This document shows, piece after piece, positions 1 through 64,000 of a DNA stretch of 64,000 nt; the stretch's first letter is position 1, and each line of letters begins with the position of its first letter. The stretch covers positions 124,001 to 188,000 of the forward strand of contig NZ_JAPVBH010000003.1 of assembly GCF_026967795.1 (NCBI RefSeq). The letters run 5' to 3'. The DNA comes from Modestobacter sp. VKM Ac-2986 (lineage in GTDB: Bacteria > Actinomycetota > Actinomycetes > Mycobacteriales > Geodermatophilaceae). The notes under the pieces were generated by a model. It made no database searches, was not told the DNA's origin, and saw only the letters and a program-made list of their open reading frames with translations. The position numbers and the translations under genes were made by a program.

Positions 1-659
1 GGAGCAAGGCACTCGGCTTCGGGGTGACCGAGCCGGTCACCCCGGAGCTGATCACCGAGGTCGTGCGCTTCTACGAGCGCAGCGGCGCCCAGCAGGCCAC
101 GATCCAGATCGCTCCCGCGGCCCTGCCGGAGGACTGGCCGGCCATCGCCGGGGAGCTCGGGCTGGAGCAGCGGCCCAGCTGGGTGAAGCTGCAGCGCGAC
201 CTCGCCGCCGCCCCGGCCGGCCTCCCCGCGCCCACCGCCGGACTGCGCGTCGCGCCGGTGGCCGAGGCCGACCTCGCCGCCTGGGCCCGGGTGCTGTTCT
301 CCGGTTTCGGCATGCCACCGGCCTACGACTCGATGGGCACCGGCGTGGACCCCACCGTCTGCCACCGCTGGGCGGCCTGGGACGGCGACCGGATCGTGGC
401 CGGCGCGACCGTCGTCATCGACGGCGACGCCGCCGGGATGTTCGGGGCGGCCACCCTGCCCGGGGACCGCCGTCGGGGCGCCCAGTCCGCGCTGCTCGCC
501 GCGCGGCTGTACGACGCGGCCGGGGCGGGTGTCCGCTGGGTCAGTGCCGAGACGGGCGCGGAGGCCGCCGGGCAGCGCAACCCCTCGCTGCACAACCTGC
601 GGCGCGCGGGCCTGGTCGACCTGTACGAGCGGCCGAACTGGCTCTGGCGGGCGCGGTGA
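1..659 (+). CDS. GNAT family N-acetyltransferase, 5' end cut by window edge
   Basis: The reading frame is open to base 1, so the true start lies upstream; a GTG at 24 is only an internal candidate. The visible part covers about 218 residues. The C-terminal half has the GNAT core: a strand ending AGATVVIDGDAAGMFGAATLPGDR, followed by the acetyl-CoA pyrophosphate loop region RRRGAQSALLAARLY and a terminal segment HNLRRAGLVDLYERPNW typical of the last strand and helix. It should transfer an acetyl group from acetyl-CoA to an unknown amine. The substrate cannot be read from the sequence. The N-terminal half looks like a second, degenerate GNAT fold. The gene downstream is 124 bp away and probably independent. 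Confidence 0.8.
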   Translation, partial: SKALGFGVTEPVTPELITEVVRFYERSGAQQATIQIAPAALPEDWPAIAGELGLEQRPSWVKLQRDLAAAPAGLPAPTAGLRVAPVAEADLAAWARVLFSGFGMPPAYDSMGTGVDPTVCHRWAAWDGDRIVAGATVVIDGDAAGMFGAATLPGDRRRGAQSALLAARLYDAAGAGVRWVSAETGAEAAGQRNPSLHNLRRAGLVDLYERPNWLWRAR

Positions 660-741
660 CCGCCCGGCCGGCCGTCGCGCCGTCCCGCACGCGCGGTCAG
701 CGGCCCGGGGCACGGCGGGCCGCCGGCACCGACGGCACGTC

Positions 742-782
742 GACGCGGTGGCGGTGCAGACAGACGCGGTGGCGGTGCAGAC
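742..782 (+). repeat. Tandem 21-bp duplication over the start region of the LLM gene
   Basis: The 20-mer GACGCGGTGGCGGTGCAGAC occurs at 742-761 and again at 763-782. The duplication is in frame with the downstream gene and multiplies its possible GTG starts (748, 754, 769, 775, 784). Confidence 0.85.
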
Positions 783-783
783 C

Positions 784-1857
784 GTGACCTTCCAGATCGG
801 CGCGCACACCTCCGGGGAGATCACCAGCGACCCCCGGACCGGCCGGCTGCCGTCCGCGCAGCAGCGCATGCGCGACACCATCGAGCAGGGGGTGGTGGCC
901 GAGCAGGTGGGCCTGGACGTGTTCGGCGTGGGGGAGCGCCACCGCGGCGACTTCCTCACCTCCTCCCCGGCGGTGCTGCTGTCCGCCGTCGCCGCACGGA
1001 CGTCGACCATCCGGCTGACCAGCGCGGTGACCGTGCTCGCCGCCCTGGACCCGGTCCGGCTGTTCCAGGACTTCGCCACGCTGGACCTGGTTTCCGGGGG
1101 CAGGGCCGAGATCATCGCCGGGACGGGCTCCCCGCAGGACTCCTTCCCGCTGTTCGGTCCGTACCTCGACGACCACGCGGCCCTGTTCGCCGAGGAGCTC
1201 GACCTGCTGCTGGCACTGCGGGAGGAGGACCCGATCACCTGGTGCGGCCGGTTCCGCACGCCGCTGCACGAGGCCGACGTCGCGCCCCGGCCGGTGCAGG
1301 ACCTGTTGCCGGTCCACGTCGGTGTCGGCGTCACCCCGTCCGCCGGCGCCCGGGCCGGTCGGCTGGGTCCGCCGCTGGCCCAGGGGGTGCTGCTGGGCCG
1401 CGTCGACACCGGGCTGGGGGTCCTCGAGGCCTACCGCGCAGCGGCGGCAGAGGCCGGGCACGACCCGGCCGGTCTGCACACGACCGTCCTCGGGCACGGG
1501 TACCCCGCCTCCACCAGTCAGCAGACGCGCCAGGCGATGCACACGCACCTGGCGCACGGTCTGCAGGAGAACGGCCCGGTCCGAGGCGGGACCGGCGCGT
1601 CCGGCAGCGCGGTGGAGCGCTCCTGCCTAGACGTCCAGGCGTCGGCCGCCGGCGCGCTGGTCGTCGGCAGCCCGCAGCAGGTCATCGACGAGGTGATGGC
1701 CCAGCACGAGCTGTACGGACACGACCGCCTGCTGGTCCACCTGGGCCTGGGCGGCCTGCCGCAGCGGGAACACCTGGCGGCCATCGAGCTGTTGGGGGCC
1801 GAGGTCGCACCGGTGCTGAGCCCCGAGCTCTCCGTCGCAGGTGCCCTCGCCGGCTGA
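784..1857 (+). CDS. LLM-class (luciferase-like) flavin-dependent oxidoreductase
   Basis: This 357-residue protein belongs to the bacterial luciferase-like fold that uses reduced FMN or F420 to oxidise small substrates. Family signatures are the N-terminal strand TFQIGAHTSGEITSDPRTGR, then VGLDVFGVGERH (flavin and substrate pocket), TSTIRLTSAVTVLAALDPVRLFQDFATLDLVSGGRAEII and the glycine-rich AGTGSPQDSFPLFG. I chose the GTG at 784 because family members begin at that first strand; GTGs at 748-775 lie in a tandem duplication and would add a short non-conserved tail. No clear Shine-Dalgarno site is visible. The substrate is unknown. It precedes a SARP-like regulator by 57 bp, so co-transcription is possible. 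Confidence 0.82.
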   Translation: MTFQIGAHTSGEITSDPRTGRLPSAQQRMRDTIEQGVVAEQVGLDVFGVGERHRGDFLTSSPAVLLSAVAARTSTIRLTSAVTVLAALDPVRLFQDFATLDLVSGGRAEIIAGTGSPQDSFPLFGPYLDDHAALFAEELDLLLALREEDPITWCGRFRTPLHEADVAPRPVQDLLPVHVGVGVTPSAGARAGRLGPPLAQGVLLGRVDTGLGVLEAYRAAAAEAGHDPAGLHTTVLGHGYPASTSQQTRQAMHTHLAHGLQENGPVRGGTGASGSAVERSCLDVQASAAGALVVGSPQQVIDEVMAQHELYGHDRLLVHLGLGGLPQREHLAAIELLGAEVAPVLSPELSVAGALAG

Positions 1858-1914
1858 CCCCGCAGGCGCGGAGCGCGCACGACCGGATCGAACCGACGTC
1901 AGGACGGACGAGAC

Positions 1915-3867
1915 ATGGGCGAGAGCCCGCAGACCGCGCACGTGCTCACCTTCCTGGGACCGGTGCGCGCCCGACTGCACGGCCGGGACGTGGCGCTCGG
2001 AAGCCCTCAGCAGCGGGCGGTCTGGTCCGCGCTGGTGCTCGGCGACCGGCTGATCACGGCCGCCGAGCTCATCGACGCGCTGTGGGGGGAGTCGCCGCCG
2101 CGGGGCGCGCAGGCCACCGTCCGGACCTACGTGTCGAGGCTGCGGGCTGCGCTGGCCGCCGCCGACCCGGCCGGGGAGGTGGCGCAGCTGACCACCGGCG
2201 ACGGCGGCTACCAGGTCCGGGTGCCCGACGACGCCGTCGACGTGCGGCTGGCCGAGCTCGGGGTCTCCCGGGCACGGGAACTGGTGCACGGCGGGGACCG
2301 GGCCGCTGCCCGGTCGGTGCTGCGGGACGTGACCGGGCTGTGGGCCGGCAGCCCGCTCACCGGCGCCGTCGGCCCCTGGGTGGAGACCCACGAGCGGGTC
2401 CTCACCGCCCGGCGCGCCGAGCTGCTCGAGGAGCTGTGGGAGCTCGAGGCCGACCTGGACCCCGCCGGGGGAGTCGCCGCCGAGCTCACCGAAGGGGTGC
2501 GGGCGGAGCCGCTGCGCGAGCGCCGGCACGAGCTGCTCATGCTCGTGCAGTACCGCACCGGCCGGCGGGCAGCGGCCCTGGCCACCTACCGCGCCGCACG
2601 CGACCTGCTCGCCGACGAGCTGGGGATCGAGCCCGGGCCGGCGTTGGTGGCCCTGCACCAGCGGGTGCTGCGGGACGACCCTGCGCTACGGCCGCGCACC
2701 GCCGGCCCGGCTCGCGCCGTGCGGCCCGCCCAGCTGCCGCCACCGGCCGGTGCCCTGGTCGGCCGGGACGAGCTGGTCGCCGAGCTCGTGGCCGCGCTCA
2801 CCGCCGGCAGCGGCTCCCCGCGGCTGGCGCTCACCGGCCTGGGCGGCACGGGCAGCAGCGCCGTCGCCGTGGAGGCCGCCCGCCGCGTGGCCGCGACCTA
2901 CCCGGACGGCCAGCTCTACGTCGACCTCCGGGCCGCGGGCACCGGGACGGCGGAGGTCCTCGCCGGGCTGCTCCGGTCACTCGGCACCGCAGCAGCCGAC
3001 GTGCCCGCCGACCCCGCCGAACGGCTCGCCGCCTGGCGCACCGCCTCCAGCACGCGCCGTCTGCTCGTGGTGCTCGACCACGTCGGCGACCCCGCCCAGC
3101 TGCAGGAGCTGGCCCCCGCCGGCCCGGCCAGCGCGCTGGTCGTCACCGCGGCCCGGCGGCTGCTCACGCCGTGCGGTCTGCGCTGGTGGACCGTCGGGCC
3201 GCTGACGCCCGAGTCCTCCCTGCGGCTGCTGGCCGAGCTGGCCGGGCACGACCGCGTGCGCGCCGAACGGGCGGTGTCCGCGGCGCTCGTCGCGGCCTGC
3301 TCCCACCAGCCGCTCGCCGTCGTAGTCGCCGCGGCCCGGCTGACCGACCGGCCGCACTGGACGGTCGCGCAGATCGCCGCGCAGCTCGACGAGGACCTGC
3401 GCGAGCCGGTGGTGATGGCCGCCGACTGCGCCGTGGTGGACGCCCCCCTCGCCCGGTCCCAGGCGCAGCTCCCGGCGGCGGTGGACGACGCCTTCTGCCT
3501 GCTCGCCGTCCCCGACTCCGACCACCTCGACGCCGCGGCCGCCGGCGCCCTCCTCGACCTCCCGCCCGCCCGGGCCCGCGCGGTCCTCGAGGCGCTCGTG
3601 GACGCCCACCTGCTGGTCGCCGAGGCCGGCGGCCGCTACCGGTTCCTGGGGCTGCTGCGGGCCTTCGCGCGTCGGCAGGCCCGGCCCCGGCACGGCACCC
3701 GCGCCGTCCAGGCGGCGCTGCGCCGGCTGGCCGACCACCTGGCCGAGCGGGAGCAGGTGCCCACCATCGTCAGCGGCCGCCGTCAGCCCGCGGACCCGGC
3801 GCTGGTCGCCGTCCTGGCGCAGCTGGAGGCCGGACGCCGGCCGGAGGGGGCGCGCACCAGCGCCTGA
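1915..3867 (+). CDS. SARP/AfsR-type transcriptional regulator with degenerate NB-ARC P-loop
   Basis: This 650-residue regulator has an N-terminal winged-helix DNA-binding domain (about 10-100, LTFLGPVRARLHGRDVALGS then the ALWGESPP...TVRTYVSRLRAAL helix pair), a bacterial transcriptional activation domain (about 110-260, ending YRAARDLLADELGIEPGPALVALHQRVL) and an NTPase-like domain. The position of Walker A reads GLGGTGSSA rather than GxGGxGKT, so the lysine and following threonine are missing, and no long TPR tail follows. The related protein at 5960-8848 keeps GMGGVGKTT. SARPs activate neighbouring biosynthetic genes; nearby candidates are the oxidoreductase upstream and the FAD oxidase downstream. 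ATP binding is probably lost; the DNA-binding and BTAD parts look intact. Confidence 0.85.
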   Translation: MGESPQTAHVLTFLGPVRARLHGRDVALGSPQQRAVWSALVLGDRLITAAELIDALWGESPPRGAQATVRTYVSRLRAALAAADPAGEVAQLTTGDGGYQVRVPDDAVDVRLAELGVSRARELVHGGDRAAARSVLRDVTGLWAGSPLTGAVGPWVETHERVLTARRAELLEELWELEADLDPAGGVAAELTEGVRAEPLRERRHELLMLVQYRTGRRAAALATYRAARDLLADELGIEPGPALVALHQRVLRDDPALRPRTAGPARAVRPAQLPPPAGALVGRDELVAELVAALTAGSGSPRLALTGLGGTGSSAVAVEAARRVAATYPDGQLYVDLRAAGTGTAEVLAGLLRSLGTAAADVPADPAERLAAWRTASSTRRLLVVLDHVGDPAQLQELAPAGPASALVVTAARRLLTPCGLRWWTVGPLTPESSLRLLAELAGHDRVRAERAVSAALVAACSHQPLAVVVAAARLTDRPHWTVAQIAAQLDEDLREPVVMAADCAVVDAPLARSQAQLPAAVDDAFCLLAVPDSDHLDAAAAGALLDLPPARARAVLEALVDAHLLVAEAGGRYRFLGLLRAFARRQARPRHGTRAVQAALRRLADHLAEREQVPTIVSGRRQPADPALVAVLAQLEAGRRPEGARTSA

Positions 3868-3952
3868 TCGCCGGCGCCGGGTCGACACGGTGTGGACGTC
3901 GACGCCCGGTCGCGTCGACGGATCGTCCACGCCGGCCCGGTGGACTGCCGTC

Positions 3953-5380
3953 ATGACGATGACCGACCGACCTCCCGCGCCCGACCCGCTCGCCCTCGCC
4001 GACCTGGCCGGGGCCGTGACCGGGGTGGTGCTCACCCCCGGCCAGCCCGGCTACGACGAGGAGCGCGCCCCCTTCAACCTCGCCCTCGAGTCCCACCCGG
4101 CCGTGGTGGTCGGGGCAGTGGACGCCGCCGACGTGCAGGCCGCGGTCCGCTTCGCCCGCGCCCACGACCTGCCGGTGGCCGTGATGACCACCGGCCACCA
4201 GGCGTCGGTACCCGTGGACGCCGCCGTCCTGGTCACCACCCGCCGGATGTCCGACGTCCGGGTCGACCCGCTGGCCGCGACTGTGACGGTCGGGGCGGGG
4301 GTCGTCTGGCAGCAGGTCGTGGACGCCACGACGGCCTACGGGCTGGCTCCGCTGAACGGCTCCTCACCGCTGGTGGGTGTCGTCGGCTACACCCTCGGTG
4401 GCGGGCTCAGCCCGATGCTGGGCCGGGCCTTCGGCTGGGCGGCCGACGCGCTGCGCTCGATGACCGTGGTCACCGCCGACGGCGAGCTGCACGAGGTCTC
4501 CGCCCACGCCCCGGACCCCCTGGACGCCGACCTCTTCTGGGGCCTGCCGGGCGCCAAGAGCAACCTGGGCATCGTCACCTCGATGACCTTCGGGCTGTTC
4601 CCGGTGACGCACCTGCACGCCGGCGGCCTGTTCTTCGCCGGAGCCGACCTCGCGGCGGTGCTGACCGCCTACGCCGCGCTGACCGCCGCCGCACCCGACG
4701 AGCTGACCACGTCGATCGCGCTGCTCCGGATGCCGCCGGTGCCCTTCGTCCCGGAGTTCCTGCGTGGCACGTTCATGGTGCACGTCCGGGTCTCACTGCT
4801 CGGGACGGCGGAGCAGGCCGGGGAGCTGCTGCGGCCGCTGCGCGCGGCGGCCCCCGCCCTCCTCGACACCGTGGCCGACATGCCCTACGCGGACTTCGCC
4901 AGCATCCACGCCGACCCGTCCTCGCCCGCCCCCTGGCGGGAGCACTCCGCGCTGCTCGGTCCGCTGACGCCCGGGGCGATCGACACCCTGGTCGAGGTCG
5001 CCGGGCCCGACGCCGACGTCCCGGTGCAGATGTTGCAGCTGCGGCACCTGGGCGGCGCGCTGGCCCGGGGGGAGGCCACGACCAACGCGGCCGCCCGCCG
5101 GCACGCCGAGTTCGTCCTCGACGCGATAGCCATCGGCCCGGTGGAGGTGACCGGCGGGGCCATGTCCTGGACCAGGGGGCTGGTCGACCGGCTGGCGGAC
5201 GTCAGGGTGCCCGGCACGAACCTCAACTTCCTGGGCGCGGAGGACGCGAGCCCGGCGGAGGTGGCCGCGGCCCACGACCCCGCCGTCCTGGCCCGGCTCC
5301 GGCAGGTCAAGCGGGCCGTCGACCCGCACAACACGTTCCGGATCAACCACAACATCACCCCCGCGGAGGACCCCCGATGA
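3953..5380 (+). CDS. FAD-binding oxidoreductase (berberine-bridge-like)
   Basis: This 475-residue protein has an FAD-binding PCMH fold (about 35-210) and a C-terminal BBE segment (NLNFLGAEDASPAEVAAAHDPA then LRQVKRAVDPHNTFRINHNI). In AVMTTGHQASVPVD the histidine sits where family members attach FAD through 8-alpha-histidyl; VVGYTLGGGLSPMLGRAFG occupies the position of the second, cysteinyl attachment but has no cysteine, so the flavin should be mono-covalent at most. Start: the ATG at 3953 precedes the first conserved residues; an ATG at 3959 is equally possible. The stop overlaps the next ATG (ATGA), so it is translationally coupled to an NTF2-like protein. It probably oxidises a secondary metabolite or sugar; the substrate is unknown. 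Confidence 0.87.
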   Translation: MTMTDRPPAPDPLALADLAGAVTGVVLTPGQPGYDEERAPFNLALESHPAVVVGAVDAADVQAAVRFARAHDLPVAVMTTGHQASVPVDAAVLVTTRRMSDVRVDPLAATVTVGAGVVWQQVVDATTAYGLAPLNGSSPLVGVVGYTLGGGLSPMLGRAFGWAADALRSMTVVTADGELHEVSAHAPDPLDADLFWGLPGAKSNLGIVTSMTFGLFPVTHLHAGGLFFAGADLAAVLTAYAALTAAAPDELTTSIALLRMPPVPFVPEFLRGTFMVHVRVSLLGTAEQAGELLRPLRAAAPALLDTVADMPYADFASIHADPSSPAPWREHSALLGPLTPGAIDTLVEVAGPDADVPVQMLQLRHLGGALARGEATTNAAARRHAEFVLDAIAIGPVEVTGGAMSWTRGLVDRLADVRVPGTNLNFLGAEDASPAEVAAAHDPAVLARLRQVKRAVDPHNTFRINHNITPAEDPR

Positions 5381-5871
5381 CCATCCCTGCACAGCCCACC
5401 GACCTGGCGGCCCTGGTCGACCACCACGACATCGTCGACACACTGCTCCGCTACACCGGCGGCCTGGACCTCGCCGACGCCGAGCTGATGACCTCCGCCC
5501 TCACCGAGGACGCCGTGGTCGACCTGACCCCGGCGACGACGAAGATCGGCCTGGACTTCCCGGTGCTCGCGCCGCGGGACACCGTCGTCGGGGCCCTCGT
5601 GGGCGCCGTCGGGCCGCTGGACACCAGCCACTCGGTGACCAACGCCCGCACCACGGTGGACGGCGACGAGGCCACCCTCATCGCCTACGCCCACGCGATG
5701 CACTTCCTGCCCGGCACCGGCCCGGACCACCGCCGAACCGAGCACGCCGAGATGATGAACCGGTACACCACCCAGCTCGTCCGCCAGGACGGCACCTGGC
5801 GCATCCGGCACCTGAGCATCGACAACCTCTGGTTCGACGGCGACCCGCAGATCCTGGTCTCCCAGGTCTGA
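5377..5871 (+). CDS. Nuclear transport factor 2 (SnoaL)-like protein
   Basis: This 164-residue single-domain protein has the alpha+beta cone fold: an N-terminal helix (DHHDIVDTLLRYTGGLDLADAELM), TEDAVVDLTPAT, a conserved SHSVTNARTTVDGDEATLIAYAHAMHF strand pair and a final MNRYTTQLVRQDGTWRIRHL. Such folds act as small dehydratases, isomerases or hydroxylases on cyclic metabolites. It overlaps the FAD oxidase by 4 nt, suggesting that the two act on the same substrate. A strong hairpin follows the stop at 5889-5923. Confidence 0.83.
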   Translation: MTIPAQPTDLAALVDHHDIVDTLLRYTGGLDLADAELMTSALTEDAVVDLTPATTKIGLDFPVLAPRDTVVGALVGAVGPLDTSHSVTNARTTVDGDEATLIAYAHAMHFLPGTGPDHRRTEHAEMMNRYTTQLVRQDGTWRIRHLSIDNLWFDGDPQILVSQV

Positions 5872-5888
5872 GGACACCGGCGGTGCCC

Positions 5889-5923
5889 GGAGGAGGGCAG
5901 GACCCGGCGTCCTGCCCTCCTCC
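5889..5923. terminator. Bidirectional hairpin terminator
   Basis: Perfect 15-bp inverted repeat (GGAGGAGGGCAGGAC / GTCCTGCCCTCCTCC) with a 5-nt loop CCGGC, between the converging NTF2-like gene and the SARP regulator. There is no T-tract, as usual in this GC range. Confidence 0.75.
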
Positions 5924-5959
5924 CGTCCGGTCGGCCGGCGGGTCCCTGCTCCTGACCGG

Positions 5960-8848
5960 TCAGCTGCCGGGCGGTGCCGGGTCCCCGGCCAGCAGGCCCA
6001 GCAGCCGGCCACGGGCCTCGCGGGCCCACCCGAGCTCACCCGCGGGGTCCAGGCGGTCGATCGCACGGACGGCCTCGGCCCACGCCGACCTCGCACCGAG
6101 CTCGTCCCCGGAGGCCGTGAGCGCGTGCCCGACCCCCGCGGTGGCCTCGACCAGGACGCGTGCGTCCTGGTCGGGGGCTAACCGGGCCACCTCGCGGTAG
6201 CGGGCGAGCGCCTCGGTGACCCGGCCCTGGGCGAGGGCGGCGTGCGCGAGCTTCACCTCGACGTCGAGCATCCACCGGTCGTCCCCGACGGCACGGAACA
6301 GCTCCCTGCTCCGGGACCACTCCTGCTCGGCACCCACGGCGTCGCCCGCCGACAGCAGCCGCGAGCCCGCGTCGACCCGGAACATGGCCTCCAGTTGCCG
6401 GTCGCCGAGCTCCTGGATGAGGGCGAGCGCCGCCGCGAGGTGTTCCCGCACCTCCGCGTCGCGGTGCTGGTCGAGCGGGCCGGCGACCTCGCTGAGGGTC
6501 TCGGCGAGCTGGGCGTGCGCCTCGGCCTCACCTCGACGGACCCCGGCCACCTGATAGGCGGCGATGGCGGACCGGAGGTGGTCCACGCTGAGCGTCCCGT
6601 CCCCGAGGCTGTCGTACGCGCTGGCGAGGCCGTGGTGGACGCGGCCCACCCACGACCGGTCGTCCGCACTCTCGGCGGCGGCGAGCGCCAGGTGCTGGCA
6701 GACGACGGCGTCGGCCGGGCGCCCCAGTCTGTCCTGCAGCGGCAGGAGCAGCGCGGCCAGCTGCAGCACGTCCTGGTCCAGTCCCGCCGCGGCGGCCTGC
6801 TGCACGACCGAGACCAGGCTCGCGGCCTCGGTCGCGAACCAGCCGACGACGGCGGCCGCGTCGGGGAAGACCTCGGGCGACACGCCGGCCGGGAGGGGAG
6901 GCAGGTCGAGCGGCACGCGCTGGGGGAAGTGGACCTGACGCGCGGCGGCCGTCGTGTGCAGGTGGTGCGCGGTGGTGCGCACGACGAACTCGGCGCGCTC
7001 CGGTCCGTCGGTCACCTCACCGGCGTAGGCCAGCAGCAGGTCGTGCATCCGCCAGCGGTCCGGGCGCGGCCGCGTGACCAGGGCCGAGTCCGCGAACTGC
7101 CGCAGCAGCCGGCCGACCGAGGTGCGGTCGAGGCCACTGGCACTCGCGACGGCGGCCGTGCCGGTGTCCCCGCCCGGCTGGACCGCCAGCGCCCGGAACA
7201 CCAGCGCTGCGTCCGGTGCCAGCGCCCGGTAGGACGGGGCGAGCACGGCCCGCAGGTCACTGACCTGGTCGGTGGTCGCCATGGCGTCCAGGGGACCTGC
7301 GCCCAGCTCCTCGGCCAGGGCGGCGAGCGACATCGCCGGGGAGATGGCGGCGCGGGCGGCCACCACGGCCAGGGCCAGGGGCAGCCCCCCGGTCCGCTCG
7401 GCCAGCCGGTCGACGGCAGCCGGCTCGTCGTCGACCCGCCGGTCGCCCAGCCGCTGGCGGAGGAACCGCCGCGCGTCCGCGGGGTCGAGGACGGCGAGGG
7501 CGACCGGCCGCGCGCCGGCGGTCACGACGAGGCCGGTGAGTGGGTCCCGGCTGGTGACGACGACCAGCGTGCCCGGGTCACCGGGCAGCAGCGGGCGCAC
7601 CTGCCCGGCGTCCCGGGCGTTGTCGAGCAGGACGAGCACCCGGCGTCCGTGCAGGAGGGTCCGGTACCGGGCCGCGCGGCCCGGGAGATCGGTCGGCACG
7701 TCCTGCGGAGGGACGCCCAGGGCCTCGAGGAAGCCGCGCAGCGCCTCGGCGGGGTCGACCGGCGGGTGCACGGGGTCGAAGCCGCGGAGGTCGACGTACA
7801 GCTGCCCGTCGGGGTGGTCGACGGCGCGCGACCGGGCGAAGTGCACGGCCAGCGTCGTCTTGCCCACGCCGCCCATCCCCGAGACGACGACCACCCCGGC
7901 GGCGGTACCGGTGTCGGACGCGGCCTCGCCCAGCCGGGCCAGGTCCTGCTCACGGCCGGTGACCCGGGCGACCTCGCCGGGCAGCTGGGCCGGCACCGCA
8001 GGCGCGCGGACGAGGGGTGCGGCCACCGGGGGCGTGCCGGTGAGCACCTGTTCCTGCAAGGCCTGCAGGGCCGGGCCGGGGTCGACGCCGAGTTCCTCGG
8101 CCAGGACGGTGCGGGCCTGGGCGTAGGCCGAGAGCGCCTCGGCCTGCCGGCCGAGGCGCCACAGGGCGAGGACCTGGAGTTCGCGCAGGCTCTCGCGGAG
8201 CGGCTGCTGGGCGATGAGGACGGTGAGCTCGCCGAGGGCCTCGGTCAGCTGCCCCAGCTCGATCCGCGCGGCGAGGAGCTCCTCGACGACGGAGTCGTGG
8301 AGCTGGGTGAGGCGTTCCCGCTGCGACTCGGCGTAGGGGCCGGGCAGCCCGGACAGCGGTGTGCCCCGCCAGGGCGCGAGCGCTGCGCGCAGGTGCTCCA
8401 CCGCCGCCGCGGTGTCACCCCGCCGGAACGCCTCCGCTGCGTGGTCGCGTTGCGTCGTGACGGTGGTGAGGTCGAGGTCGTAGCCGGCGCGGTCCAGTCG
8501 GTAGCCACCACCGGTCGCGCTGAGCAGCGCACTCGCGGGCCCGAGCGCCCGGCGCAGCCGCGAGAGGTAGGTGCGCACCGTTCCGGCCGCGCTGACGGGC
8601 GGGTCCTCGCCCCAGAGCCCCGTGATCAGGGCCGGGAGCTCGACGTGCGCCACCTCGTGCATCGCCAGGGCGGCCAGCACGGCCTGCTGCTGGGGCGAGC
8701 CCAGCGCGAGCTCGGACCCGCCGGCCCGGGCCTCCAGCGGCCCCAGCACCGACAGCTGCAGCAGTGGCGCCTCCGGGACGGCGCTGAGCCGGCTGCCCGA
8801 GGACGTCGCCCGGCTGCTCGAGGACGTCCCCGGGTGGCTCGAGGACAC
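5960..8848 (-). CDS. AfsR/SARP family regulator (winged helix, BTAD, NB-ARC, TPR-like)
   Basis: This 962-residue signal-transducing regulator has a winged helix (about 30-120, LSVLGPLEARAGGSELALGSPQQQ), a BTAD domain (to about 285, ending ARTVLAEELGVDPGPALQALQEQVL), an NB-ARC NTPase (about 310-590) with intact Walker A GMGGVGKTT, Walker B VLVLLDNA and GLPLALAVVAA, and a C-terminal helical repeat region (about 640-960) resembling TPRs. The upstream minus-strand stretch has a TAGGGT -10 box at 8969-8974. The start at 8848 (ATG) is tentative: the first 25 residues are serine-rich and unconserved, and a start near the VPEAPLLQL segment is possible. It converges on the FAD oxidase operon and may control it; that is inference. 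Confidence 0.87.
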   Translation of the reverse strand: MSSSHPGTSSSSRATSSGSRLSAVPEAPLLQLSVLGPLEARAGGSELALGSPQQQAVLAALAMHEVAHVELPALITGLWGEDPPVSAAGTVRTYLSRLRRALGPASALLSATGGGYRLDRAGYDLDLTTVTTQRDHAAEAFRRGDTAAAVEHLRAALAPWRGTPLSGLPGPYAESQRERLTQLHDSVVEELLAARIELGQLTEALGELTVLIAQQPLRESLRELQVLALWRLGRQAEALSAYAQARTVLAEELGVDPGPALQALQEQVLTGTPPVAAPLVRAPAVPAQLPGEVARVTGREQDLARLGEAASDTGTAAGVVVVSGMGGVGKTTLAVHFARSRAVDHPDGQLYVDLRGFDPVHPPVDPAEALRGFLEALGVPPQDVPTDLPGRAARYRTLLHGRRVLVLLDNARDAGQVRPLLPGDPGTLVVVTSRDPLTGLVVTAGARPVALAVLDPADARRFLRQRLGDRRVDDEPAAVDRLAERTGGLPLALAVVAARAAISPAMSLAALAEELGAGPLDAMATTDQVSDLRAVLAPSYRALAPDAALVFRALAVQPGGDTGTAAVASASGLDRTSVGRLLRQFADSALVTRPRPDRWRMHDLLLAYAGEVTDGPERAEFVVRTTAHHLHTTAAARQVHFPQRVPLDLPPLPAGVSPEVFPDAAAVVGWFATEAASLVSVVQQAAAAGLDQDVLQLAALLLPLQDRLGRPADAVVCQHLALAAAESADDRSWVGRVHHGLASAYDSLGDGTLSVDHLRSAIAAYQVAGVRRGEAEAHAQLAETLSEVAGPLDQHRDAEVREHLAAALALIQELGDRQLEAMFRVDAGSRLLSAGDAVGAEQEWSRSRELFRAVGDDRWMLDVEVKLAHAALAQGRVTEALARYREVARLAPDQDARVLVEATAGVGHALTASGDELGARSAWAEAVRAIDRLDPAGELGWAREARGRLLGLLAGDPAPPGS

Positions 8849-8968
8849 GGCCCTCCCTCGGTCGTCGTCGGCGCGCGGCCGCCGGGGGAGAGCGCTCCGG
8901 CGTCCCGGGGCCGGTCCAGGACGTGTGCGGACCCGCCCCCGGGGAGGGGGAGGGCGGCACCGGCCCGG

Positions 8969-8974
8969 ACCCTA
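8969..8974 (-). promoter_or_regulatory. -10 box upstream of the SARP regulator
   Basis: Minus-strand TAGGGT, about 120 nt before the proposed ATG at 8848. It matches the TANNNT -10 box seen before other genes here. No clear -35 box is visible. Confidence 0.4.
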
Positions 8975-9014
8975 CGCGAACGGGACGCGGGGGACCGTGC
9001 CGAGTCCAGGCAGT

Positions 9015-9158
9015 TCACGGGCGCAGCGGGGGCCCGACGATCTGGATGCCGTGGTCGGCCGCGATGCGGGTCAGCTCGCCCGGGTCGGGTGGGCCGCCGG
9101 CGGGCGCACCGGTCGGCAGGCCGACCTCGGTGACGAAGCGGTCGAACCCGCCGGGGCG
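9015..9158 (-). pseudogene. 3' remnant of a cupin-domain gene
   Basis: Minus-strand translation gives about 47 residues beginning PGGFDRFVTEVGLPTGAP and ending DPGELTRIAADHGIQIVGPP plus LRP and a stop. This is the characteristic tail of small cupin-domain proteins. Homology stops at about 9158, where the upstream sequence becomes, on the other strand, the middle of an AraC regulator. There is no start codon or upstream half. It is a broken gene left by a deletion. Confidence 0.65.
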
Positions 9159-9220
9159 CCCTCGTCGTCCCCCAGGCCGAGGTCAGCACCCGCGACCGCG
9201 GACTCGAGTCCGCCGCCACG

Positions 9221-9775
9221 GTGATCGACACGGCCACGGGCCTGGGTGCGCTGGTCCGGCAGCTGGCCGTGTCGCTGCACGGGGAGCGGCACGCCCTGGA
9301 CCAGCGGGCCTTCGACGCCTCGTGCGACGGGCTGCTGGACCTCGCCGCGCTCGCCGCCGCGGGTGCCGACCGTGCACCGGAGGCCCAGCGCGCCTCGGTG
9401 GCCGACGCCGTCCGCGGCTACGTCCGCGCCCACGCCCACGAGCCCGACCTCGACGTCCACGCCATCGCCCGCGCCCTGGGCTGGTCCTCCCGGCACGTCC
9501 AGGGGGTGCTGCAGGCGTCGGGCACCACGGCCCGGGACCTGATCCGCAGCCAGCGGCTGGAACTGGCCCGCACCCGGCTGGCCAGCCGGCGGTGGGCCGA
9601 CGTGACCGTCGCCGACATCGCCGCGGCCAGCGGCTTCAGTACACACTCCGCCTTCTCCACGGCCTTCCGCGCGGAGTTCGGGACCACCCCCTCCGCCGTC
9701 CGCGGCCGGCACGGCCGTCCGGTCGACACCCCGGCGGCACCGCTGCCCGTGGTCGACAGGGACGCGCTGGGCTGA
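9221..9775 (+). CDS. AraC-family regulator, N-terminally truncated
   Basis: The C-terminal 100 residues are a complete AraC DNA-binding domain with two helix-turn-helix motifs (VHAIARALGWSSRHVQGVL and VADIAAASGFSTHSAFSTAF). Family resemblance continues in frame upstream of the GTG at 9221 to about 9161 (LVVPQAEVSTRDRGLESAAT, the end of the AraC ligand-binding domain) and then stops. The effector domain is therefore missing and the gene abuts a cupin remnant on the opposite strand. The HTH half may still be made from the GTG at 9221 (184 residues) but should no longer sense its ligand. There is no good ribosome binding site. Confidence 0.7.
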   Translation: MIDTATGLGALVRQLAVSLHGERHALDQRAFDASCDGLLDLAALAAAGADRAPEAQRASVADAVRGYVRAHAHEPDLDVHAIARALGWSSRHVQGVLQASGTTARDLIRSQRLELARTRLASRRWADVTVADIAAASGFSTHSAFSTAFRAEFGTTPSAVRGRHGRPVDTPAAPLPVVDRDALG

Positions 9776-9851
9776 GGACAGCTCCCGCACAGGTGCACGC
9801 CGGACGGTCGTCGTACGGGCCGTGACCGACGGCCCCGGACGAGGAGTGCAC

Positions 9852-10436
9852 ATGCGCAGGAAGCTGATCGTCGCCACGACCGCAGGCGTGCTGGCCCTGG
9901 GGGGCGTGGCCGTCGCCGTCCCGGCGCTGGCCGACACCGGGACCAGCGGCCAGTCCGCCGTCGGACGCATCGCCGAGGCGCTGTCCGGCCTGGTGTCCGA
10001 CGGGTCGCTGACCCAGGAGCAGGCCGACGAGGTCGCCACCACGCTGACCGAGGCGGGCATCGGGGGCCACGGGAGCCATGGCGGCCACGGTGGTCCCGGG
10101 GGCGGCCGGCCCGACCTCGGCGCGGCCGCCTCCGCGCTGGGCATGACCGAGGAGGAGCTGCGCACCGCCCTGGACGTCGAGGGCACCAGCCTGGCCGACG
10201 TCGCCGGGCAGCAGGGCGTCGCCGTCGACACGGTCGTCGACGCGCTGGTGGCCGCCGTGCAGGCCGACGTCGCCGAGCACGTCCAGGACGGCGACCTGAC
10301 CCAGGCGCAGGCCGACGAGCGGCTCGCCGACCTGGAGGCCCGGGTGACCGAGCGCGTCGAGAGCGACAGCTGGGGCCCCGGCCGTGGTCGTGGGGGCCCT
10401 GACCGCGACGCCGACGGGACCACCGAGGACGACTGA
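9852..10436 (+). CDS. Secreted protein with repeated DG-L-T-Q-x-QADE motif
   Basis: This 194-residue protein begins with a classical signal peptide (RRK, hydrophobic core, PALADTG cleavage region). Two related segments, SDGSLTQEQADEVATTL (about 55-71) and QDGDLTQAQADERLADL (about 145-165), flank a His/Gly-rich linker (GGHGSHGGHGGPGGG) and a helical pair. Repeats of this kind are common in small secreted actinobacterial proteins of unknown function. The tail is acidic and Arg/Gly-rich. ATG 9852 is preceded by GACGAGGAG at a suitable distance. The His-rich linker could bind metal; no function is assigned. Confidence 0.75.
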   Translation: MRRKLIVATTAGVLALGGVAVAVPALADTGTSGQSAVGRIAEALSGLVSDGSLTQEQADEVATTLTEAGIGGHGSHGGHGGPGGGRPDLGAAASALGMTEEELRTALDVEGTSLADVAGQQGVAVDTVVDALVAAVQADVAEHVQDGDLTQAQADERLADLEARVTERVESDSWGPGRGRGGPDRDADGTTEDD

Positions 10437-10451
10437 CCCGGGCCCTCACCG

Positions 10452-10488
10452 GCGCGACCGGTCACGTCGGCGACGTGGCCGGTCGCGC
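10452..10488. terminator. Hairpin terminator after the secreted protein
   Basis: Inverted repeat with 18-nt arms GCGCGACCGGTCACGTCG / CGACGTGGCCGGTCGCGC (one mismatch), starting 16 nt after the stop. Confidence 0.65.
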
Positions 10489-10539
10489 GGGGTGGCCGCA
10501 CGTGCCGCCGGAGGAAATGCAGCGGTCACAGACCGCACC

Positions 10540-10545
10540 TAGCGT
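10540..10545 (+). promoter_or_regulatory. Leaderless -10 box for the M1 peptidase
   Basis: TAGCGT followed by exactly 7 nt (GCGGCCC) and then ATG 10553, so transcription should start at the start codon. Confidence 0.6.
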
Positions 10546-10552
10546 GCGGCCC

Positions 10553-11971
10553 ATGAGACGCCCCCTCGTCGCCACCGCCGTCGCGATGGCCCTGACCGTC
10601 CCCCTCCTCGCCGCCCCGCCGGCCCTCGCCGACCGGTACGACCCCGGCAGCACCAGCGGCGGGGACCCCTACTTCCCGGCCGCCGGCAACGGCGGGTACG
10701 ACGTGTCGCATTACGACCTCGGCCTGTCCTACGACCCGGCGACCGGCCGGCTGGACGGGACTGCGGTCATCAGCCTCACCGCGACCGCGGACCTGGACAG
10801 CTTCAGCCTCGACCTGCGCCGCCTGACCGCGACCTCCGTGCTGGTCGACGGCAAGCGCGCCACGTTCGAGCAGCTGCCCCCGGACGGGTCCGGGCTCGGT
10901 GGCGAGCTGGTCGTCCGGACCCGGCCCAAGCTGAAGGCCGGCAGCACCCACACGGTCACCGTCGTCTACGGGGGCGTCCCCGGCCGCCCGGTGGACAGCG
11001 GCGGCGAGCTGTACGGCTTCGTGAGCACCCCCGACGGGGCGCTGGTCGCCAGCGAGCCCGAGGGTGCCGCCACCTGGTTCCCGGTCAACGACGTGCCCAC
11101 CGACAAGGCCACCTACGACTTCCGCATCACCGTGCCGGAGGGCAAGACGGCGATCGCCAACGGCGAGCCGGTCGGCACCCCGACGACCACCGGCGGGCGG
11201 ACGACGTTCGTGTGGCGGGCGAGCGACCCGATGGCCAGCTACCTGGCGACGGCGTCCATCGGCGACTACACGACGACCACCTCGACCGGTCCGCACGGCC
11301 TGCCGATCATCGACTTCGTCGAGCGCGACCTCACCGCCGCCGCCCGCGCGCAGACGCTGGCGAGCCTGGCGCTCCAGCCCCGGATGATCACCTTCTTCGA
11401 GGGGATCTACGGCCCGTACCCCTTCACCTCCTACGGCTCGATCGTCGACGACGACGGCGTCGGCTACGCCCTGGAGACCCAGACCCGGCCGGTGTACTCC
11501 CGGACCGCGTCGGAGACCACGGTCGCCCACGAACTGGCCCACCAGTGGGTCGGCAACAGCGTGACCCTCGAGCAGTGGCGCGACATCTGGCTCAACGAGG
11601 GGTTCGCCACCTACTCGCAGTGGCTGTGGACCGAGTCCCGGGGCGGCGCGACCGTGCAGCAGCGGTTCGACACCGTCTACCGCACCGCCGCGACCAGCAC
11701 GCTGTGGAGCGTCCCGCCGGGTGACCCGGGGGCCGCGGACCTCTTCGCCCGCTCGACCTACGACCGTGGCGCCGCCGCGCTGCAGGCGCTGCGGGTGGAG
11801 ATCGGCGACCCGGCCTTCTTCGCCGTGCTCCGGGCGTGGACGACGGAGAACGCCGACGGCAACGTCACGACCGCCGACTTCGTCGCGCTGTCCGAGCGGA
11901 TCAGCGGACAGCAGCTGGACGCGTTCTTCCAGGCCTGGATCTACGCGCCGGTCAAGCCCACCAGCTGGTGA
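10553..11971 (+). CDS. Secreted M1 family zinc metallopeptidase
   Basis: This 472-residue aminopeptidase-fold enzyme starts with a signal peptide (RRPLVATAVAMALTVPLL, AAPPALA cleavage). The N-terminal beta domain (about 40-230) begins YDVSHYDLGLSYDPATG. The catalytic part carries the exopeptidase-like DGVGYALETQTRPVY segment and the zinc motif HELAHQWVGNS with the third ligand 18 residues on in WLNEGFATYSQWLW. It ends after the catalytic domain without the long C-terminal helical domain of aminopeptidase N, as in short secreted actinobacterial forms. The GAMEN motif is replaced by VGYALETQ. An in-frame ATG at 10517 would spoil the signal peptide, and a leaderless promoter fits 10553. Confidence 0.9.
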   Translation: MRRPLVATAVAMALTVPLLAAPPALADRYDPGSTSGGDPYFPAAGNGGYDVSHYDLGLSYDPATGRLDGTAVISLTATADLDSFSLDLRRLTATSVLVDGKRATFEQLPPDGSGLGGELVVRTRPKLKAGSTHTVTVVYGGVPGRPVDSGGELYGFVSTPDGALVASEPEGAATWFPVNDVPTDKATYDFRITVPEGKTAIANGEPVGTPTTTGGRTTFVWRASDPMASYLATASIGDYTTTTSTGPHGLPIIDFVERDLTAAARAQTLASLALQPRMITFFEGIYGPYPFTSYGSIVDDDGVGYALETQTRPVYSRTASETTVAHELAHQWVGNSVTLEQWRDIWLNEGFATYSQWLWTESRGGATVQQRFDTVYRTAATSTLWSVPPGDPGAADLFARSTYDRGAAALQALRVEIGDPAFFAVLRAWTTENADGNVTTADFVALSERISGQQLDAFFQAWIYAPVKPTSW

Positions 11972-12077
11972 CCCGGTCGCCGGCCGTCGCACCGGGGACC
12001 CGGGACGACGGCCGGCGCGCATCGTCGGTCGCGCCCCCGACCACCGCCGTGCCAGCGGCGCTCGGGGGGACCGGTCC

Positions 12078-12320
12078 TCAGGACGGCCCCGCGGGGAGTG
12101 CGGCGAAGCTGCGCTGCACGTCGCGGTACCAGTGCAGCGACTGCCGGGGTCGCCGCCAGCGGGCCTTCATCGCCTCGCGGGCCGGCTGGTGCGTGGCGTC
12201 ACCGGACTGCTCGGCCTCCGCCAGGTGCCGGTCCTGGGCCTGGATGACCTCGTCGGCGGTCTCGCCGCGGTGCTGGCGGTCGCACGGACCCCCGAGATCG
12301 CGGCACGTCATGGTCTTCAC
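12078..12320 (-). CDS. DUF1059-like small protein
   Basis: This 80-residue protein opens KTMTCRDLGGPCDRQHRGET and has a helix AEAEQSGDATHQPAREAMKA, matching the DUF1059 pattern of small bacterial proteins (two cysteines near the N-terminus, then a charged helix). GTG 12320 is set by a strong GGAGGAGG 8 nt upstream; an ATG at 12311 is also possible. Function is unknown. It lies in the same direction as the sigma factor gene upstream (97 nt apart). Confidence 0.75.
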   Translation of the reverse strand: MKTMTCRDLGGPCDRQHRGETADEVIQAQDRHLAEAEQSGDATHQPAREAMKARWRRPRQSLHWYRDVQRSFAALPAGPS

Positions 12321-12416
12321 GGTCGGTTCCTCCTCCTGTGGTCGGCCGGCCGCCTCGAGCGACCCACCCGTGCCCCTCTGACGCGGGCCGCCCCGGGTGT
12401 GTGACCGGCGGTCGCC

Positions 12417-13280
12417 TCAGGCGGTGCCGGCGTGCCCGTCCCGGCGCACCACACCGGCCAGCACGTCCGGGTCGGCGCGGAAGGTGATCCGCTGGACCAG
12501 GCCGCCGGCGAGGGTGAAGTCGAACAGCACCATCGGCCGGCCGCGGGACCACCAGGCCGCGGCCGGCCGGTCGCCGACCAGCACGGGCAGCGCGGCGGTG
12601 GCGCTGCCGTCGAAGAAGGCGGCCACGTCCTCGCGGCCGCGGATCCGCGCCGGGGTGCCCAGCAGCACCGCGGCGTCGTCAGCCCCGACCTCGGCGTCCG
12701 GGGCGAGCAGGGCCAGCAGCCGGCCCAGGTCCCCGCCGCGGGCGGCCGCCATGAACGCGTCCACCACCGCCCGGTCGGCCGGGTGCCCCTCGGGCCCGTG
12801 GTCCCCGGCGTCGCGCTCGGCCGGGTCCGGCCGCCCGATCCGCCCGCGGGCCCGGGAGGCGAGCTTGCGCGCTGCGGCCGGCGTCGTGTCCAGGACGGCG
12901 GCGATCGTGGGGAAGTCGACGGCGAAGCTGTCGTGCAGCACGAACGCCACCCGCTCCCGGGGGGACAGGCGCTGGAGCACCACCTGCAGCGCGACGCCCA
13001 CGGTGTCGGCGAGCGCGACCTCCTCGGCGGGGTCGGGCGCGGCCGCCCCGGTGAGGTCCTCCTGCGGCACCGGGGTGCGGGCGCGCAGCCGGTCCAGGCA
13101 CAGCCGGGTGGTCACCGTGGTCAGCCAGGCCGGCAGGTCCTCGACCTCGGTGCCGGTGGTGTGCAGCCGCAGCCAGGCCTGCTGCACGACGTCCTCGGCC
13201 TCGGTCCGGTCGGCCAGCACCCTCGCGGCGATCCGCAGCAGCCGCGGGCGCTCCGCCTCGAACTCCTCGGTCGCCTCCAC
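12417..13280 (-). CDS. ECF sigma factor with C-terminal SnoaL-like domain (SigJ/ECF41 type)
   Basis: This 287-residue sigma-70 family protein has region 2 at about 8-75 (RPRLLRIAARVLADRTEAEDVVQQAWLRL), region 4 at about 110-160 (LSPRERVAFVLHDSFAVDFPTIAAVL, then AARKLASRARGR) and a SnoaL/NTF2-like domain at about 180-287 (VVDAFMAAARGGDLGRLLALLAPDAE). In ECF41 sigma factors this tail regulates activity in place of an anti-sigma factor. GTG 13280 is chosen because GGGAGGA lies 5 nt upstream and conserved region 2 starts directly. ECF41 genes usually sit beside an oxidoreductase or COE-type partner; none is adjacent here. Confidence 0.87.
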   Translation of the reverse strand: MEATEEFEAERPRLLRIAARVLADRTEAEDVVQQAWLRLHTTGTEVEDLPAWLTTVTTRLCLDRLRARTPVPQEDLTGAAAPDPAEEVALADTVGVALQVVLQRLSPRERVAFVLHDSFAVDFPTIAAVLDTTPAAARKLASRARGRIGRPDPAERDAGDHGPEGHPADRAVVDAFMAAARGGDLGRLLALLAPDAEVGADDAAVLLGTPARIRGREDVAAFFDGSATAALPVLVGDRPAAAWWSRGRPMVLFDFTLAGGLVQRITFRADPDVLAGVVRRDGHAGTA

Positions 13281-13400
13281 GGTGGTCCTCCCTCGTCCGC
13301 CCCGGTCCTCGTGCTGACGGCCGGCGCCCGCGGGGTGTGACCGGGACGCCGTTCCGCTGCCCTGGCGGCGCCGGGTGGACGACGGGGCGAGGATGAGCCC

Positions 13401-13637
13401 ATGACTGCCCTCAGCGCGTTCGAGCACCGGCTCGTGGTGGTCTCCTCCTCCGGCGACCGCCAGGTCGTGACCAGCCTGCCCCGGGGGAAGGAGCGCGGGC
13501 ACCAGTTGCACTGCGGCAGCTGCGATGGGGTCGTGGCCTTCGACCGCGTCCCGATGACCGCGCCGGCCCCCGTCGTGCGGTGCGGGTCGTGCCGGTCGCT
13601 GAGCGACCTCACGCAGGAGCACCCGGCGCAGTCCTGA
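13401..13637 (+). CDS. Small zinc-ribbon-like protein
   Basis: This 78-residue protein has two CGSC knuckles (LHCGSCDGVVAF and VRCGSCRSLSDL) about 25 residues apart, which could bind one zinc ion. The N-terminal half is a short beta-rich stretch (RLVVVSSSGDRQVVTSL). Codon third positions are strongly G/C as in real genes here. A weak AGGATG-like -10 box lies 6-7 nt before the ATG, which suggests a leaderless start. No family was recognised. It diverges from the sigma factor gene. Confidence 0.55.
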   Translation: MTALSAFEHRLVVVSSSGDRQVVTSLPRGKERGHQLHCGSCDGVVAFDRVPMTAPAPVVRCGSCRSLSDLTQEHPAQS

Positions 13638-13788
13638 GGCCGGGACGCACGGACCCCCGGACGTCGGCAGCCGGCGGGCGACGGCGTCCACGGGCCGAGG
13701 GTCGGTCACGGGTCGCGGTGTGGCCACGCGCCCGCCGGTCGGCCCGGTCGGGGAGGCCGGGTGGCGCGGGGTGTCGGTGCGGGGTGGT

Positions 13789-13824
13789 GCGGCGGTGGTC
13801 CCCGGTGCCGGGGACCACCGCCGC
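13789..13824 (-). terminator. Terminator of the flavoprotein gene
   Basis: Perfect 17-bp inverted repeat (GCGGCGGTGGTCCCCGG / CCGGGGACCACCGCCGC) around a TG centre, beginning 4 nt beyond the minus-strand stop at 13829. Confidence 0.75.
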
Positions 13825-13828
13825 GGGG

Positions 13829-14434
13829 TCAGGCGACGATCTTGGTGGTCATCTCGGCCAGCCGGCGGCCCTGGTAGCGGGCGGCCTCCAGCTCCTCGGC
13901 GGACGCGGTGGCCGACTGGCCACCGGAGGCGGTGGAGGAGCCGTAGGGGTTGCCACCGGCGGCGAACAGCAGCGGGTCGGTGTAGCCGGGCGGCACGATG
14001 ACGGCCCCGAAGTGGCTGAAGATGTTGAAGAAGGTCAGCAGCGTGGACTCGTTGCCGCCGTGCACGTTCTGCGCGCTGGTGAAGGCCGTGGCCCCCTTGT
14101 TCGCCAGCTTCCCGGTGAACCACAGCCCGCCCAGGGTGTCGATGAACTGCTTCATCTGGGCGGCGGGCGTGCCGAACCGGGTGGGGGAGCCCAGGGCGTA
14201 GCCGTCGGCCCACTCCATGTCGGCCGGGGTGGCCTCCTGCACCTCGCCGGCGGTGGCGTCGACGTGGGCCTGCCACAGCGGGTTGGACGCGATGGCCCCG
14301 GCGGGGGCGGTCTCGGGCACCCGGCGCAGCCGGACCTCCGCGCCGGTGGAGGCGGCGCCCTCGGCGACGGCGGCGGCGAGCTGGTGCACGTTGCCGGTGG
14401 ACGAGTAGTAGATGACTGCGATCTTGGTGGGCAC
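13829..14434 (-). CDS. Flavodoxin family NAD(P)H:quinone oxidoreductase (WrbA-like)
   Basis: This 201-residue protein has the flavodoxin FMN phosphate loop YYSSTGNVHQLA at residues 8-20, then DGYALGSPTRFGTPAAQMKQFIDTLGGLW and FTSAQNVHGGNESTLLTFF, hallmarks of the WrbA quinone reductases that carry out two-electron reduction with NAD(P)H to avoid semiquinone radicals. The start is the GTG at 14434 because GAGGAG lies 6 nt upstream; an upstream ATG at 14497 would place the operator-like repeat inside the gene. It is a single-gene unit bounded by its own terminator. Confidence 0.9.
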   Translation of the reverse strand: MPTKIAVIYYSSTGNVHQLAAAVAEGAASTGAEVRLRRVPETAPAGAIASNPLWQAHVDATAGEVQEATPADMEWADGYALGSPTRFGTPAAQMKQFIDTLGGLWFTGKLANKGATAFTSAQNVHGGNESTLLTFFNIFSHFGAVIVPPGYTDPLLFAAGGNPYGSSTASGGQSATASAEELEAARYQGRRLAEMTTKIVA

Positions 14435-14476
14435 GCGCGTCTCCTCGAGGAGGTGGGGCAGGGGTGTCGCCGGACG

Positions 14477-14508
14477 GTTGGTCAACCGTTCAACCAACTC
14501 CGACGCTA
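14477..14508 (-). promoter_or_regulatory. -10 box and operator-like inverted repeat for the flavoprotein gene
   Basis: A minus-strand TAGCGT -10 box lies at 14503-14508. Immediately downstream, GTTGGT (14477-14482) and ACCAAC (14493-14498) form an inverted repeat, and GGTTG-GT-CAACC inside it is a second small palindrome. Its place between -10 and start codon suggests repressor binding, as for quinone-sensing regulators. Confidence 0.45.
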
Positions 14509-14667
14509 GGCCCGGACCCCGCTCCCGGCAAGCGGGACCGGGCCGGGGAGGCCGCCACCGGCGCGCCGTCCCACCCGGCCTGCCGCGCGCCCCGGGCCGG
14601 GTGGGACGCCCCGGGGCGCGCGGGCACTAACCTGACCGGCGGTGGCGACGGCGAGGGTGGGGATCCG

Positions 14668-15339
14668 ATGACGAGGGCGGACGGTCGGCCTGCCGACCTC
14701 CCGGGGCAGGCCGGGAACCCGGCGCGGACCCCGGTGAGCACCCCGGCGGTGGCGGACCGGGACGCCCTCAGCGACCGCGTCCTGACCCTGCCCAACCTGC
14801 TGTCGGTGGTCCGGCTGCTGGGTGTGCCGCTGTTCCTGTGGCTGCTGCTGGGCCCGCAGGCCGACGGGTGGGCGATCCTCGTCCTGGCGCTGTCGGGGGT
14901 CACCGACTGGGCCGACGGCGCGCTCGCCCGCGCGCTGGGCCAGTCCAGCCGGCTCGGTGCGCTGCTGGACCCGGCCGCCGACCGGCTCTACATCGTCGCC
15001 ACGCTCGTCGCCTTCGTCCTCCGCGACGTCGTCCCGCTGTGGGTGGTGGTGGTGCTGCTGGGCCGCGAGCTCGTGCTCGGCATCACCCTGCTCGTGCTGC
15101 GCCGCGACGGCTGGCCGCCCCTGCAGGTGCACTACCTGGGCAAGGCGGCCACCTTCCTGCTGCTCTACGCCTTCCCGCTGCTGCTCCTGGCCGACGGCAC
15201 CGGCACCGCTGCCGCGATCGCCCGGCCGATCGCCTACGCGCTCACCGTCTGGGGTGCGGCCCTCTACGTGCTGGCCGGGGCGTTCTACGTCGTCCAGGCC
15301 GCCGGCCTGCTCGCCGCCGGGCGCCGGGCGTCCGCGTGA
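14668..15339 (+). CDS. CDP-alcohol phosphatidyltransferase (PgsA-like)
   Basis: This 223-residue integral membrane enzyme exchanges CMP of a CDP-lipid for an alcohol phosphate. The catalytic signature D-x2-DG-x2-AR-x8-G-x3-D-x3-D is intact as DWADGALAR followed by LGALLDPAADR (about 87-112). About five or six transmembrane segments follow (LLSVVRLLGVPLFLWLLL, LWVVVVLLGRELVLGITLLVL, AATFLLLYAFPLLLLA, YALTVWGAALYVLAGAFYVV). In M. tuberculosis the gene in this position is pgsA2 (Rv1822), so the exact lipid product is uncertain. The ATG at 14668 follows a purine-rich GAGGGTGGGGA. It heads an operon and its stop overlaps the next start by 4 nt (GTGA). Confidence 0.87.
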   Translation: MTRADGRPADLPGQAGNPARTPVSTPAVADRDALSDRVLTLPNLLSVVRLLGVPLFLWLLLGPQADGWAILVLALSGVTDWADGALARALGQSSRLGALLDPAADRLYIVATLVAFVLRDVVPLWVVVVLLGRELVLGITLLVLRRDGWPPLQVHYLGKAATFLLLYAFPLLLLADGTGTAAAIARPIAYALTVWGAALYVLAGAFYVVQAAGLLAAGRRASA

Positions 15340-16280
15340 GCGCTCCGGCACCGGGCCGGCAGCGGTCGCTGGGGGCCTCGCTGCTGGACCAGGTCCTCGC
15401 CGAGACGCTCGACCCCGCCTACGCCCAGGCCGCCGCCGCCCGCGCCGAGCGGGCCGCCGCACCCGGCACCGGTGCCGCCCGGCCGTCCTGGCTGCTGCGC
15501 CACCGCGGGCAGCTGCTGGTCGCCCTCACCCTGCTGCTGGCCGGCCTGCTCGCCTCGGTGACCTACCAGGAGGCAGCCGTCGGTGCCCAAGGCCGTGAGC
15601 AGACCCGGGAGGCCCTCCGCGACGACATCCGCGAGGAGTCGGAGGTGACCGACGACCTGGTCGCCGAGCTCGAGGCGCTCACCGCCGAGGTCGGCCGCAC
15701 CCGCGACCAGGCGCTGGCCACCACCGGCACCGGCCAGCGCGCGCTGGCCCGGCTGACCGCCGTGGAGCAGGCCGCCGCCGTCCTGGCCGTCTCCGGCCCG
15801 GGCCTGCGGGTCACCCTGGACGACGCCCCGCCGCCGGCCGACAGCGACCCGGTCGGCGGCACCACCCCGCAGAACGCGGCCGGCCTGGTCCAGGACGCCG
15901 ACGTGCAGCTGGCGGTCAACGGGCTGTGGGCCGCCGGCGCGGAGGCGATCAGCATCAACGGCCAGCGCATCGGCGCCACCACCGCCATCCGCCAGGCCGG
16001 GGGTGCGGTGCTGGTCAACTTCCGGCCGGTCGCCCCGCCCTACGACATCGAGGCGATCGGGGACTCCGAGGCCCTGCCCCGGGCCTTCCTCGCCAGCCCC
16101 GAGGCGGACACCCTGGCCCGGCTCACCCTCGACTACGGTGTCGTGTTCGACTTCGCCCGGGTCGGCGACCTGGACCTGCCCGCCGGGTCCAGCGCCGAGC
16201 TGCGGCACGCCCGCCCGCTGGACCCCGCCCTGGACCCGAGCACGGCCGCGCGCACCGACCCGACCACCGACGGAGGCTGA
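15336..16280 (+). CDS. DUF881 family membrane protein
   Basis: This 314-residue protein has a cytoplasmic N-terminus, one transmembrane segment (about 55-73, LLVALTLLLAGLLASVTY), an extracytoplasmic coiled coil (about 80-140) and a DUF881 domain recognised by VSGPGLRVTLDDAP, LVQDADVQLAVNGLWAAGAEAISINGQRI and YDIEAIGD. It corresponds to Rv1823 of M. tuberculosis. DUF881 proteins are linked to the cell envelope and division clusters of Gram-positive bacteria; a biochemical role is not established. It is translationally coupled to pgsA-like upstream and ends 3 nt before the small basic protein gene. Confidence 0.88.
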   Translation: MSAPAPGRQRSLGASLLDQVLAETLDPAYAQAAAARAERAAAPGTGAARPSWLLRHRGQLLVALTLLLAGLLASVTYQEAAVGAQGREQTREALRDDIREESEVTDDLVAELEALTAEVGRTRDQALATTGTGQRALARLTAVEQAAAVLAVSGPGLRVTLDDAPPPADSDPVGGTTPQNAAGLVQDADVQLAVNGLWAAGAEAISINGQRIGATTAIRQAGGAVLVNFRPVAPPYDIEAIGDSEALPRAFLASPEADTLARLTLDYGVVFDFARVGDLDLPAGSSAELRHARPLDPALDPSTAARTDPTTDGG

Positions 16281-16283
16281 CCT

Positions 16284-16616
16284 GTGATCCCGATCCTCGG
16301 ACTCGCGGTCGGCGTGGTCCTGGGCCTGCTCCTGGACCCCAGCGTGCCGCTGTGGCTGCAGCCCTACCTGCCGATCGCGGTCGTCGCCGCCCTGGACGCC
16401 GTCTTCGGTGGTGTCCGGGCCCGCTTCGACCGCATCTTCGACGCCAAGGTCTTCGTCGTGTCCTTCGTGTCCAACGTGGTGGTCGCCGCGCTGATCGTCT
16501 TCCTCGGCGACCAGCTCGGCGTCGGTGCCCAGCTGTCGACCGCCGTCGTCGTGGTCCTGGGCATCCGCATCTTCGGCAACGCCGCGGCCATCCGCCGGCA
16601 CCTGTTCCGGGCATGA
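16284..16616 (+). CDS. sbp: Small basic protein (DUF1290 family)
   Basis: This 110-residue protein has three membrane segments (IPILGLAVGVVLGLLL, LPIAVVAALDAVFGGVRAR, VSFVSNVVVAALIVFLGDQL plus a last STAVVVVLGIRIFGNAA). The motif DAVFGGVRARFDRIFDAKVFV is diagnostic of the Sbp/DUF1290 family, found next to DUF881 proteins from Bacillus to actinobacteria (Rv1824). It is sandwiched between two DUF881 genes, so the three products probably form a membrane complex. GTG start; its stop overlaps the next ATG (ATGA). Confidence 0.92.
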   Translation: MIPILGLAVGVVLGLLLDPSVPLWLQPYLPIAVVAALDAVFGGVRARFDRIFDAKVFVVSFVSNVVVAALIVFLGDQLGVGAQLSTAVVVVLGIRIFGNAAAIRRHLFRA

Positions 16617-17464
16617 GCGGGCCGCTGCCGACGGGGCCGCAGCCGGCCGGCGAGCCCGGGGCCGACCTGCCGTCCGCGCCGGTGCCCACCGCCGACGCCG
16701 TCCCGGCCCCGCCGGTCGAGGGCCCGCCGGCCGGACCGGGGGAGGGCCCGGCCCCCGCGCCCGGCCCGCCGGCCCGGCCGCGCCGCCGCCGCGACCCGCT
16801 GGCCGCCTCGCTGATCGGGGTGCTCACCCTGCTGCTCGGCTTCGCCTTCGCCGTCCAGGTCCGCAGCACCGACACCGACCAGCAGCTGGCCGGGGCACGC
16901 GAGGAGGACCTGGTCCGCATCCTCGACGACGTCACCGCACAGGAGGACCGGCTGCGGCAGGAGATCGCCGACCAGCGGGTGGCCCTGGACTCCCTCGGCG
17001 ACTCCGACACCGTCGCCGCGGCCGCCCTGCAGGAGGCCCAGGAGCGCGCCGAGACCCTCGGCATCCTCAACGGCACCGTCGCCGCCCGCGGTCCCGGCCT
17101 CGAGCTCACCATCCGCGACCCGCTCGGCAGGGTCGACGTCGAGGTCCTGCTCAACGCCGTCCAGGAGCTGCGCGGCGCCGGCGCGGAGACCATGCAGATC
17201 GACGGCGTCCGGATCGGGGTCAGCAGCGCCGTCACCGGCACCGCCGGGCAGCTGGCCGTCGACGGCCAGCCGCTGGAGGCGCCCTACACGGTGCGCGTCA
17301 TCGGCTCCCCGCAGGACATGGCGACCGCGCTGAACATCCCCGGCGGGGTCGCCACCCGGGTCAGCACGGCCGAGGGCAGCCTGGACGTCGTCCAGTCCAC
17401 CGACGTCGTGGTGGACGCGTTGCGACCGCTGGACGAGCCTCAATACGCTGAACCCGCCGACTGA
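16613..17464 (+). CDS. DUF881 family membrane protein, second copy
   Basis: This 283-residue paralogue of the upstream DUF881 gene corresponds to Rv1825. It has a long Pro/Ala-rich cytoplasmic N-terminus (1-60), one transmembrane segment (about 66-82, LIGVLTLLLGFAFAVQV), a coiled coil (about 90-150) and the DUF881 domain (RGPGLELTIRDPLGRVDVEVLLN, ELRGAGAETMQIDGVRIG, APYTVRVIGSPQDMATAL). It starts by a 4-nt overlap with sbp and is followed at once by a palindromic repeat, which may separate it transcriptionally from gcvH. Confidence 0.88.
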   Translation: MSGPLPTGPQPAGEPGADLPSAPVPTADAVPAPPVEGPPAGPGEGPAPAPGPPARPRRRRDPLAASLIGVLTLLLGFAFAVQVRSTDTDQQLAGAREEDLVRILDDVTAQEDRLRQEIADQRVALDSLGDSDTVAAAALQEAQERAETLGILNGTVAARGPGLELTIRDPLGRVDVEVLLNAVQELRGAGAETMQIDGVRIGVSSAVTGTAGQLAVDGQPLEAPYTVRVIGSPQDMATALNIPGGVATRVSTAEGSLDVVQSTDVVVDALRPLDEPQYAEPAD

Positions 17465-17465
17465 C

Positions 17466-17521
17466 GAAGGACCTCGGTGCTCCCCACCTCACGCTCCGCG
17501 CGAGGCGGGACCCTGCACCGA
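17466..17521 (+). repeat. Post-stop palindromic element, copy a
   Basis: It begins 2 nt after the DUF881 stop with GAAGGACC. Outer arms CCTCGGTGC and GCACCGAGG pair perfectly around a weaker inner palindrome. It belongs to a family also seen at 20188, 21312, 26251, 32282, 48199 and 60414. Confidence 0.7.
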
Positions 17522-17566
17522 GGCCGGACGACCGACTGCCACCCCTGACACCTGGAGACGCCGCAC

Positions 17567-17971
17567 ATGGCCACGCCCGACGATCGCCGTTACACCGACC
17601 AGCACGAGTGGGCGCTGGTCCAGGGCACCGGGGGTGCCGCGACGGTGGTCCGGGTCGGGATCACCGACCACGCCCAGGACGCCCTGGGCGACATCGTGTT
17701 CGTGCAGCTGCCCGCGGTCGGTGACGAGGTGGCGCCGGGAAACCCGATCGGTGAGGTCGAGTCGACCAAGTCCGTCTCCGACGTCTACTCCCCGGTGGCC
17801 GGGGTGGTCACCGCGGTCAACGACGCGCTCGCCGACGCCCCCGAGACGGTCAACAGCGACCCCTACGGCGCCGGCTGGCTGGTCGAGGTCGAGGTGTCCG
17901 GCGCGACCGGTGACCCGACCGCGGAGCTGCTGGACGCCGCCGCCTACCAGGCACTCGTCGACGCCACCTGA
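17567..17971 (+). CDS. gcvH: Glycine cleavage system H protein
   Basis: This 134-residue lipoyl carrier shuttles the aminomethyl group between the P, T and L proteins of glycine cleavage. The lipoyl-lysine motif is GEVESTKSVSDVYSPVAG with Lys at about residue 66, preceded by DALGDIVFVQLPAVGDEV. The length is standard. The start ATG 17567 begins ATPDDRRYTDQHEWA, the usual H-protein N-terminus. gcvP lies 3.5 kb downstream in the same conserved block (Rv1826 and Rv1832 in M. tuberculosis); no gcvT is in this window. Confidence 0.95.
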   Translation: MATPDDRRYTDQHEWALVQGTGGAATVVRVGITDHAQDALGDIVFVQLPAVGDEVAPGNPIGEVESTKSVSDVYSPVAGVVTAVNDALADAPETVNSDPYGAGWLVEVEVSGATGDPTAELLDAAAYQALVDAT

Positions 17972-18285
17972 TCTGCGCCGCGGGGCCCCGGGCGTGCTCC
18001 CCGGCGGCTCCGACGGCCAGTCGGGCACCCGCAGTCCCGGTGCGACCCCCGACGATCACTATCATCACCACGAGGGCCGGCCCGTGAGCGCAGCGGGACC
18101 CGCCGACCCTCACCCTGTACGTGTGGTCGACCCCCGGGTCGGCCAGCCAGAGACCCATGACCCCCGGCCCGACCGCGACCCCGCGGCGGCCGACCACGGC
18201 GGGCCACCCGGCCCGTCGTCCGCCGGCCGACCGCGGCCGTACCACCAGGCCCGCGGCGGTGCCGTCTGCACCGGAGGAGACCCAC
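17972..18285. other. 314-bp leader region between gcvH and garA-like gene
   Basis: No convincing gene. A TATCAT at 18059-18064 inside CACTATCATCACC could be a -10 box for the FHA gene. A GC-rich inverted stretch just after the gcvH stop may act as terminator. The rest has no clear structure. Confidence 0.4.
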
Positions 18286-18804
18286 GTGCTCTGCACTCGA
18301 TGTGGCCACCAGAACCCCGAGGGCAGCCGCTTCTGCGCCCAGTGCGGTTCGGCTCTGAGCCCCGAGCGGGTCGGCGAGTCGACCAGCATCATCCCCAAGG
18401 TCGGTGGCGAGGACTCCGGTGAGCAGGCCGAGGTGTCCGAGTCGACCGCCGACGCGCACGCCGGCGCCGTCGAGTCGCTGCCGCCGGGCTCGGCCCTGCT
18501 GGTGGTCAAGCGCGGCCCGAACGCCGGCAGCCGGTTCCTCCTCGACCAGGAGGTCACCACCGCCGGCCGGCACCCCGACAGCGACATCTTCCTCGACGAC
18601 GTCACCGTCAGCCGCCGGCACGTGGAGTTCCACCGCGAGGGCGGCGGCTTCACCGTGCACGACGTGGGCAGCCTCAACGGCACCTACGTCAACCGCGAGC
18701 CCGTCGACGTGGCCTCCCTCGCCGGGGGCGACGAGGTGCAGATCGGCAAGTTCCGCCTGGTGTACCTGACCGGGCCGCGGACGGGCGAGCCGGCCGGCTC
18801 GTGA
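18286..18804 (+). CDS. garA: FHA-domain regulator with N-terminal zinc ribbon (GarA/OdhI type)
   Basis: This 172-residue protein has a zinc ribbon at 3-25 (CTRCGHQNPEGSRFCAQCG) and an FHA domain at about 75-155 with the phosphothreonine-binding residues in AGRHPDSDIFLDDVTVSRRHVEF and VGSLNGTYVN. The FHA part is nearly the same as mycobacterial GarA (Rv1827), which inhibits 2-oxoglutarate dehydrogenase and activates glutamate synthesis until phosphorylated by PknB/PknG. The segment GESTSIIPKV (about 32-41) sits where GarA has its phosphorylated ETTS motif. The zinc ribbon is absent from mycobacterial GarA. GTG 18286 is chosen on GGAGGAG 6 nt upstream. Confidence 0.9.
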   Translation: MLCTRCGHQNPEGSRFCAQCGSALSPERVGESTSIIPKVGGEDSGEQAEVSESTADAHAGAVESLPPGSALLVVKRGPNAGSRFLLDQEVTTAGRHPDSDIFLDDVTVSRRHVEFHREGGGFTVHDVGSLNGTYVNREPVDVASLAGGDEVQIGKFRLVYLTGPRTGEPAGS

Positions 18805-18880
18805 CCGGGCGGGCGACGGCCGGGGCCGCGGGCACCGTGTCCCCGCCCACCGGGGCGCGCGACCAGACCGGGCCCGCGTC

Positions 18881-19585
18881 GTGACGTCGGTGCCCCAGCC
18901 CGGAGCCAGCGCGGACCGGGACACCGACACGACCCCGCGCTTCACCATCGGGGAGGTCCTCACCGCGCTGCGGGGGGACTTCCCCGACGTGACGATCAGC
19001 AAGATCCGGTACCTGGAGTCCGAGCAGCTGGTCCACCCGCAGCGGACGCCGTCGGGCTACCGGAAGTTCTCCCTGGCCGACGTGGCCCGGCTGCGGTACG
19101 TGCTGGCCGCCCAGCGCGACCAGTACCTGCCGCTGCGGGTCATCAAGGAGCAGCTCGACGCCCTGGACCGGGGCGTGGGCGACGCCGGCAGCGGTGCGGA
19201 CGACGTCCCCGCCGCCGAGCTGCTGCCGGCCGAGGAGTTCGCCCGGGCCGCCGGGCTGACCGCCGGCCAGCTGGCCGACTGCGTCGAGTTCGGGTTCGTC
19301 GCCACCGACGCCGAGGGCCGGCACCGTGGCGCCGAGCTGCCCGTGGCGCGGGCCGTGGCCGGGCTGGCGCGGCACGGCATCGAACCGCGGCACCTGCGCG
19401 TCCACCGCACCGCCGTGGAGCGGGAGGCCGCGCTGCTCGAGCAGGTCGTCACCCCGGCGCTGCGGGCCCGCTCGGAGGAGGGCAGGAACCGCGCCGCCGA
19501 ACAGCTGCAGGAACTGGCCCGGCTCTCGGCCCAGCTGCACTCGGCGCTGCTGGACGCGCGCCTGCGCAAGGTCCTCGGCGGTTGA
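18881..19585 (+). CDS. ftsR: MerR-family regulator (FtsR)
   Basis: This 234-residue protein has an N-terminal MerR winged helix (about 18-90: FTIGEVLTALRGDFPDVTISKIRYLESEQLVHPQRTPSGYRKFS). The gene next to garA in actinobacteria (Rv1828) is FtsR, an activator of ftsZ in Corynebacterium. The C-terminal half is helical with EEFARAAGLTAGQLADCVEFGFV, a second HTH-like segment, and ends in a coiled-coil dimerisation region. GTG 18881 lies 76 nt after garA. Confidence 0.87.
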   Translation: MTSVPQPGASADRDTDTTPRFTIGEVLTALRGDFPDVTISKIRYLESEQLVHPQRTPSGYRKFSLADVARLRYVLAAQRDQYLPLRVIKEQLDALDRGVGDAGSGADDVPAAELLPAEEFARAAGLTAGQLADCVEFGFVATDAEGRHRGAELPVARAVAGLARHGIEPRHLRVHRTAVEREAALLEQVVTPALRARSEEGRNRAAEQLQELARLSAQLHSALLDARLRKVLGG

Positions 19586-19704
19586 GCGCTGGCGTACCGT
19601 TGCGCCGGTAGGGACAGCCGCGGACATCGAGCCCGGCGTCCGGCGTCGGATCGCTGCCCAGCGGGGCAGGACCGGCGGGGGAGGTCAGCGGAGGGGAGCC
19701 AGAC

Positions 19705-20184
19705 GTGCAGGAGCTCAGAGTCGTCGGCGTCCGGGTGGAGCTGCCGGGCAACCAGCCCATCCTCCTGCTGAAGGAGACCCAGGGGGAGCGCTACCTCCCG
19801 ATCTGGATCGGCGCGGTCGAGGCCGCCGCCATCGCCTACGAGCAGCAGGGCGTCCGGCCGGCGCGCCCGATGACCCACGACCTGCTCCGTGAGGTGGTGA
19901 CCACCCTGGGCGCGAGCCTGGAGGCGGTCCACATCACCGAGATGCGGGACGGGATCTACATCGCCGAGCTGCGCTTCGACGACGAGCGCACCGTCAGCGC
20001 CCGCCCCTCGGACGCCGTCGCCCTCGCCGTGCGCACCGGCGCCCCGATCTACGGCGCCGAGTCCCTGCTCGACGAGGTGGGGATCGAGATCCCCGACGAG
20101 CAGGAGGACGAGGTGGAGAAGTTCCGCGAGTTCCTCGACAACATCAGCCCGGAGGACTTCGAGGCCGGCTCCGGCCCCGCCTGA
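19705..20184 (+). CDS. Bifunctional nuclease family protein (DUF151)
   Basis: This 159-residue protein carries the BFN/DUF151 core: VVGVRVELPGNQPILLLKETQGERYLPIWIGAVEAAAIAYEQQG, RPMTHDLLREVVTTLGASLEAVHITEMRDGIYIAELRF and SARPSDAVALAVRTGAPIYGAESLLDEVG. It corresponds to Rv1829. Plant relatives have DNase and RNase activity; the bacterial role is not settled. GTG 19705 follows GGAGGGGAG. Its stop is followed within 4 nt by an expanded palindromic repeat array. Confidence 0.92.
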   Translation: MQELRVVGVRVELPGNQPILLLKETQGERYLPIWIGAVEAAAIAYEQQGVRPARPMTHDLLREVVTTLGASLEAVHITEMRDGIYIAELRFDDERTVSARPSDAVALAVRTGAPIYGAESLLDEVGIEIPDEQEDEVEKFREFLDNISPEDFEAGSGPA

Positions 20185-20187
20185 GGA

Positions 20188-20385
20188 AGGACCCCCACCA
20201 CTCGCACTCTCGTGGTGGGCTCTGGGGCGGGGCCTGACCGCCGCCCCACCGCTCGCACGCTGGTGGAGGCGGCGGGTCTGACCGCCGCCCTCCACCACGC
20301 ACACGCTCGTGGCGGGCTCTGCGGCGGAGCCTGACGGCTGCCCTCCCGCGCTGGCTCGCGGTCAGCGCCCCCGACGGGGCCGGTG
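20188..20385 (+). repeat. Tandem array of post-stop palindromic units (copy b)
   Basis: Four imperfect units of about 45-55 bp, each of the type CCCCACCACTCGCAC...CGTGGTGGGCTCTGG...GCCTGACCGCCG. Each has a small hairpin (CCACCAC/GTGGTGG-like) and a GCTCG core. It starts directly after the nuclease stop with GGAAGGACCCCC like the single-copy elements. The remaining 350 bp to the merR gene hold no gene. Confidence 0.7.
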
Positions 20386-20540
20386 CGGCGGGTGGGACGA
20401 GGCCCGGAGTGGCCCCTGGAGGGGGCCCGGTGGGGGCTGGGCCCGCCCGGGGGCCGTGGGACGGGTGCCCGGGAGTCCCCCCGAAGGGGGTGAGTGGGCC
20501 GACACGCCACTCCCTCGGTTGACCGGTCCCCGGGCCCGGC

Positions 20541-20546
20541 CTACGG
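20541..20546 (+). promoter_or_regulatory. Candidate -10 box for the merR gene
   Basis: TACGGT, about 190 nt before GTG 20736, in the intergenic stretch after the repeat array. It fits the local TANNNT consensus. Confidence 0.3.
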
Positions 20547-20735
20547 TCAGCGAATCACGTGCGTGGAACTCGACGAGCACCGTCGCGTGACCTCCCCGGC
20601 GCGAGCCGGGGACGGCCCAGGCGACAGTGCTGGGTGCGAGACCCTCGTCCCGGTCCTCCCGGGCCGCCGCGCGAGCGAGGACGAGAGCACAGCAGGGCCG
20701 CGCACGCGGCCGACGAGCGCCAGCGAGGAGTGCCC

Positions 20736-21311
20736 GTGAGCGACCACCACGACGGTTCGCAGGGTCAGCTGTTCAGCGACGCAGCGGTGGGTGCCCCCTC
20801 CTACGACGACATGGACACCGACGTCGTCGGCTACCGCGGCCCGACCGCCTGCTCGGCGGCCGGCATCACCTACCGCCAGCTGGACTACTGGGCCCGCACC
20901 GGCCTGGTCGCCCCCTCGGTGCGCACCGCCACCGGCTCGGGCACCCAGCGGCTGTACTCCTTCCGCGACATCCTCGTGCTCAAGGTCGTCAAGCGGCTGC
21001 TGGACACCGGCGTCTCCCTGCAGAACATCCGCAAGGCCGTCGACCACCTGCGCACCCGCGGGGTCAAGGAGCTCTCCCACATCACGCTGCTGTCCGACGG
21101 CGCCACGGTGTACGAGTGCACCTCCGCCGAGGAGGTCGTCGACCTGCTCGCCGGCGGGCAGGGCGTCTTCGGCATCGCCGTCTCCGGGGCGCTGCGCGAG
21201 CTGTCCGGGGAGCTCGCCGAGCTGCCCGCCGAGCGGCTCGACGGCAGCGGCCCGGTCAACGCCGACGACGAGCTCTCCGCCCGCCGACGCCGCCGCGCCG
21301 CCTCCGCCTGA
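20736..21311 (+). CDS. MerR-family regulator (Rv1830-like)
   Basis: This 191-residue protein has a MerR winged helix at about 30-105 (YRGPTACSAAGITYRQLDYWARTGLVAPSVRTATGSGTQRLYSFRDILVLKVVKRLLD), an ISLQNIRKAV-type helix and a C-terminal region without metal-binding cysteines. It is the second MerR protein of the conserved garA block. The GTG at 20736 follows GAGGAG 5 nt upstream. It lies 182 nt before gcvP, which has its own leaderless promoter. Confidence 0.88.
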   Translation: MSDHHDGSQGQLFSDAAVGAPSYDDMDTDVVGYRGPTACSAAGITYRQLDYWARTGLVAPSVRTATGSGTQRLYSFRDILVLKVVKRLLDTGVSLQNIRKAVDHLRTRGVKELSHITLLSDGATVYECTSAEEVVDLLAGGQGVFGIAVSGALRELSGELAELPAERLDGSGPVNADDELSARRRRRAASA

Positions 21312-21375
21312 CGCAGGACCTCCCGCCCGAGCTCGTGAGGGGTGCGGAGGGCGACGCCCCCGGCTCGTGCGAAGG
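21312..21375 (+). repeat. Post-stop palindromic element, copy c (degenerate)
   Basis: It begins directly after the merR stop with CGCAGGACCTCCCGCCC, followed by GAGCTCGTGAGGGGTGCGGAGGG. It shares the GGACC start and GAGCTCG core of the family, but the arms are weaker. Confidence 0.5.
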
Positions 21376-21480
21376 GCTCGTGGACCTCAGCGGCCGCGGG
21401 TGATGGGACCGATCCCATCGCCGTCCTGTGCCCCACCTCACGACCCCGTCGGGCCCTCCGGCGGGGTCGTTGCGCGCTGG

Positions 21481-21486
21481 TAGCGT
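21481..21486 (+). promoter_or_regulatory. Leaderless -10 box for gcvP
   Basis: TAGCGT, then 7 nt (CGGGCCA), then ATG 21494. Confidence 0.6.
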
Positions 21487-21493
21487 CGGGCCA

Positions 21494-24523
<3,030 letters not shown>

Positions 24524-24538
24524 GGGAGGCCCCCCCGG

Positions 24539-24564
24539 GGGGCGGGAGTGGGCGCTCCCGCCCC
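24539..24564. terminator. Palindromic terminator, copy 1
   Basis: Arms GGGGCGGGA / TCCCGCCCC with an 8-nt loop, 15 nt after gcvP. Sequence and surroundings closely match the palindrome at 25720-25745. Confidence 0.7.
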
Positions 24565-24571
24565 TGGGGAG

Positions 24572-24667
24572 TCAGGCGGCCCGGGGACGCGGGGTCCTGG
24601 TGCGTGCGCATGCGGTGACCCGCTCGCCGGCGACGTCGAGGACGGCGACCCGGTGGACGTGGTGCCC
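24572..24667 (-). pseudogene. 3' remnant of an NTF2/SnoaL-like gene
   Basis: Minus-strand translation reads HVHRVAVLDVAGERVTACART and runs to a stop at 24572. It aligns with the end of the intact gene at 25755-26135 (LTYSGVTVIDVDGEQVTGVRT), and both are followed by nearly the same palindrome. The rest of this copy is unrecognisable or out of frame, so it appears to be a decayed duplicate. Confidence 0.45.
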
Positions 24668-24763
24668 GACACCGGCCGGGTGGCGCCCAGCCGCTGGCGC
24701 GTCGCGCACACGGCGCGCCGACGGGGCTCGACGCCGCGGCTGCGGTGGGTGGAACATCCCTGC

Positions 24764-25621
24764 ATGAGGACGTCGGTGCGGGGGTCGGTCTCGGGCGGGG
24801 TCGTGGCGGCGGGAGCGGCGGTGCTGCTGACCGCCTGCGGTGGTCAACCGGTGGGCGGGGCGGCCGGCCCGGTCCAGGTCAGCGAGGCCGCGGCCACCGG
24901 GACCGCGAGCCCGGCGACCGCGAGCGCGAGCCCGGCCACCGGGACCGCGGACGACCTCGCCGCCGGGCTGCTGCCGGCGTCGGCGTTCGGCCCGGACGCC
25001 GAGGTCGTCGCGCTCCCCGAGGACGCGCCGGGCTGGTGGTCCGGGCACGACGGCTGGGACCACGAGGGCTGGGACGGCCACGGCTGGGGCCACGGCGGTC
25101 GGGGTCACGGTGGCTGGGGTGAGGGCGGCTGGTGGGGCCACGGCGACGGAGCCGAGGACCTCCCGGAGGGGACGGGAGTCGAGCCGGCCGCGTGCGCCGA
25201 CGTGCTGTCCGCCCTCCCGGAGCTCCCTGACGAGGAGCCGGAGGTGGCCGGTCAGGTCGCCACGACCGACCAGCTGCGCACGTTCCAGGTCCTCGCCGAC
25301 GGGCCGGCGCTGGAGGGCCTGCAGCTGCCGGTCGACCAGCTGCTGGAGAACTGCGCGCAGGTGACCGTGACCGGTCCCTGGGGGATGACGGCGACCTTCT
25401 CCGTCACCGAGCTCGACGCCGCGGACCGCGGGGCGGCGACCACCGCGCTGTCGGTCGCGGTGACCTCCCCGGCCGGCTCGCGCTCGGGTCTGGTGGGCGT
25501 GGTCACCCAGGGCTCGCGCGCGATGGTGCTGGCGCAGACCAGCGAGGACGGCGCCGAGCCGGACGCGGGTGCGTTCACGGCGCTGCTGGACCAGGCCGCG
25601 GACGCCGCGTCCTTCGACTGA
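24764..25621 (+). CDS. Lipoprotein with Gly/His/Trp-rich segment
   Basis: This 285-residue protein has a lipoprotein signal with lipobox LLTAC (Cys at about residue 25) after a hydrophobic stretch SGGVVAAGAAVLLTAC. A Thr/Ala/Ser-rich linker follows, then about 40 residues of GHDGWDHEGWDGHGWGHGG type (about 88-130), and a C-terminal domain (about 140-285) with two cysteines (ACADVL, LENCAQVTV) resembling small actinobacterial sensor-like lipoproteins. ATG 24764 gives the clean signal. The His/Trp stretch might bind metal; no function is known. It is monocistronic, between two copies of the same palindrome. Confidence 0.75.
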   Translation: MRTSVRGSVSGGVVAAGAAVLLTACGGQPVGGAAGPVQVSEAAATGTASPATASASPATGTADDLAAGLLPASAFGPDAEVVALPEDAPGWWSGHDGWDHEGWDGHGWGHGGRGHGGWGEGGWWGHGDGAEDLPEGTGVEPAACADVLSALPELPDEEPEVAGQVATTDQLRTFQVLADGPALEGLQLPVDQLLENCAQVTVTGPWGMTATFSVTELDAADRGAATTALSVAVTSPAGSRSGLVGVVTQGSRAMVLAQTSEDGAEPDAGAFTALLDQAADAASFD

Positions 25622-25719
25622 CCCCGGCAGCCGCCCCGACGACGGCCCGGCACCCACCTGCCGCACAGGACGGCCGGCCCGCTCGAGCCCTGCTCCTGCT
25701 CGGGCCCGGGCCCCTGAGG

Positions 25720-25745
25720 GGGGCGGAAGTGGCCACTTCCGCCCC
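25720..25745. terminator. Palindromic terminator, copy 2
   Basis: Perfect 26-bp palindrome with half-site GGGGCGGAAGTGG and its complement, between the converging lipoprotein and NTF2-like genes. Confidence 0.75.
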
Positions 25746-25754
25746 TCTCGGGCG

Positions 25755-26135
25755 TCAGGCGGGGGTGGGGCGGATGAAGGCGGCCGAGTCGTAGTAGGTG
25801 CGCACGCCGGTGACCTGCTCGCCGTCCACGTCGATGACGGTCACGCCGCTGTAGGTCAGCTCGGCGCCGTCGGTGAGGGTGCTGCGCGAGACCCACTCCA
25901 GCGACGAGCCGCTCTCCCCGTCGAGGGTGGAGGTGAACTCGGTGGTGATGGAGCCGAACACCGAGCGGTAGTCGTCCCAGAAGACACGGGCGCCGTCGGG
26001 CCCGGTCTCCTCCTGGTGCCGGTCCAGCTTGCGCAGGACCGCGCCGGGGGCGGTGAGCTCCACCATGGGGCCGGTGTCGGCGTGCTCGTCGAGGTGGTGC
26101 AGGGCGGCCATGAAACGGTCGCTGACAGCGCTCAT
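25755..26135 (-). CDS. NTF2/SnoaL-like protein
   Basis: This 126-residue single-domain protein has the NTF2-like order: SDRFMAALHHLDEHADTGPMVELTAPGAVL, DGARVFWDDYRSVF, a central strand ITTEFTSTLDGESGSSLEWVSRS and final ELTYSGVTVIDVDGEQVTGVRTYYDSAAF. It probably binds a small hydrophobic ligand; function is unknown. ATG 26135 is set by GGAGGAG 6 nt upstream. A decayed second copy of its 3' end lies at 24572. Confidence 0.82.
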   Translation of the reverse strand: MSAVSDRFMAALHHLDEHADTGPMVELTAPGAVLRKLDRHQEETGPDGARVFWDDYRSVFGSITTEFTSTLDGESGSSLEWVSRSTLTDGAELTYSGVTVIDVDGEQVTGVRTYYDSAAFIRPTPA

Positions 26136-26250
26136 CGGTTCTCCTCCAGGTGTCGGACCCTCTGCCCGTTGCCGGTGGCCTACCCGGTCGCGCGGCATCG
26201 ACCCACCCATCGCGCACCGGCCCCTTCGCCGGGCCCCGCCGCGAGACGGA

Positions 26251-26318
26251 GGACCCCGTCCTCCTCACCCCTCGCGAGCTCGGGGCGAGCCTCGGGACGG
26301 GGCCGGGCGACGGGGTCC
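26251..26318 (-). repeat. Post-stop palindromic element, copy h
   Basis: It follows the coaA stop by 2 nt on the minus strand (GAGGACCCCGTC). Outer arms GGACCCCGTC / GACGGGGTCC are perfect, with an inner GAGGCTCG / GAGCTCG palindrome. Confidence 0.7.
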
Positions 26319-26320
26319 TC

Positions 26321-27283
26321 TCAGAGCTTGCGGAGCAGGACCCGACGCACGGAGTGGTCGGCGGACTTCTGCAGCACCAGCTTGGCCCGGGAGCGGGTCG
26401 GGGCGATGTTGCGGCGCAGGTTGGGCTCGTTGACGCCCCGCCAGATGCCCCGGGCGGTGGTGGTCGCCTCCTCGTCGGTGAGGTCGGCGAAGCGGTGGAA
26501 GTAGGCGCTGGTGTCCTGGAAGGCGGTGCGCCGCAGGGCCAGGAAGCGCTCGACGTACCAGCGGGAGATGTCGGCCTCGGTGGCGTCGACGTAGACGGAG
26601 AAGTCGAAGAAGTCCGACAGGAACACCTCCGGCACCCGTCCGTCGGCGCTGCCCCCGGCCTGCAGGACGTTGAGCCCCTCCAGCACGAGCACGTCGGGGC
26701 GGTCGACCACCTGCCGCTGCCCGGGCAGGACGTCGTAGGATTGGTGGGAGTACAGCGGGGCGCTGACCTCGGGCTTGCCGGACTTCACGTCGGCCAGGAA
26801 GCGCAGCAGGGCGCGGCGGTCGTAGCTCTCCGGGAAGCCCTTGCGCTCCAGCAGCCCACGGGACTCCAGTTCGGCGTTGGGCAGCAGGAACCCGTCGGTG
26901 GTGACCAGGTCGACCCGCGGGGTGTCGGGGGCGGCGGCCAGCAGCGCCTGCAGCAGCCGGGACGTGGTGCTCTTGCCGACCGCGACGCTGCCGGCCACCC
27001 CGATCACGAACGGCACCTTCTCGGTGCGGGCGCCCAGGAAGCGGGTCTGCTCGGCCCACAGCCGCCGGCTGGCGGTGACGTGCAGGTGCAGCAGCCGGGC
27101 CAGCGGCAGGTAGACCGTGGCCACCTCGTCGAGGTCGATGCGGTCCCCGAAGCTGGCCATCGCCCGGACGTCGGCGTTGCTCAGTGGCAGCTCGCCCCCC
27201 GCGGCCAGGGCCCGCCAGGACTCACGGTCGAACGCGGTGAAGGGCGAGACCTGCGCTCGCGTTCCGGCCGTCACGGCGTTCAT
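26321..27283 (-). CDS. coaA: Type I pantothenate kinase
   Basis: This 320-residue enzyme phosphorylates pantothenate with ATP, the first step of CoA synthesis. Signatures are P-loop [17 protein letters not shown] (about 100), [72 protein letters not shown] and the C-terminal [20 protein letters not shown]. The length is that of E. coli CoaA. It starts at ATG 27283 and diverges from a leaderless GNAT gene 92 bp away. Confidence 0.96.
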
Positions 27284-27362
27284 GGTGCCGTCTGCCCGCG
27301 CGGGCCCCCCCGACCGGGTGGTCCCGGGGCGGCTGAGGGCCCGCCCGGGGAGCCGGGGCGTC

Positions 27363-27368
27363 TAGGGT
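27363..27368 (+). promoter_or_regulatory. Leaderless -10 box for the GNAT gene
   Basis: TAGGGT, 7 nt (CCAGGGC), then GTG 27376. Confidence 0.6.
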
Positions 27369-27375
27369 CCAGGGC

Positions 27376-28215
27376 GTGTCGTCGCCCGGGCTGCTCGACC
27401 GGATCGAGCGTTACTCCGCTCTCGCACCGCTGGCGGAGGCCCAGGTGCACCGCATCGGTGCCCTCCAGGTCCCGATCGGCCCGCAGGAGTGGCCCTTCCC
27501 GGCCCGCCCGCTGCCCGGCCGCGAGGCCGACGTCACCCTGGCCGACGTGCAGGCCGCGGTCGCGATGCAGGAGGCCGCCGGGCTGCCGGCGTCCCTGGAG
27601 TGGCTGGGCGACCGCTGCCGCGGGCTGGCCGGCGTCGCCCGCTCGGCGGGGCTGGTCGTCGACGAGCTCCCGCTGCTGGTGGCCGACGACCCGCTGACGG
27701 TGCTGCTGCCCACCGGCGTCCGGCTCTACCTCGTCGGCGCCGACGACCCGAGGCTGGGGCTGTACCAGCGGCTGACCGCCCTCGCCTTCGCCCAGCCCCG
27801 CCCGGTCGCCGTCCCGGCCGGCGCGCCGTCGCCGTCCGGGGTGCCCGACGTGGCCGTGGACGACCCGGGACCCGAGCACGTGCCGGCGACGGAGGTGCTG
27901 CGCGAGCGGGTGGCCTCGGGCCGCACGGTGATGATGGTGGCCGTCGAGGACGGCCAGCCGGTCGCCATCGGCTCCCACCAGCCCGTCGACGTCGACGGCA
28001 CCGAGATCAGCGAGGTCGTCGGGGTGGCCACCCTGCCCCGCTTCCGCGGCCGCGGCCTGGGCGCGGGGCTCACCTCGGCGCTGGTCGAGCACGCCCGGCA
28101 GACCGCGGACCTGGTGTTCCTCTCCGCCGGGGACGACGACGTCGCCCGGGTGTACGAGCGCGCCGGCTTCGCCCGGGTCGCCACCAGCTGTACCGCCGAG
28201 CGCCCGGCCGGCTGA
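27376..28215 (+). CDS. GNAT family N-acetyltransferase
   Basis: This 279-residue protein has the GNAT domain in its C-terminal half (about 160-275): MMVAVEDGQPVAIGSHQPVDV, then the acetyl-CoA motif VVGVATLPRFRGRGLGAGLTSALVEHA and a final VFLSAGDDDVARVYERAGFARVATS. The N-terminal half (1-150) is a second, weakly conserved alpha/beta region. GTG 27376 is supported by the leaderless promoter. Substrate is unknown. It diverges from coaA. Confidence 0.85.
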   Translation: MSSPGLLDRIERYSALAPLAEAQVHRIGALQVPIGPQEWPFPARPLPGREADVTLADVQAAVAMQEAAGLPASLEWLGDRCRGLAGVARSAGLVVDELPLLVADDPLTVLLPTGVRLYLVGADDPRLGLYQRLTALAFAQPRPVAVPAGAPSPSGVPDVAVDDPGPEHVPATEVLRERVASGRTVMMVAVEDGQPVAIGSHQPVDVDGTEISEVVGVATLPRFRGRGLGAGLTSALVEHARQTADLVFLSAGDDDVARVYERAGFARVATSCTAERPAG

Positions 28216-28220
28216 GCGAC

Positions 28221-28252
28221 CCGGCGGGGGAGGGGAGCCCCACCCCCGCCGG
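28221..28252. terminator. Bidirectional hairpin
   Basis: CCGGCGGGGGAGGGG and CCCCACCCCCGCCGG pair with one mismatch, between the converging GNAT and YbhB-like genes. Confidence 0.6.
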
Positions 28253-28259
28253 CGCGGGG

Positions 28260-28799
28260 TCAGTCGACCGAGAAGGTCGCCACGATCGTCGCCCGGGCCA
28301 GGGTGTGGCCGAACAGGTTGAAGCCCAGGTAGGCCGGGGTCGCCTCGGCCGGCACGCCGAGGTCGTCGGTGTCCAGGGCGTGCACGACCACGTAGTACCG
28401 GTGCGGGCCGTGCCCGGCCGGCGGGGCCGCGCCGACGAACCCGGCGAACCCGGCGTCGTTGCGCAGCTGGACGGCGCCCTCGGGCAGCCCGCCCTCGGAC
28501 GCGCCGCTGGGCAGCTCGGTGACCGACACCGGGATGCCGGTCACCGCCCAGTGCCAGAAGCCGCTGGTGGTGGGGGCGTCGGGGTCGTAGACGGTGACGG
28601 CGAAGCCGCGCGTGCCCTCGGGGAACCCGGACCAGGACAGCTGCGGGGAGCGGTCCTCCCCGCCGGGGACGCCCATCGCACCGCTGGTGTGCGGCGCGGT
28701 GAGCACCGCACCGTCGCTGATGTCGGTGCTGGTGAGGTCGAAGGACGGCACCTGGGGCAGGAAGTCGTAGGGGTTGGGTGGGACGGGTCGACCGGCCAT
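28260..28799 (-). CDS. YbhB/YbcL family Raf kinase inhibitor-like protein (PEBP fold)
   Basis: This 179-residue protein of the phosphatidylethanolamine-binding fold has [40 protein letters not shown] (the DPDAP and HW ligand-site motifs) and [13 protein letters not shown] (second site). The small pocket binds anionic groups; the bacterial function is unknown. The ATG at 28799 is chosen because GAGGAGG lies 7 nt upstream and the protein starts at the conserved [15 protein letters not shown] segment. Confidence 0.92.
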
Positions 28800-28990
28800 G
28801 CCGGGTCCTCCTCGGGTCAGGTGGCCCCCGGGCGGTGATCGCCGGGGAGCGGCTGCTGCCGACACTAGGCAGGTCGGCCGTGCCCCGCCCGGTCGCCCCC
28901 ACCCGATCAGGCGGCAGGGCGGGCGCCCCGTGCCGGGGCGCCCGCCCGGGACGGCGACACGGTCACTCGGCGCACCTTGTCCGGTGTCAA

Positions 28991-29005
28991 CCGTTATGCC
29001 CAACA
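28991..29005 (+). repeat. Terminus-oriented motif E1
   Basis: CCGTTATGCCCAACA on the plus strand, 13.4 kb left of dif and reading toward it. A weak ACGGGGGAAGGG block follows about 45 nt later. Confidence 0.6.
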
Positions 29006-29165
29006 CCCGCGCCGCACGACCCACCCGCGGTCCCCGACCACGGGGGAAGGGTCGCCAACCGGACACAGACGCACCACACACCCGCCGCGGGGACGGCGGC
29101 GCCGGTGGGGACGACGGCGCGGCGGCCTCCGGCGGGCTGGACAGGTGCCGGTCGGGAGTGCGCCG

Positions 29166-29171
29166 TACCGT
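29166..29171 (+). promoter_or_regulatory. Leaderless -10 box for the beta-phosphoglucomutase gene
   Basis: TACCGT, 7 nt (GACGCCC), then GTG 29179; this decides the start codon. Confidence 0.6.
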
Positions 29172-29178
29172 GACGCCC

Positions 29179-29910
29179 GTGCTGGGACTCCCCGAAGACA
29201 TCCGGGCCTGCTTGTTCGACCTCGACGGGGTCCTGACCCAGACCGCGAAGGTGCACCAGGCTGCCTGGAAGCGCACCTTCGACGAGTTCCTCCAGGGTCG
29301 GGACCCGTCGGCGGCCGAGTTCAGCGGCGACGACTACAACACCTACGTCGACGGCAAGCCGCGCAAGGACGGCGTCCGCGACTTCCTGGCCAGCCGGGGC
29401 ATCACCCTGCCCGAGGGCAGCGACGACGACCCGGCCGACGCCGCCACCGTGGCCGGTGTCTCGACCCGCAAGAACGTGCTGGTGCTGGCCGAGCTCGACG
29501 AGCACGGCGTCCAGGTCTACGAGGGCTCGATGCGCTACCTGCGGGCGGTCAAGGCCGCCGGCCTGGCCACCGCCGTGGTGACCGCCTCGGCCAACGGCGA
29601 GTCCGTCATCGCCGTCGCCGGTTTCGCCGACCTCATCGATGCCCGCGTCGACGGGCTGGTCGCCGCCGCCCAGGGGCTGCGCGGCAAGCCCGCGCCGGAC
29701 CCCTTCCTCGCCGGTGCCCGGGCGCTGGGCATGGAGCCCGCGCAGTGCGCGGTGTTCGAGGACGCGCTGTCGGGGGTCGAGGCCGGCCGGGCCGGGGACT
29801 TCGGCTTCGTCGTCGGTGTCGACCGGGTGGGTCAGGCCGAGGGCCTGCGCGAGCGCGGCGCCGACGTCGTCGTCACCGACCTCGACCAGCTGCTGGAGGC
29901 CCAGCAGTGA
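29179..29910 (+). CDS. Beta-phosphoglucomutase family HAD hydrolase
   Basis: This 243-residue HAD enzyme should convert beta-glucose 1-phosphate to glucose 6-phosphate. HAD motif I is [14 protein letters not shown] (about 12-25, nucleophile and acid/base Asp), motif [13 protein letters not shown], motif III near [17 protein letters not shown], and motif [14 protein letters not shown]. The helical cap covers about 25-95 ([37 protein letters not shown]). GTG 29179 begins [16 protein letters not shown]; earlier in-frame starts are unsupported. It overlaps the GH65 gene by 4 nt, giving the usual phosphorylase plus mutase pair. Confidence 0.93.
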
Positions 29911-32279
29911 CCGCCGGGCGCGCGCACTTCGTCGTCGAGCCCTGGTCGGTCACCGCCATCGGGCTGGACCTGGCCTCCCTCGGCGTCAACGAGTCGGTGT
30001 TCGCCCTGGCCAACGGGCACATCGGCATGCGGGGCACCTTCGAGGAGGGGGAGCCCGTCGTCGTCCCGGGCACCTACCTCAACGGCTTCTTCGAGGAGCG
30101 GCCGCTGCCCTACGCCGAGGCCGGCTACGGCTTCCCCGAGCAGGGGCAGACGGTCGTCAACGCCACCGACGGCAAGATCATCCGGCTGCTGGTGGGCGAC
30201 TCGCCCCTGGACCTGCAGTACGGCGACCTGATCGACCACCGCCGCACCCTGGACCTGCGCGACGGCGTGCTCCGGCGCACCACCGAGTGGCGCTCGCCCA
30301 GCGGCCGCCAGGTGCGGGTCACCAGCACCCGGCTGGTCTCCCTCACCCGCCGCTCCATCGCCGCCATCGAGTACACGGTCGAGTGCACCGACGACGCCGG
30401 TGACCTCTACATCGCCCTGCAGTCGGACCTGCTGGCCAACGAGGCCGTCTCCACCACCGAGAGCGACGACCCGCGGGCGGCCTCGGCCATGGACCGGCCG
30501 CTGGTCTCCGAGCTGCACGAGGGTTCCGGTCGGCACGCGGTGCTGGTGCACCAGACCCGCCGCAGCAAGCTGCGGATGGCCGCCGGGATGGACCACGAGG
30601 TGGAGATCCCGGACTCCGCGTCGGAGGAGCTCGAGGTGTCGCCGGACCTGGCGCGCTACCAGCTCGCCGCCCGGCTGCCGGCCGGCTCGAAGCTGCGGCT
30701 GGTCAAGTACCTGGCCTACGGCTGGTCCAGCCGGCGCTCCTCGGCCGCCATGCGCGACCAGGTGGAGGGCGCGCTGGCGACGGCGAAGCTGGCCGGCTGG
30801 GAGCGGCTGCTGCGCGAGCAGCGCGAGCTGCTGGACACCCACTGGGACGAGGCCGACGTCGAGATCGAGGGCGACGACGAGCTGCAGCAGGCCGTGCGGG
30901 TGGGCATGTTCCACGTCCTGCAGGCCGGGCTGCGCGCCGAGCGCCAGCCGATCCCGGCCAAGGGGCTCACCGGCGACGGCTACGACGGGCACACCTTCTG
31001 GGACACCGAGACCTACGTCCTCCCGGTGCTCACCTACACCGCCCCGCAGGCCGTGCGCGACGCGCTGCTGTGGCGGCACTCCATCCTCGACCAGGCCCGC
31101 GAGCGGGCCCGCGTCCTCGGCTTCGACGGCGCGGCCTTCCCGTGGCGCACCATCCGCGGGGAGGAGACCTCGGGGTACTGGCCGGCCGGGACGGCGGCGT
31201 TCCACATCAACGCCGACATCGCCGACGCCGTCGCCCGCTACACCGTGGCCACCCACGACGAGGTGTTCGACCGCGACTACGGCACCGAGCTGCTGGTGGA
31301 GACCGCCCGGCTGTGGAGCTCGCTGGGGCACTTCGACGGCGAGCAGAACTTCCGCATCGACGGCGTCACCGGGCCCGACGAGTACACCGCCGTGGTCGAC
31401 AACAACGTCTACACCAACCTGATGGCGCAGCGGAACCTGCGGGAGGCCGTCGCCGCGGTGGGCCGCAACCCCGACACGGCCGTGCGGCTGCAGGTGGGGG
31501 ACGACGAGGTCCAGCGGTGGTCCGCCGCGGCGGAGGCCATGCGGGTGCCGTTCAACAAGGCACTGGGCGTGCACGAGCAGTCCGAGGGGTTCACCCACCA
31601 CGAGGAGTGGGACTTCGCCGGCACCCGGGCCGACCAGTACCCGTTGCTGCTGAACTTCCCCTACTTCGACATCTACCGGAAGCAGGTCCTCAAGCAGGCC
31701 GACCTGGTGATGGCGCTGCACCTGCGCGGCGACGCGTTCACCCTCGAGGAGAAGATCGCCGACTTCGCCTACTACGAGGCGCGCACCGTGCGGGACTCCT
31801 CGCTGTCGGCCGCGGTCCAGGCGGTCGTGGCTGCCGAGACCGGGCACCTGCAGTTGGCCCACGACTACTGGGGCGAGGCGGCGCTGACGGACCTGCAGAA
31901 CCTGCACGGCAACAGCGGCCACGGCCTGCACATCGCCTCGCTGGCCGGCGGCTGGATGGTCGCCGTCGGCGGCTTCGGCGGGATGCGCGACCACGGCGGC
32001 AAGCTGGCCTTCGCCCCGCGGCTGCCCCCGCGGATCACCCGGCTCCGGTTCCGGATGGTCTTCCAGGGCCGCTGCCTGTCGGTCACGGTCACCCCGGAGC
32101 GGGCCACCTACCGGTTGGTCTACGGCGACGAGCCACTGGAGATCCACCACCACGGCCAGCAGGTGCTGGTCGCCCAGGACGGCGTCGACCTCCCGATCCC
32201 GGCGCCGCTGGACGTCGCCCCGGTGCACCAGCCGCCGAACGCCGCCCCCCGCCGCCGCAACCGCCCCACCAGCGACTGA
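29907..32279 (+). CDS. Glycoside hydrolase family 65 phosphorylase (trehalose/maltose-type)
   Basis: This 790-residue inverting disaccharide phosphorylase has an N-terminal beta-sandwich (about 1-270, SLGVNESVFALANGHIGMRGTFEEG), a linker and an (alpha/alpha)6 barrel (about 330-710). The general acid Glu lies in DGVTGPDEYTAVVDNNVYTN. KGLTGDGYDGHTFWDTETYVLP and the late NLHGNSGHGLHIASLAGGWM (phosphate and sugar site) are conserved. It releases beta-glucose 1-phosphate, which the coupled mutase converts to glucose 6-phosphate. Trehalose, maltose or kojibiose specificity cannot be told from sequence alone. A Pro/Arg-rich tail follows. Confidence 0.94.
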   Translation: MTAGRAHFVVEPWSVTAIGLDLASLGVNESVFALANGHIGMRGTFEEGEPVVVPGTYLNGFFEERPLPYAEAGYGFPEQGQTVVNATDGKIIRLLVGDSPLDLQYGDLIDHRRTLDLRDGVLRRTTEWRSPSGRQVRVTSTRLVSLTRRSIAAIEYTVECTDDAGDLYIALQSDLLANEAVSTTESDDPRAASAMDRPLVSELHEGSGRHAVLVHQTRRSKLRMAAGMDHEVEIPDSASEELEVSPDLARYQLAARLPAGSKLRLVKYLAYGWSSRRSSAAMRDQVEGALATAKLAGWERLLREQRELLDTHWDEADVEIEGDDELQQAVRVGMFHVLQAGLRAERQPIPAKGLTGDGYDGHTFWDTETYVLPVLTYTAPQAVRDALLWRHSILDQARERARVLGFDGAAFPWRTIRGEETSGYWPAGTAAFHINADIADAVARYTVATHDEVFDRDYGTELLVETARLWSSLGHFDGEQNFRIDGVTGPDEYTAVVDNNVYTNLMAQRNLREAVAAVGRNPDTAVRLQVGDDEVQRWSAAAEAMRVPFNKALGVHEQSEGFTHHEEWDFAGTRADQYPLLLNFPYFDIYRKQVLKQADLVMALHLRGDAFTLEEKIADFAYYEARTVRDSSLSAAVQAVVAAETGHLQLAHDYWGEAALTDLQNLHGNSGHGLHIASLAGGWMVAVGGFGGMRDHGGKLAFAPRLPPRITRLRFRMVFQGRCLSVTVTPERATYRLVYGDEPLEIHHHGQQVLVAQDGVDLPIPAPLDVAPVHQPPNAAPRRRNRPTSD

Positions 32280-32281
32280 GG

Positions 32282-32325
32282 GAGGACCCCCTCGCCCCCG
32301 TGCCACGCCCCACGCGGCACGGGGG
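32282..32325 (+). repeat. Post-stop palindromic element, copy e
   Basis: It starts 3 nt after the GH65 stop (GAGGACCCCCTCG). Hairpin arms CCCCCGTGCC (32295-32304) and GGCACGGGGG (32316-32325) make it a likely terminator. Confidence 0.7.
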
Positions 32326-32353
32326 CCGGGCCCTCGCAGGTCGGGGTGGGGCA

Positions 32354-32417
32354 TCGAGATCCGCGATCTCGTGGCCACCGGCGCCGGGAGGCCACGAGTT
32401 CGCAGATCTCGCGGTCG
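32354..32417. repeat. 64-bp inverted-repeat element, copy 1
   Basis: Arms CGAGATCCGCGATCTCGTGG (32355-32374) and CCACGAGTTCGCAGATCTCG (32392-32411) pair with few mismatches around CCACCGGCGCCGGGAGG. A direct second copy follows at 32491. Confidence 0.8.
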
Positions 32418-32490
32418 GTGACGCACTGTCGGCGTCGTCCCGCGGCAGGTCGTGCGTGGGGGCCGGGTCCTCGTCCGTCGGCGTCCAGCG

Positions 32491-32554
32491 TCGAGATCTG
32501 CGCTCTCGTGGCCACCGGCGCCGGGAGGTCCCGAGTTCGCGGATCTCGCGGTCG
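32491..32554. repeat. 64-bp inverted-repeat element, copy 2
   Basis: Same structure and orientation as copy 1: TCGAGATCTGCGCTCTCGTG, the same GGCCACCGGCGCCGGGAGG centre, and GAGTTCGCGGATCTCGCGG. The 73 bp between the copies are unrelated. Confidence 0.8.
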
Positions 32555-32652
32555 AGCGGGCGGCGCCCGGGCGTGGCGGGCCGGGCGGCCAACAGTGCGT
32601 GAACGGTCGGTGCAGCGCGTGTGCGCTGGTCACGACGGTGCACCATCCGGGC

Positions 32653-33939
32653 ATGACACAGCTCCCGCAGGTGCCGCTGAGCCGCCGGCGGTTCCTGGCA
32701 GCTGGAGCCGCCACCGGCGCGGCCGTCGTCCTCTCCGCCGCGGCCGGGGCGCCGCACGCACGCGCCGCCGGGCCGGGACCCCGGGTGTACGTGCTGGTCG
32801 TCGACGGCTGCCGGCCCGACGAGATCAGCCCGGTGCTCACCCCGCGGCTGGCCGCACTGCGCAGCGCCGGGACGACGTTCCCGCGGGCACGCTCGCTGCC
32901 GGTGATGGAGACGATCCCCAACCACACGATGATGATGACCGGGGTGCGCCCGGACCGGACCGGTGTGCCGAGCAACGCGGTGTTCGACCGGGCCGAGGGC
33001 GTCGTCCGTGACCTGGACCGGCCGAGCGACCTGCGCTTCCCGACCCTGCTCGAGCGGCTGCGGACCGGCGCCCGGACGACGGGCAGCGTGCTGAGCAAGG
33101 AGTACCTGTTCAGCGTCTTCGGCACCCGGGCCACCTACCGCTGGGAGCCCTTCCCGCTGCTGCCGGTCACCGACCACGCCCCCGACGCGGCCACCGTGGA
33201 CGCCCTCCTCGCCATGGTCGACGGCCCAGACCCCGACTTCGTGTTCACGAACCTCGGTGACGTCGACCGTTTCGGTCACGCCGACGTCACCGGCACCACG
33301 GTGCAGGCCGCCCGCCGGCTGGCGCTGGTCTCCACCGACCTGCAGGTGGGCCGGTTCGTCGACCACCTGCGCGCCACCGGCCGCTGGGAGCGCAGCGTGC
33401 TGCTGGTCCTGGCCGACCACTCGATGGACTTCTCCTTGCCCACCTCGACGATCTCGGTGAACCGGGTGCTGGCGCCGCGGCCGGACCTGCAGGCGGCGAT
33501 CACGATCGCCCAGAACGGCGGCGCCGACCTGCTGTACTGGACCGGGCCCGCCGCCCGCCGCAACGCCGGCCTGACCGAGGTGCGCCGGCTGGTGCAGGCC
33601 CACCCCGGGGTGCTGTCGGTGCACGTCCCCGGGTCGCTGCGGCTGGGTCCGGAGGCCGGGGACCTGCTGGCCTACGCCCGGCCCGGCTGGCGGTTCACCG
33701 ACCCCGAGCCGACCTCCAACCCGATCCCGGGCAACCACGGGCACCCGGTGACCGAGCCGATCCCGTTCTTCCTCTCCGGTGGGCACCCGGCGCTGCGGCG
33801 GGGCGTGAGCAGCGGCGCCCAGGCGCGCACGGTCGACGTGGCACCGACGGTGGGGGCGGTGTTCGGGCTGGCCGCGCCGGCCGGCGGCTACGACGGCGCC
33901 CCGCGGCGCGAGGCGTTCGTGTCGTTGCCGCTGCGCTGA
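32653..33939 (+). CDS. Tat-exported alkaline phosphatase/nucleotide pyrophosphatase-like protein
   Basis: This 428-residue protein has a twin-arginine signal (SRRRFLAAGAATGAAVV, residues 11-27). The mature part has the type I phosphodiesterase/pyrophosphatase fold: VYVLVVDGCRPDEIS (first metal Asp), LPVMETIPNHTMMMTGVRPDRTGVPSN (nucleophile Thr region), FTNLGDVDRFGHADVTG (Asp/His metal ligands), VLLVLADHSMDF (Asp-His) and NPIPGNHGHP (last His). It should hydrolyse a phosphodiester or phosphate ester outside the cytoplasm; the substrate is unknown. ATG 32653 is chosen for the Tat signal. Confidence 0.88.
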   Translation: MTQLPQVPLSRRRFLAAGAATGAAVVLSAAAGAPHARAAGPGPRVYVLVVDGCRPDEISPVLTPRLAALRSAGTTFPRARSLPVMETIPNHTMMMTGVRPDRTGVPSNAVFDRAEGVVRDLDRPSDLRFPTLLERLRTGARTTGSVLSKEYLFSVFGTRATYRWEPFPLLPVTDHAPDAATVDALLAMVDGPDPDFVFTNLGDVDRFGHADVTGTTVQAARRLALVSTDLQVGRFVDHLRATGRWERSVLLVLADHSMDFSLPTSTISVNRVLAPRPDLQAAITIAQNGGADLLYWTGPAARRNAGLTEVRRLVQAHPGVLSVHVPGSLRLGPEAGDLLAYARPGWRFTDPEPTSNPIPGNHGHPVTEPIPFFLSGGHPALRRGVSSGAQARTVDVAPTVGAVFGLAAPAGGYDGAPRREAFVSLPLR

Positions 33940-33945
33940 CCCGGG

Positions 33946-34674
33946 TCAGCCGGTCAGCGGGGCGACCAGCCAGGACGTCCCGAGCACCAGCGCGCCGCCG
34001 TCCACCAGCAGGAACAGCCCCACCCACAGCAGCCCCGGCAGCCGGGTGAGCCGGGCCAGCTGGTCGGCGTCGGAGTCCCGGGCCGTGCCCCGCCGCCGGG
34101 AGCGCTGCAGCTCCAGCACGGTGCGCGGGGCGGCCAGCAGCAGGAACCAGGTGACGCCGTGGGCGAAGGCGGCCTGCCCCGGGGCCGGCATCCACCAGGT
34201 GGCGGCGAACACCAGCGCCGCGGTGACCAGCACCGACCACAGCCCGTACCAGTTGCGGATCTGCACCAGCAGCAGCGCGAGCAGCAGCAGCAGCGCCCAC
34301 AGCAGGCCGACCGCGTACCCCGCGGCCAGCAGCGCGGCCGCCCCCAGCCCGAACAACCCCGGCCCGGTGTAGCCCGCCGCCGCGGTGAGCACCATCCCCG
34401 GGCCGGTGGGCCGCCCGGCCGACACGGTGACCCCCGAGGTGTCCGAGTGCAGCCGGATGCCCGACAGCCGGCGGCCGGTGACCAGCGCGGCCAGGCCGTG
34501 CGCGCCCTCGTGGGCGATCGTCACCGCGTGCCGGGAGGACCGCCACAGCGTCGGGGAGAGCACCAGCAGCGCAGCCAGCGCGGCGCTGAGCGCCAGCACC
34601 CACGCCGGCAGCGGGGGAGAGGTGGCGCTGACCCGGGTCCAGAACTCCTCGACGGCCGCCATGCCCCCGATCAT
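33946..34674 (-). CDS. M50 family (site-2-like) membrane metallopeptidase
   Basis: This 242-residue polytopic membrane protein has the zinc motif HEGAH in HAVTIAHEGAHGLAALVTGRRL (about 48-70) and about six hydrophobic segments. SGIRLHSDTSGVTVSAG and AAAGYTGPGLFGLGAAALLAAGYAVG follow as in short actinobacterial M50B-like proteins. These often lack a clear PDZ domain and have unknown substrates. ATG 34674 or 34662 are both possible; the second has GGGGG close upstream. It diverges from the monooxygenase-like gene. Confidence 0.82.
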   Translation of the reverse strand: MIGGMAAVEEFWTRVSATSPPLPAWVLALSAALAALLVLSPTLWRSSRHAVTIAHEGAHGLAALVTGRRLSGIRLHSDTSGVTVSAGRPTGPGMVLTAAAGYTGPGLFGLGAAALLAAGYAVGLLWALLLLLALLLVQIRNWYGLWSVLVTAALVFAATWWMPAPGQAAFAHGVTWFLLLAAPRTVLELQRSRRRGTARDSDADQLARLTRLPGLLWVGLFLLVDGGALVLGTSWLVAPLTG

Positions 34675-34759
34675 GACCAGCCCGGCTGTGCACGAGCCCG
34701 GCGGCGCGCGGGGGGACCGGGTTCGACGTCCCACCCAGTGGACCGCGATGCTGTGCCCC

Positions 34760-35377
34760 ATGGAGAGTGCTGCACCGGCACCCGCAGTACCGGAGACCCC
34801 GGAACTGCCGGTGACCGTCTCGTTCACGCGGCGCGCCGACCCGGCGCACGCGATGGAGATGACCGCCTGGATCCGGGCGGGGCTGACGATGGCCGAGGGC
34901 TTCCCCGGCTTCCTGGGGGGCGGCTGGGTCCGTCCCCGGCACGGCGCGGACGAGTGGCACATGCTGTGCCGGTTCGCCTCGCCGGCCACGCTCGCCACCT
35001 GGGAGGCGAGCTCCGAGCGCCGCTGGTGGCTCGGTTCGGCCCAGGGTCTGGCGGAGGTGACCCGCACCGAGCGGCGCACGGGCATCGAGGGCTGGTTCGA
35101 CGCCCCGGTCGACGCCGCCACGGAACTGCCGCCCGCCCCGGCGCCGCCGCCGCGGTGGAAGCAGGCCGTCACCATCTGGCTGGTCTTCTTCCCGCTCAAC
35201 CTGCTCGCCACGGTCACGCTCGGTGCGCTGCTGGCCGACGTGCACGTCGTGCTCCGGGTGGCAGCGATGACGTTGACCCTCACCCCGCTCATGACCTACC
35301 TGCTGCTGCCCTGGATGACCCGCCGTCTCGGCTGGTGGCTCCAGGGCCGCCGCTGGCGGGACCGCCGGCTCGCCTGA
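34760..35377 (+). CDS. Antibiotic-biosynthesis-monooxygenase-like protein with two C-terminal membrane segments
   Basis: This 205-residue protein has an ABM-type dimeric alpha/beta-barrel domain (about 15-110: VTVSFTRRADPAHAMEMTAWIRAGLTMAEGFPGFLGGGWVRP, WHMLCRFASPATLATWEASSERRWWL). Two membrane segments follow (about 138-190: VTIWLVFFPLNLLATVTLGALL, VVLRVAAMTLTLTPLMTYLLL) and a basic tail. The fusion is known from the family. Enzymatic function is unproven. ATG 34760 is tentative, with an in-frame ATG at 34748. Confidence 0.8.
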   Translation: MESAAPAPAVPETPELPVTVSFTRRADPAHAMEMTAWIRAGLTMAEGFPGFLGGGWVRPRHGADEWHMLCRFASPATLATWEASSERRWWLGSAQGLAEVTRTERRTGIEGWFDAPVDAATELPPAPAPPPRWKQAVTIWLVFFPLNLLATVTLGALLADVHVVLRVAAMTLTLTPLMTYLLLPWMTRRLGWWLQGRRWRDRRLA

Positions 35378-35438
35378 CGCCCGCCGGGGGCCGCGCACGC
35401 GACGCGGCCCCCGGCGGAGCGGCCCACCCGTCGTACGA

Positions 35439-35502
35439 CCGTTATCCCCAACAAGTGCGCCGCCGACCCGACAGGGAAGACCAGCAACGACAGGGGAGCG
35501 GC
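35439..35502 (+). repeat. Terminus-oriented element E2 (core plus second block)
   Basis: Core CCGTTATCCCCAACA at 35439-35453, then 20 nt, then GGGAAGACCAGCAACGAC and AGGGGAGCGGC (35474-35502). The second block is almost the same as in E7 at 57041-57070 on the other strand. It lies between converging genes, 7.0 kb left of dif. Confidence 0.7.
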
Positions 35503-35512
35503 CCCGGTCCGC

Positions 35513-36214
35513 TCAGACCAGGTCGGCGTCGTGCACCAGCAGCGCGATCTGCACCCGGTTGGCCAGCTCGAGCTTCACCATCAGCCGGGACACGTGCGCC
35601 TTCACCGTCGCCACGCTCAGGTACAGCTCCGCGCCGATCTGCGCGTTGGACAGCCCGCGGCCCACCGCCAGCGCCACGTCGCGCTCCCGCTCGCTGAGCG
35701 TCGCCAGCCGGTCCCGCGCCCGCTGCTGCCGCGCCTCACCCGGCGCCACCGCCCCCGCCGCCGACACGTGCGCGATCAGCCGCCGGGTCACGGTCGGTGA
35801 GAGCATCGGCTCCCCGTCGGCCACCCGGCGCACCGCGTCCACGATCGCCGCCGGCGGGGTGTCCTTGAGCAGGAACCCGCTCGCACCGGCCCGCAGTGCC
35901 CGCAGCACCTGGTCGTCGGCGTCGAAGGTGGTCAGCACGATCACCGCCGGGGCGTCGGGCGCGCTCATCAGCGCCTCGGTGGCGGTCAGCCCGTCGGTGC
36001 GCGGCATCCGGATGTCCATCAGCACGACGTCGGGCCGGGTGCGCGCCACCGCCGCCGGCACCTCGGCACCGTCGGCCGCCTCGCCCACCAGCTCCAGGCC
36101 CGCGGCCCCACCGAGCACCATCCCCAGCGCCGAGCGCACCAGGGCGTCGTCGTCCACCACGAGGACCCGGACCGGCCCGCTCGTGCCGGTCCCGCTCACG
36201 CCGATCTCGCTCAT
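35513..36214 (-). CDS. NarL/LuxR-type response regulator
   Basis: This 233-residue regulator has a receiver domain at about 16-130 (VRVLVVDDDALVRSALGMVL, phospho-acceptor Asp in PDVVLMDIRMPRTDGLTATEAL, Thr in IVLTTFDADD, Lys in GFLLKDTPP) and a LuxR helix-turn-helix at about 165-230 (LSERERDVALAVGRGLSNAQIGAELYLSVATVKAHVSRLMVKL). It overlaps the histidine kinase stop (ATGA), so the pair is one operon. The divergent ABC transporter downstream of the kinase promoter is a plausible target. Confidence 0.95.
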   Translation of the reverse strand: MSEIGVSGTGTSGPVRVLVVDDDALVRSALGMVLGGAAGLELVGEAADGAEVPAAVARTRPDVVLMDIRMPRTDGLTATEALMSAPDAPAVIVLTTFDADDQVLRALRAGASGFLLKDTPPAAIVDAVRRVADGEPMLSPTVTRRLIAHVSAAGAVAPGEARQQRARDRLATLSERERDVALAVGRGLSNAQIGAELYLSVATVKAHVSRLMVKLELANRVQIALLVHDADLV

Positions 36215-37455
36215 GCCGGCCAGGGCAGCGTCGCGGTCAGCCGGAACTCCCCGTCCGCCGTCCAGCCGTGGGCGAGCCCGCCACCGGCCAGGGTGACCCG
36301 CTCCAGCAGCCCGACCAGGCCGGTCCCGGCCCCGGGCAGGGGGTCGGCGTGCACTCCGCCGGTGGGGGCGGGGTTGCGGACGTCGACGGTCAGCCCGGTG
36401 CCCGGGCCACCGGTCAGCGCGAGGGTGACCACCGTCCCGGGGGCGTGCTTGCGCACGTTGGTCAGCGCCTCCTGGACCACCCGGTAGGCGGTCCGGCCGG
36501 TCACCGAGGGGGCGGCACCGAGGTCGGCCACCCCGTACTCCGCCCGCACCCGCAGCCCCGCCTCCCGGCTCTCCTCGACCAGGGCCGGGACGTCGGCCAG
36601 CCCCGGCTGCGGTCGGGTCGCACCGGTCTCGTCGGGGGACTCCCGGAGCACCCCGATCACCTCGCGCAGGTCCTCCAGGGCCTGCCGGGCGCTGGCCCGC
36701 ACCACCCCGGCGGCCGCGGCGACCTCGGCCGGCGGGGCGTCGGGCCGGAACTCCAGCGCGCCGGCGTGCATGCTCAGCAGCGACAGCCGGTGGGCCAGGA
36801 CGTCGTGCATCTCCCGGGCGATCCGGGTGCGCTCGGTGTGCCGGGCCTGCTCGACCCGCAGCAGCTGCTCGCTCTCGGCCCGGACCGCGCGGTCCCGCAG
36901 CGACACCACCAGCTGGCGCCGGGCACCGACGAACATCCCCCAGGCGGCGACGGCGGCGGTGAGCAGCAGCCCGAAGGCCACCACCCAGCCGAAGGGGAGG
37001 TCCTCGGTGGGGCGCAGCAGCGCGAACACGCAGCCGGTCACCAGGTGCACCGCAGCCACGACCAGCACCGTGGGCAGCCGGCGGTGCACCGCCACGGTGA
37101 ACAGGCCGATCGCGGCAGCAGCCGCGACCATCTCGGAGAAGCAGCCGACCACCGCCAGCAGCACCGCCACCTCGACCGGCCACCGCCGGCGCCACCACAG
37201 TGCCACGCAGGACAGGCCGCCCAGGACGACGTCGGCGAACACCAGCAGGGCGTGCGGTGGCTCGGGCTGGCTGAGCGTCACCCCCACCAGCACGGTGCCG
37301 CACAGGACGGCGATCAGGGAGCAGGCGACGTCGACGATCCAGTCCCGCACCGAACGGCGGGTCCCGGGCCGGACGCCCGGGAGGACCTGTGCCGGCATCA
37401 GCCAGGCCCGCTCGCTCGCCGGGACAGCCTGTTCCGGTGGGCTGGTGGTGGTCAC
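36211..37455 (-). CDS. NarL-type sensor histidine kinase (HisKA_3)
   Basis: This 414-residue kinase has several N-terminal membrane segments (about 40-190), a dimerisation/phosphotransfer helix with the His in RTRIAREMHDVLAHRLSLLSMHAG (about 225) and an HATPase domain at about 310-410 (AYRVVQEALTNVRKHAPGTVVTLAL N-box, GLVGLLERVTLAGGGLAHGW). The membrane part has no obvious extracellular sensor loop, as in DesK-like intramembrane sensors. GTG 37455 is supported by a leaderless TAACCT promoter 7 nt upstream. It is translationally coupled to the response regulator. Confidence 0.93.
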   Translation of the reverse strand: MTTTSPPEQAVPASERAWLMPAQVLPGVRPGTRRSVRDWIVDVACSLIAVLCGTVLVGVTLSQPEPPHALLVFADVVLGGLSCVALWWRRRWPVEVAVLLAVVGCFSEMVAAAAAIGLFTVAVHRRLPTVLVVAAVHLVTGCVFALLRPTEDLPFGWVVAFGLLLTAAVAAWGMFVGARRQLVVSLRDRAVRAESEQLLRVEQARHTERTRIAREMHDVLAHRLSLLSMHAGALEFRPDAPPAEVAAAAGVVRASARQALEDLREVIGVLRESPDETGATRPQPGLADVPALVEESREAGLRVRAEYGVADLGAAPSVTGRTAYRVVQEALTNVRKHAPGTVVTLALTGGPGTGLTVDVRNPAPTGGVHADPLPGAGTGLVGLLERVTLAGGGLAHGWTADGEFRLTATLPWPA

Positions 37456-37462
37456 CTCGCCG

Positions 37463-37468
37463 AGGTTA
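37463..37468 (-). promoter_or_regulatory. Leaderless -10 box for the histidine kinase operon
   Basis: Minus-strand TAACCT, 7 nt (CGGCGAG), then GTG 37455. Confidence 0.6.
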
Positions 37469-37608
37469 CGGACGGCGGGAGGCCGCGGGTACCGACCGAA
37501 GTAGGGGGCCGGCGCGACCGGTGGCCCACCCGCCGGCGACCGAGGTGACCACGGCCGCCGCCTCCCGGGCGATGTGCGCGCCCCCGCCCGGCGGCCAGGC
37601 TCGTCGGC

Positions 37609-38523
37609 ATGATCACCGTGGACCACCTCACCAAGCGCTACGGCGCCCGGACCGTCGTCTCGGACGTGTCCTTCTCCTGCCCGCCGGGCAGCGTGACCGG
37701 CTTCCTCGGCCCCAACGGCGCGGGCAAGTCCACCACCCTGCGGTCGCTGGTCGGGCTCACCGTCCCGACCAGCGGCACGGCCACCATCGCCGGCCGCGCC
37801 CACCGCGACCTGCCCAACGCCGGCCGGCAGGTCGGCGTCCTGCTCGACGCGGGCGCCCAGCACGCCGGCCGCACCGGCCGGGAGACGCTCACCCTCACCG
37901 CCCTGGTGCTCGGCGTCGGCGCCGAACGGGTCGACGAGGTGCTCGGGCAGGTCGGTCTGGCCGGGCGTCCGGCAGGCACCCGCGTGGGCAGCTACTCCCT
38001 CGGGATGCGCCAGCGGCTGGGCCTGGCGGCCGCACTGCTCGGGGACCCGGAGGTGCTGGTGCTCGACGAGCCGGCCAACGGCCTGGACCCCGAGGGCATC
38101 TGGTGGATGCGCGGGCTGCTCCGCGGCTTCGCCGACCGGGGCGGCACCGTGCTGCTCAGCTCCCACCAGCTGCGCGAGGTGGAGGCGGTGGCCGACCAGC
38201 TCGTCGTCATCGCCGGCGGCCGGGTCGTGGCGCAGGGCAGCAAGACCGAGCTGCTGGGCCGCCGCGGGACCGTCGTCCGGGGCCCGGACCGCGCCGTCCT
38301 GGCACGCGCCCTGCAGACGGCGGGCATCACCGTCGTACCCGGGGACGGCGACGCCCTGGTCGCCGACGCCGACCCGCTCGCCGTCGGGCAGGCGGCGGCC
38401 GCCGCCGGTGCGGTGCTCACCGAGCTCCGGCAGGCCGGCGGTGAGGGTCTGGAGGAGCTGTTCCGCTCGCTCACCGGGTCCGCTGACGCCGCGACGCAGC
38501 AGCAGCCGGCGGTGGCGGCATGA
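37609..38523 (+). CDS. ABC transporter ATP-binding protein
   Basis: This 304-residue ATPase has Walker A GPNGAGKSTTLRSLVGL (about 38), signature YSLGMRQRLGLAAALLGDP, Walker B VLVLDEPANGLDPEG and the H-loop LLSSHQLREVEAVAD. The long C-terminal part resembles the DrrA/bacitracin-type exporters. With the permease it should form an exporter or membrane-remodelling complex for an unknown substrate. It diverges from the two-component system (154 bp apart), a frequent arrangement for antimicrobial resistance modules. It overlaps the permease ATG by 4 nt. Confidence 0.93.
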   Translation: MITVDHLTKRYGARTVVSDVSFSCPPGSVTGFLGPNGAGKSTTLRSLVGLTVPTSGTATIAGRAHRDLPNAGRQVGVLLDAGAQHAGRTGRETLTLTALVLGVGAERVDEVLGQVGLAGRPAGTRVGSYSLGMRQRLGLAAALLGDPEVLVLDEPANGLDPEGIWWMRGLLRGFADRGGTVLLSSHQLREVEAVADQLVVIAGGRVVAQGSKTELLGRRGTVVRGPDRAVLARALQTAGITVVPGDGDALVADADPLAVGQAAAAAGAVLTELRQAGGEGLEELFRSLTGSADAATQQQPAVAA

Positions 38524-39305
38524 GCGCTGCGACCCTCGAGTCCGGCCCGCGCCGGCTGACCGGGCCGGTGACGGCCCCCTCCCTGCTCCGGCTGACCCGG
38601 GTGGAGCTGCGCAAGTCCTGCGACACCCGGGCCGGACGGTGGCTGCTGGCGGTGATCGCCCTGGCGGCTGTGGCGACGGTGGCGCTGGCCCTGTTCACCG
38701 GGCACGACCCGCTGAGCCTGTCCGACCACCTCGAGTTCGCCCAGCTGGCCACCAGTCTGCTGCTGCCGGTGCTGGGCATCCTGCTGGTGACCAGCGAGTG
38801 GTCGCAGCGGACGGCGATGACGACGTTCACGCTCGTGCCCCGGCGCTCCCGGGTGCTCACCGCCAAGGTCCTGGCCGCCTCCGTCCTCGCCCTGTTGGGG
38901 GTGGCCGCGACCCTGGTGACCTCCGCGGTGGCCGTCGTCCTCACCCCGGTGGTGACCGACGGCGCGCAGGACTGGTCGCTGGGTGCGGCCGAGCTCGGCC
39001 AGGTGGTGCTGCTGCAGCTGGTGTACGTGCTGTCGGGGGTGGCGTTCGGCATGCTGCTGCTCAGCTCGCCGCTGGCGATCGTCCTGTACTTCGTCCTGCC
39101 GACGGTGTTCACGATCCTGGTCAGCACGGTCGGAGCGCTGGACTGGGTGGCCGACTGGCTGGACCTCACGACGGCGAGCGCCCCGGTGTTCGACGGGGGA
39201 CTGGACGCCCAGGGCTGGCTGCAGCTGGCCACCGCGACCGCCCTGTGGCTGGGGCTGCCGATGGCGCTGGGCTGGCTCCGGGTCCACCGGGCCGAGATCT
39301 CCTGA
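38520..39305 (+). CDS. ABC transporter permease
   Basis: This 261-residue membrane protein has about six transmembrane segments (WLLAVIALAAVATVALALF, LATSLLLPVLGILLVTSEW, VLALLGVAATLVTSAVAVVL, VVLLQLVYVLSGVAFGMLLL, AIVLYFVLPTVFTILVST, ATALWLGLPMALGWL). VTSEWSQRTAMTTFTLVPRRSRVLTAKVLAA is typical of ABC-2 type permeases. It is translationally coupled to the ATPase and ends the operon; the following 600 bp are non-coding. Confidence 0.9.
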   Translation: MSAATLESGPRRLTGPVTAPSLLRLTRVELRKSCDTRAGRWLLAVIALAAVATVALALFTGHDPLSLSDHLEFAQLATSLLLPVLGILLVTSEWSQRTAMTTFTLVPRRSRVLTAKVLAASVLALLGVAATLVTSAVAVVLTPVVTDGAQDWSLGAAELGQVVLLQLVYVLSGVAFGMLLLSSPLAIVLYFVLPTVFTILVSTVGALDWVADWLDLTTASAPVFDGGLDAQGWLQLATATALWLGLPMALGWLRVHRAEIS

Positions 39306-39371
39306 CGCAACCGGCTCGACGGGGGTGGACCGGCACCAGTCGGTCCACCCCCGTCCCCGATCTTCGTTGGT

Positions 39372-39386
39372 CCGTTATCCCCAACT
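39372..39386 (+). repeat. Terminus-oriented motif E3
   Basis: CCGTTATCCCCAACT, then AAGGAAAGCC about 20 nt on and CGGGGGAGC further on. It lies 3.05 kb left of dif. Confidence 0.65.
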
Positions 39387-39803
39387 GCGCACCCGCTGCT
39401 CAAACTAAGGAAAGCCATCACCGACCAGGACGGGGGAGCAGCCCGAACGGGTCGGTCGACAGGTGCTCGGGGGTGCTCACCCGGACACCTGTCGGCATTC
39501 CGTCACAGCAGTGGAGACAGGTCCGGCACGACAGCGGCCGCCCTGTGCTGGGGGAGCTCGTCCCGTCCGCTCTGAGGCGGTCCGCGACCCCGTGGCGGGG
39601 GGAGGGGAGCGGTTCGGCCGTGGGGTTCGTACGGACGGCGGGCTCGCCTGACCTTCGGGGCTGCGCTCTGTGCGGGCCCACCGGCAGGCCGGTGGCGGAG
39701 CCGGCTCGAGAGACCGGCCGGACGAGTTCCCACCTCGGCCGGCCACGTCATCACCGCTGGCCCATCTGCCGATGACACGAGTGGAGCACCAGTCCCTGTA
39801 CTC

Positions 39804-39818
39804 CCGTTATCCCTAACA
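39804..39818 (+). repeat. Terminus-oriented motif E4
   Basis: CCGTTATCCCTAACA, followed by the A-rich ACAGACAAGAAAAACAAAAG. The core matches E5 on the other side of dif exactly. It lies 2.6 kb left of dif. Confidence 0.65.
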
Positions 39819-39905
39819 AGTCGTCTAACACAGACAAGAAAAACAAAAGCCACACTTGACCGGCCAAGGCCCGGACCGGGTGCAGAGCAGGGGAGTGGAG
39901 CTGAG

Positions 39906-40874
39906 TCAGCTGGTGCGCTGCACGGCCCGGTCGTACAGCGCCGACCAGTCCGACAGCAGCTGGAGCAGCTCCAGAGGCGACTGCACCGTGAACTCGTGGC
40001 CCAGGGAGCCCAGGGCCATGGCCGGCCAGCTGAGGTCGTCAGCGGTCATCTCCAGGCGACAGCTCGTCGGTGAGACGGCGGAGACGGTGCCCCAGCGGCT
40101 GACGTGCGCGACCACCTCGGCGGCCGGTGCGGACACGAGCACCACCACCCGGTAGGGGTCGCGCCGGCCGTCCAGACCCGCCAGTACGAAGCTGGCGGCG
40201 TCGGCCGCGGGCAGCCGGCGGGGGGCGAAGTGCTGTCCGGTGTTCGTGGCGTCCGCCAGGCGGTCCAGCCGGAAGGTGCGCCAGTCCCCGCGGGCGAGGT
40301 CGTAGGCGACGAGGTACCACCGCTGCCCGACGGGCACGAGACGGTACGGCTCGACGTGCCGGTCGCTGGATACGCCGTCGGAGGCGACGTAGTGGAAGGT
40401 GAGCCGCTCGGCGTCCCGGCAGCACTGGGCGACGGTGGTGAGCGCCAGCGGGTCGACCGGCTCGGTGCCGGCCTCGCCCCAGGCGGCCGGGACGGTGACC
40501 GCCTGTAACGCCTCCACGCGTCGCCGCAGGCGCTGGGGCATGACCTGGACGACCTTCGTCAGTGCCCGCACCGACGCCTCGGCCATGCCGCTGACCGACG
40601 AGTGCGTCGCCGACCGGAGCCCCACGGCCAGGGCGACGGCCTCCTCGTCGTCGAGCACCAGCGGCGGCAGGGAGACCCCATGGGTGAGCTGGTAGCCGCC
40701 GTCGACGCCGCGACTGGCGTCCACGGGATAGCCGAGCTCCCGCAGTCGCTCGATGTCGCGCCGCAAGGTGCGACCCGAGACGCCCAGCCGGTCGGCCAGG
40801 TCGGCGCCGGGCCAGTACCGCTGGCTCTGCAGCAGGGACAGCAGCCGGAGCGTGCGCGAGCTGGTGTTGGCCAC
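39906..40874 (-). CDS. WYL-domain transcriptional regulator (YafY/DeoR type)
   Basis: This 322-residue regulator has an N-terminal DeoR-type HTH (about 5-60: RTLRLLSLLQSQRYWPGADLADRLGVSGRTLRRDIERLRELGYPVDASRGVDGGYQL) and a WYL domain (about 140-220, HVEPYRLVPVGQRWYLVAYDLARGDWRTFRLDRL) followed by a WCX-type C-terminal domain. Such proteins sense a ligand, sometimes ssDNA, and control neighbours. GTG 40874 directly precedes the conserved HTH. It diverges from a DinB-family gene with a palindrome between, so it probably regulates both. Confidence 0.9.
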   Translation of the reverse strand: MANTSSRTLRLLSLLQSQRYWPGADLADRLGVSGRTLRRDIERLRELGYPVDASRGVDGGYQLTHGVSLPPLVLDDEEAVALAVGLRSATHSSVSGMAEASVRALTKVVQVMPQRLRRRVEALQAVTVPAAWGEAGTEPVDPLALTTVAQCCRDAERLTFHYVASDGVSSDRHVEPYRLVPVGQRWYLVAYDLARGDWRTFRLDRLADATNTGQHFAPRRLPAADAASFVLAGLDGRRDPYRVVVLVSAPAAEVVAHVSRWGTVSAVSPTSCRLEMTADDLSWPAMALGSLGHEFTVQSPLELLQLLSDWSALYDRAVQRTS

Positions 40875-40888
40875 CGGCCCATCCTGCC

Positions 40889-40928
40889 CTGTCTTAGGAC
40901 AGTAAATGACCACAATAGCCCCTAGCGT
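40889..40928. promoter_or_regulatory. Operator-like palindrome and promoter between WYL regulator and DinB gene
   Basis: CTGTCTTAGGACAG (40889-40902) has perfect CTGTC/GACAG arms. A plus-strand -10 box TAGCGT at 40923-40928 fits the DinB gene, and the minus-strand leader starts inside the palindrome. Confidence 0.5.
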
Positions 40929-40960
40929 CATCGGTTCCACCGACGAGAGGGGCGCCCGCC

Positions 40961-41515
40961 ATGACCGCCACCGACACGACCACCCACCCGAGCACCATCG
41001 GCCCACTGGACCGGGAGCGCGCCGACCTGCTGGAGAGCCTGGCTCGCCACCGCTCCTTCCTGCGCTACACCGTGCAGGGGCTGACCGACGAGCAGGCCAG
41101 GCTGCGGCCGACGGTCAGCGAGCTGTGCCTGGGCGGGATCGTGAAGCACGTGGCAGCGACCGAGGCTGCCTGGGCCGACTTCATGGTCCGCGGTGCGGCC
41201 GCCTTCCCGACCGTCGACTGGACCAGCCCCGAGATGGCCGAGAGCTGGGCCGACGAGCACCACCTGCTGCCCGAGGAGACCCTCGCCGGCGTCCTCCAGC
41301 ACTACGCCGCCGTCGCCGCTCGCACCGACGAGCTGGTGCGCACCCTGCCCAGCCTGGACGCCGACCACCTGCTGCCGGAGGCCCCCTGGTTCACCCCTGG
41401 CGCTCGCCAGTCGGCGCGACGGACCCTGCTGCACCTGATCGCCGAGACCGCCCAGCACGCCGGCCACGCCGACGTCATCCGCGAGACCCTTGACGGCCAG
41501 AAGACGATGGGCTGA
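40961..41515 (+). CDS. DinB family protein
   Basis: This 184-residue four-helix bundle protein of the DinB/DfsB superfamily has GPLDRERADLLESLARHRSFLRYTVQGLTDEQARLRPTVSELCLGGIVKHVAATEAAWADFMV with a metal-ligand histidine in VKHVAATE. The later LLHLIAETAQHAGHADVIRETLDGQ holds the other two histidines. It is probably a metal-dependent thiol transferase or similar; the substrate is unknown. ATG 40961 follows GAGAGGGGCG. It is controlled together with the divergent WYL regulator. Confidence 0.92.
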   Translation: MTATDTTTHPSTIGPLDRERADLLESLARHRSFLRYTVQGLTDEQARLRPTVSELCLGGIVKHVAATEAAWADFMVRGAAAFPTVDWTSPEMAESWADEHHLLPEETLAGVLQHYAAVAARTDELVRTLPSLDADHLLPEAPWFTPGARQSARRTLLHLIAETAQHAGHADVIRETLDGQKTMG

Positions 41516-41819
41516 CCGCACGGGCGGTGTCTCGTCCTCGGCGGGCGACCAGGACGACCCGTCGGACCTCCCGGATCCGACTGACCCGATGTCACGGAGT
41601 GTGACGAGTGGGCGGTGGTGCCGACCGAGGCGGTGAACCGAGTGCCGCGTGCCAGGGGGGTGCAGCCGAGCGCGGGGCCATGGTGGCGAACATGGCCCCG
41701 CGCTCGTGGGCTCGTCGATCTGACGGCGCCTGAGGGAGGCGGCCGGCTGAAATCTGTCGGTCGTCGGCACTAACGTCACGGACGTCGCACCGGCCCGTCC
41801 GAGCAGCAGGGGAGTCTCC
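41516..41819. other. 304-bp intergenic region with hairpin and promoter
   Basis: No gene. It contains the perfect hairpin at 41668-41705, and a TAACGT -10 box at 41771-41776 about 45 nt upstream of the isochorismatase start. Confidence 0.5.
41668..41705. terminator. Perfect 15-bp hairpin
   Basis: GAGCGCGGGGCCATG and CATGGCCCCGCGCTC with loop GTGGCGAA. It lies 150 nt downstream of the DinB gene; it may be a terminator or part of the next gene's leader. Confidence 0.55.
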
Positions 41820-42374
41820 GTGACCACGCTGACCGATCGTCCGAACACCGCCCTCGTCGTCATCGACGTCCAGCAGGGCGTGGTGACCGGCGCCCACGAG
41901 CGCGACGCCGTCGTCGCCAACATCGGCGCCCTGGTCGACCGGGCCCGGGACGCCGGCGTCCCGGTCGTGTGGGTCGCCCACTCCGATGACGAGATGCCGC
42001 AGGACAGTGACGACTGGCAGTACGTGTCCGAGCTCGTACGCCGGGAGTCCGAGCCGCTCGTGCACAAGTCCTACGGCGACTCCTTCGAGGGCACCGACCT
42101 CGAGGACGTCCTGGCCGCGGCTGGCGTGGGCCGGCTGGTGGTCGCCGGCGCCGAGTCCGACGCCTGCATCCGGTCGACCATCCACGGCGGCTTCACCCGG
42201 GGCTACGACGTGACGCTGGTCGGTGACGCGCACACCGCCGGGGACAAGACCGCGTGGGGCGCTCCGCCGGTCGACCAGGTCATCGCGCACACCAACCTGT
42301 ACTGGCGCTTCCAGGCCGCACCCGGTCGGACGGCAGGAGTCGTCGAGACGACGGACGTGACGTTCACCGGGTGA
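41820..42374 (+). CDS. Isochorismatase family cysteine hydrolase
   Basis: This 184-residue alpha/beta hydrolase has the triad Asp in TALVVIDVQQGVV (about 16), Lys in EPLVHKSYGDSFEGTDLEDVL and nucleophile Cys in VAGAESDACIRSTIHGGFTRGYDVTLVGDAH, all intact. Family members hydrolyse isochorismate, nicotinamide or other amides; the substrate is unassigned. GTG 41820 follows GGGGAG 5 nt upstream. Its stop is only 37 bp from the dif site. Confidence 0.92.
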   Translation: MTTLTDRPNTALVVIDVQQGVVTGAHERDAVVANIGALVDRARDAGVPVVWVAHSDDEMPQDSDDWQYVSELVRRESEPLVHKSYGDSFEGTDLEDVLAAAGVGRLVVAGAESDACIRSTIHGGFTRGYDVTLVGDAHTAGDKTAWGAPPVDQVIAHTNLYWRFQAAPGRTAGVVETTDVTFTG

Positions 42375-42411
42375 GCCCGGGGAGTGCCCAGGAGCGGTCG
42401 CCCTCTCCGCT

Positions 42412-42439
42412 ACTTGACATAATGTCGATTATCGGCGCA
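42412..42439 (-). other. dif: dif site (XerC/XerD chromosome dimer resolution site)
   Basis: On the minus strand the 28 bp consist of a XerC-side arm TGCGCCGATAA, a 6-bp centre TCGACA and a XerD-side arm TTATGTCAAGT. The half-sites ATAA and TTAT form the usual partial palindrome. E. coli dif has the same layout (arms ending CGCATAA and starting TTATGTTAA), and the arms match the actinobacterial dif consensus as remembered, except for about two positions at the outer XerC end. A single copy was seen. It marks the replication terminus and the place where FtsK/XerCD resolve chromosome dimers. Confidence 0.9.
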
Positions 42440-42601
42440 TCGGTCAGAGCCCGAGAGGGGCGGTCGAGCGGGGTCCCGACCATGATCATCCGTAGCGCAG
42501 GTCGACATGCGCAGCAAGGCGCTCACCGACACCGATGCGGCGTCGGGTCGACGTACCTGACGGCCGAGCACCGGATGCCTCCGGGGTCCGTGTCGTCCGC
42601 G

Positions 42602-42660
42602 CGACATGACGTCGCGTCGTCATGTCGACCGTTCGGTAGGACGGACGCGACGACATGACG
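42602..42660. repeat. CGACATGACG repeats beside dif
   Basis: CGACATGACG at 42602-42611 and its complement CGTCATGTCG at 42618-42627 form a perfect hairpin with loop TCGCGT. A third direct copy is at 42651-42660. Confidence 0.7.
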
Positions 42661-42909
42661 CCGGCGGCACCCACGGGTCGTCGCGAGGCGCATGTCCGTC
42701 GACCTGGACACCTCGACCGGCCCATCGAGAAGTTGATCATCGTGGTGTGCTCGGCGATCCAAGGCAAGGTCACTGTCCCGACCATCTGAGCCCTCGACCC
42801 GCCACGGACCACGTCTCAGCCGGTCCACCTACGTCACCGTGGTTACGTCACTCTGACGCAACGAGGTGTGATTCGGCGGTCTCAGGGAGCGCCGACGGCG
42901 AACCCTTCG

Positions 42910-42915
42910 TAGGGT
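42910..42915 (+). promoter_or_regulatory. Leaderless -10 box for the small lipoprotein
   Basis: TAGGGT, 6 nt (CGGGTC), then ATG 42922. Confidence 0.55.
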
Positions 42916-42921
42916 CGGGTC

Positions 42922-43194
42922 ATGAACATCCGACGCCCGGTGGCAGCCCTGTTCGTCGCGCTGGCTCTGGTCGGTGGACCGGCCACGATGACCGCCTGCA
43001 GTGCGGCCGGCGGTGGTACCGAGCGCAACGACGGCGACAGCAGTGACAACGAGACCGCGAACACCGGCGGCAGCGACCCCGGTGGCACCTCGCAGGGCAA
43101 CGTGCCCCGCAACAACAACAGCGAGCCCGACGGCGAGAACGAGTCCGGCGACGACGAGGGCAACAGCGGCGGCGACAACAGCTCGGACGGCTGA
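42922..43194 (+). CDS. Small low-complexity lipoprotein
   Basis: This 90-residue protein starts with a lipoprotein-like signal (NIRRPVAALFVALALVGGPATMTAC, lipobox MTAC). The rest is a Gly/Asn/Asp/Ser/Glu-rich low-complexity tail (GDSSDNETANTGGSDPGGTS). It is acidic and probably disordered on the outer face of the membrane. No family or function is recognised. A terminator hairpin follows 12 nt after the stop. Confidence 0.65.
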   Translation: MNIRRPVAALFVALALVGGPATMTACSAAGGGTERNDGDSSDNETANTGGSDPGGTSQGNVPRNNNSEPDGENESGDDEGNSGGDNSSDG

Positions 43195-43205
43195 CGACTG
43201 CTGGC

Positions 43206-43230
43206 GGAGGGGCGACCCGGTCGCCCCTCC
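43206..43230. terminator. Terminator after the small lipoprotein
   Basis: Perfect arms GGAGGGGCGA / TCGCCCCTCC with loop CCCGG. Confidence 0.7.
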
Positions 43231-43258
43231 CCTGCACAGCACCCGCTGACCTGACTCA

Positions 43259-43276
43259 ATGCGTCACGTGACGCAT
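43259..43276. repeat. Perfect 18-bp palindrome
   Basis: ATGCGTCACGTGACGCAT, 9 nt beyond the stop of the minus-strand zinc-finger gene. It may be a terminator stem or a protein-binding site. Confidence 0.75.
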
Positions 43277-43284
43277 GAGGTCCC

Positions 43285-43683
43285 TCAGCCGGCGGCCTTG
43301 CCGTTGAGCCACAGCCGGTCGAGTCGGCCGGTCGAGCGCACCAGCTCGGACAGCGACTTCTCGAGCTCGGCCTTGGTCGGCTTCTCCGACAGCACGGTCT
43401 GCACGTCCTCGATGGCGCAGCGCAGCTGGTAGAGCCGGTCCTGCAGGCCGTCGAGCTCGGCCCGGGTCACCAGCACCACGTCGTCGGACAACCCGGCCTT
43501 CGCCGTGGCCGACCGCTGCTCGTAGGCCCGCTGCCGGCACGCCTGGCCGCAGTAGAGCCGTGGGCGCCCCACCGACTCCTGAGCGGGCAGGACGCTGCGA
43601 CACCAGCCGCACCGGCGTTCCTCGCCCTTGGTGCGTCGGGTCCGTGAGGCCGGACGGGCGTCCACCTCGTGCTCTGCAGCCAC
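43285..43683 (-). CDS. Small zinc-finger-like protein with C-terminal coiled coil
   Basis: This 132-residue protein has a possible zinc site RRCGWCRSVLPA plus RPRLYCGQACRQRAYEQR (about 24-60: CxxC and CxxxC) followed by a helical, probably coiled-coil region (ELDGLQDRLYQLRCAIEDVQTVL, AELEKSLSELVRSTGRLDRL). Proteins with the CxxC...YCSQACRQRAY pattern are widespread in actinobacteria and uncharacterised. GTG 43683 is fixed by a leaderless promoter (TACCGT plus 7 nt). It diverges from the phosphodiesterase gene. DNA or RNA binding is plausible but unproven. Confidence 0.75.
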   Translation of the reverse strand: MAAEHEVDARPASRTRRTKGEERRCGWCRSVLPAQESVGRPRLYCGQACRQRAYEQRSATAKAGLSDDVVLVTRAELDGLQDRLYQLRCAIEDVQTVLSEKPTKAELEKSLSELVRSTGRLDRLWLNGKAAG

Positions 43684-43690
43684 GGCAGCG

Positions 43691-43696
43691 ACGGTA
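43691..43696 (-). promoter_or_regulatory. Leaderless -10 box for the zinc-finger gene
   Basis: Minus-strand TACCGT, 7 nt (CGCTGCC), then GTG 43683. Confidence 0.6.
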
Positions 43697-43799
43697 GACG
43701 CCCGGTACGACAGGACGAGAGGGGACACGCCAGGGTGGCGGGCACGCGGGCAGCGGGCAGTCCTCGAGCACCCGATCCGCCCGGGTGAGCGGCCCGCAC

Positions 43800-43805
43800 T
43801 AGCGT
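43800..43805 (+). promoter_or_regulatory. Leaderless -10 box for the phosphodiesterase operon
   Basis: TAGCGT, 7 nt (GGGGGGT), then GTG 43813; this decides the start. Confidence 0.6.
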
Positions 43806-43812
43806 GGGGGGT

Positions 43813-44589
43813 GTGCCGGGCTCGCGTTACGCCTTCCTCGACGGCCCGACCCCGGTGGCGATGGCCCACCGCGGCGGGGCCATCGAGCACCTGGAGAACA
43901 CGTTCCCGGCGTTCGAGGAGTGCGTCGCCCTCGGCTACCGGTACCTGGAGACCGACGTCCGGGTGACCTCCGACGGTGAGCTCGTCGTCTTCCACGACCC
44001 CACGTTGGACCGGGTCACCGACCGCACCGGCCGGGTCGAGTCGATGCCCTGGCGGGAGCTGCAGGCGGCGCTGATCGGGGGCCGGGAGCCGATCCTGCGG
44101 CTGGAGGACCTGTTCGGCGCCTGGCCGGACGTGCGGTTCAACCTCGACATCAAGGCCGCCGGGGTCCTGGCGCCGCTGGTGCGCACGGTGCGGCGGCTGG
44201 GGGTCGAGGACCGGATCTGCCTGGGCTCCTTCTCCGACGCCCGGATCGCCGCGGCCCGCCGGGTCTTCGGCCCCGGCGTGTGCACCTCGCTGGGTCCCAA
44301 GGGCGTGGCGGCGCTGCGGCTGTCCTCCTACTCCCCCCGGGCCGCCGGGCTGGTGCGCATCCAGGCCGGCTGCGCCCAGGTGCCGCTGGCCCTGGGCGGG
44401 CGGCCGCTGGTCGACGAGCGGTTCATCGCCGCCGCGCACGCCCGCAGCCTGCAGGTGCACGTCTGGACGGTCGACACCGAGGCCGAGGCCACCGAGATGC
44501 TCGACCTGGGCGTCGACGGGCTGATGACCGACCGGCCGGCGATGCTGCGCGACCTCCTGGTGTCCCGGGGTCAGTGGACCGGCGCGTGA
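43813..44589 (+). CDS. Glycerophosphodiester phosphodiesterase family protein
   Basis: This 258-residue TIM-barrel enzyme hydrolyses glycerophosphodiesters to sn-glycerol 3-phosphate and an alcohol. Active-site motifs are VAMAHRGGAIEHLENTFPAFEECVALGYRYLETDVRVTSDGELVVFHDPTLDRVTD (His, Glu and Asp metal ligands and second His, about 14-70), VRFNLDIKA (second Glu position replaced by Asp) and late VHVWTVDTEAEATEMLDLGVDGLMTDRP. GTG 43813 follows the leaderless promoter. The stop overlaps the acyltransferase GTG (4 nt), so the two may act in lipid turnover. Confidence 0.93.
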   Translation: MPGSRYAFLDGPTPVAMAHRGGAIEHLENTFPAFEECVALGYRYLETDVRVTSDGELVVFHDPTLDRVTDRTGRVESMPWRELQAALIGGREPILRLEDLFGAWPDVRFNLDIKAAGVLAPLVRTVRRLGVEDRICLGSFSDARIAAARRVFGPGVCTSLGPKGVAALRLSSYSPRAAGLVRIQAGCAQVPLALGGRPLVDERFIAAAHARSLQVHVWTVDTEAEATEMLDLGVDGLMTDRPAMLRDLLVSRGQWTGA

Positions 44590-45497
44590 CCCGGACCTGG
44601 ACGACGGAGGTGGCCGGGCGACTGGGCAGCTGGCACCCTGCCACCCCTCCCCTCCCGGCCGAACTCGCCGACCAGGTGGAGCCCGCCGACCCGGACTGGT
44701 TCGCCCGCGAACTGGCCGTCGCCGCGGCCCCGCCGTGGTCGGTGTGGCGGTTCGCGTTGAGCCGGCTGTCGTGGGTGCCGCTGGCGTTCGGCCGGCTGCA
44801 GCTCACCGGCGAGGTGCCCGCGGAGCTGCTGGACGGTCCGCTGCTGCTCGCGGTCAACCACATCGGCGACTTCGACCCCTTCGTGGTCGGTGTCGCCCTG
44901 CACCGGGCCGGGGTGCAGCCCCGGTTCCTGGTCAAGGGCGGGCTGATGGCCGTCCCGGTCGTCGGTGCGCTGCTGGAGCGCTGCGGCTGCATCCGGGTGG
45001 AACGGGGCACCGACCTGGCCGGGCACGCCGTCCGGGTGACCGAGGCGGCGCTGGCCGCCGGCGCGCACGTGGTCGCCTACCCCGAGGGGCGGATCGGGCT
45101 GACCGGCGACGGGTGGCCCGAACGTGGACGCACCGGGATGGCCCGGATGGCGCTGGCCGCCGGCATCCCGGTCGTCCCGGTCAGCCAGTGGGGCGCCCAC
45201 GAGGTCATGCAGTACGGCCTCGGCCGGGGCAAGGTCACCACTCTGCTCACCGCGCTGTGGCGGCGGCCGACGCTGCAGGTGCACATCGGCCCACCGGTCG
45301 ACGTCACCGACCTGCGGCCCGGCCGGCTGGGCGACGCCAACCGGGCCCGCACCCGGATCGACGCCGCGCTGACCCGGGGGCTGGCGCCGTTGCGGGCCGG
45401 TGAGCCCACCGACCGGATCGCCCACGCCGACCCCACGCGGCCCACGACCGCGCGGGCGGCCTTCCCTGGCGGCGTCGTCCCGCCCGAGATCCCGTGA
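44586..45497 (+). CDS. 1-acyl-glycerol-3-phosphate acyltransferase family protein (PlsC-like)
   Basis: This 303-residue acyltransferase has motif I NHIGDFDPFVVG (NHxxxxD, about 98), motif II GCIRVERGTD, motif III VVAYPEGRIGLTGDG and motif IV GIPVVPVSQWGAHEV. It should acylate lysophosphatidate or a related lysolipid with an acyl-CoA or acyl-ACP. The unusual N-terminal 60 residues precede the membrane-associated domain. It is coupled to the phosphodiesterase gene. A second PlsC-like gene lies at 55242. Confidence 0.92.
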   Translation: MTRTWTTEVAGRLGSWHPATPPLPAELADQVEPADPDWFARELAVAAAPPWSVWRFALSRLSWVPLAFGRLQLTGEVPAELLDGPLLLAVNHIGDFDPFVVGVALHRAGVQPRFLVKGGLMAVPVVGALLERCGCIRVERGTDLAGHAVRVTEAALAAGAHVVAYPEGRIGLTGDGWPERGRTGMARMALAAGIPVVPVSQWGAHEVMQYGLGRGKVTTLLTALWRRPTLQVHIGPPVDVTDLRPGRLGDANRARTRIDAALTRGLAPLRAGEPTDRIAHADPTRPTTARAAFPGGVVPPEIP

Positions 45498-45561
45498 CGG
45501 CCCGGGGCGCCGTGACCGGCCGGTGCTGGACCGGGGTGCCGGTGCCTGACACGCTGCGCCG

Positions 45562-46926
45562 GTGAGCGCCGTCCCTCAGGTCGAGTCCGCCCCCCAGCCC
45601 GACCGTGCGCTGCGCCGCGAGCGCGCCGGCTGGTACTCCTACGACTGGGCCATGTCGGCCTTCAACACCACGGTCATCAGCGTCTTCCTGGCCCCGTACC
45701 TGACCTCGGTGGCCGAGGCGGCCGCCGACGACCAGGGCCGGATCCACCCGCTGGGCATCAGCATGCCCCCGGGCAGCCTCTTCGGGTACGTGGTGTCGCT
45801 GTCGGTGGTGCTGCAGGTGATCGTGCTGCCGCTGACCGGTGCGGTGGCCGACCGCTCGGGGCGCAAGCGGGAGCTGCTCGCCGCCTCCACCCTGGTCGGG
45901 TCGCTGGCCACGATGGCGCTGTTCTTCGTCTCCGGCAGCGGCTACCTGCTGGGCTCGGGCCTGTTCATCGTGGCCAACATCGCCTTCGGTGCGGCCACGG
46001 TCGTCTACTACTCGTGGCTGCCCGACCTCGCCAGCCCCGACGAGCGGGACGCCGTCTCCAGCCGGGGCTGGGCACTGGGCTACCTGGGCGGCGCGCTGCT
46101 GCTGGCCGCGAACCTGGCGCTGTACACGCAGTACGAGTCCTTCGGCCTCACCGAGTCCGACGCGGTGCGGATCTGCCTGGCGTCGGCCGGTGTGTGGTGG
46201 GCGGCCTTCGCCGTGGTCAGCGTGGCCCTGCTGCGCAACCGCACGCCGTCCGGGGACGTCGCGCCCTCCACGGGGGCTGCGTTCCGGGCCAGCCTCGGGC
46301 AGCTGCGCACCACCCTGCGCGACATGCGGCAGTACCGGCTCACGCTGTGGTTCCTGGGCGCGTACCTGCTGTTCAACGACGGGGTGCAGACCGTCATCAC
46401 CGTCTCGGCGCAGTTCGGCGCCGAGCAGCTGGAGCTGTCCCAGACCACGCTGGTGTCGGCGATCCTGCTGGTCCAGGTGGTCGCCTTCGTCGGCGCCCGC
46501 GGCATGGGCCGGATCGCGGAGTCCGCCGGGGCCAAGCGCACCGTGCTGTGGTCGCTGCTGGTCTGGGTCGGCGTCCTGGTCGCCGCCTGCTTCCTCACCC
46601 CCGGCGCGGCGGTGCAGTTCTACCTGCTGGCCGTGGTCATCGGGTTCGTGCTCGGTGGCACCCAGGCGCTGTCCCGGTCGCTGTTCAGCCAGCTGATCCC
46701 GCCGGGCAAGGAGGCGGAGTACTTCGGCTTCTACACGATCTCCGACCGCGGGACGAGCTGGCTGGGCACGTTCCTGTTCGCCCTGACCTACCAGCTGACC
46801 GACTCCTACCGGTACGCGATCATCAGCCTCGTCGTGTTCTTCGTCGTGGGCGGCGTCCTGCTCGCCCGGCTGGACATGCGCCGCGCCATCGTCGAGGCCG
46901 GCAACACACCCCCGGAGCGTCTGTGA
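45562..46926 (+). CDS. MFS transporter, UMF1 family
   Basis: This 454-residue transporter has about 12 transmembrane segments. The N-terminal RAGWYSYDWAMSAFNTTVISVFLAPYL and PLTGAVADRSGRKRELL (MFS motif A equivalent) mark the UMF1/Atg22-like family. A large extracytoplasmic loop (AAADDQGRIHPLGISMPPG) follows the first helix. ALSRSLFSQLIPPGKEAEYFGFYTISDRGTSWLG is a conserved C-terminal family segment. The substrate is unknown. It starts at GTG 45562, 64 nt after the acyltransferase, and overlaps the thymidine kinase gene by 4 nt. Confidence 0.93.
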   Translation: MSAVPQVESAPQPDRALRRERAGWYSYDWAMSAFNTTVISVFLAPYLTSVAEAAADDQGRIHPLGISMPPGSLFGYVVSLSVVLQVIVLPLTGAVADRSGRKRELLAASTLVGSLATMALFFVSGSGYLLGSGLFIVANIAFGAATVVYYSWLPDLASPDERDAVSSRGWALGYLGGALLLAANLALYTQYESFGLTESDAVRICLASAGVWWAAFAVVSVALLRNRTPSGDVAPSTGAAFRASLGQLRTTLRDMRQYRLTLWFLGAYLLFNDGVQTVITVSAQFGAEQLELSQTTLVSAILLVQVVAFVGARGMGRIAESAGAKRTVLWSLLVWVGVLVAACFLTPGAAVQFYLLAVVIGFVLGGTQALSRSLFSQLIPPGKEAEYFGFYTISDRGTSWLGTFLFALTYQLTDSYRYAIISLVVFFVVGGVLLARLDMRRAIVEAGNTPPERL

Positions 46927-47666
46927 CCCCCGTACCACCCGCCGCCGACCTCGCCGGCCCCTCCGTCGTCCCCGCCTCCGGTGACCGCCGGCGGCACCCG
47001 GCGCCGGCGCACCTGGTGTTCTTCCACGGTCCGATGGACTGCGGGAAGTCCACGCTGGCCCTGCAGGTCGACCACAACCACACCCGGCAGGGCCGGCACG
47101 GGCTGCTGCTGACCCAGGGCGACCGGTCCGGCACCCCGCAGATCAGCTCCCGGGTGGGGCTGCGCCGGGAGGCGGTCGAGCTGGACGGCGACACCGACCT
47201 GCGGCTGCTGGTGCGTGACCGTTGGGCCGCCGGGCACCGCGTGGACTACCTGATCGTCGACGAGGCGCAGTTCCTCACCGGCGCCCAGGTGGAGCAGCTC
47301 GCCGAGCTGGTGGACACCTCGCACGTCGACGTCTACGCCTTCGGGCTCACCACCGACTTCCGCACCCGGCTCTTCCCCGGTACGCAGCGGCTGTTCGAGC
47401 TGGCCGACGACGTCCAGCGGGTCCAGGTCGAGGTGCTGTGCTGGTGCGGGCTGCCCGGCCTGCTCAACGCCCGGGTGGTGGACGGCGCGATGGTGCGGGA
47501 GGGCGCGACCGTGGTGGTCGCCGACACCGCGCCGGCGCCGCTGGCCGGTGCCGAGGCCGACCCCGGCGGGGCCGCCGTGCGCTACCAGGTGCTCTGCCGG
47601 GGCCACTACAGCCGCGGCCAGCTCGAGCCCACCCCGACCGGTCCCGGGCAGCTGTCGCTGCGCTGA
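46923..47666 (+). CDS. tdk: Thymidine kinase
   Basis: This 247-residue type II thymidine kinase phosphorylates thymidine to TMP in pyrimidine salvage. P-loop FFHGPMDCGKSTLAL (about 38), DYLIVDEAQFLTGAQVEQLAELVD with the catalytic Glu, the lasso region YAFGLTTDFRTRLFPG and TQRLFELADDVQ are present. The zinc-binding domain has VLCWCGLPGLLNARVVDG and VLCRGHYSRG (cysteines and one His). It is slightly longer than most because of a 28-residue Pro-rich N-terminus. It is coupled to the MFS gene. Confidence 0.95.
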   Translation: MTPVPPAADLAGPSVVPASGDRRRHPAPAHLVFFHGPMDCGKSTLALQVDHNHTRQGRHGLLLTQGDRSGTPQISSRVGLRREAVELDGDTDLRLLVRDRWAAGHRVDYLIVDEAQFLTGAQVEQLAELVDTSHVDVYAFGLTTDFRTRLFPGTQRLFELADDVQRVQVEVLCWCGLPGLLNARVVDGAMVREGATVVVADTAPAPLAGAEADPGGAAVRYQVLCRGHYSRGQLEPTPTGPGQLSLR

Positions 47667-47733
47667 GCTCCCTCGTCCGGGGTGGACGAGTGCTGGAACA
47701 CCACCCCATGCGATGATCGACCACTGCCGACAC

Positions 47734-47759
47734 GGAATCCTTTGCATTCTCCTGTCGTT
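47734..47759 (+). promoter_or_regulatory. SigR/SigH-type promoter of rbpA
   Basis: GGAAT (47734-47738), an 18-nt spacer, and GTT (47757-47759), the consensus for the thiol-stress ECF sigma factor SigR. rbpA is a known SigR target in Streptomyces. The leader to ATG 47852 is about 85 nt. Confidence 0.75.
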
Positions 47760-47851
47760 CATCTCCCTAGACACCCGCACCGGACGCGTGAGCGTGCGGT
47801 GGTCCGGGCAGTCCTGTAACGACCTACATCAGCACGAGAGGACGGTGTGCC

Positions 47852-48196
47852 ATGGGCGAGCGATCCCTGCGTGGAAGCCGACTGGGCAGCGTGAGCTACG
47901 AGACCGAGCGCAACACCGCGCCCATCGAGCGGCAGTACGCCGAGTACCGGTGCGCTCAGGGGCACCTCGTCACGGTGCCCTTCGCCGATGACGCCGAGCT
48001 CCCCGACACGTGGGAGTGCAAGTACGACGGTTCGGCCGCCAAGCTCGTCGGTGGCGCCGAGCCGGCCCCCAAGAAGGTCAAGCCCCCGCGCACGCACTGG
48101 GACATGCTCCTGGAGCGCCGCTCGGTCGACGACCTCGAGGAGGTCCTCGCCGAGCGCCTCGAGGTCCTCAAGGGGCGTCGGACCCGCGCCAGCTAG
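47852..48196 (+). CDS. rbpA: RNA polymerase-binding protein RbpA
   Basis: This 114-residue actinobacterial transcription factor stabilises the RNA polymerase holoenzyme with group 1 and 2 sigma factors and promotes open complex formation. The whole family pattern is present: SLRGSRLGSVSYETERNTAPIERQ, the zinc-binding core YRCAQGHLVTVPFADDAELPDTWECKYDG (here with C...H...C, fewer Cys than some homologues) and the sigma-interacting helix THWDMLLERRSVDDLEEVLAERLEVL. It is monocistronic under a SigR-type promoter, with a strong terminator downstream. Confidence 0.97.
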   Translation: MGERSLRGSRLGSVSYETERNTAPIERQYAEYRCAQGHLVTVPFADDAELPDTWECKYDGSAAKLVGGAEPAPKKVKPPRTHWDMLLERRSVDDLEEVLAERLEVLKGRRTRAS

Positions 48197-48198
48197 CA

Positions 48199-48255
48199 GA
48201 AGGACCCCGCTGCCCCCCACCACGAGCGAGCTCGCGGCGGGACCCTGCAGCGGGG
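48199..48255 (+). repeat. Post-stop palindromic element, copy f
   Basis: It starts 2 nt after the rbpA stop (GAAGGACC). Outer arms CCCCGCTGC (48205-48213) and GCAGCGGGG (48247-48255) enclose the GAGCGAGCTCG core. Confidence 0.7.
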
Positions 48256-48260
48256 CCGAC

Positions 48261-48298
48261 AGAACGGCCCCGGTGGGACCTCCCACCGGGGCCGTTCT
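48261..48298. terminator. Strong bidirectional terminator
   Basis: Perfect 18-bp arms AGAACGGCCCCGGTGGGA / TCCCACCGGGGCCGTTCT with a CC centre, between the converging rbpA and fxsA genes. Confidence 0.85.
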
Positions 48299-48316
48299 AC
48301 GTCTGGGGGTGCTCCG

Positions 48317-48829
48317 TCAGGGAGCGACCTCGCCCTCGATGACCCGGGTGGCCGGGCCGGCGCGGAAGGGCTCGGCCGGGCCGGTGACCGTCTCGGTGCG
48401 CACCGAGCGCACGTGCACCGGGCCGCGCAGCCGGTCGGGCAGGTTGCGCAGCAGCACCCGGCCGAGGACGGCCCGGGGCAGGGCGCGGGTGAACGGCAGC
48501 AGGCACAGCAGCCCGAGCAGGTCCCCGACGAAGCCCGGCAGCACCATCAGCAGCCCACCGAGGGCGACCAGCCCGGCGTCCCCCAGCGCGCGGCCAGGTG
48601 CCCGGTGCTCCTGCGCGCGCAGCCGCAGCTCCCCCAGCGCCGCCCGCCCCTGCCGGGCCAGCAGCGCGGCGCCCAGGGCGCTGGTGGCCAGGGTGGCGAG
48701 CAGCGTCCAGCCCAGCCCGATCCACGAGGCGACCAGGACGTAGACGACGACCTCGGCCAGCGCGCCGAGACCGATCAGCGTCCGCAGCCGGGACGGCCGG
48801 CGTCGGACCGGGGTGTAGGTGGTGGCCAT
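48317..48829 (-). CDS. fxsA: FxsA family membrane protein
   Basis: This 170-residue membrane protein has about three transmembrane segments (LIGLGALAEVVVYVLVASWIGLG, LLATLATSALGAALLAR, GLVALGGLLMVLPGFVGDLLGLLCLLPF). The signature GGLLMVLPGFVGDLLGLLCLLPFTR is typical of FxsA, first named for suppressing F-plasmid exclusion of phage T7. Cellular function is unknown. ATG 48829 is preceded by GGAGGAGG. It lies 120 nt downstream of lnt in the same direction. Confidence 0.93.
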   Translation of the reverse strand: MATTYTPVRRRPSRLRTLIGLGALAEVVVYVLVASWIGLGWTLLATLATSALGAALLARQGRAALGELRLRAQEHRAPGRALGDAGLVALGGLLMVLPGFVGDLLGLLCLLPFTRALPRAVLGRVLLRNLPDRLRGPVHVRSVRTETVTGPAEPFRAGPATRVIEGEVAP

Positions 48830-48949
48830 GCGTGTCCTCCTCCGCCCGCCGGGGAGCAGTGGACCTGCCTCCCGCACGGGATCGTCACCAGGTGCAACGA
48901 GCGGGACGGCGATCGTGCTCCCGCCGTCCGCTGCCGGCGTACCGGCGGG

Positions 48950-50545
48950 TCAGGCCACCGGCCGGCGACGCCGGAGGACCGTGGCGAGGACCGCACCCGA
49001 GGCCAGGGCGGTGAGCACCCACTCCGGGGTGGCACCAAGGCGCTCGGCGACCGTGCGCTGGTCGCGCTGGGCGATCGGCTCGACGAAGGTGTCGGCGGTG
49101 TAGAGCGCCGACTCGCGCACGACGGTGCCGTCCGGCGCCACGATCGCGCTGATCCCGCTGGTGGCCGCGACCACGACGGTGCGCCCGAACTCGACCGCGC
49201 GCAGTCGGCTCATCGCCAGTTGCTGGACGCTCTCGTCGGTGTACCCGAAGGTGGCGTTGTTGGTCTGCACGACGATCATCCCGGCGCCGGCGTCGACGAC
49301 GTCGGACACCAGCCCGTCGTAGGCGACCTCGAAGCAGATGACGTCACCGACCCGAGCACCGCCGACGTCCAGCGTGCCGACCCCGGTGCCGTGGGCGAAG
49401 TCCCGGCGCACCAGGTCGACCTTCTCGCTGAAGAAGCGGAAGAAGGAGCGGTAGGGCACGTACTCGGCCAGCGGCACCGGGTGGCGCTTGACGTAGGTGT
49501 CACCCGGCCCGGTGACCGGGTCCCAGACGATGGCGGTGTTGGACACCTTCTCGCCCGGCCCCTCGACCACCGCGCCGACCAGGACCGGCACCCCGATGGC
49601 GCGGGCGGCGCCGCTGATGACCCCGGCGGCGTCGGCGTTGCGGTAGGGGTCGATGTCGGAGCTGTTCTCCGGCCAGATGACCAGGTCGGGCCGGGCCACC
49701 TCACCGCGGGCGACGGCCTCGGCCAGCGCGACGGTCCGGCCGGCGTGGTTGTCCAGCACGGCCCGGCGCTGGGCGTTGAAGTCCAGCCCCGCACGGGGCA
49801 CGTTGCCCTGGACGACCGCCACGGTGCGGGTCGGGCCGCCCTCGGTGAGCGAGGAGCCGGCCAGCGGCAGCCCGGCGAGGGTGCCGACCAGCGGGACGGC
49901 GAGGACGCCGACCAGGGCCAGCACCGCCGCCCGTCGTCCCGGTCGGTGCCGGAGGACGGCGAGGACGGCAGCGGCCAGCAGGGTGCCGGTGAGGGCGACG
50001 GCGAGGCTGACCAGCGGGACGCCGCCGTACGCGGCGAGCGCGGTGAAGGGGCCCTCGGCCTGGCTGAAGCCCAGCCGCCCCCAGGGGAACCCGCCGAACG
50101 GCGCCCGGCCGCGCAGCGCCTCGTCGGCCACCCACAGCGCAGCGGCCCACAGCGGCCAGCCCGGCAGCCGGGACACCGCAGCCGCGGCTCCACCGAGCAG
50201 GGCGAAGTAGAGCGCCTCGAACACCGCCAGCGCCAGCCACGGGAAGACGCCGACGTAGATGCCGGTCCAGGACAGCAGCGGCAGCATGAACGCCAGGCCG
50301 AGGACCAGCCCCAGCCAGGCGCCGCCGCGCACCCGCTGCCCGCGGACGGCCAGGGCCAGCGCCGTCGGGCCCAGCACGGCCAGCAGGGACAGGTCGTGGC
50401 CGGGGAAGGCGAGGAACAGCGCCAGGCCACCGGCGGCGGCCAGGGCGGTGCGCCAGGGCCACCGCACCCGGGAGCGCCGCCGCTGCTCGGCCGGGACGCC
50501 GGGCGTGCCCGCGTCGACCGGGCCGGTCGAGACCGCTGACGCCAC
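48950..50545 (-). CDS. lnt: Apolipoprotein N-acyltransferase
   Basis: This 531-residue membrane enzyme adds the third acyl chain to the N-terminal Cys of lipoproteins. About seven N-terminal membrane helices (about 40-240) lead to a nitrilase domain (about 260-510) with catalytic Glu in LVIWPENSSDIDPY, Lys in GDTYVKRHPVPLAEYVPYRSF and Cys in VGDVICFEVAYDGLV. FNAQRRAVLDNHAGRT is also conserved. GTG 50545 is chosen for AGGAGG 5 nt upstream; the frame stays open further upstream without family resemblance. No dolichol-phosphate mannosyltransferase (Ppm1) gene is adjacent, unlike in mycobacteria. Confidence 0.95.
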   Translation of the reverse strand: MASAVSTGPVDAGTPGVPAEQRRRSRVRWPWRTALAAAGGLALFLAFPGHDLSLLAVLGPTALALAVRGQRVRGGAWLGLVLGLAFMLPLLSWTGIYVGVFPWLALAVFEALYFALLGGAAAAVSRLPGWPLWAAALWVADEALRGRAPFGGFPWGRLGFSQAEGPFTALAAYGGVPLVSLAVALTGTLLAAAVLAVLRHRPGRRAAVLALVGVLAVPLVGTLAGLPLAGSSLTEGGPTRTVAVVQGNVPRAGLDFNAQRRAVLDNHAGRTVALAEAVARGEVARPDLVIWPENSSDIDPYRNADAAGVISGAARAIGVPVLVGAVVEGPGEKVSNTAIVWDPVTGPGDTYVKRHPVPLAEYVPYRSFFRFFSEKVDLVRRDFAHGTGVGTLDVGGARVGDVICFEVAYDGLVSDVVDAGAGMIVVQTNNATFGYTDESVQQLAMSRLRAVEFGRTVVVAATSGISAIVAPDGTVVRESALYTADTFVEPIAQRDQRTVAERLGATPEWVLTALASGAVLATVLRRRRPVA

Positions 50546-50658
50546 GCCCACCTCCTGCTCGTGTGGCCGGTCCGCGCTCGGACCGCCGCCGACCAGCATC
50601 CCACCCGCCGCGCCGTCCCCGGCCGACGTCCCGTCCCGGGTGCGGCGGCCGCCGGGCC

Positions 50659-52176
50659 TCAGGTGCCGGGCAGCAGCGGCTCGCCGGCCACCAGGAGCTG
50701 CCGGCAGGCCGGCCTGCCCCGCTCGGCCAGCACCGCGGACAGCGTCTGCCCCGTCGACCACAGGGCCAGGTCCGCGGGGGCGCCCACGGCCAGGGGGCCC
50801 TCCGGGTGCTCGGAGCGCGCGGCCGCCCACCCGCCGTGGGTGGCGGCGTCGAAGGCGTCGAAGGGCCGCATGCCCGAGCTGCGCGTGGTGTGGTCGACCG
50901 CGGCGTGCACCCCGCCCCAGGGGTCCAGCGGGGTCACCGGGGCGTCGCTGCCGAGCGCGACGGTCACGTCGGCGTCGACGAGGTCGGCCAGCGGGTTGAC
51001 CCCGGCCACCCGGTCGGCGCCCAGCCGCTCGGCGTACATCCGGGACGGCCCGCCCCAGGTGGCGTCGAAGGCGGGCTGGACGCTGGCGACCATGCCGAAG
51101 CGGCGCATCCGGTCGATGGCGGCCTCACCGACCATCTCCACGTGCTCCAGCCGGTGCCGGCAGGCCCGGACGGCGTCGCGACCCAGCTCCTCGACCACGG
51201 CGGCCACGGCGTGCAGCACCTGGTCGACGGCGGCGTCGCCGATGCAGTGGAAGCCGGCCTGCAGCCCGGCCGCGGTGCACGCCCGGACGTGCTCGACCAG
51301 CGACCCCAGCTCGAAGCGCAGCGACCCGGAGGTGTCCGGGCGGTCGGTGTAGGGCTGGGACAGCGCCGCGGTGTGCGAGCCCAGCGCCCCGTCGCAGAAC
51401 AGGTCGCCCCCGGCGCCGGTGAGCCCGAGCTCGCGGACGACGTCGAGCCCACCCCGCTCGGACAGCTCCCCCCAGTAGCCGACCACCCGCGGGCCCGGCG
51501 TCCCGGCGACCAGCTCGAGCAGCTCGGCGAGGTCGGTGGCGCTGGAGACCTCGGGGCCGGCCATCTCGTGCACCGTGCCGATGCCCAGGGCGGCCGCGGC
51601 GGCCAGGGTGGCGCGCTGGGCGGTGCGGCGCTGGTCGGCCGGCACCGAGCCGTAGGCGGCGTTGCGGGCCGCGGAGTGGGCGTCCAGCCGCAGCCGCCCG
51701 TCGGGGCTGTACCCGGGGAGGGCGGTGACGCCGGGGACCCGGTCCAGCAGGGCCGTGGAGACCGTGGCCGAGTGGACGTCGACCCGGGCCAGGTAGGCCG
51801 GCCGGTCCCCGACCACGGCGTCGAGGTCGGCGCGGGTCAGTCCGCGGCCCTCGGGCCAGTCGGTCTCGTCCCAGCCGGTGCCCAGCACGGTGCCGGTGGG
51901 TGCGGCCGCCGTCTGGGCGGCCAGCAGCGCGACGGCGTCCCGCAGGCTGGCCGCGGGGTGCAGGTCCAGGCCGGTCAGCGCCAGTCCGGTGGCCGTGGCG
52001 TGCACGTGGGCGTCGACGAACGCCGGGGTGAGCAGCGCGCCCGCGCCGTCGAGGAGCCGGTCGGCGGGCGGGGCGTCGGCGGCGGCACCCACCCAGCTGA
52101 TCCGTCCCGCCTCGACGTGCACCGCCCGGCCGGGGCGGTCCCCGACGGTGACGTCGGTGACGAGCAGCCCGCTCAC
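50659..52176 (-). CDS. Amidohydrolase family protein (YtcJ-like)
   Basis: This 505-residue metal-dependent hydrolase of the amidohydrolase-3 group has metal ligands in FVDAHVHATATGLALTGLDL (about 55), a His in LQAGFHCIGDAAVDQVLHAV, another in RHRLEHVEMV and the Asp in VTVALGSDAPVTPLDPWGGVHAAV. Family members hydrolyse exocyclic amide or formamide bonds. The substrate is unknown, but translational coupling to the 3,5-diaminohexanoate dehydrogenase (GTGA overlap) suggests a link to amino acid degradation. GTG 52176. Confidence 0.9.
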   Translation of the reverse strand: MSGLLVTDVTVGDRPGRAVHVEAGRISWVGAAADAPPADRLLDGAGALLTPAFVDAHVHATATGLALTGLDLHPAASLRDAVALLAAQTAAAPTGTVLGTGWDETDWPEGRGLTRADLDAVVGDRPAYLARVDVHSATVSTALLDRVPGVTALPGYSPDGRLRLDAHSAARNAAYGSVPADQRRTAQRATLAAAAALGIGTVHEMAGPEVSSATDLAELLELVAGTPGPRVVGYWGELSERGGLDVVRELGLTGAGGDLFCDGALGSHTAALSQPYTDRPDTSGSLRFELGSLVEHVRACTAAGLQAGFHCIGDAAVDQVLHAVAAVVEELGRDAVRACRHRLEHVEMVGEAAIDRMRRFGMVASVQPAFDATWGGPSRMYAERLGADRVAGVNPLADLVDADVTVALGSDAPVTPLDPWGGVHAAVDHTTRSSGMRPFDAFDAATHGGWAAARSEHPEGPLAVGAPADLALWSTGQTLSAVLAERGRPACRQLLVAGEPLLPGT

Positions 52177-53192
52177 CGCGCCGTCCGCGCGTCGACCATC
52201 GCCTGCACGCCCGGCGTCCGCCGGTACAGGTCCAGGGCCAGGGCCGCGTGCCCCGGCGTGTAGCCGTTGCCAACCAGCATCGTCACGTCCGTCGCCATCC
52301 CCTCGGCTGCTCCGGCCGCCGCCTGACTGGCGGGAGCCGGGGAGAAGAAGACCACGGTGCCCCCGTCGGCCGTCGTGAGGACCGCGGCCTGCTCGGCGCC
52401 GGGGGCGTCGACGCAGACGACGGTGACGTCGACCGGCTCCCCGACGGCGGCGGCGACGGCCAGCGGGTCGGTGGTGTCGGCGACCACCACGGTGTCGGCG
52501 AGCCGGGCCGCGCGGAGCTCGGCGGCGTCGGCCTCGGTGGTCACCACGCCCACCAGCCGGCCGGCGCGGGCGTCCCGGGCGGCGGCCAGGCTCAGGCACC
52601 CGGCCCGGCCGGCAGCACCCAGGACGGCGACGGAGGGACGGTGCCCCGACCGGTGCACGACGCGCTCGGTGGCCGCCGGGGCGCCGCAGACCTCCAGCAC
52701 CGCCAGGGCCGTCTCCTGGGGCAGGTCCTCGGGCAGGACGGCGGCGATCGAGCGGGCGAACAGCACCGCCGTCCCCGTCGTCGGCACGTGCCGGCTGACG
52801 CCGTCCCAGGAGGCCAGGCCGTCGGTGACCCGCAGCGGCACGCCTGTCAGCGGGACGAGCGTGGCCACCCGCTGCCCGGCCTGCAGGCCCAGCGGTGAGT
52901 CCAGGCCGGCCTCGTCCACGACGCCCACGACCATGCCGCGGGGGCCGAGGTCGAGCTTGCCGTCGCGTTCGATGCCGGCCAGGACGGCGGCCCGCACCGC
53001 GGCGCCGTCGGCACCGTGCTCGCGGGGGTCCCAGGTCGCGGCGTCGAGGTCGATGCGGTGCACGTCGACCCGCACCTCGTCCGGGGCGAGCCGGGGATCG
53101 GCGTCCAGCCGCCGGGCCGCTGCGGGGAGCACCCCGACCGGGTCGAGCGCCCGGTGCACGCCCAGGCTGCGGTGCAGCACGCTGTCGAGCAC
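52173..53192 (-). CDS. kdd: L-erythro-3,5-diaminohexanoate dehydrogenase
   Basis: This 339-residue NAD(P)-dependent enzyme of lysine fermentation oxidatively deaminates 3,5-diaminohexanoate. Recognition rests on the family N-terminus (LDSVLHRSLGVHRALDPVGVLPAAARRLD), RVDVHRIDLDAATW, LGPRGMVVGVVDEAGLDSPLGLQAGQRVATLVPLTGVPL, the Rossmann SVAVLGAAGRAGCLSLAAA and a late VVFFSPAPASQAAAGAAEGMATDVTMLVGNGYTPGHA. GTG 53192 follows GGAGGG 7 nt upstream. The other lysine fermentation genes (kamA, kamDE, kce, kal) are not in the window. Confidence 0.85.
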   Translation of the reverse strand: MLDSVLHRSLGVHRALDPVGVLPAAARRLDADPRLAPDEVRVDVHRIDLDAATWDPREHGADGAAVRAAVLAGIERDGKLDLGPRGMVVGVVDEAGLDSPLGLQAGQRVATLVPLTGVPLRVTDGLASWDGVSRHVPTTGTAVLFARSIAAVLPEDLPQETALAVLEVCGAPAATERVVHRSGHRPSVAVLGAAGRAGCLSLAAARDARAGRLVGVVTTEADAAELRAARLADTVVVADTTDPLAVAAAVGEPVDVTVVCVDAPGAEQAAVLTTADGGTVVFFSPAPASQAAAGAAEGMATDVTMLVGNGYTPGHAALALDLYRRTPGVQAMVDARTAR

Positions 53193-53286
53193 GTGGAGTC
53201 CCTCCGTCGTCCCGGGCCCGCGCCCGGGGTGCCCATCGTCCCCGAGCGCGCGTTTCCCCGCGGCCGGACGGCGGTAGCTCTCCCGG

Positions 53287-53799
53287 GTGGAGCTGCTGTG
53301 CACCGACCGGCTGCGACTGCGGGCCTGGACCACCGCGCCCGCCGACCTCGACCGGCTGGCCGACGTCTACGGCCGCGACGAGGTGACCCGCTGGCTCGGT
53401 GGTCCGCCCACCGTGCCGCCCGCGGAGCTGGTCGAGCGCTGGCGGCTCGTGCACGAGCTGAACCCGGTGCACGGCTGCTGGGCCCTCGACCGGCTCGACG
53501 GCGGGCCACCGGCGGGCACGGTGCTGCTCAAGCCGTTGCCCAACGGGGTCGGGGAGGTCGAGGTCGGCTGGCACCTGCACCCGGACAGCTGGGGCCACGG
53601 CTATGCCACCGAGGCCGCGCGGGCGGTCGTCGACCGGGCCTTCGACGAGGGGCTGCTGGAGGTCTACGCCGTGGTCCGGCCGGGCAACGAGCCCTCGCTG
53701 GCGGTGTGCCGGCGGCTGGGGATGCAGCCGCTGGGCCGCACCTCCCACTGGTACGGGACGGAGCTGGAGTCCTTCCGGCTCGAGGCGCCGACGGCCTGA
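53287..53799 (+). CDS. GNAT family N-acetyltransferase (RimJ/RimL type)
   Basis: This 170-residue protein has the acetyltransferase-3 pattern: ELLCTDRLRLRAWTTAPADLDRLADVYGRDEVTRWLGG, then GEVEVGWHLHPDSWGHGYATEAARAVVDRAFDEGLLEVYAVVRPGNEPSLAVCRRLGM with the acetyl-CoA loop at WGHGYATEA (about 105). RimJ/RimL-type enzymes acetylate N-terminal or other amines; the substrate is unknown. It starts at GTG 53287 after a TAGCTC box 6 nt upstream, possibly leaderless. It is 10 nt from the next gene. Confidence 0.92.
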   Translation: MELLCTDRLRLRAWTTAPADLDRLADVYGRDEVTRWLGGPPTVPPAELVERWRLVHELNPVHGCWALDRLDGGPPAGTVLLKPLPNGVGEVEVGWHLHPDSWGHGYATEAARAVVDRAFDEGLLEVYAVVRPGNEPSLAVCRRLGMQPLGRTSHWYGTELESFRLEAPTA

Positions 53800-53809
53800 G
53801 GAGGACGCC

Positions 53810-55234
53810 GTGGACTGGTTCTCCGACCCGGGCGCCTGGGCCGGCCGGCTGCTGTTCACCCGCGGCCTGGCGCTGGTCTACCTGCTGGCCTTCGTCGCCG
53901 CACTGCGGCAGGCTCCGGCGCTGATCGGCACCCACGGCCTGACGCCCGTGCCCCGGTTCCTGCGCGCCACGTCCTGGCGCACCGCGCCGAGCCTGTTCCG
54001 ACTGCGGTTCTCCGACCGGCTGCTGAGCGCCGTCTGCTGGACCGGGATCGTCCTGTCGGCCGCGACGCTCGCCGGTTTCGCCGACCGGCTGCCCATCGCC
54101 GGGTGGATGGCGCTGTGGGCGGTGCTGTGGGCGCTCTACCTGTCGATCGTCAACGTCGGGCAGATCTGGTACGGCTTCGGCTGGGAGTCGCTGCTGCTCG
54201 AAGCCGGGTTCCTCGCCGTCTTCCTGGGGCCGGCGCACGTCGCGCCCCCCACGTTGGGCATCTGGCTGCTGCGCTGGCTGCTGTTCCGGCTCGAGTTCGG
54301 CGCCGGGCTGATCAAGATGCGCGGCGACCGGTGCTGGCGCGACCTGACCTGCCTGGCCTACCACCACGAGACCCAGCCGATGCCCAACCCGCTGAGCTGG
54401 TGGTTCCACCGGCTCAGCCCGCGGTTGCACAAGGTGGAGACGCTGGCGAACCACGGCACCCAGCTGGTGGTCGTGTGGGGCCTGCTGCTGCCCCAGCCGA
54501 TCTGCGGGATCGCGGCCGCCGTCATGGTGGTCACCCAGGGCTACCTGTTGATCAGCGGCAACTTCGCCTGGCTCAACGCGCTCACCCTGGTCCTCGGCCT
54601 GTCGCTGCTCGACGGGCGGTGGCTGCCGTTCGACCGGCCCGCGGAGCTGTCGTCGCCCACCTGGTTCACCGTGGTCGGCATCGTCGTGGCCGCCGGGGTG
54701 GCGGTGTTGAGCATCGGCCCGGTGCGCAACCTGCTCTCGCCCCAGCAGCAGATGAACACCAGCTTCGACCCGTTCCGGCTGGTCAACAGCTACGGGGCGT
54801 TCGGGTCGGTCAGCAAGGTGCGCCGTGAGCTGGTCGTCGAGGCCACCGATTCCCTCGGACCGGACGCCGAGTGGCGGGAGTACGAGTTCCGCGGCAAGCC
54901 CGGCGACGTGCACCGCCGCCCGCCGCAGTGGGCGCCCTATCACCTGAGGCTGGACTGGCTGATGTGGTTCGTGGCGCTCTCACCGGCCTACGGCCGGACC
55001 TGGCTGGTGCCGTTCCTGGGCAGGCTGCTGGCCGCGGACCCGGCCACGCTGCGGCTGCTCCGGTCCGCGCCGTTCGGCAGCGACCGGCCGGCCGCCGTCC
55101 GGGTGCTGGTCTACCGCTACCGGTTCACCACCCGCGCCGAGCGGCGGGCGACCGGCGCGTTCTGGCACCGCACCCACGAACGGGAGCTGGTCGGCCCGCT
55201 CACCCCCGATGACGTCGGCCAGCGGGTGCGCTGA
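53810..55234 (+). CDS. Lipase maturation factor family membrane protein
   Basis: This 474-residue polytopic membrane protein resembles LMF1, the ER factor for lipase folding. It has about eight membrane segments. The family motifs are QAPALIGTHGLTPVPRFL, FGWESLLLEAGFLAVFLG, LLFRLEFGAGLIKMRGDRCWRDLTCLAYHHETQPMPNPLSWWFH, the conserved SFDPFRLVNSYGAFGSVSKVRRELVVEATD and WREYEFRGKPGDVHRRPPQWAPYHLRLDWLMWF. The bacterial role is unknown. GTG 53810 is set by GAGGAGG 5 nt upstream. It probably shares a transcript with the GNAT gene. Confidence 0.93.
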   Translation: MDWFSDPGAWAGRLLFTRGLALVYLLAFVAALRQAPALIGTHGLTPVPRFLRATSWRTAPSLFRLRFSDRLLSAVCWTGIVLSAATLAGFADRLPIAGWMALWAVLWALYLSIVNVGQIWYGFGWESLLLEAGFLAVFLGPAHVAPPTLGIWLLRWLLFRLEFGAGLIKMRGDRCWRDLTCLAYHHETQPMPNPLSWWFHRLSPRLHKVETLANHGTQLVVVWGLLLPQPICGIAAAVMVVTQGYLLISGNFAWLNALTLVLGLSLLDGRWLPFDRPAELSSPTWFTVVGIVVAAGVAVLSIGPVRNLLSPQQQMNTSFDPFRLVNSYGAFGSVSKVRRELVVEATDSLGPDAEWREYEFRGKPGDVHRRPPQWAPYHLRLDWLMWFVALSPAYGRTWLVPFLGRLLAADPATLRLLRSAPFGSDRPAAVRVLVYRYRFTTRAERRATGAFWHRTHERELVGPLTPDDVGQRVR

Positions 55235-55241
55235 GCGCCCG

Positions 55242-56102
55242 TCAGCGGCGGGTCAGCCGGGTGCGGACCCGGGCCACCCGCCCCACCTTCGGGACGACGA
55301 CCCGGTGGCCGGCGGCGTTCCGGTCGTCCAGCACCGCGGCCACCTCCGGGGTCGGGGCGGTGCCCCCCAGGTGCGCGGGCAGCCACCAGCGGTCGTCGGC
55401 GCCGGCGGGCTGGTCGGGGTAGGTGCGCTGTGCCTCCTCGACCAGGGTCTCGATCGCCGCCTTGGTGCGACGGAGCACGGCCTGCACCTTCTCCCCCGGC
55501 TCGGGCACGATCGGCTCGCCGATGATCACGGTGACCGGCACGTCCCGGCGGAACCGGACCTTCTGCCGCTTCGTGGCGATCCGCTGACCGCCCCAGACGG
55601 CTGCCGGCAGGATCGGCACGCCCGCGTCGACGGCCATCCGGGCTGCGCCGGCCTTGAGCTGCTTGACGACGAACGAGCTGCTGATGGTGGCCTCGGGGAA
55701 GACGCCGATGACGTGGCCGTCCTTCAGCGACGCCACGGCCGCCTCGAAGGCGGCGGTGCCGGCCGCGCGGTCGACCGGGATGTGCTGCATGGCGCGCATG
55801 AACGGGCCGGAGAACCAGTGGCCGAACACCGAGGCCTTGGCCATGAACCGGACCAGCCGGTGCTGGGGCAGCGCAGCCAGCCCGAGGAAGGTGAAGTCCA
55901 GGAAGCTGACGTGGTTGCTGCAGATGATCGCGCCCCCGCTGGTGGGCACGTGCTCCTGGCCGCGGACGTCGAACCGGAAGCGGAAGAGCCGGAAGACGAT
56001 CAACGCGACCCGGATGACGAATCGGTACGGGCGGTCGCGCGGGTCCGGGTGCGCGCCGAACAGGTCGCGGCGGACGACGTCACCCCAGCTGGCCGTGTAC
56101 AT
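55242..56102 (-). CDS. Lysophospholipid acyltransferase (PlsC-like)
   Basis: This 286-residue acyltransferase has a membrane-anchoring helix (FVIRVALIVFRLFRFRFDV), motif I SNHVSFLDFTFLG (NHxxxxD, about 63), motif II MQHIPVDRAAGT, motif III IGVFPEATISSSF and motif IV VPILPAAVWGGQR. It probably acylates lysophosphatidate. The ATG at 56102 is chosen because a TAGGGT box lies 8 nt upstream (near-leaderless); the open frame continues upstream into repeat-containing non-coding DNA. It converges on the lipase maturation factor gene, 7 nt away. Confidence 0.92.
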   Translation of the reverse strand: MYTASWGDVVRRDLFGAHPDPRDRPYRFVIRVALIVFRLFRFRFDVRGQEHVPTSGGAIICSNHVSFLDFTFLGLAALPQHRLVRFMAKASVFGHWFSGPFMRAMQHIPVDRAAGTAAFEAAVASLKDGHVIGVFPEATISSSFVVKQLKAGAARMAVDAGVPILPAAVWGGQRIATKRQKVRFRRDVPVTVIIGEPIVPEPGEKVQAVLRRTKAAIETLVEEAQRTYPDQPAGADDRWWLPAHLGGTAPTPEVAAVLDDRNAAGHRVVVPKVGRVARVRTRLTRR

Positions 56103-56235
56103 GACAGCGGACCCTAGCCAACGCCGCAGGTGGCCGTGCCGTGCGTCCTCCAGCTGACATTCGAGGCGGCGCCTGACCCGTCGCCTCGGTTGGTTGGAGC
56201 GGTCTTTGTCTTTCCTGTGCATTGACGATGTGGTT

Positions 56236-56250
56236 TGTTAGGGATAACGG
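56236..56250 (-). repeat. Terminus-oriented motif E5
   Basis: Minus-strand CCGTTATCCCTAACA, the same core as E4, followed by an A-rich ACAGGAAAGACAAAGACC block. It lies 13.8 kb right of dif and points toward it. Confidence 0.65.
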
Positions 56251-56540
56251 TGCAAGTGTCCGGGGCGGCTGCGAAGAGGGGTTCGACGCAGTCGCCGACC
56301 AGGACATCGGCAGATCTGCTCACCATCCGACCCTCCCTCGGCCGACCGGTGAGCTGGGCACGAGGCGCTGCCGCCGCCCGGCTGGGCGACTCGACGGTGG
56401 CCGTGCGCAGGCGGTGTCCCCTGTGGTGGAGCAGCCGGCCTGGCCAGCCCACGCACGCCCCCGCCCTCGGCCGGCGTTCGGCCCCTGCCCTGCCGCCCAC
56501 GCCCCGGGCGTCGTCCTGCGAGTCCGAGGGCCCGTCGACG

Positions 56541-56651
56541 CCTCAGAGCCCCCTGGCCTCAGAGCCCCTGACCTCAGAGCCCCTGACCTCAGAGCCCCTG
56601 ACCTCAGAGCCCCTGACCTCAGAGCCCCTGACCTCAGAGCCCTTGGGGTCC
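56541..56651. repeat. 15-bp tandem repeat (minisatellite), seven units
   Basis: CCTCAGAGCCCCTGA occurs as five near-exact consecutive copies (from 56557), with variant first (56541) and last (56632) copies. It lies in non-coding DNA. Confidence 0.9.
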
Positions 56652-56769
56652 AAGTCCCTGACAGCCGGTCCCCGCTCGTGGCGGCCGAACGATGGGAGGT
56701 GGCGGTTGCTGCGTCGGCGCCCGTAGGGCGCCGCTGTGCGACGCGACCACCGGTGTGATGGGTCCCTGT

Positions 56770-56784
56770 TGTTGTGCATAACGG
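56770..56784 (-). repeat. Terminus-oriented motif E6
   Basis: Minus-strand CCGTTATGCACAACA, a diverged copy sharing GTTATG with E1. It lies 14.35 kb right of dif. Confidence 0.5.
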
Positions 56785-57040
56785 CGCAGAAGGGCTTGTT
56801 CGTGGGCGTTCTCCCCGAGTCGACTCACTCATGCCGGCGGACCAGCCGGAACGGGTCGGGGTCCTCTCCTGCCTCATCGCGGCTGGTCCGCCTCTGTCGA
56901 TGTGACGCTTCGCCGACGACTGCCCTGCGTTCGACCTCCCGGCAGCTGACTGACCGGCCCCGGGACCCTCACTCCCCCGCGCTCGTCTTGGGGTCCCGAC
57001 CCGGCGGCGCCTTCCCCACTCGGCGGCGGACGACCCGGGA

Positions 57041-57104
57041 GCCGCTCCCCCGTCGTTGCTCGGTCTTCCCTACCGCGTTCGCGGCGGACAGTTGGGGATA
57101 ACGG
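57041..57104 (-). repeat. Terminus-oriented element E7 (core plus second block)
   Basis: Minus-strand core CCGTTATCCCCAACT (57104-57090), then 19 nt, then GGGAAGACCGAGCAACGAC and GGGGGAGCGGC (57070-57041). The two-block layout and sequence match E2, which is in the opposite orientation across dif. Confidence 0.7.
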
Positions 57105-57341
57105 ACAACCGAAGCGGCGAGGCGATCAGGTGCGCCGCGGATGTCGACCGGTCCGTGACCGCAGGAGCGGGTACGGCTGTCGTCGTCCCGTGTCGTACGG
57201 GCTCTGCGGCGGCTCGCTGATCGCGAGCGTGCCACCCCTCGGACCCGTGGAAGACCAGCGACCCCGGTGCGAGGTGCTCAGTGGTCGGTCCGCCACCCAC
57301 TCCCCCGGCGAGCGGTCTGCGCCGGCGTGTATCGGGCCGGT

Positions 57342-57356
57342 AGTTGGGGATAACGG
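57342..57356 (-). repeat. Terminus-oriented motif E8, inside the promoter of the next gene
   Basis: Minus-strand CCGTTATCCCCAACT, directly abutting the TATGAT -10 box at 57357-57362, so it fills the spacer between -10 and any -35. Confidence 0.65.
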
Positions 57357-57362
57357 TATGAT
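57357..57362 (+). promoter_or_regulatory. -10 box of the 57369 gene
   Basis: TATGAT, 6 nt (GGAGGC), then ATG 57369. The GGAGG here can also serve as a ribosome site if transcription starts further upstream. Confidence 0.55.
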
Positions 57363-57368
57363 GGAGGC

Positions 57369-58223
57369 ATGACCGAGGGCTTCCACCCTGCACTGCCGGA
57401 CATGCCGTCGCCGCCGGCTGTCCGCGGCTGGAACCGGCTGCGTGCGCCGCTGGGCTACCAGGACCAGTGGCGGCGGCTGATGGAGGTCGCACTCGAGCTC
57501 GACCTCGGCCCCGACGACCTGGCGCACGCCGGTCTGGAGCCCCTGGCGGCGGCCCGTGACTGGAAACCGGCCACCGTGGCGCTCTACACGAAGGTGGCCC
57601 GCTACGGCGGTCTGCAGATGCCCCAGCCGCGCACCCCGGAGCCGGACCCGGTGACCCTGGACCTGCGCGAGCTGACCCGCGTCCGGGGTGAGGCGCCCGA
57701 GCACCTGCGCACCGTCGCCTGGTGCGCCATCGCACTCGGCTGGCCGGGCACGGTCGGGCAGTTCCGCTCGCTGCGCCGCGAGCAGGTGCAGGCGACCACC
57801 CGCCGGCTGCTGGTGTCCACCGACGACGGCGACTGGGCGGTGCCCGGTGCGCTCACCGCCTGGCACGCCTGGGAGGAGGTGCGCAACCGCTTCCCGGCGC
57901 TGGAGGCCAGTCCCTGGGTACTGCCGGCGCTGCGGCGCGGGCCGGGCCCCACGTCGCACGTGGGCGGGCAGTTGTCCACGCAGGCCCTCCAGGTCACCTT
58001 CACCAAGCACGCCGTCCGGACCGCGCTGCAGCTGCAGGCCTCGGCCGCCCCCTCGCAGACCGCGACGGCGGAGTCGCTGGCCACCCACTACGCGCGGCTG
58101 TCCTACGACTCCTACCGGCGGCTGGTGCTCAGCAGCGGCGTGGAGCCGGTGGCGCCCCGGGGGGCCGTGCGGGCCGAGCGCGCCGTGCGGCGGGCGGCCC
58201 GGGAAGCCCGGGAGTCCGACTGA
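57369..58223 (+). CDS. Unknown protein with tyrosine-recombinase-like layout
   Basis: This 284-residue protein was not firmly recognised. The N-terminal 100 residues are helical (LGYQDQWRRLMEVALELDLGPDDLAHAGLEPLAAARDWKPATVALYTKVARYGGLQM), like a recombinase core-binding domain. The middle reads IALGWPGTVGQFRSLRREQVQATTRRLLVSTDDGDWAVPG, which resembles the integrase start segment (helix, Arg, then a beta hairpin). Near the end is THYARLSYDSYRRLVL with candidate tyrosines. A clear R..HxxR..Y set is not visible, so it may be a degenerate, non-catalytic relative or unrelated. Its promoter contains motif E8 and it borders the cluster E5-E8. The tail is Arg/Ala-rich. Confidence 0.5.
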   Translation: MTEGFHPALPDMPSPPAVRGWNRLRAPLGYQDQWRRLMEVALELDLGPDDLAHAGLEPLAAARDWKPATVALYTKVARYGGLQMPQPRTPEPDPVTLDLRELTRVRGEAPEHLRTVAWCAIALGWPGTVGQFRSLRREQVQATTRRLLVSTDDGDWAVPGALTAWHAWEEVRNRFPALEASPWVLPALRRGPGPTSHVGGQLSTQALQVTFTKHAVRTALQLQASAAPSQTATAESLATHYARLSYDSYRRLVLSSGVEPVAPRGAVRAERAVRRAAREARESD

Positions 58224-58227
58224 GGCC

Positions 58228-60363
58228 TCAGCACAGCGACAGCTGCTCCGGCTCCTCGTGCACCACCGGCGTGACCGGTGCGCGATCGGGCAGGCTGCCG
58301 GCCGGGAAGGACGCCGCCGAGTCCCCCGGCAGGCCGAGCGTGCCGTCCGCGCCGATGCCGCGCGCCGCTCCCCCGCTCGCCCGGTCCAGGCCGTGGGCGG
58401 CGAGCAGCGGCGCGACCCGGGCGGCCAGCCACGAGCGGTACTCGGCGGGCACGTAGGCGCCCCGGCCGTAGAGCTGCTTGTAGCGACCGACCAGGCCGGG
58501 GTGCTCGCGGGCCAGCCAGCTGGTGAACCACTCGCGGGCGCCGGGGCGCAGGTGCAGCGGGACGACGGTCACCCCGGTGGCGCCGGCGGCGGCGATGGCC
58601 CCGATCGCGGCCGCCAGGTGCTCCCGTGAGTCGGTGAGCCCGGGCAGGACCGGGGCGAGGAAGACCCCGCACGGCAGCCCGGCGTCGGTGATAGCCCGCA
58701 CGAGCTCCAGCCGGGCGCGGGGCGTGGGCACGCCGGGCTCCAGGGCGTGGTGCAGGTCGTCGTCCCAGATGGCCATCGACACCCCCATGCCGATGGGGAC
58801 GTCGCGGGAGGCGGCGGCCAGCCGGGGCACGTCACGCCGGGCCAGCGTGCCCTTGGTGAGGACGGAGAACGGCGTGCCGGAGCGGGCCAGGGCATCGATG
58901 ACGCCGGGCATCAGCTGGTACCGGCCCTCGGCGCGCTGGTAGGGGTCGGTGTTGGTGCCCAGCGCGACGTGCTCCCGCTTCCAGGACGGACGGGCCAGTT
59001 CCCGGCGCAGGACGTCGACGAGGTTGGTCTTGACCACGATCTGCTGGTCGAAGTCGGCGCCGCTGTCCAGCTCCAGCCACTCGTGCGTCCCCCGGGCAAA
59101 GCAGTTGTGGCTGACCACGCCGTTGGCGATGAAGTCTCCGGTGCCGGTGGTGATGTCGAACATCGGCATCTCCAGGCCCAGGTCCGCGATCGAGGTCACG
59201 CGGAGATCGGCGTCGCTCTTGATGGCAGTGCCCTGGACCTGACACTTCCGCCGGATCGCCGGGTCGACCAGATGGAGAAAGCGGAGGTGCTCGCGCAGCC
59301 CACCGCGCAGCCGGACGTCACACAGGCCGTTCGGCCGTCCGCGGTCCTCGAGGACGGTGCCGAACCCGAAGGTCGCGAAACACTGCCGGACGCGAGTGAG
59401 GATCTCGGGATCGGTGTTCGTGATGCGCAAGACGTGCCTGCTCCGGCTGCCCTCGGCATCGAAGACCCCCGCGAGGAAGCCGCGCTGCCAGGCGGCGCTC
59501 GGGCGCTCTGGCCACGCCACCAGGTCGACGATCGCGGCGACGGCAGCTGCCGACGACGTTCGGATGCCGCTCAGGGCGCGACGTCGCTCGGTCGCCGGGG
59601 AGAACTCGAACCAGTCGGTCTCGACGCCGGCTTGCGCCAGGTGGTCCTGCGATCGCCGCAGCCCTTCGACGTCCGTGAGCGCCAACCGGAACCGGTGTTG
59701 GTCCCCGTGGACCCGTCCGGCCCGCTGGTACCTGTAGACCTCCAGGTGGGCGTCACCCCGGACCATGCCCGACAGATAGCCCGTCCGGTAATCAGCACAG
59801 ACGGGCGTCGTCGGAGCCGACTTCCCGAAGCCCAGCATCGTGTCGTTGGTGGTCAGGTGCGGCCGCTGGTCGGCGCCGGAGGTCGCACCTGTCACGTGTT
59901 TCCACCCGCGGCCGGTGAGGAAGCGGTGGTCACCGCTGGCGACGAGCGTCGTCCCGTCGGCCAGGGTGACCCGATGAGCCGGCTTGACCGTCGACCAGTG
60001 CGCCAGCACCTCGGTCTCGACGTAGAAGCGGTAGTTCCCTCGCTTCTCGGTGCCGATGATCCGGTCGCCCACCCGCAGATCGGCGATCCGCACCTGACGG
60101 CCGTCGGCCATGAGCACGTTCGTGTCGCCGCCCAGGCAGTAGACACACGCATGACTGCATCCCCGGTAGGGGTTGATCGTGTGACCGAACGGCATCGCCG
60201 AGTCCTTGGGGACGGCGTTGAGCGCGCTCTTGGCCCGCACCTCGTGGAACGTCAGGCCGGGGAACTCCGGCACCTGCACGCTGCGCAGCAACCCGCGGAC
60301 GTCGGGCAGCCCGGGCAGCGTCGTGGGCTCGTCGAGGTCGAGCCGTTGGGCGTCCCAGCGCAT
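58228..60363 (-). CDS. Rv2578c-family radical SAM protein interrupted by an intein
   Basis: The precursor is 711 residues; without the 345-residue intein the host protein is 366. Extein N: RWDAQRLDLDEPTTLPGLP, FHEVRAKSALNAVP, HTINPYRGCSHACVY. Extein C: CFARGTHEWLELDSGADFDQQIVVKTNL, TNTDPYQRAEGRYQLM, VLTKGTLARRDV, VFLAPVLPGLTDS. The 4Fe-4S motif CxxxCxxC (CSHACVYC) is completed only after splicing, because the intein sits exactly before its third Cys. It resembles SplB-like radical SAM enzymes; the mycobacterial homologue Rv2578c is, from memory, in the LexA regulon. ATG 60363 has a LexA box 9 nt upstream. Converges on the 57369 gene, 4 nt apart. Confidence 0.93.
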   Translation of the reverse strand: MRWDAQRLDLDEPTTLPGLPDVRGLLRSVQVPEFPGLTFHEVRAKSALNAVPKDSAMPFGHTINPYRGCSHACVYCLGGDTNVLMADGRQVRIADLRVGDRIIGTEKRGNYRFYVETEVLAHWSTVKPAHRVTLADGTTLVASGDHRFLTGRGWKHVTGATSGADQRPHLTTNDTMLGFGKSAPTTPVCADYRTGYLSGMVRGDAHLEVYRYQRAGRVHGDQHRFRLALTDVEGLRRSQDHLAQAGVETDWFEFSPATERRRALSGIRTSSAAAVAAIVDLVAWPERPSAAWQRGFLAGVFDAEGSRSRHVLRITNTDPEILTRVRQCFATFGFGTVLEDRGRPNGLCDVRLRGGLREHLRFLHLVDPAIRRKCQVQGTAIKSDADLRVTSIADLGLEMPMFDITTGTGDFIANGVVSHNCFARGTHEWLELDSGADFDQQIVVKTNLVDVLRRELARPSWKREHVALGTNTDPYQRAEGRYQLMPGVIDALARSGTPFSVLTKGTLARRDVPRLAAASRDVPIGMGVSMAIWDDDLHHALEPGVPTPRARLELVRAITDAGLPCGVFLAPVLPGLTDSREHLAAAIGAIAAAGATGVTVVPLHLRPGAREWFTSWLAREHPGLVGRYKQLYGRGAYVPAEYRSWLAARVAPLLAAHGLDRASGGAARGIGADGTLGLPGDSAASFPAGSLPDRAPVTPVVHEEPEQLSLC
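59104..60138 (-). other. Intein with LAGLIDADG homing endonuclease
   Basis: This 345-residue element starts with Cys (CLGGDTNVLMADGRQVRIADL, block A) and ends GVVSHN before the +1 Cys of the host. Block B is HRVTLADGTTLVASGDHRFLT; block F is FDITTGTGDFIANGVV with a Ser before His-Asn at block G. Two LAGLIDADG motifs (YLSGMVRGDAH and FLAGVFDAEGS) show a homing endonuclease with both acidic residues. The segment is less GC-rich and uses rarer codons than its host, as expected for recent transfer. All splice residues are present. Confidence 0.93.
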
Positions 60364-60371
60364 GCACCCAT

Positions 60372-60387
60372 CCGAACACATGTTCGA
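60372..60387 (-). promoter_or_regulatory. LexA (SOS) box
   Basis: Minus-strand TCGAACATGTGTTCGG, 15 of 16 matches to the actinobacterial box TCGAAC-N4-GTTCGA, ending 9 nt before the start of the radical SAM gene. Confidence 0.8.
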
Positions 60388-60413
60388 ACCCCTGTCGAGC
60401 GCCAGCTCGACGG

Positions 60414-60464
60414 CCCCCTCGCGGGGGCCCGCCACGAGCCTGCGAGTGGTGCGGGGCGAGGGGG
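60414..60464 (-). repeat. Post-stop palindromic element, copy g
   Basis: On the minus strand it starts a few nt after the Lrp stop (GAGGACCCCCTCGCCCCGC). Outer arms CCCCCTCGC / GCGAGGGGG; inner CACTCGCAGGCTCGTG core. Confidence 0.7.
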
Positions 60465-60469
60465 TCCTC

Positions 60470-60952
60470 TCAGACCGGCGGCCGGTTCTCGTAGGCGGTC
60501 GAGAGCACCACCGTCGTCCGGGTGCTGACGTTGGCCACGGCGCGGATCTCGTGCAGCAGCGCCTCGAGCGCGTCGGGGCCGGCCACCCGCACCTTGAGGA
60601 TGTAGCTCTCCACCCCCGCGACCGCGTGGCAGGCCTCGACCGCCGGGAGGTGTGCGAGCAGGGCCGGGGCGTCGTCGGGGTGGCCCACGTCGATGGGCGT
60701 GATGGAGACGAACGCGGTCAGCGGCAGGCCCAGCGCCCGGGCGTCGACCTGGGCGGCGTAGCCGGTGATCAGCCCACGCTGCTCCAGCCGGCGCACCCGC
60801 TGGTGCACCGCGGAGACCGACAGCCCGACGAGCTCGGCCAGCTCGGTGTAGCTGGCCCGCCCGTCCCGGCTCAGCGCGGCCAGCAGCGCCCGGTCGACGT
60901 CGGGTGCCGCCGGCTGGCCGCCGGGCTCAGGCGCCGAGCTCGACGAGGCCAC
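60470..60952 (-). CDS. Lrp/AsnC family transcriptional regulator
   Basis: This 160-residue protein has an N-terminal HTH (about 18-65: DVDRALLAALSRDGRASYTELAELVGLSVSAVHQRVRRLEQRGLITGYAAQVDARALG) and a RAM ligand domain (about 75-155: LTAFVSITPID, PAVEACHAVAGVESYILKVRVAGPDALEALLHEIRAVANVSTRTTVVLSTAYENR). It probably senses an amino acid. It overlaps the 3' end of the peptidase gene by 26 nt, so the two are co-transcribed and it may control proline or peptide use. Confidence 0.93.
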   Translation of the reverse strand: MASSSSAPEPGGQPAAPDVDRALLAALSRDGRASYTELAELVGLSVSAVHQRVRRLEQRGLITGYAAQVDARALGLPLTAFVSITPIDVGHPDDAPALLAHLPAVEACHAVAGVESYILKVRVAGPDALEALLHEIRAVANVSTRTTVVLSTAYENRPPV

Positions 60953-62075
60953 GGGGACGGTTGTTGAGGACGCGGACGCCGTCGTCGGTGCAGACCACGA
61001 TGTCCTCGATCCGGGCGCCGTAGCGCCCTTCGAGGTAGATGCCGGGCTCGACGGAGAAGGCCATGCCCGGCTCCAGCGGCAGGTCGTTGCCGGCCACGAC
61101 GTAGGGCGCCTCGTGGGTGTCCAGACCGATGCCGTGCCCGGTGCGGTGCACGAAGTGCTCGCCGTACCCGGCCTTGGTGATGACCTCGCGGGCCGCGGCG
61201 TCGACCTGGGCGCAGGTCACCCCCGGGCGGACGGCGGCGACCGCGGCCGCCTGGGCGCGCTCCAGGACGGCGAACCACTCCTTGAGCCCCCGGGCGGCCA
61301 TCCCGCCGACGATGTAGGTGCGGGTGCAGTCGGAGCGGTAGCCGCTGGCGGTGCGCCCACCGATGTCGACCACCACCAGGTCGCCGGCCTCGATGACCCG
61401 GTCGGAGAGCTCGTGGTGCGGGCTGGCCCCGTTCGGTCCCGAGGCGATGATGGTGAAGTCCACGGCCACGTGGCCCTCGGCGAGGATCGCGGCGGCGACG
61501 TCGGCGCCCACCTCGGCCTCGGTGCGCCCGGGACGCAGCCACTCCTCCATCCGGGCGTGCACGCGGTCGATGGCCGCACCCGCGGCGGCCAGCTCGTCGA
61601 CCTCGGCCGGGGTCTTGACCATCCGCAGCCGGTCGATGACCGGGCTCGCCAGCTCCAGCACCGAGCCGGGCAGCGCCTGCTGGACGCCCAGGGCGTGCTC
61701 GGCCCAGGTGCGCGAGCCCACGGCGACCCGGGTGGGGGCCGCACCCAGGCGGACGGTGACCGCGGCGGCCAGCACGGCGAAGGCGTCGTCCGTCTCGTCC
61801 CAGGCCAGCAGCTCCAGGCCCAGCGCGCCGGCGGGCGAGGCGCCCACCATCGGCGCCTCCAGCCGTGGCACCACCAGCAGGGGCTCGCCCCGGCGCGGCA
61901 CGACCAGCGCGGTCAGCCGCTCCATGGCGTGGGCGTCGTAGCCGATGAGGTAGCGCAGGTCGGCGCCGGGGGTGACGATCAGGACGTCGATGCCGAGCTC
62001 GTCGGCCACGGCGCGGGCGGCGTGCACCCGGTCGACCGACACCAGGGGGGACGAGGGAGCGGGGGTGGCGGACAC
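60927..62075 (-). CDS. M24 family Xaa-Pro peptidase
   Basis: This 382-residue pita-bread metallopeptidase cleaves Xaa-Pro bonds with two metal ions. The N-terminal creatinase-like domain spans about 1-140 (LGIDVLIVTPGADLRYLIGY). The five metal ligands are in LVVVDIGGRTASGYRSDCTRTY (two Asp), HRTGHGIGLDTHEAPYV (His), FSVEPGIYLEGRYG (Glu) and ARIEDIVVCTDDG (Glu). All are present. The start ATG 62075 lies 66 nt from the divergent exonuclease gene. Confidence 0.94.
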   Translation of the reverse strand: MSATPAPSSPLVSVDRVHAARAVADELGIDVLIVTPGADLRYLIGYDAHAMERLTALVVPRRGEPLLVVPRLEAPMVGASPAGALGLELLAWDETDDAFAVLAAAVTVRLGAAPTRVAVGSRTWAEHALGVQQALPGSVLELASPVIDRLRMVKTPAEVDELAAAGAAIDRVHARMEEWLRPGRTEAEVGADVAAAILAEGHVAVDFTIIASGPNGASPHHELSDRVIEAGDLVVVDIGGRTASGYRSDCTRTYIVGGMAARGLKEWFAVLERAQAAAVAAVRPGVTCAQVDAAAREVITKAGYGEHFVHRTGHGIGLDTHEAPYVVAGNDLPLEPGMAFSVEPGIYLEGRYGARIEDIVVCTDDGVRVLNNRPRGLVELGA

Positions 62076-62129
62076 GTCGGCAGACTAGCCAGCCGATGTG
62101 ACGACCACCGCCGCCCGTGTTCGTCCCGT

Positions 62130-62135
62130 TACCGT
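62130..62135 (+). promoter_or_regulatory. Leaderless -10 box for the exonuclease
   Basis: TACCGT, 6 nt (CCCCGC), then GTG 62142. Confidence 0.55.
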
Positions 62136-62141
62136 CCCCGC

Positions 62142-63059
62142 GTGACCACGATGCTGCTGGACGCGGCGAGCCTGTACTACCGCGCTTTTTACGGGGTGCC
62201 CACGACCGTCACCGGCCCGCACGGGCGCCCGGTGAACGCCGTCCGGGGCTTCCTGGACATGACCGCCCGGCTGGTCGTCGCCCACGCACCCGCCCGCCTG
62301 GTGGCCTGCTGGGACGACGACTGGCGGCCGGCGTTCCGGGTGGCGGCCCTGCCCACCTACAAGGCGCACCGGGTCGCCCCCGAGGGCGGGGAGGAGACCC
62401 CGGAGGAGCTCGCCCCCCAGGTGCCGGTGCTGGTCGACGTCCTGGCCGCGGCGGGGCTGGCCCGGGTCGGCGCGCCCGGGTACGAGGCCGACGACGTCAT
62501 CGGCACGCTGGCCACCCGGGCCCGCGGCCCGGTCGACGTGGTGACCGGCGACCGGGACCTCTTCCAGCTGGTGGACGACGACCGCGGGGTGCGCATCCTG
62601 TACACCGCCCGCGGCATCAACGACCTGGACTTCGTCGACGAGGCCGCGGTGGCCGACCGCTACGGGATCCCCGGCCGCAGCTACGCCGACTTCGCCGTCC
62701 TGCGCGGTGACCCCAGCGACGGGCTGCCCGGGGTGTCCGGGGTGGGCGCGAAGACCGCGGCCGCGCTGATCAACGAGTTCGGCTCGCTGGCCGGCATCCG
62801 TGCCGCCGTCGCCCGCACCGTGGTGCCGAAGGCGCCGCTCACCGCCGCGGTGCTGAAGAAGCTGCAGGCGGCCGGGGACTACCTGGACGCCGCACCGGAG
62901 GTGGTCGCCGTCGTCACCGGCATCGACCTGCCCCCGGTGGACGGCGCCCTGCCGCGGCACCCCGCCGACCCCGACGCGCTCGCCGCGCTGGCCGCCGAGC
63001 ACGGTCTGGAGTCCTCGGTGCGCCGGCTGGGCGCGGCGCTGGACTGGCCGCAGGACTGA
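62142..63059 (+). CDS. 5'-3' exonuclease (PolI N-domain / FEN type)
   Basis: This 305-residue stand-alone flap/5' nuclease has metal-binding acidic clusters in LLDAASLYYRAFYG, LVACWDDDWRPAFRVAALPTYKAHR, GYEADDVIGTLAT and VVTGDRDLFQLVDDDRGVRIL. The helical arch region lies at about 65-95 and the helix-hairpin-helix at RGDPSDGLPGVSGVGAKTAAALINEFGSL (about 188-215). It removes RNA primers or flaps, apart from the polymerase-linked domain. A homologue is Rv2090. GTG 62142 is fixed by the leaderless promoter; in-frame sequence upstream is antisense to the peptidase. Confidence 0.94.
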   Translation: MTTMLLDAASLYYRAFYGVPTTVTGPHGRPVNAVRGFLDMTARLVVAHAPARLVACWDDDWRPAFRVAALPTYKAHRVAPEGGEETPEELAPQVPVLVDVLAAAGLARVGAPGYEADDVIGTLATRARGPVDVVTGDRDLFQLVDDDRGVRILYTARGINDLDFVDEAAVADRYGIPGRSYADFAVLRGDPSDGLPGVSGVGAKTAAALINEFGSLAGIRAAVARTVVPKAPLTAAVLKKLQAAGDYLDAAPEVVAVVTGIDLPPVDGALPRHPADPDALAALAAEHGLESSVRRLGAALDWPQD

Positions 63060-63072
63060 GCGCGGCAGCAGG

Positions 63073-63873
63073 TCAGCGCGGCGCCCAGGTGTAGGCGCCC
63101 TCGTCGTCGGTGAGCGTGAGGGTCACGGTGACCCGCTCGTCCTCGGCGGTGCGGCCCTGGCACCGGTAGCTGCGGCCGACCTCGACGGTCATCTCCTCGT
63201 CGCAGCGCAGCTCCAGCGCCACGCCCTCCAGCTCCTCGAACTGCTCGGCGACGTCGCGCTGCACGGCATCGGGGTCCAGCCGGGTGCCGCCGAGGCCGGA
63301 GCCCTGGGCGACCCCGGCGACGACCAGGGCCACGAGGGCGAGGAGCCCGACCAGCAGCGCCAGCCGTCGCTGCGGGCGTCGGCCGGCGGGCTCGGGCGGC
63401 TGCCCCCAGCCGGCCGGCGGCTGGCCGGGGAACGGACCGTGGGCCTGCTGCCCGTACTGGCCGGGCTGCCCGTGCTGCGGCTGGCCGTACTGGCCGTACT
63501 GGCCGTACTGGCCGTACTGCGGCTGGCCGTACTGGGCGGGCGGGTACTGCTGCGGCTGCCCGTAGTGGGGCGGCTGGCCGTACGCGGGTGGGCCCTGCTG
63601 CTGCCCGTACCGAGGGGGCTGCCCGTACTGCGGCGGCGGGTACTGCGGGTGCTGCCCGTACTGCTGGGGCGGCAGGCCCTGCTGCTGCCCGTACGGCGAG
63701 GGCTGCCCGTACGGCTGCTGGCCGTACTGCGGTGAGGGCGGGCCCCAGCCCGGTGCCGCCGCCCGGTCGGTGGGACCGGCCGGCTCACCGTGGGCCTGCT
63801 GCCCGGGCTCGTCGGGTTCCCGGTCCCACGGCGTCCAGTCGGGCCGGTCCCGGTCCTGCGGCGGCTGGCTCAT
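63073..63873 (-). CDS. DUF4333 membrane protein with Tyr/Gly/Gln/Pro-rich repeats
   Basis: This 266-residue protein has a long low-complexity cytoplasmic N-terminus (about 30-160) with many PQYGQ/YGQP repeats (four consecutive YGQ units near the middle), a single transmembrane helix (about 172-190, LALLVGLLALVALVVAGVA) and an extracytoplasmic DUF4333 domain (about 195-266: RLDPDAVQRDVAEQFEELEGVALELRCDEEMTVEVGRSYRC, DDEGAYTWAPR) with a pair of cysteines. Similar architectures are common in actinobacteria. Function is unknown; the repeat tail could drive clustering. ATG 63873 has GAGGAG 6 nt upstream. Confidence 0.88.
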   Translation of the reverse strand: MSQPPQDRDRPDWTPWDREPDEPGQQAHGEPAGPTDRAAAPGWGPPSPQYGQQPYGQPSPYGQQQGLPPQQYGQHPQYPPPQYGQPPRYGQQQGPPAYGQPPHYGQPQQYPPAQYGQPQYGQYGQYGQYGQPQHGQPGQYGQQAHGPFPGQPPAGWGQPPEPAGRRPQRRLALLVGLLALVALVVAGVAQGSGLGGTRLDPDAVQRDVAEQFEELEGVALELRCDEEMTVEVGRSYRCQGRTAEDERVTVTLTLTDDEGAYTWAPR

Positions 63874-63929
63874 CGTCGCTCCTCGTCCTGGGCCCGGCCC
63901 CGCTGCGGGGCGCGCGCGGCGATCGTGCC

Positions 63930-64000
63930 CTACCCGGTGACCGAGGCCGACACGACCCCGCGCCGCACCCGGCCCACCGCCGACCGGGCGATGCCGGCCA
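63930..64000 (-). CDS. Possible 3' end of a gene continuing past the window
   Basis: Minus-strand translation from the edge gives GIARSAVGRVRRGVVSASVTG and a stop at 63930-63932. The frame is open to the end of the window. Only 23 codons are visible, so no family can be named; the plus strand is also open here. Confidence 0.3.
   Translation of the reverse strand, partial: AGIARSAVGRVRRGVVSASVTG

Follow-up and report, generated by a model that had tools for sequence, protein, structure and literature searches.

What is the role of a short intergenic sequence whose copies around the XerCD site dif all read toward it? The question is raised by a 64,000-nt stretch of the genome of Modestobacter sp. 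VKM Ac-2986 (GCF_026967795.1, NZ_JAPVBH010000003.1, positions 124,001–188,000), the whole of which is referred to here as the window. An initial annotation had reported eight copies of a 15-nt motif, CCGTTATSCMYAACW, and had listed a fork trap, FtsK-orienting sites, a mobile element and a small-RNA family among the possible explanations. All eight copies are present at the same places and on the same strands (Table 1), no further copies were found in the window at one or two mismatches, and none of 100 shuffled versions of the window contains a match. The host genome (4.19 Mb, 15 contigs) contains 11 exact copies, eight within the window and three outside: one lies 14 kb past the right end of the window and one 378 kb to the right of dif, both facing inward, and one is on a different contig. 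The reversed pattern, used as a control, has 0 exact matches in this genome. The motif family is sharp-edged, because the additional, scattered matches obtained at up to two mismatches (six) do not exceed those of the control (seven). The core letters are fixed by the search pattern itself; outside the 15-mer, a weaker preference is observed for W-C-N-A on the 5′ side and for A on the 3′ side (sites close to stretch ends were left out of the motif and flank analyses).

Table 1. Features of the dif region, in window coordinates
Feature	Position	Strand	Remark
Polar site E1, CCGTTATGCCCAACA	28991..29005	+	toward dif
Polar site E2	35439..35453	+	optional second block after site, about 35474-35502
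Polar site E3	39372..39386	+	convergent genes on either side
Polar site E4	39804..39818	+	innermost left; convergent genes on either side; ~2.6 kb from dif
dif (XerCD site)	42412..42439	+	single copy, inside putative trap
Polar site E5	56236..56250	-	innermost right
Polar site E6, variant CCGTTATGCACAACA	56770..56784	-	
Polar site E7	57090..57104	-	optional second block after site
Polar site E8	57342..57356	-	presumed promoter of candidate terminator gene; start codon 12 bp away
TATGAT, -10-like box abutting E8	57357..57362	+	read from sequence
Candidate terminator protein gene	57369..58223	+	284 aa; adjoins E8

The polarity of the motif extends across the Geodermatophilaceae, in which 386 exact copies were placed in 94 genomes (1–11 per positive genome), with the motif present in eight of 12 genera and absent from four. 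Direction and distance were scored without the 47 sites on contigs that lack a located dif. The relatives bear out the reading toward dif: 331 of 339 copies on dif-bearing contigs point at it, and the eight that point away all belong to one genus. The outcomes that the initial annotation had set against its own proposal, namely random orientation, no flip at dif and equal density far from the terminus, are not what was found. Every contig carrying both orientations (83/83) has a single inward-facing switch, for which the summed log10 P is about −62 if orientations were random and independent, shared descent being ignored; in 68 of 76 contigs the innermost pair encloses dif; and 332 of 339 sites are within 100 kb of dif, with a median distance of 16 kb on dif contigs. 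The placement in non-coding DNA also stands, as all 48 sites in the 13 terminus regions examined (two of which contain no site) are intergenic, the intergenic share of that DNA being 13.5% by gene calls based on a simple codon-position GC score. The separation of the innermost copies ranges from 138 bp to 85 kb across the family; these widths are taken from exact copies only and would be narrowed by a variant copy inside, such as those at the candidate terminator gene in G009 and G004 (the G010 contig was wrapped using a rounded length). A 14-mer search of 394 genomes of the class gave a match in 21, including 19 non-members of the family that each have a single copy, and the control pattern gave a match in 22.

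The dif site itself is sound: each of 23 genomes of the genus has exactly one copy, and four of its 28 bases differ from those given for the Frankia alni dif in PMC3025954; the search for dif found none in two of the family genomes (G060 and G107). GC skew around dif, calculated for 13 regions, is too weak and noisy to yield a fork-meeting point. A much denser polar sequence, the heptamer GGGGGAG, is oriented 225 to 16 in 0.8 Mb of two Blastococcus genomes and switches sharply near dif in 13 of 13 regions, two of them from genomes without the motif system. The FtsK-orienting role that had been considered for the 15-mer fits this different sequence. KOPS are likewise short polar sequences oriented to the terminus, in the portion of PMC2680272 available, but the 15-mer was rejected as such a sequence: its copies are few and nearly all within 100 kb of dif, whereas KOPS-like frequency along the arms is seen for GGGGGAG, which is separate and far more common. 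Sites of the MatP type were also considered. The matS sites are palindromic and orientation-free, and this candidate was dropped, as the motif is asymmetric with a fixed orientation and there is no Pfam match.

The sites are linked to a gene. In all 76 relatives that were fetched, a site with 0–2 mismatches is found 4–15 nt from the start codon of the equivalent of the 284-aa gene in the window; the gap is 12 nt in 62 of 76, a constancy not explained by the rule used (the nearest in-frame ATG, GTG or TTG beyond the site counts as the start codon), which does favor short gaps. A TAnnnT sequence lies 0–2 nt from the promoter site in 69 of 76. Of the 112 family genomes, 93 carry the gene, 92 as a single match and G039 as two adjoining pieces; the eight genera (of 12) in which it occurs are those that also have the motif. 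Wherever gene and dif share a contig (80 genomes), the gene lies 7.2–23.5 kb from dif, always on the same side, and reads away from it. Among 394 genomes of the class, matches to a profile of the protein are confined to the two family members. It is therefore likely that this gene is the partner of the sites. The initial annotation had not noted the linkage to this gene. An acyltransferase (55242–56102) beside E5 had been considered as the partner and was dropped once the linkage of the 284-aa gene became apparent.

The window protein matches no family in Pfam (E ≤ 10), PHROGs or NCBIfam. For 16 members of the family, Pfam returns only two families, one member each, at E values of 0.34 and 0.36, neither of which is Tus; PHROGs gives isolated weak matches (best E 0.028) and NCBIfam none. 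A sequence search of the PDB has a best E value of 0.69, and a search of the host genome with PF00589 finds four other genes but not this one. Structural models of moderate confidence predict a tyrosine-recombinase fold comprising a core-binding domain and a catalytic domain. The closest solved folds are Cre, XerH, XerA and XerD, and the matches include a solved XerD-FtsK complex (5dcf) and SroF of phi3T, which is titled a phage repressor. Tus and RTP are not among the fold matches, an absence that by itself is uninformative. Catalytic positions were assigned by spacing relative to the host XerD rather than by structural alignment; across 59 proteins, Arg I and Lys are found in none (0/59 each), His II in all (59/59), Arg II in 46 and Tyr in 48, with His at the His III position in one of 59 and no Trp among the 56 of 59 for which residues are listed. 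The window protein retains His II, Arg II, His/Trp III and Tyr without Arg I or Lys. Together, the models and the residue counts suggest a tyrosine-recombinase fold with a degenerate active site. That active site, the location of the sites away from dif, and the lack of signal in a profile comparison with the host XerC and XerD (a weak test with two template sequences) set the protein apart from XerH, XerA and XerD.

A recombinase-like fold and short repeated sites, some of which share a downstream block, could also be what is left of a mobile or recombination element, either att-like sites or a strand-biased transposon, together with an integrase relative. This origin is highly improbable. 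The flanks vary from site to site, with 136 non-promoter sites falling into 132 groups, so that the mobile-element option of the initial annotation is unsupported; the equivalents of Arg I and Lys are missing in 59 of 59 proteins; and the position of the gene with respect to dif is the same in all 80 genomes. In addition, no relatives of the protein were found in plasmids or phages by tblastn or in IMG/VR by peptide patterns. The small-RNA option fares no better, as no Rfam family reaches its gathering score in the window.

The terminus-polarised family is thus real, and of the explanations listed at the outset a fork trap fits best. We propose, with a probability of roughly three in four, that the sites and the gene constitute a third replication fork trap, unrelated to Tus-Ter and RTP-Ter, with an autoregulated terminator protein. 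The copies would be putative binding sites of this polar trap, not homologous to those of either known system, and the 284-aa protein would be the factor bound to these asymmetric sequences, probably forming a C-shaped clamp whose tyrosine-recombinase fold has lost the ability to cut DNA. A replisome moving along the motif arrow, toward dif, would pass, and one arriving at the AAC end on its way out of the terminus would be stopped. With one-way passage at sites that flank dif, forks would therefore be able to enter but not to leave. Since the -10-like box of the gene encoding the protein directly adjoins E8, the protein should also repress itself, similar to the reported autoregulation of Tus and RTP; tus and rtp are each described as having a ter site in the promoter (PMC10331603). 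What is observed directly is the polarity and convergence of the sites, their clustering at the terminus and between genes, and the linkage, constant position and co-occurrence of the gene; the fold is a prediction, and site binding, one-way fork arrest and self-repression by this protein are inferences.

The promoter arrangement is also consistent with an autoregulated transcription regulator that has a tyrosine-recombinase fold, as MrpR of phage SPbeta does, and whose few target genes are near dif. Repressors with this fold have a precedent (PMC10516654), and in Blastococcus frequently only the promoter pair is left. Nevertheless, such a regulator is improbable: of the 48 sites, 13 are flanked by convergent genes; sites hundreds of kilobases from dif still take the orientation of their replichore (12 of 12 sites at 66–603 kb from dif face inward); and nothing about a regulon would lead its sites to converge on a single point, as they do in 83 of 83 contigs. 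As described in the text of PMC10516654 that was accessible, MrpR/YopR of SPbeta resembles the protein here, being a tyrosine-recombinase fold turned into a DNA-binding protein without recombination, but MrpR and SroF differ in being prophage repressors with no link to a terminus, polar sites or replication.

Blastococcus also bears on a terminus-organising or segregation system, in which the protein would mark the dif region and orient a motor (FtsK or SMC) or anchor the terminus at division, without fork arrest. Sites that cluster at dif and point there, and fold matches that are Xer/Cre recombinases with the XerD-FtsK complex among them, are consistent with such a system, which is nonetheless unlikely, if somewhat less so than the regulator. 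GGGGGAG already supplies a denser set of polar sequences compatible with FtsK orientation. Furthermore, the putative trap of Blastococcus is a convergent dyad of ~150 bp located ~20 kb from dif, which lies outside the innermost pair (144–150 bp wide) in 8 of 8 scored contigs; the partner site of the dyad points away from dif, an arrangement better suited to opposed forks than to a guide to dif. The literature places dif within the E. coli fork trap.

The fork trap proposed here shares with Tus-Ter asymmetric sites that are few in number and face inward around dif, a terminator gene with a site in its promoter (PMC10331603), and restriction to certain clades (PMC6549158). Tus-Ter also includes narrow traps, termed type I, in which the innermost Ter is the one adjoining tus (PMC8707476). 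The two systems differ in site sequence and in host, Tus-Ter being found in Enterobacterales and others and the present system in Actinomycetota. The Ter consensus is AGNATGTTGTAAYKAA (PMC3317982), and CCGTTATCCCCAACW, compared by eye, misfits the motif on both strands. The window protein has no Pfam match to Tus and a predicted tyrosine-recombinase fold, and no plasmid relatives were found for it.

According to PMC6549158, two unrelated fork-trap systems had been described to date, and a 2026 paper, as far as its accessible part goes, names only those two and regards it as a paradox that traps whose effects are subtle are so strictly conserved (PMC12809603). No paper on the motif or its protein was found by a literature search whose coverage excluded bioRxiv preprints and most subscription journals. 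If the reading is correct, a third independent origin with a different protein fold would make the question of trap conservation directly testable, a single family would offer a natural comparison of eight genera with and four without a trap, at the widths given above, replication research would gain a new polar DNA roadblock, and a protein outside Pfam, PHROGs and NCBIfam would acquire a function. Taken further, and only tentatively, a recombinase-like protein incapable of cutting may have become a one-way replisome barrier, the third, independently evolved bacterial fork trap and the first in Actinomycetota within the scope of our searches, with a Blastococcus version shrunk to the dyad at its own promoter. 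Blastococcus forks would then meet at one point apart from the point of dimer resolution and FtsK convergence.

Similar to the system here, RTP-Ter of Bacillus has inward site clusters near the terminus and an adjoining autoregulated gene, and RTP acts as a dimer on A and B half-sites (both from the available part of PMC10331603). In contrast, the window protein has no Pfam match to RTP, and no repeated half-site is seen in the motif. Speculatively, an optional downstream block could act like a second half-site. The second block that had been reported as common to E2 and E7 is indeed present, but it is an optional rather than a constant part of the sites. GGGAAG occurs within 75 nt 3′ of 21 of 132 non-promoter sites, compared with 1.8% of random intergenic 75-nt stretches drawn from the 13 terminus regions; for GGGGAG, which belongs to the separate dif-pointing heptamer, the corresponding values are 40 of 132 and 7.8%.

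The asymmetric 15-mer CCGTTAT(C/G)C(C/A)(C/T)AAC(A/T) occurs eight times in the window (E1–E8), at exactly the positions assigned in the initial annotation, where chance predicts no copy; no weaker copies with up to two mismatches were found in the window. E1–E4 lie on the plus strand to the left of the XerCD site, dif, and E5–E8 lie on the minus strand to its right. The organism's own genome (4.19 Mb, 15 contigs) contains 11 exact copies, of which three fall outside the window: one 14 kb past its right end, one 378 kb from dif on the right-hand side, and a third on a separate, unplaced contig. The first two are minus-strand copies, as expected from the polarity rule. Allowing two mismatches adds 6 scattered matches in this genome versus 7 for the reversed pattern used as a chance control, and thus the motif family has a sharp edge.

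The motif is present in all 23 genomes of the genus and in 94 of the 112 genomes of the family Geodermatophilaceae, and the reversed control is absent from all 112. Four of the 12 family genera lack the motif, the best sampled being g9, with eight near-complete genomes. Among 392 class genomes outside the family, a looser 14-mer is found in 19, as single copies only; the control for this search, by our count, matches in 22 genomes. Orientation was assessed by pooling 386 sites from the 94 genomes and combining them with the located dif, with 47 sites on contigs without a located dif left out of the dif scoring. A single plus-to-minus switch is observed in 83/83 contigs bearing both orientations, and 331 of the 339 sites that share a contig with dif point toward it, including all 12 at distances above 60 kb (66–603 kb). 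Sites lie at a median of 16 kb from dif. A summed log10 P of −62 for the orientations, with kinship of the genomes ignored, overstates the case because related genomes are not independent. The flanks are diverse, with 136 non-promoter sites forming 132 groups at 70% identity, and the polarity rule is obeyed on every contig able to show it. Thirteen terminus regions, those of 12 relatives and that of the window, were examined with genes called by a simple method: 48/48 sites fall in intergenic DNA, which makes up only 13.5% of the sequence, and both g9 terminus regions are without a site. Thirteen of the 48 sites lie between convergent genes, where neither a promoter nor an operator would be expected.

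Features of the window in and around the putative trap
Feature	Position in window	Description
Site E8		oriented opposite to gene 57369-58223, whose start codon is 12 bp away
Optional second module, GGGAAGACC..AGCAACGAC..GGGGAG	e.g. 35474-35502; also after E7	found 3' of many sites, at a distance of about 20-50 nt
Tandem array	56541-56642	15-bp unit CCTCAGAGCCCCTGA repeated 6.7 times with 97% matches; lies in the E5–E6 gap
Bacterial lipase maturation factor family member	53810-55234	LMF1, E 4.6e-59; within putative trap

The gene adjoining E8 is the candidate terminator gene. A search with two peptide patterns across 84,980 species, each represented by a single genome, located 76 loci encoding relatives of its product. 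These bear the names Modestobacter, Blastococcus, Geodermatophilus, Trujillonella (all Geodermatophilaceae), or Geodermatophilaceae bacterium, with two exceptions, named "Frankiales bacterium" and "Bacillus sp. AZ43". The latter record (SPQJ01000009.1), which contains the gene and a facing pair of sites, looks mislabelled. Between the window's protein and its Modestobacter muralis relative, identity is 97%. In Blastococcus sp. TML/M2B the frame has 390 aa rather than the usual 280–290 or so, and in one genome (G039:C2:58827-59664) the gene was matched as two adjoining pieces. A profile search of 394 class genomes found the gene in no other family, and searches of plasmids, phages, and viral contigs yielded no relatives. 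Within the family, the gene is present in 93 of the 112 genomes, and the 8 genera (of 12) that have it are those that have the motif; the sole discordant genome is G014 (72% complete), which has the motif without the gene. In 80/80 genomes in which gene and dif share a contig, the gene keeps to one and the same side of dif, at 7.2–23.5 kb, and reads away from it.

All 76 loci carry the motif with 0–2 mismatches from CCGTTATCCCCAACA/T, 4–15 nt from the start codon (12 nt in 62 loci). In 69 loci, a TAnnnT box on the gene strand lies 0–2 nt from the site, and from the box it is typically some 6 nt to the start codon, which suggests a leaderless transcript. Because the site abuts this presumed promoter box, anything bound there would block the promoter.

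All eight sites directed away from dif belong to facing pairs, or dyads. In genus g3 (probably Blastococcus), the gene-side site and a partner facing it are separated by 144–150 bp, and dif lies 19–23 kb outside the pair (8/8 scored contigs for each); one g4 genome, G083, has one such dyad, 138 bp wide. Since the outward-pointing sites are all dyad partners, the convergent geometry is retained even with dif off-centre. Opposed barriers would require this geometry, and the exception therefore fits a fork trap, although a purely autoregulatory pair would give an identical arrangement.

Polar, convergent, intergenic sites are thus clustered at the terminus, one of them beside the start codon of a gene that co-occurs with the motif and holds a fixed place near dif, and the gene product has a predicted DNA-binding fold, that of a tyrosine recombinase. 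We assign a probability of roughly three in four to a fork-trap function. In such a trap, the candidate protein would bind the 15-mer sites, repress its own gene from the E8-type promoter site, block a replisome that reaches it at the AAC end, and let through one that comes from the CCG end, the outcome of these one-way barriers being the trap. The presumed autoregulation would resemble that of tus and rtp, each controlled by a ter site in its own promoter, as stated in a passage of PMC10331603. Tus traps are sometimes narrow, with the innermost Ter adjoining tus, according to an excerpt of PMC8707476, and two unrelated fork traps had been described by the time of PMC6549158, as its excerpt has it. 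The present system is built like a fork trap yet is unrelated to the known ones. On the gene strand, TGTTG...TAAC is common to the site (e.g. window 57342-57362) and the E. coli Ter consensus AGNATGTTGTAAYKAA, with extra bases between, a likeness that is probably coincidental. Membership in Tus–Ter and in RTP–Ter was rejected. The Blastococcus dyad, the recombinase-like protein, and the clean presence or absence inside one family make the system unusually testable.

A second polarity layer was recovered among skewed words learned from arm sequence (0.8 Mb) of two g3 genomes, in which GGGGGAG shows a strand bias of 225 versus 16. Its most likely switch point lies within about 2.2 kb of dif in 13/13 terminus regions and within 1 kb in 12 of these, irrespective of whether the trap is wide, a dyad 19.5 kb off, or missing (two g9 genomes). 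By analogy, GGGGGAG behaves like a KOPS-type guide for FtsK and is a candidate for one. The initial annotation had treated a second block 3' of E2 and E7 as one with the 15-mer; its GGGGAG part belongs instead to the GGGGGAG layer, from which the 15-mer is separate. The block does extend beyond this layer, since both GGGAAG (21/132 non-promoter sites versus 1.8% in random intergenic DNA) and GGGGAG (40/132 versus 7.8%) are enriched 3' of the core. After promoter sites, GGGGAG is seen in only 2 of 45 cases.
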